Notes under the pieces: model-generated | Databases searched by the model: none | Told to the model about the DNA's origin: nothing | What the model saw: only the letters and a program-made list of their open reading frames with translations | Translations under genes and position numbers: made by a program | Assembly: GCA_032622095.1 (NCBI GenBank) | Contig: CP136064.1 | Location: forward strand, 7,681,512-7,745,511 | Direction: 5' to 3' | DNA: 64,000 nucleotides | From: Siphonodentalium dalli | Taxonomy: Eukaryota > Mollusca > Scaphopoda > Gadilida > Siphonodentaliidae | Shown here: positions 1-64,000 of the stretch, piece by piece | Position numbering within the stretch: the stretch's first letter is position 1 | How the letters are laid out: each line of letters starts with the position of its first letter

Positions 1-1691
1 GCAGTTACTTTAAGTGTGTTCCCGAAAGTCTGGCAGCCACCAGCAGTTCGTCTTCAGTTAATTTTAAATTTCCTTGCAACCTATACAAAGATCCTCTAAC
101 AGAAATCATGACACGAATATACTGTTCAGCACATTTTCAAAACCTGTGTAGCATTAGTTGGTGTCAATTATAAAAGCAAGTTTATCAAAACAAAACATTT
201 ATTTTGAACAAAATAATATATTAAAGGGGTACTGTACCCTGAATCCGGTTATTTGTAGGACTATCTCCTTGTATACTCAACAGAATATATGCAACAAATG
301 AATGAATTTGAGGCATGTATTAATGCCAAATACACTTATGTGCTCTATGAATGGTGCAAACAACATGGTAAGTATATCGAAAATGAATTTATGACTCCAG
401 TCATATAAATTACCATGTTGTTTGCATCGTTCTCATAGAACACATCAGTGTATTTGGCACTAATCCATGGCTCAAATGCATTAATTTGCTGCATATATTC
501 TCTTGAGTATAAAAGGAGATGGTCCCAGTACCCCAGTACCCCTTTAGATAGCACCCAGCATTTTTAAATGTGTGCAAAAGAAACATGGTGGGTGAAGCAA
601 TGAAGTGTACCAGTAAAATGTTGTTTGAATATTAAGTGTCAAACGAAATGGAAATGTACATTTCTCATGCTGTCAAGAAAATAATAAATGGGCATGCATG
701 TTTATTTGGAACTCATGAATATGTTCCATAAGTCCCAAACAAGGCATAATGGTAAAGCAGGCATGAGATCCACTCTCTTGAAATTAAAATTGCAAGATTC
801 ATGCCTATCAATCCACAACCCATCACACACCTGTGGCTTTTGATACAACTGTCACACTTCATGTCACTTATCACAGGCTTATGTTAGAAACCATGTGTTT
901 TGCACCTAATGATTATCAATATTTATGAGCATTGGCGGTAAAAACAGTAAAAAAAAAAAAAAAAAATTTTTTTTTTTTTTTTTAGAAAATTTTGACTGTT
1001 TCTCAATATATCAATAAAAAGATTAGGGTCGGCGGGTTATTTTTAGGGTCGGTCGATGTACGGAAACATATTATCTTTTTTATTTGGCCTAACAGATACC
1101 TCCTATGGCTATCTCAATACAGAAATATTTACTAGAGATTTAAAATCAGCCATTATGATATCGTATGGTGAAATTCCACCGCTGACTTGTTGGCGCACCC
1201 CCATCAGATGGGGTAGAATCCTACAATGTACTTATATTTTAAACCAACCCTATATGTACACGTAACTCCACCCTCTATGTACATGTGAAGCCACAGTAGA
1301 CCTGAAATGAGCCTTTGACCTGCGCATTGAGGTATTTATTTATCCCGACCCGTATAACAATTGTATGGCTCCCACTTGTCTTGTTTTCCATAGTTTCTAG
1401 AAACTAATTTAGTTAACAAAGAATGCACTGAAATACAGTCACAGTGGGGTTTCTTCCAAAATGTTTTGATTTCATGTTTCTAGGGGGTTGGGTGTTGAAA
1501 ATGAGTATGGGGGGGGGGGCAAACAATGTTTTCTGAGCCCATGGGGATGTGAATCAAGAGGACCCAAAAGCTATTTTATCCTCAGCTCAAAAAAAAAAAA
1601 TGTTGTCCTCCATATTTTTGTTGACATCGAATCACATGGACGATATCGACATCATATCGAATATTTGTAGGGCCCTTATTCTGTTGTGTGT
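1..1691 (+). other. Intron upstream of exon A, mostly unassigned
   Basis: Apart from the palindromic MITE (222-546) and an A/T homopolymer pair near 950-983, I see no exon or RNA gene. TAGGGTCGG repeats at 1024-1052 recall a decayed element also seen near 13160 on the other strand. The exons for the DHX29 N-terminus must lie before position 1. Confidence 0.6.
222..546. mobile_element. Palindromic MITE of about 325 bp
   Basis: Ends are TAAAGGGGTACTG and CAGTACCCCTTTA. The arms remain complementary towards the centre (CAACATGGTAA against TTACCATGTTG), so the whole element folds back on itself. No coding capacity. A single copy in the window, so its family is not assigned. Confidence 0.75.
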
Positions 1692-1873
1692 TACAGTAAT
1701 GCCCTAAGTAATCGACTCCTTAAACACAGCAGTATTATGGGTAACTTTTCAGGATTTAGTCGGAAATATGGCTTGTTGCCATTCATCGGAAAGTTCTCCC
1801 CGAGACTAAATCCTGAAAAGTTACCCATAATACTGCTGTGTTTAAGGAGTCGATTACTTAGGGCATTACTGTA
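1692..1873. mobile_element. TA-type MITE, copy 1
   Basis: TIR TACAGTAATGCCCTAAGTAA, about 75-bp arms around a short centre (GGCTTGTTGCCATTCATCGG). Ends TACAGTA/TACTGTA suggest a TA target as used by Tc1/mariner-like transposases. It lies about 95 bp before exon A. Confidence 0.85.
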
Positions 1874-1968
1874 TGCCAGTGTTATTTTTATTTCTGCTAT
1901 ATTGTATATGTTGGTCTGTTGTGTATGTGATTTACTGTTATTCATTTTTCCCTTATGATTTCATTTAG

Positions 1969-2085
1969 GTTAGTTTGACTTCTGACTTGGAAAAAGAAAT
2001 ATTGAATTTCATACAGGATGAACAGAAAAGAAAATCCAAAGACTACGGTGATCTGTCAAAAAGAATATCTAACAAAAAGCTTCAG
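1969..2085 (+). CDS. DHX29: DHX29 exon A (N-terminal region)
   Basis: 39 codons, phase 0 to phase 0, from VSLTSDLEKE to ISNKKLQ. The acceptor is TTTCATTTAG and the donor CAG|GTATGT. It corresponds to the lysine-rich segment that ends in KKLQ just before the UBA-like helix bundle of DHX29. The last 45 nt of this exon together with 8 nt of intron are the founding unit of the 53-bp array that follows. The exons carrying the start codon were not found in 1-1968. Confidence 0.9.
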
Positions 2086-5000
2086 GTATGTCAGACTACG
2101 GTGATCTGTCAAAAAGAATATCTAGCAAAAAGCTTCAGGTATGTAAGACTACGGTGATCTGTCAAAAAGAATATCTAACAAAAAGCTTCAGGTATGTCAG
2201 ACTACGGTGATCTGTCAAAAAGAATATCTAACAAAAAGCTTCAGGTATGTAAGACTACGGTGATCTGTCAAAAAGAATATCTAGCAAAAAGCTTCAGGTA
2301 TGTCAGACTACGGTGATCTGTCAAAAAGAATATCTAGCAAAAAGCTTCAGGTATGTAAGACTACGGTGATCTGTCAAAAAGAATATCTAACAAAAAGCTT
2401 CAGGTATGTCAGACTACGGTGATCTGTCAAAAAGAATATCTAACAAAAAGCTTCAGGTATGTAAGACTACGGTGATCTGTCAAAAAGAATATCTAACAAA
2501 AAGCTTCAGGTATGTATAACTACGGGGATCTGTCAAAAAGAATATCTAACAAAAAGCTTCAGGTATGTAAGACTACGGTGATCTGTCAAAAAGAATATCT
2601 AGCAAAAAGCTTCAGGTATGTCAGACTACGGTGATCTGTCAAAAAGAATATCTAGCCAAAAGCTTCAGGTATGTAAGACTACGGTGATCTGTCAAAAATA
2701 ATATCTAACAAAAAGCTTCCGGTATGTCAGGCTACGGTGATCTGTCAAAAAGAATATCTAGCAAAAAGCTTCAGGTATGTCAGACTACGGTGATCTGTCA
2801 AAAAGAATATCTAGCAAAAAGCTTCAGGTATGTAAGACTACGGTGATCTGTCAAAAAGAATATCTAACAAAAAGCTTCAGGTATGTAAGACTACGGTGAT
2901 CTGTCAAAAAGAATATCTAGCAAAAAGCTTCAGGTATGTCAGACTACGGTGATCTGTCAAAAAGAATATCTAGCAAAAAGCTTCCGGTATGTAAGACTAC
3001 AGTGATCTGTCAAAAAGAATATCTAGCAAAAAGCTTCAGGTATGTCAGACTACGGTGATCTGTCAAAAAGAATATCTAGCAAAAAGCTTCCGGTATGTCA
3101 GACTATGGTGATCTGTCAAAAAGAATATCTAGCAAAAAGCTTCCGGTATGTCAGACTACGGTGATCTGTCAAAAAGAATATCTAGCAAAAAGCTTCAGGT
3201 ATGTAAGACTACGGTGATCTGTCAAAAAGAATATCTAACAAAAAGCTTCAGGTATGTCAGACTATGGTGATCTGTCAAAAAGAATATCTAGCAAAAAGCT
3301 TCAGGTATGTCAGACTACGGTGATCTGTCAAAAAGAATATCTAGCAAAAAGCTTCAGGTATGTCAGACTACGGTGATCTGTCAAAAAGAATATCTAGCAA
3401 AAAGTTTCAGGTATGTCAGACTACGGTGATCTGTCAAAAAGAATATCTAGCAAAAAGCTTCCGGTATGTAAGACTACAGTGATCTGTCAAAAAGAATATC
3501 TAGCAAAAAGCTTCAGGTATGTAAGACTACGGTGATCTGTCAAAAAGAATATCTAGCAAAAAGCTTCAGGTATGTCAGACTACGGTGATCTGTCAAAAAG
3601 AATATCTAGCAAAAAGCTTCCGGTATGTCAGACTACGGTGATCTGTCAAAAAGAATATCTAACAAAAAACTTCCTCTAATTTTAAAGATGTTCTCCATGA
3701 TTTCATTTGCAAGTATACTTTGTTTACATAAGTATATACTTAACATGTTTCTAGTACAGGCTATCGCTTATCATGTGGTGACTGGTGAATGAAACTCACT
3801 ATTATCAAATACTTACATGTAACTTGTCCTTAAATTTCCGGTTTGGGGCCCACCTTTGTGATTTGTATCTGGAAGTTTGCTGAAATTATAGTTTCCGTAA
3901 CATAAGTTTGCTTTCTTTATATTGTTTGTATGTTTGGTTATTCATAACACTGAAAGGAATCGCTATGTTCGTTCTAATGAACTCACAAACATTATAACCA
4001 TGACATCACCGAGAACTGTGTTGGTATTGAATACATTGTGCTCATTAGTCATTACTGGTTGTTTATGATCCACTTTATTAACATAACAATTACATCAGCC
4101 AATGCCTGAAACAACCAGTGACAGCAGTTACCCTGCACCCGGCCAATAAGCCATATTACGGAATGCTTCCACTGATGTTATTAATATTATGTAATATTAA
4201 TTTATTATAGTCGATTATTGACAATTGATTATCAAAATCAATAATTGTGGCACCTCTACAATATTTCTGATCTTTTTGGTTTCCTAATCACAACCTTGGT
4301 TATTTCATCTACTAAAATTAAATTTTCTTGTTTAATTAGCACCTAGTTTTCCAAAAATAGTCACATTATCGGGGGGAAATGTATTCCAGAGTATTCTATC
4401 TTAACCCTTTACCCAACAAACCGGCCAAAACCGGCCAAATAAAGCTTCAACAGCCTAAAATATCTTCGGTCTGTCTCAATAGAACCATACAAATATGGAT
4501 ATCATTGGAACCGGCTCCTTGACCACATTGTGATGGTTACAGTTATGCCCATATATAAGAGAATGCATTGGCCTAAAAAAATCTTTTTTTTAACACTTTT
4601 GACCATTTTTTCTTACATTCTTTAACAATTTTATAATTTTTAATGTGTTAAGCCAATGCATTCTCTTATATATGCGAGGCGACCTATGGTCGACTCGCAA
4701 TTATAAGAGAATGCATTGGCACAGGGCCGTTCTGTTGGGTAAAGGGTTAATCTAATTTTATCTTATCCAGGATATGTATGATTGTTTGTCTGACGTCGGA
4801 TTTGAACATAAGCAAATTGAATCTGCCATGCTCAATACAGTCAAATATGGAGGTGATATAAAGGATGCCCTGGACTGGCTCTGCCTCAATCTAGCAGATG
4901 GTTAGTCTTAGACAAGTACAGTAATGCCCTAAGTAATCGACCTCTTAACCAAAGCAGAATTATGGGTAACTTTTCAGGATTTAGTCGGAAATATGGCTTG

Positions 5001-8000
5001 TTGCCATTCATCGGAAAGTTCTCGGCGAGAGCTTTCCGATGAATGCCAACAAGCCATATTTCCGACTAAATCCTGAAAAGTTACCCATAATTCTGCTTTG
5101 GTTAAGAGGTCGATTACTTAGGGCATTACTGTACTGATTCAATTCAAGTCTGAGTTTAGTGTGCCTGTCATTTGCAGAATGAGGTCCACCGATGGTGAAT
5201 TTAGTGATGCTATCCCGGCGATAATCCCGCATAGCGGGCTGGCATTACCAAATACACCCTCTGGGGGACCTCATTCTGCATGTCCTCATCTGCTATGGGA
5301 GACATATTTAGACTTAAATGGTGATCATCGATGCTGCAATGTGTCATCTGCAAATGTTGGGATAATATCCGATATAATGAAACTAAACTAAAAAGAAATA
5401 GAATCTGTGAAGAATTAAATTTATGATAAAGAAACTTTCCGGAGAATATGTGTTGTCTGCCAATTTGGGGATATAGAGAAACCAAACTAAAAAATGGAAT
5501 AATATCTATTTGAAGAATTTTCTATAGAAATTTGATAATAAAGAAACTTTCCAGAGAAGATGAGGCCTAAGCAGAATGAGGTCCCCAGAATGTGAATTTA
5601 GTGATGCTTGCCCGCTATGTGGGATAGTGTCACTATATTCACCTTCTGGGGGACCTCATTCTGCAAATGACAGGCACACTAAACTCAGGCTTGATTAAAC
5701 CCTAATAATGCAAAAGATACAAAGTTGATATGTGAATTCATAAAAGCATGCATGGAATGAGATAACCTACTCCTCAATACCATTAATTCAAGGAAAAACA
5801 CTTTTTTCTAGGCTTGCCACGATTATTTGATTTATCGACTAACCTTCGACAGGTGTGGTAGTCGAGGGTTATTTACTTTCGTCGACTAATCACCCAAGGG
5901 GGGGGGGGGTGTGTGTATGTATGGTTGTTTATTTAAACAGTACTATGTTCAAATGCCATTCCTGGAAGTAAAAGTAAACAGTGTATGTAGCACAATTTAC
6001 CACCCGACAGCCTGTTCTCTCGCCACTTCTGATGCGGCTTCCTTTGATCCATTGATGTCACAGCCGAAGTTTGGCGGTCATCTTCAAAGAGTTCGGTGTG
6101 TGACATGTTCTCAGTCAGTCAGTGGCGGGCCAGCGGCATCCTTTGCTTTTATGCCGTGTCACGGCCTTGTCATTGTTTATAAATTATGTTTAACTGTGAA
6201 TTTATGTTCCCATGGATTGGTAATTAGCGATCATTATATCCATAATGAACGACGTGCATCGGAATGCATCTATATTTCATTTTTCAAATCTCATACTGTA
6301 AAACGTTCACCATTATTGACAAAGTCATGGAATGTACAAAGTTACTGGACAGTTATCAGTAACAAGTTTGTGTCGTCACTTATTAGTGCTACATGCATTA
6401 AATTCTCCAAAGTGGTAACCACCTGCACGCACTTTGAATAACAAAACTAAAAGTACAGCAGACACCTAAGCCCGCGAAATCAAATTAAGTGCTATACATG
6501 TATATATGTCAGGTGAAGCAATCGATACACAATTGTATTCTCTTCAAAACTAACTATAGTCCGTTTCAAAAAGTATGCGACAGTTCCACACGCTTTCAGT
6601 GGCACCGCGATGCGTGTTCACAGGGAACATTGATTGACTGGACAGATATTTTTTAATTTCTCTTCTGCGGGAATAGCAGGAGGACGTTTACCTGCCGTGC
6701 AAATTTCAGTTTAGGTGGCCAATGAGGGGCGGGAGGCTCAGAATGACAAGCCTGCTGACTGACAGTTTATAACTGTGTTCAGTCTGGACGTAACGTAGTC
6801 ATTGTAATTTTGCATTTATCACGTGTTTACCTGGGTGTAATATGGGCCGCATATATGAATGATTAATCGACTAATGGACACTAACTGTTGATTATAACGG
6901 TCGATTAGTCGATTATGAAAACTCATAGTCGTGGCAACCCTACTTTTTTCTTTCTTTTATCTTCAAAAAAACATACATATACATGTAACAATTGATCTTT
7001 TTTTTTTTTTTGTAATAAATGTTTGTTTATGTTACAGCAGAAACCAAAATTCATTGGTATTGCTGAATCAAAACTTGAAACTTGAAACAATCATAGACTT
7101 TACTGATTTAATGATCCTTGAGGGTCCCTAATAGAATACCTGATTTTTCTGTCTACACTTGTTTAATAACACACGTTGATTTTAGAAACAACCGATTCTC
7201 AGGTTGATTATGGTAATACATTGATGGTACAGTATTCACATTTAATTTACCAAGTAATTTTTACTGGCAAAGATTATCCTTATTAGGAGAGAAAGCAGTC
7301 TAGTGCATCGGGTAACTAGAACTAGGACCCTACAAATATTTGAGATTCAATGTCGCCGGTATTATTCAGTGTTGACACCGAATCGGACCTCTGATTTGAA
7401 TATTTTCGAACATCCAGTTTATCCTGATCATTGTCACGATTTTACCCAACAAACCGGCCAAAACCGGCCAAAACCGGCCAAATAAAGCTTCAACAGCCTA
7501 AAATATCTTCGGTCTGTCTCAATAGAACCATACAAATATGGATATCATTGGAACCGGCTCCTTGACCACATTGTGATAGTTACAGTTATGCTCTGTGCCA
7601 ATGCATTCTCTTATATATGCAAGTCGACCATAGGTCGCCTCGCATATATAAGAGAATGCATTGGCCTAAAAAAAAAATTTTTTAACACTTTTTACCATTT
7701 TTCTTACATTCTTTAACAATTTTATAATTTTTAATGTGTTAAGCCAATGCATTCTCTTATATATGAGAGGCGACCTATGGTCGACTCGCATATATAAGAG
7801 AATGCATTGGCACAGGGCCCTTCTGTTGGGTAAAGGGTTAACACAGGATGATGATGAAACTGGCATGATGCATCTGCAAAATTTGTCATGACTTATTATG
7901 TCAAAGCGCGCACAATAGTTGCATCCAATGGGCCTAGTAGTTTATGATAATCGATTAATTACTTGTTAATTGCATTATTTGGATGGATATAGGCCTGATA

Positions 8001-10632
8001 CATGAACATGTATATGTCGCGATAACTCATTTTGTCAGAGTAAATGTTTTATGTTTTTTTATTTTAGAGTTTTTCACTCTTTCTCGGCACATTGAAGATA
8101 TGCAACATATTTAGTGAATATGCACTTTGTATCATATTGGTGTAATCAATTCCTCCAATAGTTTGTAGTATAGGGATATAAAACCCATAAATTCTTCAAA
8201 CCTGCCACCTTCGTCGGGGACATTTTATTATTTAGTTTCATTACCAAAACTTAATTTTAATGTACAATTTGTACATGTATATAAATTATACAACTGGAGA
8301 TTTGCATATGCTATGCTATCTTTCAAAATACTTTATACACTGAAATTTCACTGCCGTCATAATTATAGGAACAAAATTGCGATAAAATTTGAGAACCTAC
8401 CCAATGTACAAGCAGCTACATGTAGTCAATTTGAATCGAGCCTCCTGATTCGATATCAGATTTCAAATATGTGGAAAAGTTCCGATTTGCAAGGCCCTAA
8501 TCGAAGGTGAAAAAGCAGTCTAGTGCAACTGGTAGAGAGAAACTATTGACCTTCTTTAATTGGGCTGAGAAATATATCTCTTTGCCTTTTAGATAAACTT
8601 CCCACTGGTTTCTCAAACACACTGCAACAGTATGAAGAGAAGGACAGAGAGAAGTTTGATCACAATCTGCAGCAGAATTTGACAACCGTCACCGAGCAGG
8701 TCGCTATACCACAGGTAAGATTTCAATGCAAACAGATAAATTTTACTCTCCATTTTATTTGTTTCCGTCATTCCGTCGGAGGAATATAGTAATGACCCTC
8801 GTCCGTGTGTGCGTCCAGAACTTTGTCCGAGCCTGTATTCTGTCATTTTATGGTAAATTTTTTTTAAACTTTGCACATATATCCATGAGCATGGGGACCT
8901 CACCTGCAATTTTGAGTTCAGTCCGACTCAATTTGATGGAGTTATTTCCCTTTTCAACATAGAATTGTACATCCTGGGACATATCTTTTGTCCAGGCCTG
9001 TATTCCGTCATTTTCCAGTCAATTGTTTTAGACTTGGCACAGATGTCATCCAGCATGGAACCGGCGCACCTGCAATTTTAGAGTTCACTCAGACTCAATT
9101 TGATGGAGTTATTGCCCTTTTCAACATAGAATTTGTACATCCTGGGACATATCTTTTGTCCAGGCCTGTATTCCGTCATTTTCCAGTCAATTGTTTTTTA
9201 GACTTGGCACAGATGTCATCCAGCATGGAACCGGCTCACCTGCAATTTTGAGTTCAGTCAGAGTCATTTTGTCGGAGTTATTGTCAATTTTCGACATGGA
9301 AATGTTTTATGTTTTTTATTTTAGATTTATTGACAGTTTCTCGACACATTGAGGATGTGCAACATATTTAGTGAATATGCACTTTGTATCATATTGGTGC
9401 AGCTTTGTATCGTATTGGTGTAATCAATTCCTCCTACAGTTTGTAGTATAGGGATTAGAAACCCATACATCCTTCAAACCTGCCTCCTTCATCAGGGGAC
9501 ATTTTGGTCAACGACCTTTTATTATACTAGAAGTTGCTTTTTCGGCATTTGAGAATAAATTTTTCACTTCACATATATATGGACCTTGCATTAAATACAA
9601 ATATTCCCGTGCTGATCCCATAGTAAAGTCATGCAACCCAGTAAGGCAATAATTGTGATAAAAAATAATAAACTGATATGTGACCCGCCATATCAAATCC
9701 AGTTGTAAGTCGGGATTTTTTTCACCCTGTGCCAATGCATTCTCTTATATATGCGAGTCGACCATAGGTCGCCTCGCATATATAAGAGAATGCATTGGCC
9801 TAACAATTTTTTACAATTTTAATAATTTTTTCTTGTATTCTTTAACAATTTTATAATTTCACCCATACAGAGCCCCAGACAAACATGAGCAGACGACACT
9901 CTTCTGTATGCTTCTATATATGTGTGGGGCTCCCTGCAGGGTAATGGATGTTTTTTATTTTATGTCCTAAAAATTGTAAGAAACATTTATTTAAAAAAAA
10001 TGATAAAAAATTGTTAGGCCAATGCATTCTGTTATATATGCGAGGCGACCTATGGTCGACTCGCATATATAAGAGAATGCATTGGCACAGGGTAAAAAAA
10101 ATCCCGACTTACGACTGGATTTGATATGGCGGGTCACATATGGTCGACCGATCATCCGAAAATGCAGCATCAGAATACACAGCGCATGGCCTGTTGATAC
10201 AAAGTATGTAGCGTGTTCTGCTTGTGTATATCATGTATAACCATGTGTAAAATACACAGGCTACTGGTATCTGCTGAAATACATTTCCCATTTGTTGTCT
10301 ATTTGCAATGCTGCTATTCTATACTAAAAACTAGGTGATACCCATGATTGTTTTATTACCTACTTAATGCGATGTGGGTGCTGAATCGACTGTGAACCAG
10401 TTACATGTCAGTACATTTTCCATGCTATAATGGACCAAACAATCTTTGATCAGCATCCTTGGCATGGTAATGAAGCCAATATAAGGCCACTGTTTTTTTA
10501 TTATTTGGTTCGCGGATCTGCCGAGTCGTTTTTAAAAAAAATAAATAAAATTGTGTTCCGAACTTTTTATGTTTACCCATACCATAGTATGGTAAACATA
10601 GTGTCGTTGCCCGGATTGACCACTCGTCGTTC

Positions 10633-10686
<54 letters not shown>

Positions 10687-13600
10687 CTGTCTGTCTGTCC
10701 GTCCGTAGACACTTTACGAGTAATGCGATAACTCAAACATTTTTTATCCGATCGAAACCAAATTTTGTATATGGGTTTCTCAGCCCAAAATACAGATCGA
10801 GTTCGAATTTAAATAATAAAAAAAATTGACGCTTTCATTTATTTTAGTTTTTTACGATTAATTAGGTGTGATATCCTGTTTTGAAAATATGAAGATTTTA
10901 TTGCAATAGTTTCATGTAATATAATGATATCAATAAATGACCATGTGATCATCCAACATCCAGAGTATATGAGAGGATTTTTATAGATGTTGTCATTGCA
11001 AGTGAAATCTGTTATGAAATGAGTGATGACATATGATACAGAGCTCTGGTGGGTCAAGCAAGATAAACAACACTGGTGGTTGGCTGTTTGTTTATTCTAA
11101 CTGTCAAATTGATTAATGGCAGCACAAGACTGGTGTTTTTCCTATTCTTGAAATTTCATTACAGGGTGAGATAAGGGCACCCCTCACCTATATAAGTGTC
11201 TTCTAAATTCCATTAATTTGCTTCAAAAATAATTAACCCTTTCCAAGGTTTCCATAGACACATGCTATAATGTACATGGACTCTTCCTCATATCTCTTAA
11301 TATCTATTGGGTATCTTGGCACACTATTCACTTCTATCAATTTTGGTATTGACTGATTAATTGATTTTTGAAAAATATATTAACCCTTCAGACACGTGCT
11401 TTCAATTTGAAATTAAAACAACAGCTGATAGCCAATATGATTTATCTATGCAATGGGAAGATAAATATACATGACTATTGTAAGTGATGACTTGTTTTGA
11501 AAATCAATATGGTAGATGTTAGTATTTCCAGGAACCTTATTTTCCCATTTGTTCACATTTTCATGGTTGATTGAATTTTAGGGGCCACAGAGCACTTAGA
11601 AGATTAACATTGAAGGTTGTGGGTTTTAGTGCCCAAGCTACTTGTAAAACATTGTAATGTGTGAAACCATTCAAATGAGGGCTAACTTACTTTCTTTTAT
11701 ATGAACGATTTAGTGGTCATAGGGGCCAGCATCCCCATCATATTATGTCTGTATAACATTATATAGATAATACTTTTGAATTGTATAAACTACATATATT
11801 TTTGAAAACCATACACCCCTGTTATGAAACACTTAATCTTATTTAATACACAGGTCAGATCTGATCTTATATCTGTCCATGTTTGATAAACAAAATAACT
11901 GGGGAGAATGGGGGAAGGGGGGGGAGTAATTAAAGTACCATTTAAATACGAGATGGAATCCCCTACATATATGTCGTTCTAAGCAGTCAACAATTATAAT
12001 TTCTCTTTAGAAGTGAATAATAAATTTTGAATATCTGGCATGTCAAAAGTGGCAAAGTTAGGGATTTATCACTTTTGCTTCCAGTGAGTTAACTTAAACT
12101 CCTAAACATGTCCTCCGAAATCACTAAACCATTGGATCTCACAGTGAGAGGTCCTTGTGTGAATAGGGACAGAGTTATGAGATTTAAAACTACTCCTCCC
12201 CAACCCAAATACTTTAACCTTTTCTTAAGACAAATTATTTGAGCTTTTGATTTCAAGTTGGGTACTGATATATGGATTAATTCCTGTGATCATATCTTTG
12301 ACAAATTATCAGTTATGGCTAGTCGCTATCGCCAAGGTATGGGTTAAACATCTGCCGATCGTGATCGGCCTCTCGTTTTTTATTGCCGCCGACCCGTTTT
12401 TTCCGCACTCAAAATTTAATTTTATTATAAAAAATGAAAAAAGATCGCTTTGTGTACCATTTGTAGGAACGGATTAATTTTGGCGACGTTTTGCATCCGT
12501 GTTTTCTGCATCACTTCCGCTACTATGTAATCTAGTAACAACGCTAGGCTACTTTCGTTTTTTCGAAATGGCGAAAGAATATCTGTGTGCAGTTGTCATT
12601 TCGGAAAACAAGACCATATTATAAAGTCCCATATGATCTTGTTGACTTCAATCATATCACCTCTCTTAACTTTAACCACATAAGAACTGTTTGAATAGTT
12701 TGTCCTTAAATGGTAAGTTCCAAAAAGTTTGTATCATGCTCACGCTTGTTGAGTTGACGATTTTATTTGACATTTATAGCAAAGTATATTTTACATATTT
12801 ATATACACATTTGATATAATATAGTGCCACATAGATGTAATATAAATTCACATATATATTACACCTCTATGGCACTATATTATATTAAATTCATATAGTA
12901 TGTAAATGTATATACTGTATAATGTCAAATAAAATCAACATCTAGTTTTGTGTTTTTGTTTTCGCTATGTTATGTTTAAAGAGTATTAAAGGTGATTACA
13001 AACATATATCAACCTTGTTTTTCTAGTCAGATCAAGTATCTTGCTGTATATTGAGATGCCAATAATAGATGTAAGATAATAGATATGATACAAAGTTATT
13101 TTCAGACCATTTTCCTTTTATTTGAAAATTTGAATATTTGAGTGTTTTCCATTTTTTTTTTTCCGACCGACCGACCCAACTTTTCCAGAAAAAATTCCGC
13201 TTACCAACTAATAAAAAAACAGTGGCCTAATGATCAAGCATACATAAATATTTGATATTGGAATTCTTTGGAATCGACCGTTATAATCAACGGTTAGTCG
13301 ATTAATCGTTCATATATGCGGCCCATATTACACCCAGGTAAACACGTGATAACTGCTAAATTACAATGACTTCTTTACATCCAGACTGAACACAGTTGTA
13401 AACTGTCAGTCAGCAGGCTTGTCATTCTGAGTCCCCCGCCTGTCATCGGCCACCTAAACTCAAATTTGCGTGGCAGGTAAACGTCCTCCTCATCGCTATT
13501 CCCGCGGATTAGGGCTTCACGGTTTTTCGGTATTTAGTCATACCGCGGTTTTGTTTTTACTACCGTGTAGTCAGTATTGGATTTCTTGAATAGTCGGTAT

Positions 13601-16600
13601 ACCGCTGCACACTATATTTTCTTTTTTATTCAGTTTTACGATAGCAAATGTCAATAAAATACATACTCTGAGGCACTAAAGCGTGCCTGTAAGTAATGAA
13701 CGAGAACGAGAATCAGCGAGAGGAAACGAGAACCAGCGAGATGAAACGAGAACCGGCGAGACGAGACGATAACCAACCAGTCGCGTAACTGCAGCAAAGT
13801 GCGAAAATCAATTATCACAAAGGCAGTGACAACATGTTGTACGCTGATGGATGTGTGTTTATTGTCGCCTAACATGCAGCTCAAATTAGTGTACACAAAG
13901 CAATAATTTGACCATGGTCGCCATCCATACAATTACGAAATGTAAACTATACTCTTACCATTGTTTCCGCGCTAATGTTTGTCCACCATTGAGACACCAC
14001 GGATAAATACATATTGCTTGGGGACATTCTTAGTATAATCTGGACTTAAATCCCCTCATTGTACATGTATATACTTGTTTGTTTGTTGTTTTTTTGCAAA
14101 AGCGACGTCGGTAGTACCCCACACATTGTTAAGATCACAATCGACATGCATTGCGTTGTCCTCTTTTCGCGTGTCCGCGTGACGCTGCATTCACACGTGA
14201 ATAATGCATTTCGTACTGCATGTCCCAAAGGATCTTAACTAGCGAAATGTTTGGACATTATTCTTGACGGTATTTAGTCATACCGCGGTATGGAAATTAA
14301 TACCGTAGTCGGTATTGTGAAGGTGGATACCGTGAAGCTCTACCGCGGATGATAATTTTTTTTTAAATCTGTCCAGTCAATCAATGTTCCCTGTGAACAC
14401 GCATCTTGGTGCCATTGAAAGCGTGTGGAATTGTCACATACTTTTTGAAAACGGACTATAGTTCGTTTTGAAGAGAATCCCATTGTGTATCGATTGCGTC
14501 ACCTGACATATATATAGCACTTAATTTGATTTCGCGGGCTTAGGTGTCTGCTGTACTTTTAGTTTTGTTATTAAAAGTCTGTGCATGCGGTTACCACTTT
14601 GGAGAATGTAATGCATGTAGCACTAATAAGTGACGACACAAACTTGTTACTGATAACTGTCCAGTAACTTTGAACATTCCATGTCCCGCGAACACTTCGT
14701 GACTTTGTCAATAATGGTGAACATTTTAAAGTATGAAATTTGAAAAATTAAATATTGATGCATTCCGATGCACATCGTTCATTATGGATATAATGATCGC
14801 TAATTACCAATCCATAGAAACATAAATTCACAGTTAAACATACTTTATAAACAATGACAAGGCTGTGACGCGGCATAAAAGCAAAGGATGCTGGCCCGCC
14901 ACTGACTGTGAGAACATGTCACACACGGAACTCTTTGAAGATGACCGCCAAACTTCTGCTGTGACATCAAAGGATCAAAAGGAAGCCGCATCAGAAGTGG
15001 CGAGAGAACAGGCTGTCGGGTGGTGAATTGTGCTACATACACTGTTAACTTTTACTTCCAGGCATGGCATTTGCGCATAGTACTGCTTAAATAAACTCCC
15101 ATACCCACACCCCCCCCCCCCCCCCCCCCCCCCCTGGGCGATTAGTCGACGATTGTAAATAACCGTCGACTACCACACCTGTCGAAGGTTAGTCAATTAA
15201 TTGAATAATCGTGGCAAGCCTAAATAACCTACAAAATACATCATGTTTGTACAGTAAAACCTCTCCAAACTGAACACCCTTCAGACCGGCCCTTCTGTTC
15301 GGTTTAGAGAGGTGTTCGATTTATACAATTATATTGTAAGAGTTTTCTGAAATGATTGGTATTGATTGAACAATATTTTTCAACTTTCTTGATGAATTAA
15401 TAAGTGACTTGCCAAAACTATTCGCAAATGAAAATATTTTTTTCCAAATGTGAATTATTTTTGTCACTGGCAAATTCGGCAAGTGGCAGCGCAAACCCTG
15501 GTGTTGAATTAGAAATTTGAATCGTGGAAACGGGTCTGTTAATCTCGCTTGTATATAAAATATACCACAATAGATAGAATAAAAAGTTTCCCCAACAGAT
15601 TGATCGCGAATTCTAATGCACTTAAGCCAATAAACCCCTGGAAACATCACATATTTGCGGGGGGTTATTCATCGATACCTGTTGCAATGTATATACCGGT
15701 TCACCGCTTCAATGTTAGATATTCTTGGGCGCAGCTGAATTCCTAATCTCGCCCAATCCAGATCTGCTCACTGTTCCGTTTCTATCCATGACGTCACCCT
15801 TTCGCAGTCCATGCCGATGACGTTACGGAGTAGATGTATAGAGTAGGCGCCCGGGGTACTGACTTCCGTTACTAGCTCGTTGCTATATAAACAAACCAGC
15901 GGCATTGCTTTTGTCGAAATTTGACAGTCAGTACATTCGCCCTGTATACATGTACATTCAGAAAACACAAAACACCACACTGTTATATCCCATCAATATC
16001 ATTGTCTCGATATCATTTGACCAAATTTCTTGACACGAAACCTCGACAGAAACGGCATGAAATACATCTCATTGAGTAAACAATTTTCCATTGTTTCAAT
16101 TCAACTTAAAGTTCGCCGTAAAATCAAAACCGCAATTTGTAAGTGGTAAACATCTGAAAAAGACATCAGGTACATGTAGAAACTAATTGTTGTGCATATT
16201 TATTTGTATTTGAGGTGGCATTTTTTCATCTTTATCAGCATTTTTAAAGATAAGAACGATGCTGATTGAGGAACTATATTTTATCCAGCGCATTAAAATT
16301 AAAACAAAAAGTCGTGAATTGGCAGAGTGTTTTCTATGTCTGCACATTTCATCGATAATTACAAGACATGTGTGTGTCGAAATAACGTTTTAAGTTCGAA
16401 GAGAATTAGAATTAAAAGGTTGCACATGTTAGAGTTGCGGGACCATACGCACAGCCCTGAGAAACGGGAATTTCACTTTGCATAGTCTTACCATTATTTT
16501 TCTTTAAAAGATTCAAACGAAATCTGAACCAGAGAAACCTAAAGCATCTATGAAGGATTGGATTCTACAGTATGCATGCGATTCTTCGTCAGATGAAGAC

Positions 16601-19600
16601 ACAAGTCCAGTGACTACAGATACCCGTGTTAGCCCAGTGAGTGATTAACTAGCTAAACTATTAGTTACCCCTCTTAACCCTTGCATGACTGGAGCTTCCT
16701 GAAATTTTTTGAAAACCCTGTGCAAATGCATTCTCTTATATATGCAAGTCTCCCATAGGGAGCCTTGCATATATAAGAGAATGCATTGGCCTAACAATAT
16801 TTACCTTGACCTTGTAAGCCAGTGCATTATCTTATATATGCGAGGCTCCCTAACGGAGACTTGCATATATAAGAGAATGCACTGGCATAGAATCTTTCTT
16901 GCTGTACCAATGCAGCTCCCATAATGAAAGGGTTAAACCAGTGCATGTGATGATTTGTCAGATGAAGACACTAGTCCAGTGACTACAGATACCCATGTTA
17001 TCCCAGTGAGTTTAATCAGCTATGCTATTTCAGTTTCCAGGATTAGAATTCATGTTTCAGTGTAGTGTAGATCATGCCATGAATATCTACTATAGATCAT
17101 ACAAAATAGTTCCAGTAATACGTGACTTGTAAATCAGGAACTATATCTTGAAAATCAGGTATTATTTCACACATAATGATGGCTTCTACATTGATGGGAT
17201 CAATCCTTCATCCTTAAAGACATATTGTAGACTTATTTCAGTGAATAAAACTGATAATTTAGTATCCAAACAATCTCCACTGGCAGAATGTAGCAATCAA
17301 CTTTCTATATCGACTGTACCAGAAAACACAATGTTTGAAATTACCACAAATATTTACTACTTTATTCGGGACGAGTTATTGGGTGTGATAAACATGCGCT
17401 GAATCTATTTAGGAGATAAACATACCCTGTTGAGTTGTACATTCTGGGATTCGAGCATGAAAACAGTTTGTGAACGAGCCGGCTTGGCGGCGAGTTCACA
17501 AACTGTTTTCATGCTCGAATCCCAGAATGTACAACGAAACAGGGTACGTTTATCTCCATTGTAATTCAATCTAGCAAGGAATTTGCAAAAAAACTGAATA
17601 AAAAGTATCATTTAGTCATTTTCATGACACGAATCGAGACTTTCATTTCGCCGTTGTCACCGTGCACAAATCATTGGGTTTGTTCATTGCGTTACTCGGA
17701 ACACTGCTCCGTAACCATTTCCTGTGGGGCGGGTTGGCTCGTTTCGCTACTCCGTTCTGCGCCGATGAAATTGTACCGTGCCACATTCAGATTTGATGCA
17801 CGCTGAGCGGCCGATGAACGGTATCTGTAGACAACAACGCGCGGGTGTGCTCGTTTCGCTACTCGTTCTGCGCCGATGAAATTTGACCGTGCTACATTCA
17901 GATTTGATGCACGCTGAGTGGCCAATGTCGGTGAATCGAAAACGAAAGTTAGATGCTCTCGGCCAATCAGAATGCTTGTTTTTAGTGACAAATACTCAAT
18001 TGAATTACAATCCGTTATAACAGTGACGCTGCTTTCTGTCGATATTTGGATATAATGTTCCATTATGAACACCTCAGTTGAGTGTTTCACGTCACTTAAA
18101 ACTGTTATTTTTTAATTCATTAACACATTTAACAAATTAAGAGCTTAGTTCATAGCTACAGAAGAAAGTATGCAGCTATATACAGATACTGCTTTCGGTT
18201 CTTAGCTTTTGAAGACGTTGATGGCATTAAAGATGTAATTGAATTTGTCTGAAGTATTCATAATACAGAGACAGGCCTGATAATATGGTGCTGGACATTT
18301 GCAGAATGAGGTCCCCAGAGGGTGAATTTAGTGACACTAACAGCAGGCTACCATCACCAAATTCATCCTCTGGGGACCTCATTCTGCATGGTCTCATCTG
18401 CTATGGGAGACCTTGAGTCAGATATAAGTTCCTAGATTTTGAAAATGGTTATGTGCACCCATTGGGCACCTCCATTATGCATTGTGTCATCTGCCAATTT
18501 GTGATGTAGAGAAACTAAACTAAAATAGAAAAAGAAACTTTCTAAATAAGCTAAAAATCCTGTTAATTTGATAATAAAGAAACTTTCCAGAGAAGATGAG
18601 ACCAAAGCAGAATGAGGTCCCTAGAAGGTGAATTTAGTAATGCTAGCCCATTGTGTGGGTAGCGTCTCCAAATTCACCTTCTGGGGACCTTATTCTGCGA
18701 ATGTCCAGCTCATTATTTTCAGGCCTGTACAGGGACCAACTGCTAATAGTTGAAATCTTGCTATTTTGGACTTGTTACTCGATAAATTCAAAAATTTTAA
18801 AGACATACTATGGACTTTTTGGGTGCATGAGTTTCATAAGTTAGTACCCAGACGCTATACCAACCATCAAAGAAACCAACCACACCACTCCATGGAAAGC
18901 ATTGTCTGAATGACGCTCAATAATTCAATTGTAAATATATTTACATCTCGATTCAGGACGCACCTATTGGCAATAAACTAACACAAATTATTTCACCATC
19001 GAGAGTCATTGCATTTAAGTAATATTTAAGAATGACTGTGTTTGTTGTCAATTTGGATTAATATTCGTAAAATATTACTACTTTGAGCAAGATTATTCTC
19101 CATTTCTATTTGATCACCCTACAAGAGTGTTTCACATCACTTTAAACATATTGGTGTGACATTTTGATTCTGAATCCATTTTCAGAATGATAAGTATCAA
19201 AACCTGCAAGAAAAACTATACGAAGCAAGACTAGATGCTCAACAAGCGAAGAAGGATGGGAACAGGTCTATTCACAGGGAGGTGTCAAAGATGATCAATG
19301 AATTAACAATAGGTATACCACAATCACAAACAACCTTTTTTCATGCATGGACTATGGAAATATCCTGCATTGGGTCTTTTTATATTTTCTTGACGATATG
19401 TTTATTATCAATTGATTTATGTGCATGTATCAGATCAAAGAATATGCAACTTTAATTTGATTTGTTTTTTGTCAGTGGAGCCGTCCATCCTTTGGGGTGT
19501 CTGTCAGTTTGATTTTGGTTTCCGGATGATAACTTTAGATAGCCTCAACTGAATGGAATGAAATTTTGTATGTGGGTTTACTAGCACAAAATACAGCTCA

Positions 19601-22600
19601 AGTTTGAATTTGAATTCCAGAGTTATGGCCATTTTTGTAGGATTTTGCATTCAATTTTCATTTCCGGATGCTCAGAAAGATAAGCTTGTATGTATACAGT
19701 AATGCCCCAAATAATCAACTCCTTAACTACAGCAGAATTATGGGTAATTTTTTCAGGATTTAGTCAGAAATATGGCTTGAGAGCTTTTCGATGAATGGCA
19801 ACAAGCCATATTTCCGACTAAATCCTGAAAAATTACCCATAATTCTGCTGTGGTTATAAGGAGTCAATTATTTAAGGCATTACTGTATTAATGTACTCAT
19901 TCTGAATTTCAGAGATGAAACGACTGGAATTCATGCCTGGTTTCGATCCAATGGTGAAAAGACAATTCAGACCTTCATCCGACAAAAACGATAAACAGCC
20001 TGACGTTCCAACCCAGAGTGTGAAGAGTCCCGCAGCAGACACGGATGATGGTGACTTGGGGTTCAGTATGTTCTCTGTGGCTGAAGCTGACAACGTTAAT
20101 CCTGTGCCAGTAGCAGGTACTAATGCATTACTCGTTTCATGACAGGAGCTGCGCTGGTGCAGAATTAAAGAAACTGTGCCAGTGCATTCTTTTATATATG
20201 CGAGTCTCCCATAGGGAGTCTCGCATATATTATAGAATGTGTTGTGGCTTACAAGGTCAAGGTAAATATTGTTAGGTCAATGCATTCTATTATATATGGG
20301 AGGCTCCATATGGGAGACTTGCATATATAAGAGAATGCATTGGCACAGGGTTTTTGCAAAATATGAGGAAGCTCCAGTCATGGGAGGGTTAATGTTCCAA
20401 CAAAAGAGCAGGATTGCCCCCCCCCCCCCCCCCCCCATGCATCCGCACATCACCAGGATTGCCCCCATGCATCTACACATCACCAGGATTGCCCCCATGC
20501 ATCTGCACATCACCAGGTTGTCTTGTACCATGAATGCCAACCACTTGAACATTTTGTAATTACAATTTTCTTTGACTTTTGACAAAAATAAGAACAAATT
20601 AACATGCTATAAATGCAAATATGAATAACTCTCTCTTTCTGTGTGATCTATCATTTCCATCTATTGCCTGCACTTCTTTTCTCTTTCCTTTCCCTTAATC
20701 TAAAATTGTCTAATTCAGACCATACACAACCATTAGGTTTTGACCTGCAGATTAATTAAACAAAATCAGCAAAACAAACTTTGTTTTATTACTCTGCCAG
20801 TCAAAAACGGCCAAAACCGGCCAAATAAAGCTTCAACAGCCTAAAATATCTTCGGTCTGTCTCAATAGAACCATACAAATATGGATATCATTGGAACCGG
20901 CTCATTGACCACATTGTGATGGTTACAGTTATACCATGTGCCAATGCATTCTCTTATATATGCGAGTCGACCATAGGTCGCCTCGCATATATAAGAGAAT
21001 GCATTGGCCTAAAAAAAATCTTTTTTAACACTTTTTACAATTTTTTCTTACATTCTTTAACAATTTTATAATTTTTAATGTGTTAAGCCAATGCATTCTC
21101 TTATATATGCGAGGCGACCTATGGTTGACTCGCATATATAAGAGAATGCATTGGCACAGGGCCCTTCTGTTGGGTAAAGGGTTAATTACTCTGCCAGTCA
21201 AAAACCCGAATGACCCTGATCGATCTTCCAGTCATTCCTTATATAACATTAGATTTATTGTAAATCAAACTGAAATATCTCTATAAGTTTTGCCAGTACA
21301 TTTGTATTAAAATGATGTGAAACACTCTGATATGGTGATCAAATAGAAATGGAGAATAATCTTGTTTAAAGTAGTAAATTTTACAATTATTATATCCAAA
21401 TTGACAACACTCACCGTCATTCTTACATATGAATTAAATGCAGTGACTCTCGATGGCGAAATCGTTTTCGTTAGTTTTTTTATCATCGATAGATGCATCC
21501 TTAATCGAGTCGTAAATATTTACAATTGAGCGTAGTTCTGACGATATTTTCTATGGAGTGGTATGGTCGCTTTGGTTCAAATATTTGGCGATGTTAGTAG
21601 AATATTACATTCCTCCATTTGTCATAGCGCCTGAATACTAACTTATCAGCTTCACGCACCCGAACAAGTACATAATATGTCTTTAAAATAGATAATTGAT
21701 AGCTAATTGGTTGGCTTGTTCAAATGACTGGGGTAATATTGTACCAAGTGTGTTAGAGCAAGTAATTGGTTAATCGCTATATAAAACTGGTCATTATTAT
21801 TATTATTATAATAGTTTGTTCACCTCTTTTTTTTTTCTCAGCAGTTCAGAATCCAGCAGCATTAGCACAAAAAGAGGATATTAGACAATTTGAGTACACA
21901 AGGAAACAGTGGACGGGTAAATCTCCGAAACAATTCCTCATTGATTGGCTTCGAAAAAATCTCCCCAAAGCTGATCCACCAAAGTTTGAGAGAATACAGA
22001 GGCCTGGGTGCAAGTTCAAGTGCAAGTATGTAGTTTTGACATAATGCTGAGTTTTTCTACCAATTTATTTTTCTACCAGTTTATTTCTCCGTTCCATGAG
22101 AACATTGAGATACAGAAGAGATATTTACAAAAAGTAGTTGGCGGTAATGATAGTATATATACAATATGTACAAGTCTCCCAGTAACACATAATTTTTAGG
22201 ACATAAAATAAAAAACATCCATTACCCTGCAGGGAGCCCCACACATATATAGAAGCATATAGAAGAGTGTTGTCTGCTCATGTTTGTCTGGGGCTCTGTA
22301 TGGGTGAAATTATAAAATTGTTAAAGAATACAAGAAAAAACTATTAAAATGATAAAAAATTGTTAGGCCAATGCATTCTCTTATATATGCGAGGCGACCT
22401 ATGGTCGACTCGCATATATAAGAAAATGCATTGGCACAGGGTAAAAAAATCCCGACTTACGACTGGATTTGATATGGCGGGTTTACATATTTGTTGCGTT
22501 ACTATGTTCTTACAGTACGAAACACGCACATCTGCATGATAATTGTCGCCTAATTTCATCGCTGTCAGGCTGATGTTTACAAATCTTATGGTTGAATAAA

Positions 22601-25600
22601 ACCATTTCGCTTAATATGTAGATAGTAATAATAGACTGTAAGATTTCTCCAAATTACGTGGTACTGATTTTAGACGATTAATTATAACGTTATACCGGTA
22701 AACTTATCAGTTACCGTTCGCATCGTGTTTGGGGGGGGGGGGGTGGCCTGTTATCAATCCAAATTTATACATCAGCTATATATTTAATTATTATCAGAAT
22801 AATCCATAGTCCAAAGAAGGGACAGTAATATTAACAACCGTATCATTTGTAATGCTCTATTTTTATCAAGCTTTCGGGCCTATCTGGACCTTCCTCAGGA
22901 CAATATCAAATGTTAAAACACAATCACATGTTGTACGTTTGGCATACTTTCACAAAATGAGTCAGTGGATCAACCAACTTCCGTTAAACCGCGCCGTGAC
23001 GTTGTGAGTCCATGGTAACGTTGTCGCGTAGCATCTGGAAATTTATAATTCAGAACTCAGAATATCGGTGTTGAATGACTTGTTTTTGTGTTGAACCCAT
23101 TACCATTGCCTTCCCGCATTCCCAACTTCCGTATCCACATATCTTCCCTAACTAGTCTCTCTCGCTTCCCGCCATTATTTAGACATAGGCAAACCTTCAC
23201 ACCTCCAAATTACCAGTTGTATAAATTATAAGCTGGCGGGGGGGGGTGATATTTTCAATATAAGAATTATTAAATCAATTATTCCTGTTTTATCACCACT
23301 TCTTTCTTATGTAACTAATGTTGAGAGCTTTTGTATGCAGGGTTCGTGCTGCCTGTTGTCAAATTTGAAATTTCATTTGGCAAACATTTTTTGCAACGGT
23401 TTTTATACGCCCATTTTTTAAAACGAGACATATTATGTTATTGGTTTGTCTGTCTATCAGGGCATCTGTCGGGCCATCCATCTGTCCATCCATTTGCTTT
23501 TGGTTTCCAGATAATAACTTTAGATAGTCTCCACTGTTTGGTATGTGGGTTTACTAGCACAATATACACGTCAAGTTCGATTTTGGGTTCCACCCGCCAA
23601 TTTTCAGCAAAGTTATGTCCCTTTTTGTTGGAAATTGTTACAATTTTTGTTTCCGGATGATAACTTTATTAAGTCTGAACTGAATGGTATGAATTTTTGT
23701 ATGTGAATTTACTAGCCAAAAATACAGGACACATTCAAATTTGGGTAACCCCCGCCAATTTTCACCAGAGTTATGGCTCTATTGGAATTACCACAGGCGT
23801 ATTTTGCCATGCCCTAGTGATGCTCTTATTAATTTTGTGATCACTGATGTGAACTATCTTGCTAGAAGGTGTCAGTGATCACAACCTTCACAACATGCTT
23901 ATTATTAGTTTATTGGCCCTGTATACACGCTGAATACAAATTGAGCTAAATTATCGGTTACATGTGATTCTATTACAGATAGTACAAAGTCATGCCTACA
24001 AATGTGTGTCTGTCATTTGCAGAATGAGGTCAACAGAGGGTGAATTTAGTGATGCTATCCCATACAGTGCGCTCGCATCACCTTATTCACCCTCTGGGGA
24101 CCTCAGTCTGCTTAGGTCTCATCTTCTGGGTAGTATCTATAGTATCAAATTAACATTTTTTTAGTTAATTTTTCCCTTCTGGGAAGTTTCTATATCCCTT
24201 AACCCTTTACCCAACAAACCGGCCAAAACCGGCCAAATAAAGCTTCAACAGCCTAAAATATCTTCGGTCTGTCTCAATAAAACCATACAAATATGGATAT
24301 CATTGGAACCGGCTCATTGACCACATTGTGATGGTTATAGTTATGCCCTGTGCCAATGCATTCTCTTATATATGCGAGTCGACCATAGGTCGCCTCGCAT
24401 ATATAAGAGAATGCATTGGCCTAAAAAAAATCTTTTTTTAACACTTTTTACCATTTTTTCTTACATTCTTTAACAATTTTATAATTTTTAATGTGTTAAG
24501 CCAATGCATTCTCTTATATATGCGAGGCGACCTATGGTCGACTCGCATATATAAGAGAATGCATTGGCACAGGGCCGTTCTGTTGGGTAAAGGGTTAATA
24601 TGCAGAAGATAAAATGCATAATCAAGGTGACTAATCACCAACTTCAACTGGCAAAATTCAATCTGATACTAGGTATCCAATAGCTGTTGAGGCATAACCA
24701 GAATGAGGTTCCCAGAGGGTGAATTTGGTGATGCTAGCCCACCTAGCAGGATAACGTCACTAAATTCAATCTGATACTAGTATCCAATAGCTGTTGAGGC
24801 ATAACCAGAATGAGGTTCCCAGGGGGTGAATTTGGTGATGCTAGCCCACCTAGCAGGATAACGTCACTAAATTCACTCTCTGGGGACCCCATTCTGCAAG
24901 TACAGGCTTGTACAAGGGGAAATCCGATCTACACATCTGGGCTCTTATCACCTAGCGATAAGAAATCCGATCTACACATCTGGGCTCTTATCACCTAGCG
25001 ATAAGAAATCCGATCTACACATCTGGGCTCTTATACCTAGCGATAAGAAATCCGATCTACACATCTGGGCTCTTGTCACCTAGCGATAAGAAATCCGATC
25101 TACACATCTGGGCTCTTATACCTAGCGATAAGAAATCCGATCTACACATCTGGGCTCTTGTCACCTAGCGATAAGAAATCCGATCTACACATCTGGGCTC
25201 TTATCACCTAGCGATAAGAAATCCGATCTACACATCTGGGCTCTTATCACCTAGCGATAAGAAATCCGATCTACACATCTGGGCTCTTATACCTAGCGAT
25301 AAGAAATCCGATCTACACATCTGGGCTCTTGTCACCTAGCGATAAGAAATCCGATCTACACATCTGGGCTCTTATACCTAGCGATAAGAAATCCGATCTA
25401 CACATCTGGGCTCTTGTCACCTAGCGATAAGAAATCCGATCTACACATCTGGGCTCTTATCACCTGGTGATAAGAAATTGATAATGCAATAATCATTATT
25501 AGTGTTTTGAAAAAACGTCAAAACATTCTTTCTGGCATAGTCAAAATTATCTCACTTATGACAGAATTGACGACACAGACATTCAACGATGCATGGACAG

Positions 25601-28600
25601 TTAATGCACCATTATTAACCCTTTACCCAACAGAACGGCCCTGTGCCAATGCATTCTCTTATATATGCGAGTCGACCATAGGTCGCCTCGCATATATAAG
25701 ATACTGCATTGGCTTAACACATTAAAAATTATAAAATTGTTAAAGAATGTAAGAAAAAATGGTAAAAAGTGTTAAAAAAAGATTTGTTTTTAGGCCAATG
25801 CATTCTCTTATATATGCGAGGCGACCTATGGTCGACTCGCATATATAAGAGAATGCATTGGCACAGGGCATAACTGTAACTATCACAATGTGGTCAAGGA
25901 GCCGGTTCCAATGATATCCATATTTGTATGGTTCTATTGAGACAGACCGAAGATATTTTAGGCTGTTGAAGCTTTATTTGGCCGGTTTTGGCTGTTTTGT
26001 TGGGTAAAGGGTTAAAATATGACAGTTAGAAACAATTATGTTCTCAAAAGTTTGTATTGAGGCTGCTATAACTAACTTAACTTAATATAAAAAGATGATT
26101 ATAAAATTGTTTCCACAGTTAATCCCCTTTGTCTATTTGGGTGATGGAGATCATGCACGCTTTCTTTTTAACGATGCTCTATTCCATATATTTAATATGG
26201 TCAATGTTTTATGACAAGGGAATATAAAATAATAGGTTAATCAGCCGTATCTGAATGGCGATGGATCAATTTGTGACTCTTTGTCTCTGCAGCTTCAGTT
26301 GAAATAATATGTGTACTTTTACGACATTCTTCTAATTTGATAACTGAGTTGCGACATTCAGCATAGATTCCAATGTCATTTAGAGATTTATCACAAAATT
26401 GCTACTTTGATGTTAATAACATTGTATAATAATGATAAAAGATGAGAATATTTAAATTTTCCTCAAATAAATGTAGACCCTTTCAATTTTGCCAACAAAA
26501 TAATTCATTTGGCAAATATTTTTGCAAGAGAAAATTTGGTCCAGCTTTTAATTTTAATGTCATAATTTCATATATTATGTTACCTAACACATTTTTCAAA
26601 TTCTGTAATGTATATTTTTGAAGGATTAAAATTGATAGAAAGAAAGATGGAGGAGTACTTGAGGAATGTCCGACTATTTTATGTGAGAATCTGAAAGAAG
26701 CAGAACATCTGTCATCAACATTAGCCCTATATACCCTATGTAAGGGTCAGGTTAGTACTAAAACTATATACCATATGTAAGGGCCAGGTTAGTACTAACA
26801 CTATATACCCTGTGTAAGGGTCAGGTTAGTACTAAAACTATATACCCTATGTAAGGGTCAGGTTAGTACTAAAACTATATACCATATGTAAGGGCCAGGT
26901 TAGTACTAAAACTATATACCCTATGTAAGGCCATTAAAAAAAAATACCCGTGTTCTCAGGCAATTTTCCTTAAAATATCAGACGAGGCAGGGAGGCTGTT
27001 TTTTTTAGTTTTTTTTTATAAATCTCAAAAAGATACCCCAAAATGACATATTTAAATATGTAATTTTATATGAATCCATGATATATTTCCATTCATCTTG
27101 TTTATTTGTATACATGTATTATGTAGTGTTCTTTTACACATGTACCACTTTCAGTTATGGCTCAGCCTCATTTTCTTTGTTAATAGTCAGGTTTATAGCT
27201 CATTAAATAGCCTACTAATAAAAGGTCACCACTGACCATCACTGGGGTCTGTGAATTTTACATTCAATGGTGTCATTTACAATTCTAAGTTAACCCATGC
27301 ATGGTGTTTCCTCCACCACTATGCCTCCCCCCACAAATATTCATGCTATTAATTAACTTGTCTTACCACTACCAACAGTGATTTCACACAGTTGTCCATT
27401 GATAGTGTGTTATCAAAACAATTAACACATTTATTGATCCAAACTGGAAACATATATCACACCTGAGTCTTGCTTGCTGACAGCTGTGAAAACAATGTTA
27501 GGTGTCTTCAACTGTGAGACTGACAGTTGAGATTATCACAACTTACAGCAGCAGGAACAGGATTTGCGTGCCCGCCCGAAGGGCGGCACGAGGACGGTGT
27601 GAGCTCACCCGGAGGTCGCCCTTACGCCCTGTCTTGAATTTTCTTGGTTTTTTCTCTTAACAGTCAGGTCGCGGATCGGGTGGAGAAGTCTTGAGATCGG
27701 GATCGGTCAGCGTCGCAGGTGTCTTGAGTCTTGTCTTGTCTTGAATCTTCAATCTTCAATCTTTGCTTGGGCTTTGCCTTGTACTTTTGCCTTGATCTTT
27801 TTCTTTTTCTTTGCCTTGTCACGGCATCTTGCAAAATGCGGGACGATCCAGCGATGATGCTGGATTGCGCATTTTCAGTTGGTTGTCCAAGCCCGGGACC
27901 TTCCAATGGAGGCATTGGATTGCGGGCTGCTAAGAGAGTACGGGACGTTACTCTCTTCTGTTACCGCCCGGGATGGTCCATTACACCTTATTGGACTGCG
28001 GGTCTTTTCTGAAGTGGGATACGGGACGGTCTAGCATGGCCTGCTTGACTGCGTATCCTAAAACTCGGGACGGTCCAATAAGCCTATTGAACTGCGGGTT
28101 TTTTCAGCCACAGAGAAGTTGTTTGCGTTGTAAACATTCCCTCATGATGTCACTGCCGTCCATTCTCGCCAGTGTACTTTCCGCCAGATCGCGCAGGCGC
28201 TCTCTGATGGGTTCCACGTCAGCGATGGTATGCAGATCTACAATACGGGTGTGATACGGTGCTTGCAGTGCCATTCTCAGGGCTTTGTTTTGGACCACCT
28301 GGAGCATTTGGATTGCTCGATATGATGCCAGGTTGGTGACCACCGATGCGTATTCCATGATAGGTCTTACAAACGTTTTGAAGACTCTAAGCAGAGTGGC
28401 CATGCTAGCTCCCCAGGAAGTTCCCCTCAGCCGTCTGAGAAGATTAACTCGTTGCATGGTCCTCGTGGCTGTCTGCTTAACATGGGTTAGCATGGTGAGT
28501 CTGGAGTCCAAGGTGACGCCTAGGAAGGTCACCTCTTTTGCGGCAACTAAGTCAATGCCACTGACATTCAGTTTGACCACTGAATTGCGTTTTCGTTTCG

Positions 28601-31014
28601 TGAATAGGGCGAATTGAGTTTTGTTTGCATTGAGCTTAATGCGCCATTTCGAGCACCACCTTTCCAGGTCACCGAGGGCCCGCCTCAGTCTGAGCTCCAC
28701 ATACTTTGTACTGCCATTGGTGATCCACAGACCCAAGTCATCAGCGAACTGCGACAGTTGCACTTGGTGCCTCGGGTCTATTTCAATGTCATTGACGTAG
28801 AAAATATAGAGCAATGGGCTTAAGACCGACCCCTGTGGTGTACCAGCGTTCAGTGGAACAGAGTCCGACGATTCTCTGTCCACCCTCACCTTTATTGATC
28901 GGTCGGTGAGGAAAGAGGAGAGAAGCCTTACAAGTTTGACCGGGAGGCCATACTTGTGTAACTTGTACCGGAGGCCGTTGTGCCAGACGCTGTCGAACGC
29001 CTTTTCAACGTCAAGTAGCACTGTACCAGTTACTTACAATGAAGATTACAACTTATATACATCTCAAAATGTGTCAGTTCACCCACAGGAGCTTGGAATT
29101 TGATCAAAATCCCTCTTTTATTGGCAGAACCACCACCCGGGACCATAGGTCACGGAAGGAACGAAACACGAATTTGTTGCCACCCATTTTGAACTCAACT
29201 GTATTCCTACAAAAAATATATTTTCACTAAAAACTTTTGGTACCTCTTACACCTTAGATGCCAATCTACAACATTCCATAGGTATATTTTTCCAGTTCTT
29301 CGAAAACCTCACTTTATTTCGGTAATGTATTGTAAATTCACCAACGAACACAAATCTGCGACACCTCCATCATCCGTTGTAGAATCTGAGTAGCGGAAAT
29401 GGTACCGAAATATGCGGAAACTTTAAAACTATGATCCGGAGACGGATAGCATGAAAGTACCGTTTATAATTTCGAACATAGCTGCTGATTACATGTTTAT
29501 TACATGACCGTACCGATGCACTGATCATCATGAACTTTTTGATGGATGATAACATTGGCGTCTAGATGGGAACGAATCATTTTGGGCTCATTTGCATAAA
29601 AACATGGCCGCTGACAGTTTGCCGACAGAGAAAACAATAACTTTGAAATAAAGGGATATAATCATATAACAAGGCCCACGTGCATTTTCGCATAATTGTT
29701 TAGAGTTATACCCCTTCGACAATAGCGCTCAACACCACACATTAAGGACCACATTCGGTTTCAAATTTCCATTTTATTTATTCATGAGGAATTGGTCATT
29801 TGTGAGACTATTTATTAGTGGTAATTGGTAGTTGGTAGCACCGTGAGACTTCAATGCACATAGTATACGGCAGCCCTGGGAATTAGCATCGACAATGGGC
29901 AGCGCCGAGGCAAAAGCGGACGCGAAATGAATTTGCGTCAGCATTTTTTAGCCGAGGAAAATAAATATAAACATGTTCAATTAGTTTGTGAATTTGACGT
30001 TCGTTGAAGTGATAGTGATGCCATGATCCGTACGGCACATGTCCACAAAATAATTTTACTCGCAATTTGCACACATTGACACGATCAGCTAGTTTGGTCA
30101 ATAAAAATCTGACATCGTAATCCGCCTCCAAGCAACCGGTTACGGTTGATAGAGCAAGCTGCACCAACTTGAAAGGAGGTCATTGTGCCAGTCGCATACG
30201 CGCGACATACCAATCATCTCACAACGTCGCCAACTAATGCTAGCGCTTTGATGTTTCCGACGAAGCATATCCAACTTGACAAGCACGTGCTCCGATGTTT
30301 TTTAACTTTTTCGACCGCGTATTTCCGGGAAGTTTGGGACTATTATACATTTATACTTGCTCTAACTTCCCTGTTTGTTGGGACCATATGATGGGTTTCA
30401 ACCTACATGGAGAATATTATAACTTGGGACGGTATTACGATATTTTTATTTCAGACGATATTATTGACGATATCAAAATTAAAACCGGCTATACCCGATA
30501 TATCGTCATATCGCCCAGCACTATTCATTGGGGCTCGCCTGAATATGAAAAGCTGGCTACGAATGTGATCGCCATAGAAAAGCTGGCTACGAATGTGATC
30601 GCCATAGAAAAGCTGGCTACATTTGTGATCGATTAAAAAACCTGGCTACGAATGTGATCGGATCGCGGAGCCTTGGGACAATGACCCCATCAGCGAAAGT
30701 TACATTAAGTAATGTTTTTAATATTTTTTTGGTATTTTTGATTTTGAGAAAAACAATGCCGATGGTGGCTAGCTGTCTTGAATTTAAAAATTGAATTTCC
30801 AATTCATGAGCACAGGCTATATAATCATATGCATAAAGCCATTCTTTAAGAGTTTTGGTGCTGATTCGTTACGACACGCGAGTCACGAGTGAGTCGGAGT
30901 GACGTATAGTATTTATAGATCCTGGTACCGGTGCAGTTAACAATACTTATAGTTGCTTATTACATAAAATTTATGTTAGCGAGTTTATCACTAACACAAA
31001 TTTATAAACTAGTT

Positions 31015-31085
<71 letters not shown>

Positions 31086-34000
31086 GTCCCCTTATGACCA
31101 ATAATTGCAACCAGTAGCATTACAAAGTCAAGTAGTACATATAGGCCTACCGGTACATAACGAACATAAAACAAGAAGAAAAAAACAATACCACGTGGTC
31201 GTGCCATAAATAGAAATAAATTATATATGAAATATTTGTACAAATTACCATTCAGTCAAATGAAGAATATCTTCTTGGGTAGTCGTCATTTTCATGAGAT
31301 GATAACAGCAGACACAGAAAAATACAGAAATTTTCAGGAAAATGCACAAAACATCAGGATTAGATCTTCAAAAACGAGCATAGTATGACGCAAACATAAA
31401 CTGATTTAAGTTTTCTGGCGCCTAAGTTCGAAAACCGCACGCACTTTCAAATATTTTTGAATTTCGCGGGCTTTAAATTAGGTTTCGATTTTATTTCGTT
31501 CCGACTTTGTTATTCCGGAAAAATGGTTTTGTGCCATTTGTCATTCAGATTCTACAACGGATGATGGAGGTGTCGCAGATTTGTGTTCGTTGGTGAATTT
31601 ACAATACATTACCGAAATAAAGAGGTTTTCGAAGAACTGGAAAAATATACCTATGGAATGTTGTAGATTGGCATCTAAGGTGTAAGAGGTACCAAAAGTT
31701 TTAAGTGAAAATATATTTTTTGTAGGAATACAGTTGAGTTCAAAATGGGTGGCAACAAATTCGTGTTTCGTTCCTTCCGTGACCTATGGTCCCGGGTGGT
31801 GGTTCTGCCAATAAAAGAGGGATTTTGACCAAATTCCAAGCTCCTGTGGTTCACCACTCCCTGTGTTTGGTAAAAGATCTTTTGAAAACAAATTCAATTG
31901 TGCAGCATATTCAAATCTGAACCGGACTTCGAGCGGTATAAATGAGCGTGCGCTTTTAGGATTTCGTTTCGTTTTGGTTATTGTTGGCATTTTTAAACAA
32001 CCGTTGATAAATAAAAATACGAAAATAATTGCTGCCATTCTACCAAAACGATGCTATTAAATGCTGCCATTCTCTCACTTGTGTTTGGGTGTTATTCATA
32101 GTTATCAAGGTGATGATGTGAACACAAAGACTCCATATCTGAACCATTATTTCATAATTTTAATTTACACATTACAGCTCTCCTATTTTCGTGGTATAGC
32201 GTCGATATCAATTTAAACTTTGTAACACCAACTTTGCCTTATTTTTTGTGGCAGGGAGAACTGCCTTTACCCTTAAAATATAGTCTGGGCTGGTCCCTGC
32301 TTCATTTATACTTTGATATCTTAAGTGAAAGGGTGTATTTATTATGAAATGAAACCTGAGGTGAATGAAATTATCGGATAGACAAGTAACCGGTGCAAGG
32401 GCCAGGTTAGTATTAAAACTATATACCCAATATAAGGACCAAGTTAGTACTAAAATTAGACACCCTATAAAGGGCCACATTAGTACTAAGCATATCGTAT
32501 ACAATAAGTTCACATACAAGGCCATCAAAATAAAATACATGTGTTCTCAGCAAATTAGATCTCAATCAAAATAAAATACATGTGTTCTCAGCAAATTAGA
32601 TCTCAATCCAAATAAAATACATGTGTTCTCAGCAAATTATATCTCAATCAAAATAAAATACATGTGTTCTCAGCAAATTATATCTCAATTTTGAGATGAG
32701 GGAGGGAGTAAATTTAATTTTTCATCAAAATCTAGAAAACGTACTCCAGAACAAGCCTTGAAATAGGATGTCTGTCATTTGCAGAATGAGGTTCCCAGAG
32801 GGTGAATTTAGTGATGCTACCCCACATAGCGGGCTAGCATCACCAAATTCACCCTCTGGGGACCTCATTCTGCTTACACCTCAGCAGAATGAGGTCCCCA
32901 GAGGGTGAATTTGGTGATGCTAGCCCGCTAGGCGGGGTAGCATCACTAAATTCACCCTCTGGGGACCTCTTTCTGCAAATGACAGACACCCTATTTCAAG
33001 GCATGATCCAGAAGTAAAATAATATTCATTTTCTTTGTTCAAATCCAATTTTCTAACAGAATTGTTTTTTAAATGTTTGATGAGTCTTTTTTTAAAGAAA
33101 ATCTCAGTAACAATGGGCTAGCATCACTAAATTTACTATCTGGGAGCCTCGTCTTCTGAGAAGTCTCTATGGTCTTAAATTAACATTGTTTTTATTAACT
33201 TTTTCCCTTCTGTTCGGTTTCTATATCCCCTATTTGCAGAAGATAAAATGCATAATCAAGGTGTGACTAATGGGTGAACATCACCAACTTCAACTGGGGA
33301 ACTTCAATCTGATGCTAGGTCTCCTATAGCAGTTGAGGCCTCGGCAGAATGAGGAGGTTCCCAGAGGGTGAATTTGATGAAGCTCGCCCACTGTGAGGGA
33401 TAGCGTCACTATACCCTCCCTCTGGGGACCTCATTCTGTAAATGACAGACACAAAATACAAAATGGAATGTACTATTCTTCTGATTTTATTACACAGAGT
33501 GTTCATCAGTTGCTGCCACCGCCGTACAGGGATGTGTGGTTAGAGTGGGAAGATGAGGCGAGAAGGGCTGCTAGTCTGGCTAAAGAAAACAAGGTATTAC
33601 ATGTGTAAACAATATGCCTCAGTTATAGTATGAACATCTAAACCTCAGTTCCCAAATATGAATAAGAATAGAATTAAATTAATACAGTGATGTGAACAAT
33701 CATGACATGAAATAAGCTAGATACTCAGGGGGTTTTTACCCCCCCCCCTCCCCCCCCCCCCCCAATAGAAACAAGAAAGCAAAAAATTTTGGAAGAATAT
33801 TATAATTTTCACCTCTTAATTGTTTAAACCCCCCTGAGATACTCGGAATTTATTCTGCAGTTTTTTTTTCCTATCAATTGTACATCTCTGGAGGAAGTCT
33901 TATAGTGTAATATATTTGATGGGAAATGTTCAGAGGTTTTATCAGCTAACTTTTGATTGGTGAAAACGCCAACAAAGAAACTTGGAAGTACTGATCTCAG

Positions 34001-37000
34001 AATTTAACTCTATTATAGATTAGAGACGACTTCTTATCGAAATTTATGAAGAAGCTGAAGGCTGAAACCAAGATAGTTACATGTGATAAAATTGATGACG
34101 ACGAACCAATTGAGTCCTGGGAGTCAATTGACTCGGACGACGAGGTGAGTTGAAATTTCAAAGATGTTTGTGCATTCTCAATTCACAATGTGCATCAAAA
34201 ACGATAAGCTGCTTATTGCTATCTATAGTTCACAAAATTCTGGCCTCGCAACAGAATCTCGACAATTCTGGCATAGACAAAATTCTGGCTTCATGCCAGA
34301 TCGTGCCATCACCAGGTGGGAAATACAGTAATGCCCTAAGTAATCGACCCCTTAAACACAGCAGAATTATGGGTAACTTTTCAGGATTTAGTCGGAAATA
34401 TGGCTTGTTGCCATTCATCGGAAAGCTCTCGGGGGTCGATTACTTAGGGCATTACTGTAGTTCAAAGACTAGAGCCTGTGAGGTAGCAATGATCAAAACT
34501 ACTCTCTGACACGTGATGATCTAATCAAAAGACAGTATGACCAGCTGTGAATTGTGAACTCAAAGGTATATAATAAATATAGAATACACATGTAGTAGCC
34601 AAGAATACAAAATTTTCACCACGAGTGGATGGTTTTGACCACGAGCCTTTTGGCGAGTACTTAAAGCCACAATACCATGAGTGGTGACAATTTTTAACTC
34701 TGGGCTACTACACGTGTATTCTATTTATGCCATTATTATTATTTATTATTTGTTACGCGAATTCAACTACTCCGCTAATTTACTTTATGTATATCCACAT
34801 CGAGAGACACAGACACGATGCTATAAGGAATGTGCGTCACATATAGTGATGCATACATTTATACCATGACTTCAGCCTGTTTCTGAGAGATCAGTCACTT
34901 GGAATTACCATTCATGTTTCCTAGTTCATATAACACTAGTAAGCTACATTTTATTGAAATGAAGGCAATTTTCCTCATATCTAATTGATATCATGACAAC
35001 TTCCAATTTTAAATGCATGTGACATAGGAACTATTTTGCTAAATATGATTTGTCCTACTATAGGTATAAACGATTAACACATGAAATTACGTTGAACATT
35101 TACATCCACAGTAGAAATTTATACCCACAATAGGAAGCTGTATACTCACAGTAGGGTGTGACGATGAAGTTTACAAAATAGGTGTTATACACACAATAGA
35201 ATTGGCAATTATAGTATAATTTATGTTATAAAAGGTTATACACCTACAGTTTGACAAAATAATTATTATTCTTTGCTATTTGTAGAGTCATTGACCCTTT
35301 CATGATGGGAGCTACGCTTGTGCATCATTAAGGATCATGTGCCAGTGCATTCTCTTCTATATACGAGTCTCCCATAGGGAGCCTCACATATATAAGGGAA
35401 TGCACTGGCTTACAAGGTCAAGGTAAATGTTGTTAGGCCAATGCATTCTCTTATATATGCGAGGCTCCCTATGGGAGACTCGCATATATAAGAGAATACA
35501 TTGGAAAATGGTTTTATCAAAATTTCAAGAAGCTCCAGTCATGGAAGTGTTAATTTGATTTTTTTCCATTTACTTTTCTTTTCTTAGCTGATAGAAGTGG
35601 AAGATTATAAGGCAGATGTTGACAACAGAAAACAACCTGTAAGGAGACCTGGTCGTACCAACAATCTTTCTTCAGATGTTTGCCAATCTTTATTAGAAGA
35701 AAGAATGCGGTCAGAGCAATACCAAGTATTACTGGAAACAAGGAAGTCTCTCCCAGTTTATCTGTATAAATCGGACATCGTCCAGATGATTATGTGTAAC
35801 AATGTTGTAGTGATAGCTGGTGAGACTGGCAGTGGTAAAAGTACCCAGATTCCACAATTCATTTTAGAGGTAAGAGTCTGCATAACCTACCCAGATACCA
35901 CAATTCATTTTAGAGGTTAGAGTCCTTGTATAACCTACCCAGATACCACAATTCATTTTAGAGGTAAGAGTCTGCATAACCTACCCAGATTCCACAATTC
36001 ATTTTAGAGGTAAGAGTGCATAACCTACCCAGATACCACAATTCATTTTAGAGGTAAGAGTCTGCATAACCTACCCAGATTCCACAATTCATTTTAGAGG
36101 TAAGAGTGCATAACCTACCCAGATTCCACAATTCATTTTAGAGGTAAGAGTCTGCATAACCTACCCAGATTCCACAATTCATTTTAGTGGTAAGAGTGCA
36201 TAACCGACCCAGATACCACAATTAATTTTAGAGGTTAGAGTCCATGTATAACCTACCCAGATGCCACAATTCATTTTAGAGGTAAGAGTCTGCATAACCT
36301 ACCCAGATTCCACAATTAATTTTAGAGGTTAGAGTCTATGCATCCAAACTCCATGCAGGGTTCACCTCCCTTGATGATTCAGTAAAACCGCTGCTACCGG
36401 CGACATTTTACCCACATTTGATGGACTTCCGCGATATAAATATATATACCAAGTGAACAGAGCAACATGTTGGCTTTATTAAGCACAAAAAACATCGAAC
36501 AACATTTGTGTAATTTCATACCTTAAGTTATGAAAGTCCCTCTAGAACCAAAGAACTATATTGCGAAATGGTGTGATTTGGTTCTCCGATTATTTTATCA
36601 AAACAGAAGTCAAAACACACATGGATGACAACATTCATGGCAAATCTATCAGAAGAGTTCTAATTTCCTGCCATTTTGCTGAGTGTGCGATAATTGTCAA
36701 CAAAACTAAAGCTCTAATTCTCCATTCTGTCAATATGTTTTTAGTGCTGGAATTGTTTTCAAACCACATGGGAAATTTGACTTTGGTCGATCGCGGTCTC
36801 GCCATTTTGTCTGGAAAAACCTGCTCTAAATATAGCAAATCACAGACTAGTACCCAGCTGGTGACAAGAGTCAGAAAGGATGTATGACTGGTGCTCTCTG
36901 GTAGAGATTGCTATGCATCCCGGAAGTTTTTGGGAATAAATTGCAATATTGTCCTTACTATTGCCATTTAAACGGACACAAGCCTTGATATAGTGTGTCT

Positions 37001-40000
37001 GACATTTGCAGAATGAGGTTCCCAGAGGGTGAATTTAGTGATGCTACCCCGCACAGTGGGTTACCATCACCAAATTCCCCCTCTGGGGACCTCATTCTGC
37101 ATAGGCCTCCTCTTCTGGGAAGAATCTATAATCTCAAATTACATTGTTTATAGTTACTTTTCCCTTCTGTTCAGTTTCTATATCCCATAATTTGCAGAAG
37201 ATAAAATGCATAATCGAGGTGACTAACGGGTGAACATGACCGACTTCAAATGGGGAACTTAAATATGATATTAGGCCTAATCAGAATGAGATCTGCAGAT
37301 GGTGAATTTAGTGATGCTAGCCTACCGGGTGGGATAGCGTCACTAAATTCACTCTCCGGGGACCGAGCAGATATCTCAACTGTAGCTTGTCGGATCTCAA
37401 TGAAATTTTGTATGGATGTTCACCATCATCAAGATGACTTCTTGAAAAATCTCACTTATGACAGCTTTTTAAAAGTCGTGTTCACATTATCACATAAATC
37501 TGAGTCTGAGATTCTAAGTTCTTCAATTCAAAGTGATTTGCAATTATAGGTAACTAGCTGATGTGCCCGACTTCGTCCGGGCTATTTAGGGATTTCTTTG
37601 TGATTGCCTCCCTCTGGCAGAGTATACAGCATCTGGACAAACTATTGGTCCAGAAATATGCCTATATGAGCGAGGTCAAGGACACATTCCCACGTGAAAT
37701 TGGACCCGCCCATGTTCCGGGGATCAAAGTAGGCCTACATACCAAATTTGAGTCGGATCGGTCGAGGTCGAGAAACATGCCTATATGAGCGTATATGAGC
37801 GAGGTCAGGATCAAGGACACAGTCGCCCGTGAAATTGGACCCAACAATATTGTAGGCCTACATACCAGATTTGAGTCAGATCAGTCAAGCAGTTTTAGAG
37901 TCAATAACACACACACACAGACAGACAGGCAGAAGTTCCAAAATATTTTATAAGAGACTAGATATCTGTTCTGATCTAATGGACCATATTGGTACTGTTT
38001 GATTTGAAAATAATTCATAGCTATTAACCCTTTGAGTGCCAGGGGCCGATCTCATCGGCCCTAAACCTACAAAATAAGTCTGTTAAAGAATATAAGAATA
38101 AATTATTAAAATTGTAAAAAAAAAAAAAAATTGTTAGGCCAATGCATTCTCTTATAGGTCGCCTCGCATATATAAGAGAATGCAATGGCACAGGGTATAT
38201 GGGTTGATACAAAAATCGAACTGGCACTCAAAGGGTTTTAACACATTTTCAGGAGTTTATATCTACTGGTACTGCTGACTATTGTAACATTGTGTGCACT
38301 GAACCACGACGGATTTCAGCTGTCAGTCTAGCTAGCCGAGTTAGTCAAGAACTGGGAGAAAGCAGACCAGGGGACTACAAGTCATTCTGCGGCTACCAAA
38401 TCCGGTTTGAAAGTAAGAAGGGTGCGAACACGAGGTTACTGTACTGCACAACAGGGGTGCTTCTCCGGCAGCTTCAAGTCGACAGCCACCTCTCAAACAT
38501 AACACATGTGATAGTGGACGAGGTAATGGCAATTGTAGCAAAATTGTTTATGGATTTTAAATCTGTTTATCATTAAGGTTTTCATTGTTCCATGGTTGTT
38601 TGATGGCAGAATTTATACAATAATTATACCCCCTGTAACAAGGTTATGTGGGATACAGTAATGCCCTAAATAATCGACTCCTTAACCACAGCAGAATTAT
38701 GGGTACTTTTTCAGGATTTATATGAAAATATGGCTTGTTGCCATTCATCGGAAAGCTCTCAATCATATTTCAGACTTAATCCTGAAAAGTTACCCATAAT
38801 TCTGTTGTGGTTAAGGAGTCGATTATTTAGGGCATTACTGTGTATAGGAATCAGCTTGTCCATCCATTGGTCCATCCTTGGATGCAATATTGTCCGAGCT
38901 TGTATTCCTACATTTTTTCTGTCAATTTTTTATAAACTTGGTACTGAAATTTAGTGCCATTTGTTTTAGTAGAGTTATTCCCCCTTTTTGACCTATAAAT
39001 AGCACATGTTATAGTTGATGAGGTAATGCAATTATTGTAGCAAAATTCACATAAATATGATCCAGCACTCATATAAGTGTCTAAATATAGCATGATGAAC
39101 CCTGGGGGGGGGGGGGTCTCGATAGTGTAACAACACCATAGTAATTCTTATCTTTAACCCTTTACCCAACAAACCGGCCAAAAACGCCCAAATAAAGCTT
39201 CAACAGCCTAAAATATCTTCGGTCTGTCTCAATAACACCATACAAATATGGATATCATTGGAACCGGTTCATTAACCACATTGTGATGGTTACAGTTATG
39301 CCCTGTGCCCTGTGCCAATGAATGCATTCTCTTGTATATGCGAGTCGACCATAGGTCGCCTCGCATATATAAGAGAATGCATTGGCCTAAACAAATTCTT
39401 TTTTTAACACTTTTTACCATTTTTTTCTTACATTCTTTAACAATTTTATAAGTTTTTCTTACATTTTTTAACAATTTTTATAATATTTTTCTACATTCTT
39501 TGACAATTTTATCATTTTTAATATGTGTTAAGCCAATGCATTCTCTTATATATGCGAGGCGACCTATGGTCGACTCGCATATATAAGAGAATGCATTGGC
39601 ACAGGGCCGTTCTGTTGGGTAAAGGGTTAATACTCTTTACCGTATAATAGTAGTGAGTAGGGTACAGTCAGAATTTTTGCTGATAATTTTGAAGCATTTG
39701 TTGGCCGTGAGATCAGACTTATCTTTAATACTATTTACAGGTACATGAGAGGAGTGTACAGTCAGACTTTTTGCTGATAATTTTGAAGCATTTGTTAGCC
39801 GTGAGATCAGACTTATCTTTAATACTATTTACAGGTACATGAGAGGAGTGTACAGTCAGACTTTTTGCTGATAATTTTGAAGCATTTGTTGGCCGTGAGA
39901 TCAGACTTACATGTGCTTCTGATGAGTGCTACAGTGGATAGCGCTAAATTCTCAAAATACTTTGACAACTGTCCCGTTATCAATATACCAGGAAGGACAT

Positions 40001-42466
40001 TTCCTGTTGAGGTTTGTTATATCGCAAATATCTATATATATTAACAATGTTTCACACAGAAGTGAAAAAAATGCTCATTAAATCTGTGTTACACTAAATC
40101 ATTGTCGGTGATTGATCAACTGCCAATCGGGCCACCTGTTTTATATTCAATAACACACAGACCCCCAATAACACACAGACCCCCAATAACACACAGACCC
40201 CCCAATAACACACAGACCCCCAATAACACACAGACCCCCCCCCCAATAACACAGACCCCCCCCCCCCCCCCAATAACACAGACCCCCCCAATAACACACA
40301 GAACCCCAAATAACACAGAACCCCAATAACACACAGACCCCCCCCCAATAACACACAGACCCCCCAATAACACACAGACCGCCAATAACACAGACCCCCA
40401 ATAACACAGATCCCCAATAACACACAGACCCCCACTAACACACAGACCCCCCAATAACACAGATCCCCAATAACACACAGACCTCCAATAACACACAGAC
40501 CCCCCCCCCCCAATAACACACAGACCCCCAATAACACACATACCCCCAATAATACACAGACCCCCAAAACACACACAAACCTCCAATAACACACAGACCC
40601 CCAATAACACACAGACCCCCAATAACACACAGACTCCCAATAACACACAGACCCCCCAATAACACACAGACCCCCAATAACACACAGACCCCCCCCCCAA
40701 TAACACAGACCCCCCCCCCAATAACACAGACCCCCCCAATAACACACAGAACCCCAAATAACACAGAACCCCAATAACACACAGACCCCCCCCCCCAATA
40801 ACACACAGACCCCCCAATAACACACAGACCGCCAATAACACAGACCCCCAATAACACAGATCCCCAATAACACACAGACCCCCACTAACACACAGACCCC
40901 CCAATAACACAGATCACCAATAACACACAGACCTCCAATAACACACAGACCCCCCCCCCCCAATAACACACAGACCCCCAATAACACACATACCCCCAAT
41001 AATACACAGACCCCCAAAACACACACAAACCTCCAATAACACACAGACCCCCAATAACACACAGACCCCCAATAACACACAGACCCCCAATAACACACAG
41101 ACCCCCAAATAACACACAAACCCCCAATAACACACAGACCCCCAATAACACACAGACACCCCAATAACACACAGACCCCCCCCCCCCCCTCCCCAATAAC
41201 ACAGACCCCCAATAACACACAGACCCCCCCCCCAAATAACACACATACCCCCAATAACACACAGACCCCCAATAACACACAGACCCCCAATAACACACAG
41301 ACCCCCCCCCCAATAACACACAGGCTCCCAATAACACACAGACTCCCCCCCCCCCCCCCCAATAACACACAGACCCCCAATAACACACAGAACATGATGT
41401 TACAAAGTGTTGACCTAATTTGAGGTAATCACTAGAAGCGGTCAGAAGAATATTTTGGTGTGCTTTTCAAACTTCAGCCGAATTGCATCTGAAGCCAGTT
41501 ATTTATATCGATCATGTTATTGTTGCTGAGAGCTTGGAAATCTTTTATTAGGCTGACTTAATGTGCTGTGTGGGCTAGTCTCAATTCTCAGATTTTGTGA
41601 AAATAAATAAGAATACACTTAGCTTTTTTGTGGGAATAAATCATCAAAAAGATATATAAATATAAGAAATGAATGTAGTGGATGTGTGTGTTATTGGGGG
41701 GATACGGCGCTTTGGTCATTGGGGTGCCCCAATGAACATAGCACTGTATCCCCCAATAACACACACACCCACTACATTAATATAAAACCCATCATGTGTG
41801 TGCAACTCCATCTTGATTTTCGTGCGTTTATAACTGTTTACTCATACATCCTATTTAGGTCAAATTTTGATAACATCCTGCGGTGTATCTTATAAGTCGC
41901 TGCACCAAATTTCACATTGAATGGTGAAAGAAAACCTAAGAAAATGTTTTCCTGAAGGCCGTAAAAGTTATATTTTGTCACGATTGGAGCAGGTACCAGT
42001 TCAAAATCTAATATGAAAAGCCACATTCCTACCGGGTAAACAGCTATATCACTATCGGTGCTAGCTATTTTTCTTAAATAAATTAATAGTACTGGTAGCA
42101 TCCTTTGCATTACAGAGGTTCTGGATATAAACAATCCTGAAAGGATAAATTCAATGACCAAAAAAATGTGAGTGCACACATAAGAGTAGGCTAATAAATA
42201 GCGTTTATATTCCCGTCAGTTTTGATGGGCAATCTCCAAGTATCAATAAATACTCCAAAATTTCTATTATATTCATTTGACTCAGTTTTGGTGACAGCAC
42301 ATGGTGCAAACAGCTTTCTCTAAATATGTTATTTCACTTGTCACACATGAGAACATGTTATCTATTTATGTTGCAGGTTTACCATTTAGAGGACATAATC
42401 GAGCGAACTTCATACACACTAGAAGAAGATTCACATTACTCCTATAGCCCTGATCAACTCATACAG
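1969..42466 (+). CDS. DHX29: DHX29, DEAH-box ATP-dependent RNA helicase; partial gene, 14 internal exons
   Basis: DHX29 is a cytoplasmic DExH helicase that binds the 40S subunit near the mRNA entrance and promotes 48S complex formation on structured 5'UTRs. Joining exons A-N (1969-2085, 4771-4900, 8593-8714, 16511-16636, 19186-19312, 19913-20116, 21845-22025, 26624-26750, 33498-33593, 34019-34144, 35588-35869, 38253-38522, 39835-40011, 42377-42466) gives 2175 nt, exactly 725 codons with no stop, all introns GT-AG and phases consistent. The product matches remembered vertebrate DHX29 block by block: GGDIKDALDWLCLNLAD, WTGKSPKQFLIDWLRKNLPK, SVHQLLPPPYRDVWLEW, GETGSGKST, CNIVCTEPRRISAVSLA, VHERSVQSDFLLIILK. 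Human DHX29 has about 1369 residues, so roughly the first 90 and the last 700 lie outside. Helicase motifs I, Ia, II and III look intact. No break is seen, so the gene is probably functional. Confidence 0.96.
2041..3675 (+). repeat. 53-bp tandem array built from exon A tail plus its 5' splice site
   Basis: About 31 head-to-tail copies of a 53-bp unit. The first 45 nt equal the 3' end of exon A (GACTACGGTG to AAGCTTCAG) and the last 8 are GTATGTCA or GTATGTAA from the intron. Nearly every copy keeps AG|GTATGT. Variation is limited to a few sites (AAC/AGC, TCAGG/TCCGG, TCA/TAA). 53 is not a multiple of three, so use of a later donor shifts the frame and meets a stop at 2155-2157. Confidence 0.97.
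3676..4400 (+). other. Intron A-B, plain sequence
   Basis: AT-rich intron after the exon A array, with no repeat, foldback or open frame that I can support. Confidence 0.6.
4401..4750 (+). mobile_element. piggyBac-like TTAA MITE (family 1), copy 1
   Basis: TTAA CCCTTTACCCAACA to TGTTGGGTAAAGGG TTAA: TTAA target and CCC/GGG ends, as in piggyBac-type transposons. Internally CCGGCCAAATAAAGCTTCAA and two copies of the 66-bp hairpin core, the first damaged. No transposase. Its end lies 20 bp before exon B. Confidence 0.9.
4771..4900 (+). CDS. DHX29: DHX29 exon B (UBA-like domain)
   Basis: 43 codons plus one base, phase 0 to phase 1, starting DMYDCLSDVG and ending DALDWLCLNLAD. This is the UBA-like helical segment and one of the best conserved N-terminal stretches of DHX29. 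Acceptor TCTTATCCAG, donor GTTAGT. The exon is boxed in by mobile elements: a TTAA MITE ends 20 bp before it and a TA MITE starts 16 bp after it. Confidence 0.95.
4917..5133. mobile_element. TA-type MITE, copy 2
   Basis: Same TIRs and centre as copy 1, full length. It starts 16 bp after the exon B donor. Immediately followed by a GCAGAATGAG foldback element. Confidence 0.88.
5145..5693. mobile_element. Foldback element, GCAGAATGAGGTCC family, copy 1
   Basis: CAAGTCTGAGTTTAGTGTGC with CTGTCATTTGCAGAATGAGG at the left, mirrored at the right, about 550 bp. Each end is itself a hairpin (GGTGAATTTAGTGATGCTA against TAGCGTCACTAAATTCACC). The centre is AT-rich and non-coding. Confidence 0.85.
5809..6942 (+). 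mobile_element. Non-autonomous hAT element, copy 1
   Basis: TAGGCTTGCCACGATTA to TAGTCGTGGCAACCCTA, flanked by a perfect 8-bp target duplication CTTTTTTC (5801-5808, 6943-6950), as for hAT elements. 1134 bp. A poly-G run follows the left TIR. The 176-codon open frame inside (5911-6441) shows no hAT transposase motif that I recognise, so it is probably chance. Inverted relative to the copy at 13272-15222. Confidence 0.93.
7438..7841 (+). mobile_element. piggyBac-like TTAA MITE (family 1), copy 2
   Basis: Right end GGGTAAAGGGTTAA is intact. The left TTAA and first bases are degraded (ATTTTACCCAACAAAC). Two complete hairpin cores with TCGACCATAGGTCGCC loops are separated by the TTTTTACCATTTTTCTTACA spacer. 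Confidence 0.9.
8012..8235 (+). repeat. Dispersed repeat, copy 1 of a direct pair
   Basis: Shares TGCAACATATTTAGTGAATA, CTTTGTATCATATTGGTG and CAGTTTGTAGTATAGGGAT-like sequence with 9290-9512. Exon C lies between the copies. No coding content is seen. Confidence 0.75.
8593..8714 (+). CDS. DHX29: DHX29 exon C (linker)
   Basis: Phase 1 to phase 0. With the base carried from exon B it codes for 41 residues, DKLPTGFSNT to TEQVAIPQ, a glutamine/glutamate-rich linker. LPTGF matches LPEGF of the vertebrate protein, which fixes the join. Acceptor GCCTTTTAG, donor CAG|GTAAGA. It lies between two inverted hAT copies. Confidence 0.9.
8800..9290 (+). repeat. Three-copy 165-170-bp tandem repeat
   Basis: Units carry GCCTGTATTCCGTCATTTTC, then GGCACAGATGTCATCCAGCA and CAATTTGATGGAGTTATT. 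Copies 2 and 3 are nearly identical and copy 1 is diverged. A single related piece lies at 38860-39000. It is probably the body of a dispersed repeat of unknown class. Confidence 0.8.
9290..9512 (+). repeat. Dispersed repeat, copy 2 of a direct pair
   Basis: Second copy of the 8012-8235 repeat, with a small internal duplication (TTTGTATCGTATTGGTG). Confidence 0.75.
9676..10141. mobile_element. TIR element with GTGACCCGCCATATC ends, copy 1
   Basis: ATATGTGACCCGCCATATCA to TGATATGGCGGGTCACATAT, TIRs of about 45 bp. Inside are two hairpin cores identical in type to those of the TTAA MITEs, and a central GGGGCTCCCTGCAGGG segment. Non-coding. A TA target is possible. Confidence 0.87.
10625..10705 (+). 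repeat. (GTCT)n microsatellite
   Basis: About 80 bp of GTCT with a few GTCC units. It is followed by a piece (10720-10800) of the dispersed repeat also seen near 19500-19680 and 23500-23760. Confidence 0.95.
12753..12938. mobile_element. AT-rich palindromic MITE of about 185 bp
   Basis: GTTGACGATTTTATTTGACA is mirrored by TGTCAAATAAAATCAAC, and the inner arms ATAATATAGTGCCA/TGGCACTATATTAT match too. Non-coding. Confidence 0.8.
13272..15222 (-). mobile_element. Non-autonomous hAT element, copy 2, carrying a nested hAT
   Basis: Reverse-orientation homologue of 5809-6942. About 37 bp of the TIR at the 13272 side are missing; the other end (TCGTGGCAAGCCTA) is intact. A poly-C run (15110-15134) corresponds to copy 1's poly-G. 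An 833-bp element sits inside at 13510-14342. Confidence 0.92.
13510..14342. mobile_element. Second hAT family, nested
   Basis: TAGGGCTTCACGGT to ACCGTGAAGCTCTA with perfect 8-bp duplications CCGCGGAT at 13502-13509 and 14343-14350. Subterminal GTATTTAGTCATACCGCGG occurs at both ends. 833 bp, no transposase seen. A short antisense frame (13651-13932) is not recognisable. The intact duplication indicates a younger age than its host element. Confidence 0.93.
15251..15326. mobile_element. Possible terminal piece of a Tc1/pogo-like element
   Basis: ACAGTAAAACCTCTCCAAAC resembles ends seen on pogo-like and other TA-targeting elements. It has a short inner inverted match (CTCTCCAAACTGAACACC against GGTGTTCGA). 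No second end was found nearby. Confidence 0.35.
15327..16510 (+). other. Intron C-D, last part
   Basis: No repeats or coding segments recognised between the pogo-like end and exon D. Confidence 0.5.
16511..16636 (+). CDS. DHX29: DHX29 exon D (acidic linker)
   Basis: 42 codons, phase 0 to 0, IQTKSEPEKP to TRVSP. MKDWILQYA matches the MKEWILRYA of vertebrate DHX29 and is followed by a serine/aspartate-rich stretch (SSSDEDTSP). Acceptor TCTTTAAAAG, donor CCA|GTGAGT. The 3' part of the exon and its donor are duplicated 300 bp downstream. Confidence 0.92.
16674..16936. mobile_element. TTAA MITE (family 2, ATGACTGGAGCT ends), copy 1
   Basis: TTAACCCTTGCATGACTGGA to AGCTCCCATAATGAAAGGG TTAA. Holds two 66-bp hairpin cores with CTCCCATAGGGAG-type loops. 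It starts 37 bp after exon D's donor and splits the duplicated exon D junction. Confidence 0.88.
16938..17030 (+). repeat. Second copy of exon D tail with donor site
   Basis: CAGTGCATGTGATGATTTGT and onward repeats exon D from about 16570 to its donor, with several substitutions, ending ATCCCA|GTGAGT. Homology continues 25-30 bp into the intron. The copy starts right after the TTAA MITE at 16674-16936, so the original event was a tandem duplication of about 110 bp into which the MITE later inserted. The copy has no recognisable acceptor, so it is probably not an exon. Confidence 0.85.
17412..17557. mobile_element. Palindromic MITE of about 146 bp
   Basis: GGAGATAAACATACCCTGTT to AACAGGGTACGTTTATCTCC. 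Arms of about 65 bp are nearly perfect (CATTCTGGGATTCGAGCATG) around a GC-rich loop (CGAGCCGGCTTGGCGGCGAG). Confidence 0.85.
17736..17930 (+). repeat. Two-copy direct repeat of about 80 bp
   Basis: GCTCGTTTCGCTACT, CGTTCTGCGCCGATGAAATT and CACATTCAGATTTGATGCAC occur at about 17736-17812 and 17848-17926, locally more GC-rich than the intron. Function unknown. Confidence 0.75.
18270..18729. mobile_element. Foldback element, GCAGAATGAGGTCC family, copy 2
   Basis: ACAGGCCTGATAATATGGTG, then GACATTTGCAGAATGAGGTC, mirrored at 18690-18729. Same plan as copy 1, with a hairpin at each end and a similar centre (AAGAAACTTTCCAGAGAAGA). Confidence 0.85.
18790..19172 (+). repeat. Dispersed repeat of about 390 bp, + copy
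   Basis: Begins around AAAGACATACTATGGAC and ends near GTGTTTCACATCACTTTAAA. It matches the reverse complement of 21298-21690 along its length, with many substitutions and small indels. It ends close to exon E. Related sequence may also be present near 17200 and 18060. Confidence 0.75.
19186..19312 (+). CDS. DHX29: DHX29 exon E (charged helix)
   Basis: 42 codons plus one base, phase 0 to phase 1. NDKYQNLQEKLYEARLDAQQ, then KKDGNRSIHREVSKMINE, resembling the NERYLHLAAKLLDAKEQA region of the vertebrate protein. It is probably a long charged helix. Acceptor ATCCATTTTCAG, donor ATAG|GTATAC. Confidence 0.88.
19465..19680 (+). repeat. Dispersed repeat with GATAACTTTAGATAG motif
   Basis: TTTCCGGATGATAACTTTAG, TTTTGTATGTGGGTTTACTA and GAGTTATGGCC recur at 23490-23790 and, weaker, at 10720-10805. 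It looks like a decayed dispersed element; class not determined. Confidence 0.6.
19695..19887. mobile_element. TA-type MITE, copy 3
   Basis: Somewhat diverged (ATGCCCCAAATAATCAACTC). The right end TACTGTA lies 25 bp before exon F, so the branch-point region of that intron is at or inside the element's edge. Confidence 0.87.
19913..20116 (+). CDS. DHX29: DHX29 exon F (linker with LEFMPGFDP motif)
   Basis: Phase 1 to phase 1, starting EMKRLEFMPGFDPMVK and ending NVNPVPVA. It matches the REMETLEDHPVFNPAMK block of vertebrate DHX29 and continues into an acidic low-complexity tail (ADTDDGDLGFSMF, compare ALNFNLF). A TA MITE ends 25 bp upstream of the exon, and a TTAA MITE begins about 11 bp past the donor GTACTA. 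Confidence 0.9.
20128..20392. mobile_element. TTAA MITE (family 2), copy 2
   Basis: Right end AGCTCCAGTCATGGGAGGG TTAA. The left end is degraded (TTACTCGTTTCATGACAGGA). Two hairpin cores. It starts about 11 bp after exon F's donor. Confidence 0.85.
20788..21188 (+). mobile_element. piggyBac-like TTAA MITE (family 1), copy 3, odd left end
   Basis: Right end is typical and finishes in TTAA (21182-21185). On the left the first 25 or so bases are missing, and ATTACTCTGCCAGTCAAAAA, the sequence just outside the right end, stands in their place. The interior with two hairpin cores is normal. Confidence 0.85.
21298..21690 (-). repeat. Dispersed repeat of about 390 bp, inverted copy
   Basis: Reverse-complement partner of 18790-19172: CATCGAGAGTCACTGCATTT and TTATTCTCCATTTCTATTTG are shared when read on the minus strand. 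Exons E and F lie between the two arms. Confidence 0.75.
21838..21844 (+). promoter_or_regulatory. NAGNAG tandem 3' splice site of exon G
   Basis: The acceptor reads TCTCAGCAG after an AT-rich and pyrimidine-rich run. Both AGs are usable in the carried phase: the proximal one inserts one alanine (A-V-Q-N), the distal one gives V-Q-N. Tandem acceptors of this kind commonly give 3-nt alternative products. Confidence 0.6.
21845..22025 (+). CDS. DHX29: DHX29 exon G (WTGKSPKQFLIDW block)
   Basis: Phase 1 to phase 2. VQNPAALAQKEDIRQFEY, then WTGKSPKQFLIDWLRKNLPK, a near-invariant signature of DHX29, and RPGCKFKCK at the end. Donor AA|GTATGT. The acceptor is a CAGCAG tandem, so an exon starting at 21842 with one extra alanine codon is equally in frame. 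Confidence 0.95.
22196..22488. mobile_element. TIR element with GTGACCCGCCATATC ends, copy 2, half
   Basis: Matches the interior and right half of 9676-10141 (ACATCCATTACCCTGCAGGG to GATTTGATATGGCGGG), partly in the other order. The left TIR and left hairpin core are absent, so this is a truncated or rearranged copy. Confidence 0.8.
22489..24002 (+). other. Intron G-H, first part
   Basis: Poly-G runs at 22731-22743 and 23239-23246, a dispersed repeat (23440-23800), and a short AAGCTTTCGGGCC...CCTTCCTCAGG stretch at 22868-22899 that resembles a motif found in several invertebrate repeats. No gene is seen. Confidence 0.5.
23440..23800 (+). repeat. Dispersed repeat with GATAACTTTA motif, second copy
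   Basis: Contains two imperfect tandem halves, each with a GATAACTTTA, GTATGTG, TTTACTAGC and CGCCAATTTTCA series. Related to 19465-19680. Confidence 0.6.
24003..24905. mobile_element. Foldback element, GCAGAATGAGGTCC family, copy 3, interrupted
   Basis: The left hairpin is at 24016-24115 and the right hairpin at 24695-24900. A TTAA MITE (24199-24598) sits in the middle. The right part carries a tandem duplication of about 110 bp (TCAATCTGATACTAGGTATC and AGAATGAGGTTCCCAG seen twice). Confidence 0.82.
24199..24598 (+). mobile_element. piggyBac-like TTAA MITE (family 1), copy 4, nested
   Basis: Full length with TTAA on both sides. It inserted inside a GCAGAATGAG foldback element: sequences at 24180-24198 and after 24598 (TATGCAGAAGATAAAATGCA) are adjacent in the uninterrupted copies near 33230 and 37190. 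Confidence 0.93.
24917..25478 (+). repeat. 42/43-bp minisatellite with a six-unit higher-order pattern
   Basis: Thirteen copies of AAATCCGATCTACACATCTG followed by GGCTCTT and a variable ATCACC, ATACC or GTCACC, then TAGCGATAAG. The variants run in the order ATCACC, ATCACC, ATACC, GTCACC, ATACC, GTCACC twice over, plus a final ATCACC, so a six-unit block was duplicated. No exon is involved. It begins just beyond a foldback element. Confidence 0.95.
25615..26015 (-). mobile_element. piggyBac-like TTAA MITE (family 1), copy 5, inverted
   Basis: Full-length reverse-orientation copy with TTAA at both ends. It forms an inverted pair with the copy at 24199-24598. Confidence 0.93.
26016..26623 (+). 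other. Intron G-H, last part
   Basis: AT-rich, nothing recognised. Confidence 0.5.
26624..26750 (+). CDS. DHX29: DHX29 exon H
   Basis: Phase 2 to 0. With two carried bases it codes for 43 residues, KIKIDRKKDGG to LALYTLCKGQ. ECPTILCENLKEAEHLSSTL matches VCPTILTEDGMQAQHLGATL. Acceptor TTTTTGAAG, donor CAG|GTTAGT. The last 24 nt plus 13 nt of intron are repeated in tandem directly downstream. Confidence 0.93.
26727..26930 (+). repeat. 37-bp tandem array from exon H tail plus donor
   Basis: Five full units and one half unit of 37 bp. Each consists of the last 24 nt of exon H (CTATATACCCTATGTAAGGG, then TCAG) and 13 nt of intron (GTTAGTACTAAAA). The first unit is the real exon end. Donor AG|GTTAGT is preserved in all five complete copies. 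Confidence 0.95.
26931..27555 (+). other. Intron H-I, first part
   Basis: The first 120 bp match the flank of the outlying array at 32515-32750. The rest is unassigned. Confidence 0.55.
27836..28103 (-). repeat. Hairpin repeats in the LINE 3' region
   Basis: Four to five imperfect units of about 55-60 bp, each with CGGGACGGTCCAATA-like sequence, a short inverted match (AATAAGCCTATT) and ACTGCGGGT. Each unit could fold in RNA. Confidence 0.75.
28104..29021 (-). CDS. LINE reverse transcriptase, C-terminal fragment (Jockey/CR1-like)
   Basis: 305 residues open on the minus strand. MLLDVEKAFDSVWHNGL is RT motif A with its first catalytic Asp. Next comes NAGTPQGSVLSPLLYIFYVN (motif B region), then QFADDLGLW (FADD, motif C). 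WCSKWRIKLNANKT and FLGVTLDSRLT are the thumb-proximal blocks typical of Jockey/CR1-group LINEs, followed by a C-terminal tail. The frame has no stop although the element is 5'-truncated, so the insertion is probably not old. The fragment has no start of its own; the first Met is internal to motif A. It lies antisense to DHX29 in the intron after exon H. Confidence 0.92.
   Translation of the reverse strand: MLLDVEKAFDSVWHNGLRYKLHKYGLPVKLVRLLSSFLTDRSIKVRVDRESSDSVPLNAGTPQGSVLSPLLYIFYVNDIEIDPRHQVQLSQFADDLGLWITNGSTKYVELRLRRALGDLERWCSKWRIKLNANKTQFALFTKRKRNSVVKLNVSGIDLVAAKEVTFLGVTLDSRLTMLTHVKQTATRTMQRVNLLRRLRGTSWGASMATLLRVFKTFVRPIMEYASVVTNLASYRAIQMLQVVQNKALRMALQAPYHTRIVDLHTIADVEPIRERLRDLAESTLARMDGSDIMRECLQRKQLLCG
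30549..30662 (+). repeat. 30-bp repeat, about four copies
   Basis: AAGCTGGCTACGAATGTGAT followed by CGCCATAGAA, with the last copies diverging. It lies inside the long-TIR element. It is open in one frame (EKLATNVIAI) but nothing supports translation. Confidence 0.9.
31018..31080 (+). repeat. (GA)n microsatellite
   Basis: About 60 bp of GA with one G insertion, inside the long-TIR element. Confidence 0.95.
31856..32393 (+). other. Intron H-I, between the long-TIR element and the outlying array
   Basis: No repeat or coding segment recognised. Confidence 0.5.
32394..32515 (+). repeat. Diverged outlying copies of the exon H 37-bp repeat
   Basis: GGGCCAGGTTAGTATTAAAA followed by three decayed units of the same 37-bp motif. 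The flank after them (AAGGCCATCAAAATAAAATA, ending in GTGTTCTCAG) matches the flank after the 26.7-kb array. So a stretch of array plus flank was duplicated or split, and about 5.5 kb holding a LINE and a long-TIR element now lies between the parts. Confidence 0.8.
32523..32690 (+). repeat. Four-copy tandem repeat of about 41 bp
   Basis: Units beginning ATCAAAATAAAATACATGTG and ending in AGATCTCA or ATATCTCA. It is a local expansion of sequence that is present once at 26936-26975 beside the exon H array. Confidence 0.85.
32755..33002. mobile_element. Foldback element, GCAGAATGAGGTCC family, copy 4, compact
   Basis: GCCTTGAAATAGGATGTCTG to CAGACACCCTATTTCAAGGC, 248 bp. Two hairpins abut through CTTACACCTCAGCAG with the long centre missing. 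Confidence 0.87.
33112..33452. mobile_element. Foldback element, GCAGAATGAGGTCC family, copy 5, 5' arm partial
   Basis: Starts within the left hairpin (GGGCTAGCATCACTAAATTT) and is complete to the right (CCTCATTCTGTAAATGACAG). The interior CAGAAGATAAAATGCATAAT matches copies 3 and 6. It ends about 45 bp before exon I. Confidence 0.82.
33498..33593 (+). CDS. DHX29: DHX29 exon I
   Basis: 32 codons, phase 0 to 0, SVHQLLPPPYRDVWLEWEDE to AKENK. This is almost identical to SVHQLLPPTYRDVWLEWSDA of the vertebrate protein. Acceptor TTATTACACAG, donor AAG|GTATTA. A foldback element ends about 45 bp upstream. Confidence 0.95.
33717..33845. mobile_element. Small foldback with C tract
   Basis: AGATACTCAGGGGGTTTTTA is mirrored by TTAAACCCCCCTGAGATACT, with a C-rich run inside. 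About 130 bp, non-coding. Confidence 0.65.
34019..34144 (+). CDS. DHX29: DHX29 exon J (acidic linker before the helicase core)
   Basis: 42 codons, phase 0 to 0, IRDDFLSKFMKKLKAE to ESWESIDSDDE. PIESWESIDSDDE corresponds to PEESWENLVSDED. The acidic tail leads into the helicase core. Acceptor CTATTATAG, donor GAG|GTGAGT. Confidence 0.93.
34324..34459. mobile_element. TA-type MITE, copy 4, internally deleted
   Basis: Left arm complete. The right arm keeps only its outer 30 bp (GGTCGATTACTTAGGGCATT), so most of the hairpin partner is missing. Lies 180 bp after exon J. Confidence 0.87.
34567..34727. mobile_element. Palindromic MITE of about 160 bp
   Basis: AATATAGAATACACATGTAG is mirrored by CTACACGTGTATTCTATTT, with imperfect inner arms (CACCACGAGTGG and CATGAGTGGTGA). 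Confidence 0.75.
34728..35290 (+). other. Intron J-K, plain sequence
   Basis: AT-rich; weak recurring CACAGTAG/CACAATAG words at 35105-35250 but no clear array. Confidence 0.5.
35291..35553. mobile_element. TTAA MITE (family 2), copy 3
   Basis: TTGACCCTTTCATGATGGGA to AGCTCCAGTCATGGAAGTG TTAA, with two hairpin cores. It ends 34 bp before exon K, adjoining the pyrimidine tract of that acceptor. Confidence 0.87.
35588..35869 (+). CDS. DHX29: DHX29 exon K (Walker A, motif I)
   Basis: 94 codons, phase 0 to 0, from LIEVEDYKAD to IPQFILE. It holds the segment leading into the helicase core (YQVLLETRKSLPVYLYKSDI) and motif I, VVVIAGETGSGKSTQIPQF, where the lysine of GKS is the expected phosphate-binding residue. 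Acceptor TTTTCTTAG, donor GAG|GTAAGA. The last 26 nt and 20 intron bases form an 11-copy array immediately downstream, and a TTAA MITE ends 34 bp upstream. Confidence 0.97.
35844..36340 (+). repeat. 43-48-bp tandem array from exon K tail plus donor
   Basis: Eleven copies of CCCAGATTCCACAATTCATT, then TTAGAG|GTAAGAG and a short spacer ending AACCTA. Spacer length varies: TCTGCAT, TGCAT or TCCTTGTAT types alternate. Copy 1 is the true end of exon K, encoding STQIPQFILE. Almost all copies keep GAG|GTAAGA or GAG|GTTAGA, so ten extra strong donors follow the Walker A exon. Confidence 0.96.
36341..36980 (+). other. Intron K-L, after the array
   Basis: Unassigned sequence with a 108-codon open frame (36561-36887) that has no recognisable domain and is probably chance. 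Confidence 0.45.
36981..37372. mobile_element. Foldback element, GCAGAATGAGGTCC family, copy 6
   Basis: AGCCTTGATATAGTGTGTCT with a left hairpin, the interior shared with copies 3 and 5, and a right hairpin ending CTCTCCGGGGACCGAGCAG. The outermost right end is lost. Confidence 0.82.
37552..37968 (+). mobile_element. Probable 3' end of a non-LTR retrotransposon or a SINE
   Basis: GATGTGCCCGACTTCGTCCG, repeated GTGAAATTGGACCC, GTAGGCCTACATACCA, then an ACACACACAGACAGACAGG tract and TATTTTATAAGAGACTAGAT. This layout resembles LINE/SINE 3' ends common in invertebrates. No coding frame. Class uncertain. Confidence 0.55.
38024..38241. mobile_element. TTAA MITE (family 3, TTTGAGTGCCAG ends)
   Basis: TTAACCCTTTGAGTGCCAGG to CTGGCACTCAAAGGGTT TTAA, an 18-bp TIR. 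The interior has one partial 66-bp hairpin core missing part of its left arm. It ends 11 bp before exon L. Confidence 0.87.
38253..38522 (+). CDS. DHX29: DHX29 exon L (motif Ia to first half of motif II)
   Basis: 90 codons, phase 0 to 0, EFISTGTADYCNIVCTEPRR to ITHVIVDE. It contains motif Ia (TEPRR), the GYQIRFES block, and TRLLYCTTGVLLRQL (motif Ib region). It ends with the DE of the DEVH box, so the catalytic motif II is split by the intron. Acceptor ACACATTTTCAG, donor GAG|GTAATG. The TTAA MITE at 38024-38241 ends 11 bp before the exon and supplies part of the acceptor region. Confidence 0.97.
38654..38843. mobile_element. TA-type MITE, copy 5
   Basis: TACAGTAATGCCCTAAATAA to GGCATTACTGTGTA. 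It lies between exon L and the stray copy of its donor region. Confidence 0.87.
39001..39053 (+). repeat. Dispersed second copy of exon L end with donor
   Basis: AGCACATGTTATAGTTGATG, then AG|GTAATGCAATT and GTAGCAAAATT. This repeats the last 25 nt of exon L and about 25 nt of its intron (38498-38550) with a handful of changes. About 450 bp separate the copies, partly filled by the TA MITE at 38654-38843. Confidence 0.85.
39154..39630 (+). mobile_element. piggyBac-like TTAA MITE (family 1), copy 6
   Basis: TTAA at both ends, 477 bp. Longer than the others because the TTCTTACATTCTTTAACAAT spacer is repeated and a CCCTGTG was duplicated. It ends 16 bp before the first partial copy of exon M's head. 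Confidence 0.92.
39647..39834 (+). repeat. 94-bp repeat of the intron end plus head of exon M
   Basis: Two partial copies precede exon M. Each holds about 74 nt of exon start (GTACATGAGAGGAGTGTACA to GATCAGACTTA) and about 20 nt of intron end with ACTATTTACAG. The first copy is more diverged (GAGTAGGGTACAGTCAG); the second (39741) keeps AG|GTACATGAG. Here the 3' splice site is duplicated, unlike the other arrays. Confidence 0.95.
39835..40011 (+). CDS. DHX29: DHX29 exon M (motif II VH, motif III SAT)
   Basis: 59 codons, phase 0 to 0, VHERSVQSDFLLIILKHLLA to INIPGRTFPVE. It completes DEVH and carries motif III, LLMSATVDSAKFSKYF. Acceptor TACTATTTACAG, donor GAG|GTTTGT. Two upstream partial copies of the exon head exist; the middle copy (39741) also has an intact acceptor, but its 94-bp period would shift the frame. 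Only the 39835 start reads through. Confidence 0.96.
40149..41392 (+). repeat. C-rich minisatellite, unit about 18 bp
   Basis: Roughly 65-70 copies of CCCCCAATAACACACAGA with C runs of 4 to 18. A block of about 450 bp is duplicated: the rare GACCGCCAA variant recurs at 40378 and 40828. The minus strand is strongly G-rich. Long Cys/Gly/Val reading frames on that strand are by-products of the repeat and are not genes. Confidence 0.95.
41393..42376 (+). other. Intron M-N, after the minisatellite
   Basis: Only the hairpin at 41672-41778 stands out. Minus-strand frame 41838-42179 has no recognisable domain. Confidence 0.5.
41672..41778. mobile_element. Hairpin sharing its arm with the C-rich minisatellite
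   Basis: AATGTAGTGGATGTGTGTGT is mirrored by ACACACACACCCACTACATT. The inner arm includes GTTATTGGGGGGATAC. The CCCCCAATAACACACA portion is the minisatellite unit at 40149-41392, 280 bp away. Confidence 0.75.
42377..42466 (+). CDS. DHX29: DHX29 exon N (post-motif III linker)
   Basis: 30 codons, phase 0 to 0: VYHLEDIIERTSYTLEEDSH followed by YSYSPDQLIQ. It matches VFHLEDIIEETGFVLEKDSEY. Acceptor TTTATGTTGCAG, donor CAG|GTACTC, the weakest donor of the series. The final 30 nt are the seed of the giant array. Reading through the first donor stays open for 26 codons and then stops at 42542-42544. Confidence 0.93.
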
Positions 42467-45400
42467 GTACTCAATATCATTTTCTTACAGTATGCCTATA
42501 GCCCTGATCAACTCACACAGGTACTGGATACAGTATGCCTATAGCCCTGATCAACTCATACCGGTACTCAATATCATTTTCTTACAGTATAGCTATAGCC
42601 CTGATCAACTCACACAGGTACTGGATACAGTATGCCTATAGCCCTGATCAACTCATACAGGTACTCGATATCATTTTCTTACAGTATGCCTATAGCCCTG
42701 ATCAACTCATACCGGTACTCGATATCATTTTCTTACAGTATAGCTATAGCCCTGATCAACTCATACCGGTACTCGATATCATTTTCTTACACTATAGCTA
42801 TAGCCCTGATCAACTCATACAGGTACTCGATATCATTTTCTTACAGTATGCCTATAGCCCTGATCAACTCATACCGGTACTCGATATCATTTTCTTACAC
42901 TATAGCTATAGCCCTGATCAACTCATACCGGTACTCGATATCATTTTCTTACACTATAGCTATAGCCCTGATCAACTCATACCGGTACTCGATATCATTT
43001 TCTTACACTATAGCTACAGCCCTGATCAACTCACACAGGTACTGGATACAGTATTCCTATAGCCCTGATCAACTCATACCGGTACTCGATATCATTTTCT
43101 TACACTATAGCTATAGCCCTGATCAACTCATACAGGTACTCGATATCATTTTCTTACAGTATAGCTATAGCCCTGATCAACTCACACCAGTACTCGATAT
43201 CATTTTCTTACAGTATAGCTATAGCCCTGATCAACTCACACAGGTACTGGATACAGTATGCCTATAGCCCTGATCAACTCATACAGGTACTCGATATCAT
43301 TTTCTTACAGTATAGCTATAGCCCTGATCAACTCATACCGGTACTCGATATCATTTTCTTACACTATAGCTATAGCCCTGATCAACTCATACCGGTACTC
43401 GATATCATTTTCTTACACTATAGCTATAGCCCTGATCAACTCATACCGGTACTCGATATCATTTTCTTACAGTATAGCTATAGCCCTGATCAACTCATAC
43501 CGGTACTCGATATCATTTTCTTACACTATAGCTATAGCCCTGATCAACTCATACCGGTACTCGATATCATTTTCTTACAGTATAGCTATAGCCCTGATCA
43601 ACTCACACCAGTACTCGATATCATTTTCTTACACTATAGCTATAGCCCTGATCAACTCATACAGGTACTCGATATCATTATCTTACAGTATGCCTATAGC
43701 CCTGATCAACTCATACAGGTACTCGATATCATTTTCTTACACTATAGCTATAGCCCTGATCAACTCATACAGGTACTCGATATCATTTTCTTACACTATA
43801 GCTATAGCCCTGATCAACTCATACAGGTACTCGATATCATTTTCTTACACTATAGCTATAGCCCTGATCAACTCATACCGGTACTCGATATCATTTTCTT
43901 ACAGTATAGCTATAGCCCTGATCAACTCATACAGGTACTCGATATCATTTTCTTACAGTATAGCTATAGCCCTGATCAACTCATACCGGTACTCGATATC
44001 ATTTTCTTACAGTATAGCTATAGCCCTGATCAACTCATACAGGTACTCGATATCATTTTCTTACACTATAGCTATAGCCCTGATCAACTCATACCGGTAC
44101 TCGATATCATTTTCTTACAGTATGCCTATAGCCCTGATCAACTCATACCGGTACTCGATATCATTTTCTTACAGTATGCCTATAGCCCTGATCAACTCAT
44201 ACAGGTACTCGATATCATTTTCTTACAGTATAGCTATAGCCCTGATCAACTCATACCGGTACTCGATATCATTTTCTTACAGTATAGCTATAGCCCTGAT
44301 CAACTCATACCGGTACTCGATATCATTATCTTACAGTATGCCTATAGCCCTGATCAACTCACACAGGTACTGGATACAGTATGCCTATAGCCCTGATCAA
44401 CTCATACCGGTACTCGATATCATTTTCTTACAGTATGCCTATAGCCCTGATCAACTCACACAGGTACTCGATATCATTTTCTTACAGTATAGCTATAGCC
44501 CTGATCAACTCATACCGGTACTCGATATCATTTTCTTACAGTATAGCTATAGCCCTGATCAACTCATACCGGTACTCGATATCATTTTCTTACAGTATAG
44601 CTATAGCCCTGATCAACTCATACCGGTACTCGATATCATTTTCTTACAGTATAGCTATAGCCCTGATCAACTCATACCGGTACTCGATATCATTTTCTTA
44701 CAGTATGCCTATAGCCCTGATCAACTCACACAGGTACTCGATATCATTTTCTTACAGTATAGCTATAGCCCTGATCAACTCATACCGGTACTCGATATCA
44801 TTTTCTTACAGTATGCCTATAGCCCTGATCAACTCACACAGGTACTGGATACAGTATGCCTATAGCCCTGATCAACTCATACCGGTACTCGATATCATTT
44901 TCTTACAGTATAGCTATAGCCCTGATCAACTCATACAGGTACTCAATATCATTTTCTTACAGTATAGCTATAGCCCTGATCAACTCATACCGGTACTCGA
45001 TATCATTATCTTACACTATAGCTATAGCCCTGATCAACTCATACAGGTACTCGATATCATTTTCTTACAGTATAGCTATAGCCCTGATCAACTCATACCG
45101 GTACTCGATATCATTTTCTTACAGTATAGCTATAGCCCTGATCAACTCACACAGGTACTGGATACAGTATGCCTATAGCCCTGATCAACTCATACCGGTA
45201 CTCAATATCATTTTCTTACAGTATAGCTATAGCCCTGATCAACTCATACAGGTACTCAATATCATTTTCTTACAGTATAGCTATAGCCCTGATCAACTCA
45301 TACCGGTACTCGATATCATTTTCTTACAGTATAGCTATAGCCCTGATCAACTCATACCGGTACTCGATATCATTTTCTTACAGTATAGCTATAGCCCTGA

Positions 45401-48400
45401 TCAACTCATACCGGTACTCGATATCATTTTCTTACAGTATAGCTATAGCCCTGATCAACTCATACCGGTACTCGATATCATTTTCTTACAGTATAGCTAT
45501 AGCCCTGATCAACTCATACAGGTACTCAATATCATTTTCTTACAGTATAGCTATAGCCCTGATCAACTCATACAGGTACTCAATATCATTTTCTTACAGT
45601 ATAGCTATAGCCCTGATCAACTCATACCGGTACTCGATATCATTTTCTTACAGTATAGCTATAGCCCTGATCAACTCATACCGGTACTCGATATCATTTT
45701 CTTACAGTATGCCTATAGCCCTGATCAACTCACACAGGTACTGGATACAGTATGCCTATAGCCCTGATCAACTCATACCGGTACTCAATATCATTTTCTT
45801 ACAGTATAGCTATAGCCCTGATCAACTCATACAGGTACTCAATATCATTTTCTTACAGTATAGCTATAGCCCTGATCAACTCATACCGGTACTCGATATC
45901 ATTTTCTTACAGTATAGCTATAGCCCTGATCAACTCATACCGGTACTCGATATCATTTTCTTACAGTATAGCTATAGCCCTGATCAACTCATACCGGTAC
46001 TCGATATCATTTTCTTACAGTATAGCTATAGCCCTGATCAACTCACACCAGTACTCAATATCATTTTCTTACAGTATAGCTATAGCCCTGATCAACTCAT
46101 ACCGGTACTCGATATCATTTTCTTACAGTATAGCTATAGCCCTGATCAACTCTCACCAGTACTCGATATCATTTTCTTACAGTATAGCTATAGCCCTGAT
46201 CAACTCATACCGGTACTCGATATCATTTTCTTACAGTATAGCTATAGCCCTGATCAACTCATACCGGTACTCAATATCATTTTCTTACAGTATGCCTATA
46301 GCCCTGATCAACTCATACCGGTACTCGATATCATTTTCTTACAGTATAGCTATAGCCCTGATCAACTCATACCGGTACTCGATATCATTTTCTTACAGTA
46401 TGCCTATAGCCCTGATCAACTCATACAGGTACTGGATACAGTATTCCTATAGCCCTGATCAACTCATACCGGTACTCGATATAATTTTCTTACAGTATGC
46501 CTATAGCCCTGATCAACTCATACAGGTACTCAATATCATTTTCTTACAGTATGCCTATAGCCCTGATCAACTCATACCGGTACTCGATATCATTATCTTA
46601 CAGTATGCCTATAGCCCTGATCAACTCATACAGGTACTCGATATCATTATCTTACAGTATGCCTATAGCCCTGATCAACTCATACCGGTACTCGATATCA
46701 TTTTCTTACAGTATGCCTATAGCCCTGATCAACTCATACCGGTACTCGATATCATTTTCTTACACTATAGCTATAGCCCTGATCAACTCATACAGGTACT
46801 CAATATCATTATCTTACAGTATGCCTATAGCCCTGATCAACTCATACCGGTACTCAATATCATTATCTTACAGTATGCCTATAGCCCTGATCAACTCATA
46901 CAGGTACTGGATACAGTATAGCTATAGCCCTGATCAACTCATACCGGTACTCAATATCATTTTCTTACAGTATGCCTATAGCCCTGATCAACTCATACAG
47001 GTACTCAATATCATTTTCTTACAGTATGCCTATAGCCCTGATCAACTCATACCGGTACTCGATATCATTATCTTACAGTATGCCTATAGCCCTGATCAAC
47101 TCATACAGGTACTCGATATCATTATCTTACAGTATGCCTATAGCCCTGATCAACTCATACCGGTACTCGATATCATTTTCTTACAGTATGCCTATAGCCC
47201 TGATCAACTCATACCGGTACTCGATATCATTTTCTTACACTATAGCTATAGCCCTGATCAACTCATACAGGTACTCAATATCATTATCTTACAGTATGCC
47301 TATAGCCCTGATCAACTCATACCGGTACTCAATATCATTATCTTACAGTATGCCTATAGCCCTGATCAACTCATACCGGTACTCGATATCATTATCTTAC
47401 AGTATGCCTATAGCCCTGATCAACTCATACCGGTACTCGATATCATTATCTTACAGTATGCCTATAGCCCTGATCAACTCATACAGGTACTCGATACAGT
47501 ATGCCTATAGCCCTGATCAACTCATACGGGTACTCAATATCATTATCTTACAGTATGCCTATAGCCCTGATCAACTCATACCGGTACTCGATATCATTTT
47601 CTTACAGTATAGCTATAGCCCTGATCAACTCACACAGGTACTGGATACAGTATGCCTATAGCCCTGATCAACTCTCACCAGTACTCAATATCATTTTCTT
47701 ACAGTATAGCTATAGCCCTGATCAACTCATACAGGTACTCAATATCATTTTCTTACAGTATAGCTATAGCCCTGATCAACTCATACCGGTACTCGATATC
47801 ATTTTCTTACAGTATAGCTATAGCCCTGATCAACTCATACCGGTACTCGATATCATTTTCTTACAGTATAGCTATAGCCCTGATCAACTCATACCGGTAC
47901 TCGATATCATTTTCTTACAGTATAGCTATAGCCCTGATCAACTCATACCGGTACTCGATATCATTTTCTTACAGTATAGCTATAGCCCTGATCAACTCAT
48001 ACAGGTACTCAATATCATTTTCTTACAGTATAGCTATAGCCCTGATCAACTCATACAGGTACTCAATATCATTTTCTTACAGTATAGCTATAGCCCTGAT
48101 CAACTCATACCGGTACTCGATATCATTTTCTTACAGTATAGCTATAGCCCTGATCAACTCATACCGGTACTCGATATCATTTTCTTACAGTATGCCTATA
48201 GCCCTGATCAACTCACACAGGTACTGGATACAGTATGCCTATAGCCCTGATCAACTCATACCGGTACTCAATATCATTTTCTTACAGTATAGCTATAGCC
48301 CTGATCAACTCATACAGGTACTCAATATCATTTTCTTACAGTATAGCTATAGCCCTGATCAACTCATACCGGTACTCGATATCATTTTCTTACAGTATAG

Positions 48401-51400
48401 CTATAGCCCTGATCAACTCATACCGGTACTCGATATCATTTTCTTACAGTATAGCTATAGCCCTGATCAACTCATACCGGTACTCGATATCATTTTCTTA
48501 CAGTATAGCTATAGCCCTGATCAACTCACACCAGTACTCAATATCATTTTCTTACAGTATAGCTATAGCCCTGATCAACTCATACCGGTACTCGATATCA
48601 TTTTCTTACAGTATAGCTATAGCCCTGATCAACTCTCACCAGTACTCGATATCATTTTCTTACAGTATAGCTATAGCCCTGATCAACTCATACCGGTACT
48701 CGATATCATTTTCTTACAGTATAGCTATAGCCCTGATCAACTCATACCGGTACTCAATATCATTTTCTTACAGTATGCCTATAGCCCTGATCAACTCATA
48801 CCGGTACTCGATATCATTTTCTTACAGTATAGCTATAGCCCTGATCAACTCATACCGGTACTCGATATCATTTTCTTACAGTATGCCTATAGCCCTGATC
48901 AACTCATACAGGTACTGGATACAGTATTCCTATAGCCCTGATCAACTCATACCGGTACTCGATATAATTTTCTTACAGTATAGCTATAGCCCTGATCAAC
49001 TCATACCGGTACTCAATATCATTTTCTTACAGTATGCCTATAGCCCTGATCAACTCATACAGGTACTCAATATCATTTTCTTACAGTATGCCTATAGCCC
49101 TGATCAACTCATACCGGTACTCGATATCATTATCTTACAGTATGCCTATAGCCCTGATCAACTCATACAGGTACTCGATATCATTATCTTACAGTATGCC
49201 TATAGCCCTGATCAACTCATACCGGTACTCGATATCATTTTCTTACAGTATGCCTATAGCCCTGATCAACTCATACCGGTACTCGATATCATTTTCTTAC
49301 ACTATAGCTATAGCCCTGATCAACTCATACAGGTACTCAATATCATTATCTTACAGTATGCCTATAGCCCTGATCAACTCATACCGGTACTCAATATCAT
49401 TATCTTACAGTATGCCTATAGCCCTGATCAACTCATACCGGTACTCGATATCATTATCTTACAGTATGCCTATAGCCCTGATCAACTCATACCGGTACTC
49501 GATATCATTATCTTACAGTATGCCTATAGCCCTGATCAACTCATACAGGTACTCGATACAGTATGCCTATAGCCCTGATCAACTCATACGGGTACTCAAT
49601 ATCATTATCTTACAGTATGCCTATAGCCCTGATCAACTCATACCGGTACTCGATATCATTTTCTTACAGTATGCCTATAGCCCTGATCAACTCATACCGG
49701 TACTCGATATCATTTTCTTACAGTATGCCTATAGCCCTGATCAACTCATACAGGTACTCGATATCATTATCTTACAGTATGCCTATAGCCCTGATCAACT
49801 CATACAGGTACTCAATATCATTATCTTACAGTATGCCTATAGCCCTGATCAACTCATACCGGTACTCGATATCATTTTCTTACAGTATGCCTATAGCCCT
49901 GATCAACTCATACAGGTACTCAATATCATTATCTTACAGTATAGCTATAGCCCTGATCAACTCATACCGGTACTCGATACAGTATGCCTATAGCCCTGAT
50001 CAACTCATACAGGTACTCAATATCATTATCTTACAGTATAGCTATAGCCCTGATCAACTCATACCGGTACTCGATATCATTTTCTTACAGTACGCCTATA
50101 GCCCTGATCAACTCATACAGGTACTGGATACAGTATGCCTATAGCCCTGATCAACTCATACAGGTACTCAATATCATTATCTTACAGTATGCCTATAGCC
50201 CTGATCAACTCATACCGGTACTCGATACAGTATGCCTATAGCCATGATCAACTCACACAGGTACTCGATATCATTATCTTACAGTATGCCTATAGCCCTG
50301 ATCAACTCATACCGGTACTCGATACAGTATGCCTATAGCCCTGATCAACTCACACAGGTACTCGATATCATTATCTTACAGTATGCCTATAGCCCTGATC
50401 AACTCACACAGGTACTCGATATCATTATCTTACAGTATGCCTATAGCCCTGATCAACTCATACCGGTACTCAATATCATTATCTTACAGTATGCCTATAG
50501 CCCTGATCAACTCATACAGGTACTCAATATCATTATCTTACAGTATGCCTATAGCCCTGATCAACTCATACAGGTACTCGATATCATTATCTTACAGTAT
50601 GCCTATACCCCTGATCAACTCATACAGGTACTCGATATCATTATCTTACAGTATGCCTATAGCCCTGATCAACTCATACAGGTACTCGATATCATTATCT
50701 TACAGTATGCCTATAGCTCTGATCAACTCATACCGGTACTCAATATCATTATCTTACAGTATGCCTATAGCCCTGATCAACTCATACCGGTACTCAATAT
50801 CATTATCTTACAGTATGCCTATAGCCCTGATCAACTCATACAGGTACTCAATATCATTATCTTACAGTATGCCTATAGCCCTGATCAACTCACACAGGTA
50901 CTGGATATCATTATCTTACAGTATGCCTATAGCTCTGATCAACTCATACAGGTACTCAATATCATTATCTTACAGTACGCCTATAGCTCTGATCAACTCA
51001 TACAGGTACTGGATATCATTATCTTACAGTATGCCTATAGCCCTGATCAACTCATACAGGTACTGGATATCATTATCTTACAGTATGCCTATAGCTCTGA
51101 TCAACTCATACAGGTACTGGATACAGTATGCCTATAGCCCTGATCAACTCATACAGGTACTCGATACAGTATGCCTATAGCCCTGATCAACTCACACAGG
51201 TACTCGATACAGTATGCCTATAGCTCTGATCAACTCATACAGGTACTCGATATCATTATCTTACAGTATGCCTATAGCTCTGATCAACTCATACCGGTAC
51301 TCGATATCATTATCTTACAGTATGCCTATACCCCTGATCAACTCACACAGGTACTCGATATCATTATCTTACAGTATGCCTATAGCCCTGATCAACTCAC

Positions 51401-54400
51401 ACAGGTACTGGATATCATTATCTTACAGTATGCCTATAGCCCTGATCAACTCATACCGGTACTCGATATCATTATCTTACAGTATGCCTATAGCTCTGAT
51501 CAACTCATACCGGTACTCGATATCATTATCTTACAGTATGCCTATAGCCCTGATCAACTCATACAGGTACTCAATATCATTATCTTACAGTATGCCTATA
51601 GCCCTGATCAACTCATACAGGTACTCAATATCATTATCTTACAGTATGCCTATAGCCCTGATCAACTCATACAGGTACTCAATATCATTATCTTACAGTA
51701 TGCCTATAGCCCTGATCAACTCATACAGGTACTCAATATCATTATCTTACAGTATGCCTATAGCCCTGATCAACTCATACAGGTACTCAATATCATTATC
51801 TTACAGTATGCCTATAGCCCTGATCAACTCATACAGGTACTCGATATCATTATCTTACAGTATGCCTATAGCCCTGATCAACTCACACAGGTACTGGATA
51901 CAGTACGCCTATAGCCCTGATCAACTCATACAGGTACTCGATATCATTATCTTACAGTATGCCTATAGCCCTGATCAACTCATACAGGTACTCGATATCA
52001 TTATCTTACAGTATGCCTATAGCCCTGATCAACTCATACAGGTACTCGATATCATTATCTTACAGTATGCCTATAGCCCTGATCAACTCACACCGGTACT
52101 CGATATCATTATCTTACAGTATGCCTATAGCCCTGATCAACTCATACAGGTACTGGATATCATTATCTTACAGTATGCCTATAGTCCTGATCAACTCATA
52201 CAGGTACTCGATACAGTATGCCTATAGCTCTGATCAACTCATACAGGTACTCGATACAGTATGCCTATAGCTCTGATCAACTCATACAGGTACTGGATAT
52301 CATTATCTTACAGTATGCCTATAGCCCTGATCAACTCATACAGGTACTCGATATCATTATCTTACAGTATGCCTATAGCCCTGATCAACTCATACAGGTA
52401 CTGGATACAGTACGCCTATAGCTCTGATCAACTCATACAGGTACTCGATACAGTATGCCTATAGCTCTGATCAACTCATACAGGTACTGGATATCATTAT
52501 CTTACAGTATGCCTATAGCCCTGATCAACTCATACAGGTACTCGATATCATTATCTTACAGTATGCCTATAGCCCTGATCAACTCATACAGGTACTGGAT
52601 ACAGTATGCCTATAGCCCTGATCAACTCATACAGGTACTCGATACAGTATGCCTATAGCTCTGATCAACTCATACAGGTACCTGATATCATTATCTTACA
52701 GTATGCCTATAGCTCTGATCAACTCATACAGGTACTGGATATCATTATCTTACAGTATGCCTATAGCCCTGATCAACTCATACCGGTACTCAATATCATT
52801 ATCTTACAGTATGCCTATAGCTCTGATCAACTCATACCGGTACTGGATATCATTATCTTACAGTATGCCTATAGCTCTGATCAACTCATACAGGTACTGG
52901 ATATCATTATCTTACAGTATGCCTATAGCTCTGATCAACTCATACAGGTACTGGATATCATTATCTTTCAGTATGCCTATAGCCCTGATCAACTCACACA
53001 GGTACTCGATATCATTATCTTACAGTATGCCTATAGCTCTGATCAACTCATACAGGTACTCGATATCATTATCTTACAGTATGCCTATAGCTCTGATCAA
53101 CTCACACAGGTACTCGATATCATTATCTTACAGTATGCCTATAGCTCTGATCAACTCATACCGGTACTCGATATCATTTTCTTACAGTATAGCTATAGCC
53201 CTGATCAACTCACACAGGTACTGGATACAGTATGCCTATAGCCCTGATCAACTCATACAGGTACTCGATATCATTATCTTACAGTATGCCTATAGCCCTG
53301 ATCAACTCATACAGGTACTCGATATCATTATCTTACAGTATGCCTATAGCTCTGATCAACTCATACAGGTACTCGATATCATTATCTTACAGTATGCCTA
53401 TAGCTCTGATCAACTCACACAGGTACTCGATATCATTATGTTACAGTATGCCTATAGCTCTGATCAACTCATACCGGTACTCGATATCATTTTCTTACAG
53501 TATAGCTATAGCCCTGATCAACTCACACAGGTACTGGATACAGTATGCCTATAGCCCTGATCAACTCATACAGGTACTCGATATCATTATCTTACAGTAT
53601 GCCTATAGCCCTGATCAACTCATACAGGTACTCGATATCATTATCTTACAGTATGCCTATAGCCCTGATCAACTCACACAGGTACTCGATATCATTATCT
53701 TACAGTATGCCTATAGCCCTGATCAATTCATACAGGTACTCAATATCATTATCTTACAGTATGCCTATAGCCCTGATCAACTCATACAGTTACTGGATAT
53801 CATTATCTTACAGTATGCCTATAGCCCTGATCAACTCATACCGGTACTCGATATCATTATCTTACAGTATGCCTATAGCTCTGATCAACTCATACAGGTA
53901 CTCGATATCATTATCTTACAGTATGCCTATAGCTCTGATCAACTCATACAGGTACTCGATATCATTATCTTACAGTACGCCTATAGCCCTGATCAACTCA
54001 TACAGTTACTGGATATCATTATCTTACAGTATGCCTATAGCCCTGATCAACTCATACAGGTACTCGATATCATTATCTTACAGTATGCCTATAGCTCTGA
54101 TCAACTCATACAGGTACTCGATATCATTATCTTACAGTATGCCTATAGCTCTGATCAACTCATACAGGTACTCAATATCATTATCTTACAGTATGCCTAT
54201 AGCCCTGATCAACTCATACAGGTACTCAATATCATTATCTTACAGTATAGCTATAGCCCTGATCAACTCATACAGGTACTCGATACAGTACGCCTATAGC
54301 CCTGATCAACTCATACAGGTACTCGATATCATTATCTTACAGTACGCCTATAGCTCTGATCAACTCATACAGGTACTCGATATCATTATCTTACAGTATG

Positions 54401-57400
54401 CCTATAGCTCTGATCAACTCATACCGGTACTCAATATCATTATCTTACAGTATGCCTATAGCTCTGATCAACTCATACCGGTACTCGATATCATTATCTT
54501 ACAGTATGCCTATAGCCCTGATCAACTCATACAGGTACTCGATATCATTATCTTACAGTATGCCTATAGCCCTGATCAACTCATACAGGTACTGGATACA
54601 GTATGCCTATAGCCCTGATCAACTCATACAGGTACTCGATATCATTATCTTACAGTATGCCTATAGCCCTGATCAACTCATACAGGTACTCGATATCATT
54701 ATCTTACAGTATGCCTATAGCTCTGATCAACTCATACAGGTACTCGATATCATTATCTTACAGTATGCCTATAGCTCTGATCAACTCATACCGGTACTCG
54801 ATATCATTATCTTACAGTATGCCTATAGCCCTGATCAACTCATACAGGTACTCGATATCATTATCTTACAGTATGCCTATAGCCCTGATCAACTCATACA
54901 GGTACTGGATACAGTATGCCTATAGCCCTGATCAACTCATACAGGTACTGGATATCATTATCTTACAGTATGCCTATAGCCCTGATCAACTCATACAGGT
55001 ACTCGATATCATTATCTTACAGTATGCCTATAGCTCTGATCAACTCATACAGGTACTCGATATCATTATCTTACAGTATGCCTATAGCTCTGATCAACTC
55101 ATACAGGTACTCGATATCATTATCTTACAGTATGCCTATAGCCCTGATCAACTCATACAGGTACTCGATATCATTATCTTACAGTATGCCTATAGCCCTG
55201 ATCAACTCATACAGGTACTCGATATCATTATCTTACAGTATGCCTATAGCTCTGATCAACTCATACAGGTACTGGATATCATTATCTTACAGTATGCCTA
55301 TAGCCCTGATCAACTCATACCGGTACTCGATATCATTATCTTACAGTATGCCTATAGCCCTGATCAACTCATACCGGTACTCGATATCATTATCTTACAG
55401 TACGCCTATAGCCCTGATCAACTCATACCGGTACTCGATATCATTATCTTACAGTATGCCTATAGCTCTGATCAACTCATACCGGTACTCAATATCATTA
55501 TCTTACAGTATAGCTATAGCCCTGATCAACTCATACCGGTACTCGATATCATTATCTTACAGTATGCCTATAGCTCTGATCAACTCATACCGGTACTCAA
55601 TATCATTATCTTACAGTATAGCTATAGCCCTGATCAACTCATACAGGTACTCGATATCATTATCTTACAGTATGCCTATAGCTCTGATCAACTCATACAG
55701 GTACTCGATATCATTATCTTACAGTATGCCTATAGCCCTGATCAACTCATACAGGTACTCGATATCATTATCTTACAGTATAGCTATAGCCCTGATCAAC
55801 TCATACCGGTACTCGATATCATTATCTTACAGTATGCCTATAGCTCTGATCAACTCATACAGGTACTCGATATCATTATCTTACAGTATGCCTATAGCTC
55901 TGATCAACTCATACAGGTACTCGATATCATTATCTTACAGTATGCCTATAGCCCTGATCAACTCATACAGGTACTCGATATCATTATCTTACAGTATGCC
56001 TATAGCCCTGATCAACTCATACAGGTACTCGATATCATTATCTTACAGTATGCCTATAGCCCTGATCAACTCATACCGGTACTCGATATCATTATCTTAC
56101 AGTACGCCTATAGCCCTGATCAACTCATACCGGTACTCGATATCATTATCTTACAGTATGCCTATAGCCCTGATCAACTCATACCGGTACTCGATATCAT
56201 TATCTTACAGTATGCCTATAGCCCTGATCAACTCATACCGGTACTCAATATCATTTTCTTACAGTACGCCTATAGCCCTGATCAACTCATACAGGTACTC
56301 GATATCATTATCTTACAGTATGCCTATAGCCCTGATCAACTCATACAGGTACTCGATATCATTATCTTACAGTATGCCTATAGCCCTGATCAACTCATAC
56401 AGGTACTGGATACAGTATGCCTATAGCCCTGATCAACTCATACCGGTACTGGATACAGTATGCCTATAGCCCTGATCAACTCATACAGGTACTCGATACA
56501 GTATGCCTATAGCTCTGATCAACTCACACAGGTACTGGATACAGTATGCCTATAGCCCTGATCAACTCATACAGGTACTGGATACAGTATGCCTATAGCC
56601 CTGATCAACTCATACAGGTACTGGATACAGTATGCCTATAGCCCTGATCAACTCATACAGGTACTGGATACAGTATGCCTATAGCTCTGATCAACTCACA
56701 CAGGTACTCGATATCATTTTCTTACAGTATGCCTATAGCCCTGATCAACTCATACAGGTACTCGATATCATTATCTTACAGTATGCCTATAGCTCTGATC
56801 AACTCATACAGGTACTGGATATCATTATCTTACAGTATGCCTATAGCCCTGATCAACTCATACAGGTACTGGATACAGTATGCCTATAGCTCTGATCAAC
56901 TCATACAGGTACTGGATATCATTTTCTTACAGTATGCCTATAGCCCTGATCAACTCATACAGGTACTCGATATCATTATCTTACAGTATGCCTATAGCCC
57001 TGATCAACTCATACCGGTACTCAATATCATTATCTTACAGTATGCCTATAGCTCTGATCAACTCATACAGGTACTCGATATCATTATCTTACAGTATGCC
57101 TATAGCCCTGATCAACTCATACCGGTACTCAATATCATTATCTTACAGTATGCCTATAGCCCTGATCAACTCATACCGGTACTGGATATCATTATCTTAC
57201 AGTATGCCTATAGCCCTGATCAACTCATACAGGTACTGGATATCATTATCTTACAGTATGCCTATAGCCCTGATCAACTCATACAGGTACTGGATATCAT
57301 TATCTTACAGTATGCCTATAGCCCTGATCAACTCATACAGGTACTGGATACAGTATGCCTATAGCCCTGATCAACTCATACAGGTACTGGATACAGTATG

Positions 57401-60400
57401 CCTATAGCTCTGATCAACTCATACAGGTACTGGATACAGTATGCCTATAGCTCTGATCAACTCATACCGGTACTCGATACAGTATGCCTATAGCTCTGAT
57501 CAACTCACACAGGTACTGGATACAGTATGCCTATAGCCCGGATCAACTCATACAGGTACTCGATATCATTATCTTACAGTATGCCTATAGCTCTGATCAA
57601 CTCATACAGGTACTGGATACAGTATGCCTATAGCTCTGATCAACTCATACAGGTACTGGATACAGTATGCCTATAGCCCTGATCAACTCATACAGGTACT
57701 CGATACAGTATACCTATAGCTCTGATCAACTCATACAGGTACTCGATACAGTATGCCTATAGCCCTGATCAACTCACACAGGTACTGGATACAGTATTCC
57801 TATAGCTCTGATCAACTCATACCGGTACTCGATACAGTATGCCTATAGCCCTGATCAACTCACACAGGTACTGGATACAGTATACCTATAGCTCTGATCA
57901 ACTCATACAGGTACTCGATACAGTATGCCTATAGCCCTGATCAACTCACACAGGTACTGGATACAGTATTCCTATAGCTCTGATCAACTCATACCGGTAC
58001 TCGATACAGTATGCCTATAGCCCTGATCAACTCATACAGGTACTCGATATCATTATCTTACAGTATGCCTATAGCCCTGATCAACTCATACAGGTACTCG
58101 ATATCATTATCTTACAGTATGCCTATAGCCCTGATCAACTCATACAGGTACTGGATACAGTATGCCTATAGCCCTGATCAACTCATACAGGTACTGGATA
58201 TCATTATCTTACAGTATGCCTATAGCCCTGATCAACTCATACAGGTACTGGATACAGTATGCCTATAGCCCTGATCAACTCATACCGGTACTCGATATCA
58301 TTATCTTACAGTATGCCTATAGCCCTGATCAACTCATACAGGTACTCGATATCATTATCTTACAGTATGCCTATAGCCCTGATCAACTCATACAGGTACT
58401 GGATACAGTATGCCTATAGCCCTGATCAACTCATACAGGTACTGGATACAGTATGCCTATAGCCCTGATCAACTCATACAGGTACTGGATACAGTATACC
58501 TATAGCTCTGATCAACTCATACAGGTACTGGATACAGTATGCCTTTAGCCCTGATCAACTCATACAGGTACTGGATACAGTATGCCTATAGCTCTGATCA
58601 ACTCATACAGGTACTGGATACAGTATGCCTATAGCCCTGATCAACTCACACAGGTACTGGATACAGTATGCCTATAGCCCTGATCAACTCATACAGGTAC
58701 TGGATACAGTATGCCTATAGCCCTGATCAACTCATACAGGTACTGGATACAGTATGCCTATAGCCCTGATCAACTCATACAGGTACTGGATACAGTATGC
58801 CTATAGCTCTGATCAACTCATACAGGTACTGGATACAGTATACCTATAGCTCTGATCAACTCATACAGGTACTCGATATCATTATCTTACAGTATGCCTA
58901 TAGCCCTGATCAACTCATACAGGTACTGGATACAGTATGCCTATAGCCCTGATCAACTCATACAGGTACTGGATACAGTATGCCTATAGCCCTGATCAAC
59001 TCATACAGGTACTGGATACAGTATACCTATAGCTCTGATCAACTCATACCGGTACTGGATACAGTATGCCTATAGCCCTGATCAACTCATACAGGTACTG
59101 GATACAGTATGCCTATAGCTCTGATCAACTCATACAGGTACTCGATACAGTATGCCTATAGCTCTGATCAACTCATACAGGTACTGGATACAGTATGCCT
59201 ATAGCTCTGATCAACTCATACAGGTACTGGATACAGTATGCCTATAGCTCTGATCAACTCATACAGGTACTCGATACAGTATGCCTATAGCTCTGATCAA
59301 CTCATACAGGTACTGGATACAGTATTCCTATAGCTCTGATCAACTCATACCGGTACTGGATACAGTATGCCTATAGCTCTGATCAACTCATACAGGTACT
59401 GGATACAGTATGCCTATAGCCCTGATCAACTCATACAGGTACTGGATACAGTATGCCTATAGCCCTGATCAACTCACACAGGTACTCGATACAGTATGCC
59501 TATAGCTCTGATCAACTCATACAGGTACTCGATACAGTATGCCTATAGCTCTGATCAACTCATACAGGTACTGGATACAGTATGCCTGTAGCTCTGATCA
59601 ACTCACACAGGTACTAGATACAGTATGCCTATAGCTCTGATCAACTCATACAGGTACTGGATACAGTATGCCTATAGCCCTGATCAACTCACACAGGTAC
59701 TCGATACAGTATGCCTATAGCTCTGATCAACTCATACAGGTACTCGATACAGTATGCCTATAGCTCTGATCAACTCATACAGGTACTGGATACAGTATAC
59801 CTATAGCTCTGATCAACTCACACAGGTACTGGATACAGTATGCCTATAGCTCTGATCAACTCATACAGGTACTGGATACAGTATGCCTATAGCTCTGATC
59901 AACTCACACAGGTACTGGATACAGTATGCCTATAGCCCTGATCAACTCACACAGGTACTCGATATCATTATCTTACAGTATGCCTATAGCCCTGATCAAC
60001 TCATACAGGTACTGGATACAGTATGCCTATAGCCCTGATCAACTCATACAGGTACTGGATACAGTATGCCTATAGCTCTGATCAACTCACACAGGTACTG
60101 GATACAGTATGCCTATAGCTCTGATCAACTCATACAGGTACTCGATACAGTATGCCTATAGCTCTGATCAACTCATACAGGTACTCGATATCATTATCTT
60201 ACAGTATGCCTATAGCCCTGATCAACTCATACAGGTACTGGATACAGTATGCCTATAGCTCTGATCAACTCACACAGGTACTGGATACAGTATGCCTATA
60301 GCTCTGATCAACTCATACAGGTACTGGATACAGTATGCCTATAGCCCTGATCAACTCATACCGGTACTGGATACAGTATGCCTATAGCCCTGATCAACTC

Positions 60401-63400
60401 ATACAGGTACTCGATACAGTATGCCTATAGCTCTGATCAACTCATACAGGTACTCGATATCATTATCTTACAGTATGCCTATAGCCCTGATCAACTCATA
60501 CAGGTACTCGATATCATTATCTTACAGTATGCCTATAGCTCTGATCAACTCATACCGGTACTGGATACAGTATGCCTATAGCCCTGATCAACTCATACAG
60601 GTACTGGATACAGTATGCCTATAGCTCTGATCAACTCATACAGGTACTGGATACAGTATGCCTATAGCTCTGATCAACTCATACAGGTACTGGATACAGT
60701 ATGCCTATAGCTCTGATCAACTCATACAGGTACTAGATACAGTATGCCTATAGCTCTGATCAACTCATACCGGTACTGGATACAGTATGCCTATAGCCCT
60801 GATCAACTCATACCGGTACTGGATACAGTATGCCTATAGCCCTGATCAACTCATACAGGTACTCGATACAGTATGCCTATAGCTCTGATCAACTCATACA
60901 GGTACTCGATACAGTACGCCTATAGCCCTGATCAACTCATACAGGTACTGGATACAGTATGCCTATAGCCCTGATCAACTCATACAGGTACTGGATACAG
61001 TATGCCTATAGCTCTGATCAACTCATACAGGTACTCGATACAGTACGCCTATAGCCCTGATCAACTCATACAGGTACTGGATACAGTATGCCTATAGCTC
61101 TGATCAACTCATACAGGTACTCGATACAGTACGCCTATAGCCCTGATCAACTCATACAGGTACTGGATACAGTATGCCTATAGCCCTGATCAACTCATAC
61201 AGGTACTCGATACAGTACGCCTATAGCCCTGATCAACTCATACAGGTACTGGATACAGTATGCCTATAGCTCTGATCAACTCATACAGGTACTCGATACA
61301 GTACGCCTATAGCCCTGATCAACTCATACAGGTACTGGATACAGTATGCCTATAGCTCTGATCAACTCATACAGGTACTCGATACAGTACGCCTATAGCC
61401 CTGATCAACTCATACAGGTACTGGATACAGTATGCCTATAGCCCTGATCAACTCATACAGGTACTGGATACAGTATGCCTATAGCTCTGATCAACTCATA
61501 CAGGTACTGGATACAGTACGCCTATAGCCCTGATCAACTCATACAGGTACTGGATACAGTACGCCTATAGCCCTGATCAACTCATACAGGTACTGGATAC
61601 AGTATGCCTATAGCCCTGATCAACTCATACAGGTACTCGATACAGTATGCCTATAGCCCTGATCAACTCACACAGGTACTGGATACAGTACGCCTATAGC
61701 CCTGATCAACTCACACAGGTACTGGATACAGTATGCCTATAGCCCTGATCAACTCACACAGGTACTGGATACAGTACGCCTATAGCTCTGATCAACTCAT
61801 ACAGGTACTGGATACAGTATGCCTATAGCCCTGATCAACTCATACAGGTACTGGATACAGTATGCCTATAGCTCTGATCAACTCATACAGGTACTGGATA
61901 CAGTATGCCTATAGCTCTGATCAACTCATACAGGTACTGGATACAGTATGCCTATAGCTCTGATCAACTCATACAGGTACTCGATACAGTATGCCTATAG
62001 CCCTGATCAACTCATACAGGTACTGGATACAGTATGCCTATAGCTCTGATCAACTCATACAGGTACTGGATACAGTACGCCTATAGCTCTGATCAACTCA
62101 TACAGGTACTGGATACAGTATGCCTATAGCCCTGATCAACTCATACAGGTACTGGATACAGTATGCCTATAGCCCTGATCAACTCACACAGGTACTGGAT
62201 ACAGTATACCTATAGCCCTGATCAACTCATACAGGTACTCGATACAGTATACCTATAGCTCTGATCAACTCACACAGGTACTGGATACAGTATACCTATA
62301 GCTCTGATCAACTCACACAGGTACTGGATACAGTATGCCTATAGCTCTGATCAACTCATACAGGTACTGGATACAGTATGCCTATAGCCCTGATCAACTC
62401 ATACAGGTACTGGATACAGTATGCCTATAGCCCTGATCAACTCATACAGGTACTGGATACAGTATGCCTATAGCTCTGATCAACTCATACAGGTACTGGA
62501 TACAGTATACCTATAGCCCTGATCAACTCATACAGGTACTCGATACAGTATGCCTATAGCCCTGATCAACTCATACAGGTACTGGATACAGTATGCCTAT
62601 AGCTCTGATCAACTCATACAGGTACTGGATACAGTATACCTATAGCCCTGATCAACTCATACAGGTACTCGATACAGTATACCTATAGCTCTGATCAACT
62701 CACACAGGTACTGGATACAGTATACCTATAGCTCTGATCAACTCACACAGGTACTGGATACAGTATGCCTATAGCTCTGATCAACTCATACAGGTACTGG
62801 ATACAGTATGCCTATAGCCCTGATCAACTCATACAGGTACTGGATACAGTATGCCTATAGCTCTGATCAACTCATACAGGTACTCGATACAGTATGCCTA
62901 TAGCTCTGATCAACTCATACAGGTACTGGATACAGTATGCCTATAGCTCTGATCAACTCACACAGGTACTGGATACAGTATGCCTATAGCTCTGATCAAC
63001 TCATACAGGTACTCGATACAGTATGCCTATAGCTCTGATCAACTCATACAGGTACTGGATACAGTATTCCTATAGCTCTGATCAACTCATACCGGTACTG
63101 GATACAGTATGCCTATAGCTCTGATCAACTCATACAGGTACTGGATACAGTATGCCTATAGCCCTGATCAACTCATACAGGTACTGGATACAGTATGCCT
63201 ATAGCCCTGATCAACTCACACAGGTACTCGATACAGTATGCCTATAGCTCTGATCAACTCATACAGGTACTCGATACAGTATGCCTATAGCTCTGATCAA
63301 CTCATACAGGTACTGGATACAGTATGCCTATAGCTCTGATCAACTCACACAGGTACTAGATACAGTATGCCTATAGCTCTGATCAACTCATACAGGTACT

Positions 63401-64000
63401 GGATACAGTATGCCTATAGCCCTGATCAACTCACACAGGTACTCGATACAGTATGCCTATAGCTCTGATCAACTCATACAGGTACTCGATACAGTATGCC
63501 TATAGCTCTGATCAACTCATACAGGTACTGGATACAGTATACAGGTCTATAGCTCTGATCAACTCACACAGGTACTGGATACAGTATGCCTATAGCTCTG
63601 ATCAACTCATACAGGTACTGGATACAGTATGCCTATAGCTCTGATCAACTCACACAGGTACTGGATACAGTATGCCTATAGCCCTGATCAACTCACACAG
63701 GTACTCGATATCATTATCTTACAGTATGCCTATAGCCCTGATCAACTCATACAGGTACTGGATACAGTATGCCTATAGCCCTGATCAACTCATACAGGTA
63801 CTGGATACAGTATGCCTATAGCTCTGATCAACTCACACAGGTACTGGATACAGTATGCCTATAGCTCTGATCAACTCATACAGGTACTCGATACAGTATG
63901 CCTATAGCTCTGATCATCTCATACAGGTACTCGATATCATTATCTTACAGTATGCCTATAGCCCTGATCAACTCATACAGGTACTGGATACAGTATGCCT
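42437..64000 (+). repeat. Giant 54/43-bp array grown from exon N tail plus donor
   Basis: At least 21.5 kb, running off the window; about 430 units judged from length. The 54-bp unit is 30 nt of exon-like sequence (TATAGCTATAGCCCTGATCA to CATACAG) plus 24 nt of intron-like GTACTCGATATCATTTTCTT ending ACAG. The 43-bp unit lacks 11 nt (TCATTTTCTTA). The 54-bp form dominates to about 56.4 kb and the 43-bp form after that. CAG|GTACT is kept in almost every copy. The 54-bp form translates to an open 18-residue repeat, YSYSPDQLIQVLDIIFLQ. The long reading frames here come from this periodicity. Confidence 0.97.

Follow-up and report, generated by a model that had tools for sequence, protein, structure and literature searches.

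The window, by which we mean the whole 64-kb stretch of DNA that was analysed and which is free of N bases, carries the DHX29 gene on its plus strand. We assembled a model of this gene manually, guided by open frames and splice signals. It comprises 14 exons (A to N, 1969–42466) with 725 stop-free codons that cover the protein from its UBA region into the beginning of the helicase core, and more 3′ exons are expected past the window. The exons lie at 1969–2085 (A), 4771–4900 (B), 8593–8714 (C), 16511–16636 (D), 19186–19312 (E), 19913–20116 (F), 21845–22025 (G), 26624–26750 (H), 33498–33593 (I), 34019–34144 (J), 35588–35869 (K), 38253–38522 (L), 39835–40011 (M), and 42377–42466 (N). All complete introns are of the GT..AG type, and the phases of the exons match. 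The 13 complete introns measure 425 to 7,796 bp with a mean of ∼2.9 kb (calculated by hand), in agreement with the average of ∼3 kb given in a preliminary description of this DNA. Among solved structures, the 725-codon product matches a DHX29 chain best (22tu_DH, residues 3–717, E = 8.5e-181), and Pfam reports UBA_DHX29 (6.6e-28), the DHX29 dsRNA-binding-like domain and the DEAD box above cut-off. Rfam (gathering score) and tRNA scans of the window returned no matches. A 26-base MITE motif used as a probe had no counterpart in the viral and prokaryote contigs scanned.

Seven of the 28 exon edges lie inside local direct duplications: the donors of exons A, D, H, K, L, and N, and the acceptor of exon M. 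A self-BLAST of positions 1–42440, a range that ends before the N repeats, detected direct copies over the donors A, D, H, K, and L and over the acceptor of M; at the remaining 21 edges it gave no match at E 1e-3. Windows of 120 bp around each edge, aligned to 3-kb flanks, scored 56–209 at the seven edges, and no score above 28 was obtained at the other 21. Since 19% of 400 intronic and 5% of 110 exon-interior control points also scored 50 or more, the seven edges are not exceptional by this measure (fractions 0.095 to 0.19), and we used the alignment only for the absence of duplication at the 21 edges; we take the high-scoring control points to be explained by their lying in arrays. Together, TRF, self-BLAST and local alignment confirm the existence of seven junction-spanning duplications and with it the earlier claim that 7 of 14 DHX29 exons have one copied boundary.

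Array A (2042–3673) has a period of 53 bp and 30.8 copies by TRF with 96% matches, and its first copy forms the exon donor at 2085|2086. Its 30 full copies show a mean pairwise identity of 96%; the donor reads CAG|GTATG in 24 of 31 copies and CCG|GTATG in 6, and the last copy has none. Array H (26727–26930, period 37, 5.5 copies by TRF, exon donor 26750|26751) is accompanied by a remote set at 32387–32556, ∼5.4 kb downstream, in which degenerate H units recur together with their shared 3′ flank and which aligns with 26806–26965. Between the two lie a reverse transcriptase fragment and an inverted repeat of 228 nt (99%). Array K (35842–36343, exon donor 35869|35870) consists of 11 copies of 44–48 bp according to TRF and self-BLAST; the exon-tail part of its unit directly follows GETGSGKS, and GGT[A/T]AG is present in all 11 copies. 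On the acceptor side, array M (39655–39909, TRF period 94, 2.7 copies) ends in the copy that provides the exon acceptor 39834|39835, and its outermost, first copy has a degenerate acceptor. By far the largest is array N (42441–64000), made of 54- and 43-bp units as defined by TRF and a unit count, which includes the exon donor 42466|42467 and runs off the window.

At the two other edges there are only two copies each. The first D copy (16573–16669; 64 nt of exon tail and 33 nt of intron, exon donor 16636|16637) is followed by a second one at 16942–17038, found by local alignment to the first. They are now 369 bp apart, are 86% identical over 90 bp (BLAST, E = 7e-22), and are separated by palindromic MITE-like sequence with inverted repeats between 16674 and 16936. 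Likewise, the first L copy (38499–38545, 47 bp; 24 nt of exon tail and 23 nt of intron, exon donor 38522|38523) recurs 500 bp downstream as a 49-bp copy with 84% identity (38999–39047), with a palindromic element at 38655–38841 in between. The D and L copies have the appearance of old duplications that arose locally and were later split by inserted elements, and so does the remote set of H; this order of events is one that we infer.

The exonic and intronic shares of the units, in nucleotides, are 44+9 in A, 64+33 in D, 24+13 in H, 28+18 in K, 24+23 in L, 74+20 in M, and 24–30+24 (or 13) in N. None of the 21 pairs among the seven units is more similar than shuffled sequence (p<0.05), which fits the earlier view that these are independent events. 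The preliminary description was also accurate for the 53-bp unit and ∼31 copies of A, the 37-bp unit, 5.5 copies and remote set of H, and the hundreds of 54/43-bp units of N, as judged from TRF, alignment, and 430 anchors in N. Other details need amendment: D indeed has two copies, but of ∼97 bp rather than about 110; K has the 11 copies reported, but of 44–48 instead of 43–48 bp; the 94-bp unit of M on the acceptor side was correct, but TRF counts 2.7 copies and not three; and the two L copies of ∼50 bp, described as dispersed, look like a local duplication split by an element. It had further been stated that the 5′ splice site is always inside the unit. The units do span the junction, but in the terminal copy of A and in that of the first H block the sequence ends before the donor, and the acceptor has been lost from the outermost copy of M.

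The window also harbors repeats and elements unconnected to exon edges. TRF arrays away from the edges are found at 24919–25478 (43 bp × 13), 32524–32689 (41 bp × 4), and 40148–41391 (18 bp × 68, with a longer period of 450 bp). The reverse transcriptase fragment (Pfam RVT_1, 8.6e-28) lies on the minus strand inside the H intron (28107–29033), and a fold-back structure at 29083–31849, whose arms (228 and 78 nt) are 99–100% complementary and 2.2–2.3 kb apart, looks like a recent inverted element. Palindromic MITE-like families occur in many places, for example at 7597–7811, 16727–16889, and 39321–39600, each with ∼40 dispersed or inverted BLAST matches in the window.

To see which copy is read, we translated the gene with the alternative copies in place of the regular ones and followed the reading frame. 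A stop results from all 29 later A donors, from each of the 10 extra donors of K and from all 4 of H; the second D copy, the second L copy and the upstream M acceptor each bring in a stop as well. For N, with the following exon outside the window, 422 of 424 donors including the first lead to a stop, and only the exon's own donor and the next one remain open. The second N donor adds 54 nt in frame, equivalent to 18 residues, so an extra isoform from this site is possible. The scores of eight donor motifs taken from the arrays were 6.4–11.8 bits, compared with 0.6–11.2 bits for the gene's own donors (each left out in turn, on a small matrix). Because the extra copies thus score like the gene's own donors, the cell must either favor the copy next to the exon or forfeit much of the product. 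On this frame logic, the exon-proximal copy is presumably the one that the cell uses.

Extra 5′ splice sites could recruit U1 snRNP and thereby aid splicing, or shield a long pre-mRNA from early polyadenylation. A selected function of this kind would suit the observation that six of the seven edges are donors and that the scores of the array donors roughly match those of the gene's own sites. We nevertheless consider it highly unlikely for the DHX29 arrays: the introns with and without edge arrays overlap in length, CCG|GT replaces CAG|GT in 6 of 31 A copies and in 127 N copies, and the acceptor array M does not fit such a role.

Array N differs from the others in its extent and in the makeup of its units. 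We counted 430 anchors from 42443 to 63957, corresponding to a span of >21.5 kb; the spacing is 54 bp in 249 of 429 intervals and 43 bp in 173, with 54-bp units prevailing at first and 43-bp units farther along the array. Within it, 2,127 exact 200-mers recur, with 2,483 as the commonest offset. Among the 430 units, 234 contain an acceptor-like motif, 418 the donor C[A/C]GGTACT, and 223 both. The acceptor-like motif belongs to a cassette, TT[A/T]TCTTACAG followed by 30 nt and GTACT, that is present 234 times, and the 30 nt are open in every one of them. These cassettes and the in-frame second donor make array N a candidate source of microexons.

An array of this kind raises the question of misassembly, which could inflate copy numbers. 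In array N, 302 exact 1,000-mers recur, and passages of the amphioxus literature on comparable arrays report assemblies that were misassembled or disagreed (PMC3087553, PMC3902484). Such an error could alter the length of N but hardly the existence of the seven duplications, as the D and L copies differ by ∼15% and the copies of A, K, and H carry distinct variants. We therefore regard an assembly artefact as a very improbable origin of the pattern.

The copies themselves bear traces of repeat turnover. In array A, copies 1–8 alternate between two variants and thereby form a 106-bp dimer, and TRF finds longer periods of 90 in K and of 86 and 129 in N. The divergent copies of A and M are terminal ones, namely the last of A and the first of M (judged by eye), and self-BLAST gives 95–97% identity for the most similar copies within A, H, and M. 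At one codon, the copies of unit A carry either AAC or AGC (Asn or Ser), with AAC in the exon copy; the end of the exon could thus be altered by conversion from the array.

It had been argued that tandem repeats placed at random should rarely cross an exon edge, and we compared edges with shifted or random positions within the window in two ways, one counting bases and one counting events. In the circular-shift test of coverage by direct duplications at a distance of up to 600 bp, 6 of 27 edges are covered against a mean of 4.8, and 2,195 of 6,056 shifts do equally well or better; the N donor was excluded here. Limits of 200, 1,000, 6,000, and 50,000 bp likewise gave no significant excess at edges. 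These five results, together with the 18% of intronic positions that lie within a direct duplication at ≤600 bp, would agree with plain coincidence, in which some edges of a gene with repeat-rich introns happen to fall in local repeats.

This test weights arrays by their present length and takes in paired MITEs, whereas an array can hold an edge only if its founding unit spanned that edge. For this reason, we think that a count of events fits the question better than coverage. In the event test, each founding unit keeps its observed length, is placed at random, and is scored for whether it straddles an edge. Of 48 merged segments, 28 were discarded as members of repeated palindromic or MITE-like families, which left 20 that represent 14 events; N and the small TRF arrays at 13700, 20432, and 30547 bring the list to 18, and TRF rows that were short-period, of about two copies, or inside MITEs were dropped. 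Seven of the 18 local duplications span an edge against 0.68 expected, ∼10 times the number for random placement, and none of 200,000 runs reached seven; with all units doubled, P is 1.2e-4. For tandem arrays alone, the ratio is 5 of 12 against 0.33 expected (P about 1e-5). All these P values are descriptive, as the list was sorted by hand with the edges known and the window was picked for the pattern after the fact. The expectation that random repeats rarely cross edges is thus borne out for events and not for bases covered, and the strength of the edge bias depends on counting the former. Given the event counts, coincidence appears unlikely to us. A bias of donors over acceptors, the other comparison suggested earlier, is not significant alone at 6 to 1 (two-sided binomial 0.125, by hand).

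An excess of events could mean that duplications arise preferentially at these sites. R-loops, splicing-coupled breakage or RNA-templated repair at transcribed junctions might raise the rate of tandem duplication, and 7 of 18 events and 5 of 12 tandem arrays spanning an edge are what such targeted birth would produce; the recurrence of similar arrays in several amphioxus genes, according to PMC3087553 and PMC3902484, points the same way. However, the same excess can be obtained from a bias in persistence, the seven edges have no unit sequence in common, and the predominance of donors is not significant. Targeted birth is therefore a possible explanation, though one we would not bet on. We hold as slightly more doubtful still the wider proposal that the junctions are hot spots of birth (∼10-fold) through a process linked to transcription or splicing and that array N is a two-sided array offering hundreds of ready microexons.

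In our view, the arrays are very probably what has been called “mirages”, begun by tandem duplication at an exon/intron junction, enlarged by ordinary repeat turnover and tolerated by splicing. A short stretch straddling the junction would have been duplicated in tandem, and the resulting array would then have grown and been homogenised by unequal exchange or slippage. If splicing uses the copy adjoining the exon, that is the first donor or the last acceptor, the other copies would end up as intron and be tolerated, and the arrays would be neutral. The excess at edges may then follow from tolerance and persistence: selection would hold the exon copy, so that an array may shrink to one unit and regrow. 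A bias in retention fits too: selection on the exon copy would keep the array from disappearing altogether and leave old duplicates identifiable. Whether persistence is the main cause of the edge excess we judge to be about an even call. It predicts mainly old arrays at edges, and the similarity of 95–97% between copies of A, H, and M counts against it, but homogenisation could mask their age.

Junction-spanning repeats are not an unrecognised phenomenon. According to a lancelet paper of 2010, the term “mirage” had been coined for Adh3; the paper mentions other loci too, states that either the 5′ or the 3′ boundary may be duplicated, calls the mechanism unclear, and suggests mirages as a route to intron gain (PMC3087553). 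The amphioxus genes named in this and a second paper (PMC3902484) are Adh3, the globins BflGb6 and BflGb9, PGBD5 and, as cited, troponin C, with units of 10–72, 150–160 and 157, and 60 and 108 bp. The latter two are the repeats over exons 3 and 4 of lancelet PGBD5, in a report that also cites troponin C (PMC3902484). The copies carry AG/GT signals and splicing is apparently undisturbed (PMC3087553, PMC3902484), and for the globins the ends of the clusters are described as escaping homogenisation (PMC3087553). Among the matches listed in a full-text search, which takes in few subscription journals, only these two papers use “mirage” in this sense.

Lancelets are not alone in having repeats at exon edges as such, given that human minisatellites at an exon–intron boundary have been noted (PMC2812944). 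The variable internal tandem repeats of human segmental duplications differ from the DHX29 arrays in that, in the text at hand, they belong to recent paralogs and are coding in half of the cases; repeats at many edges of one gene are not described there, nor are edge repeats in the available sections of papers on huntingtin and gastropod hemocyanin. A related process is intron gain through the tandem genomic duplication of AGGT segments, reviewed in PMC3443670. As would apply to DHX29, tandem duplication there involves splice-site sequence and the duplicate is spliced out; unlike in that model, the DHX29 units span an existing junction and do not lie within an exon. They contain AG|GT-like sites.

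The comparison with amphioxus is the closest. Arrays A, H, K, M, and N and the split pairs D and L all have a unit across an exon/intron boundary, which defines a mirage, and with six donors and one acceptor either boundary is affected, as in amphioxus. The last A and first M copies diverge (by eye), like the terminal copies of the amphioxus globin clusters that stand outside homogenisation. As for regular splicing, the predicted frames are open with the exon-proximal copies, and the other copies tested lead to a stop, save for the second donor of N. The kind of structure is thus already described. Its pattern would suit a lancelet, although to take this as proof of the species would be circular. 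New are the gene, the density of 7 in 14 exons, with seven mirages in one gene within ∼42 kb, the length of array N, and its two-sided units, many of which have both acceptor-like and donor sequence. Mirages have so far been described gene by gene. A single gene with seven cases, ranging from two copies to hundreds and from near-identical to diverged, offers a compact test bed for asking whether splice junctions are hot spots of tandem duplication and whether new introns and microexons can be drawn from such repeats. Should the species belong to another group than the lancelets, mirages occur at such density outside lancelets as well.
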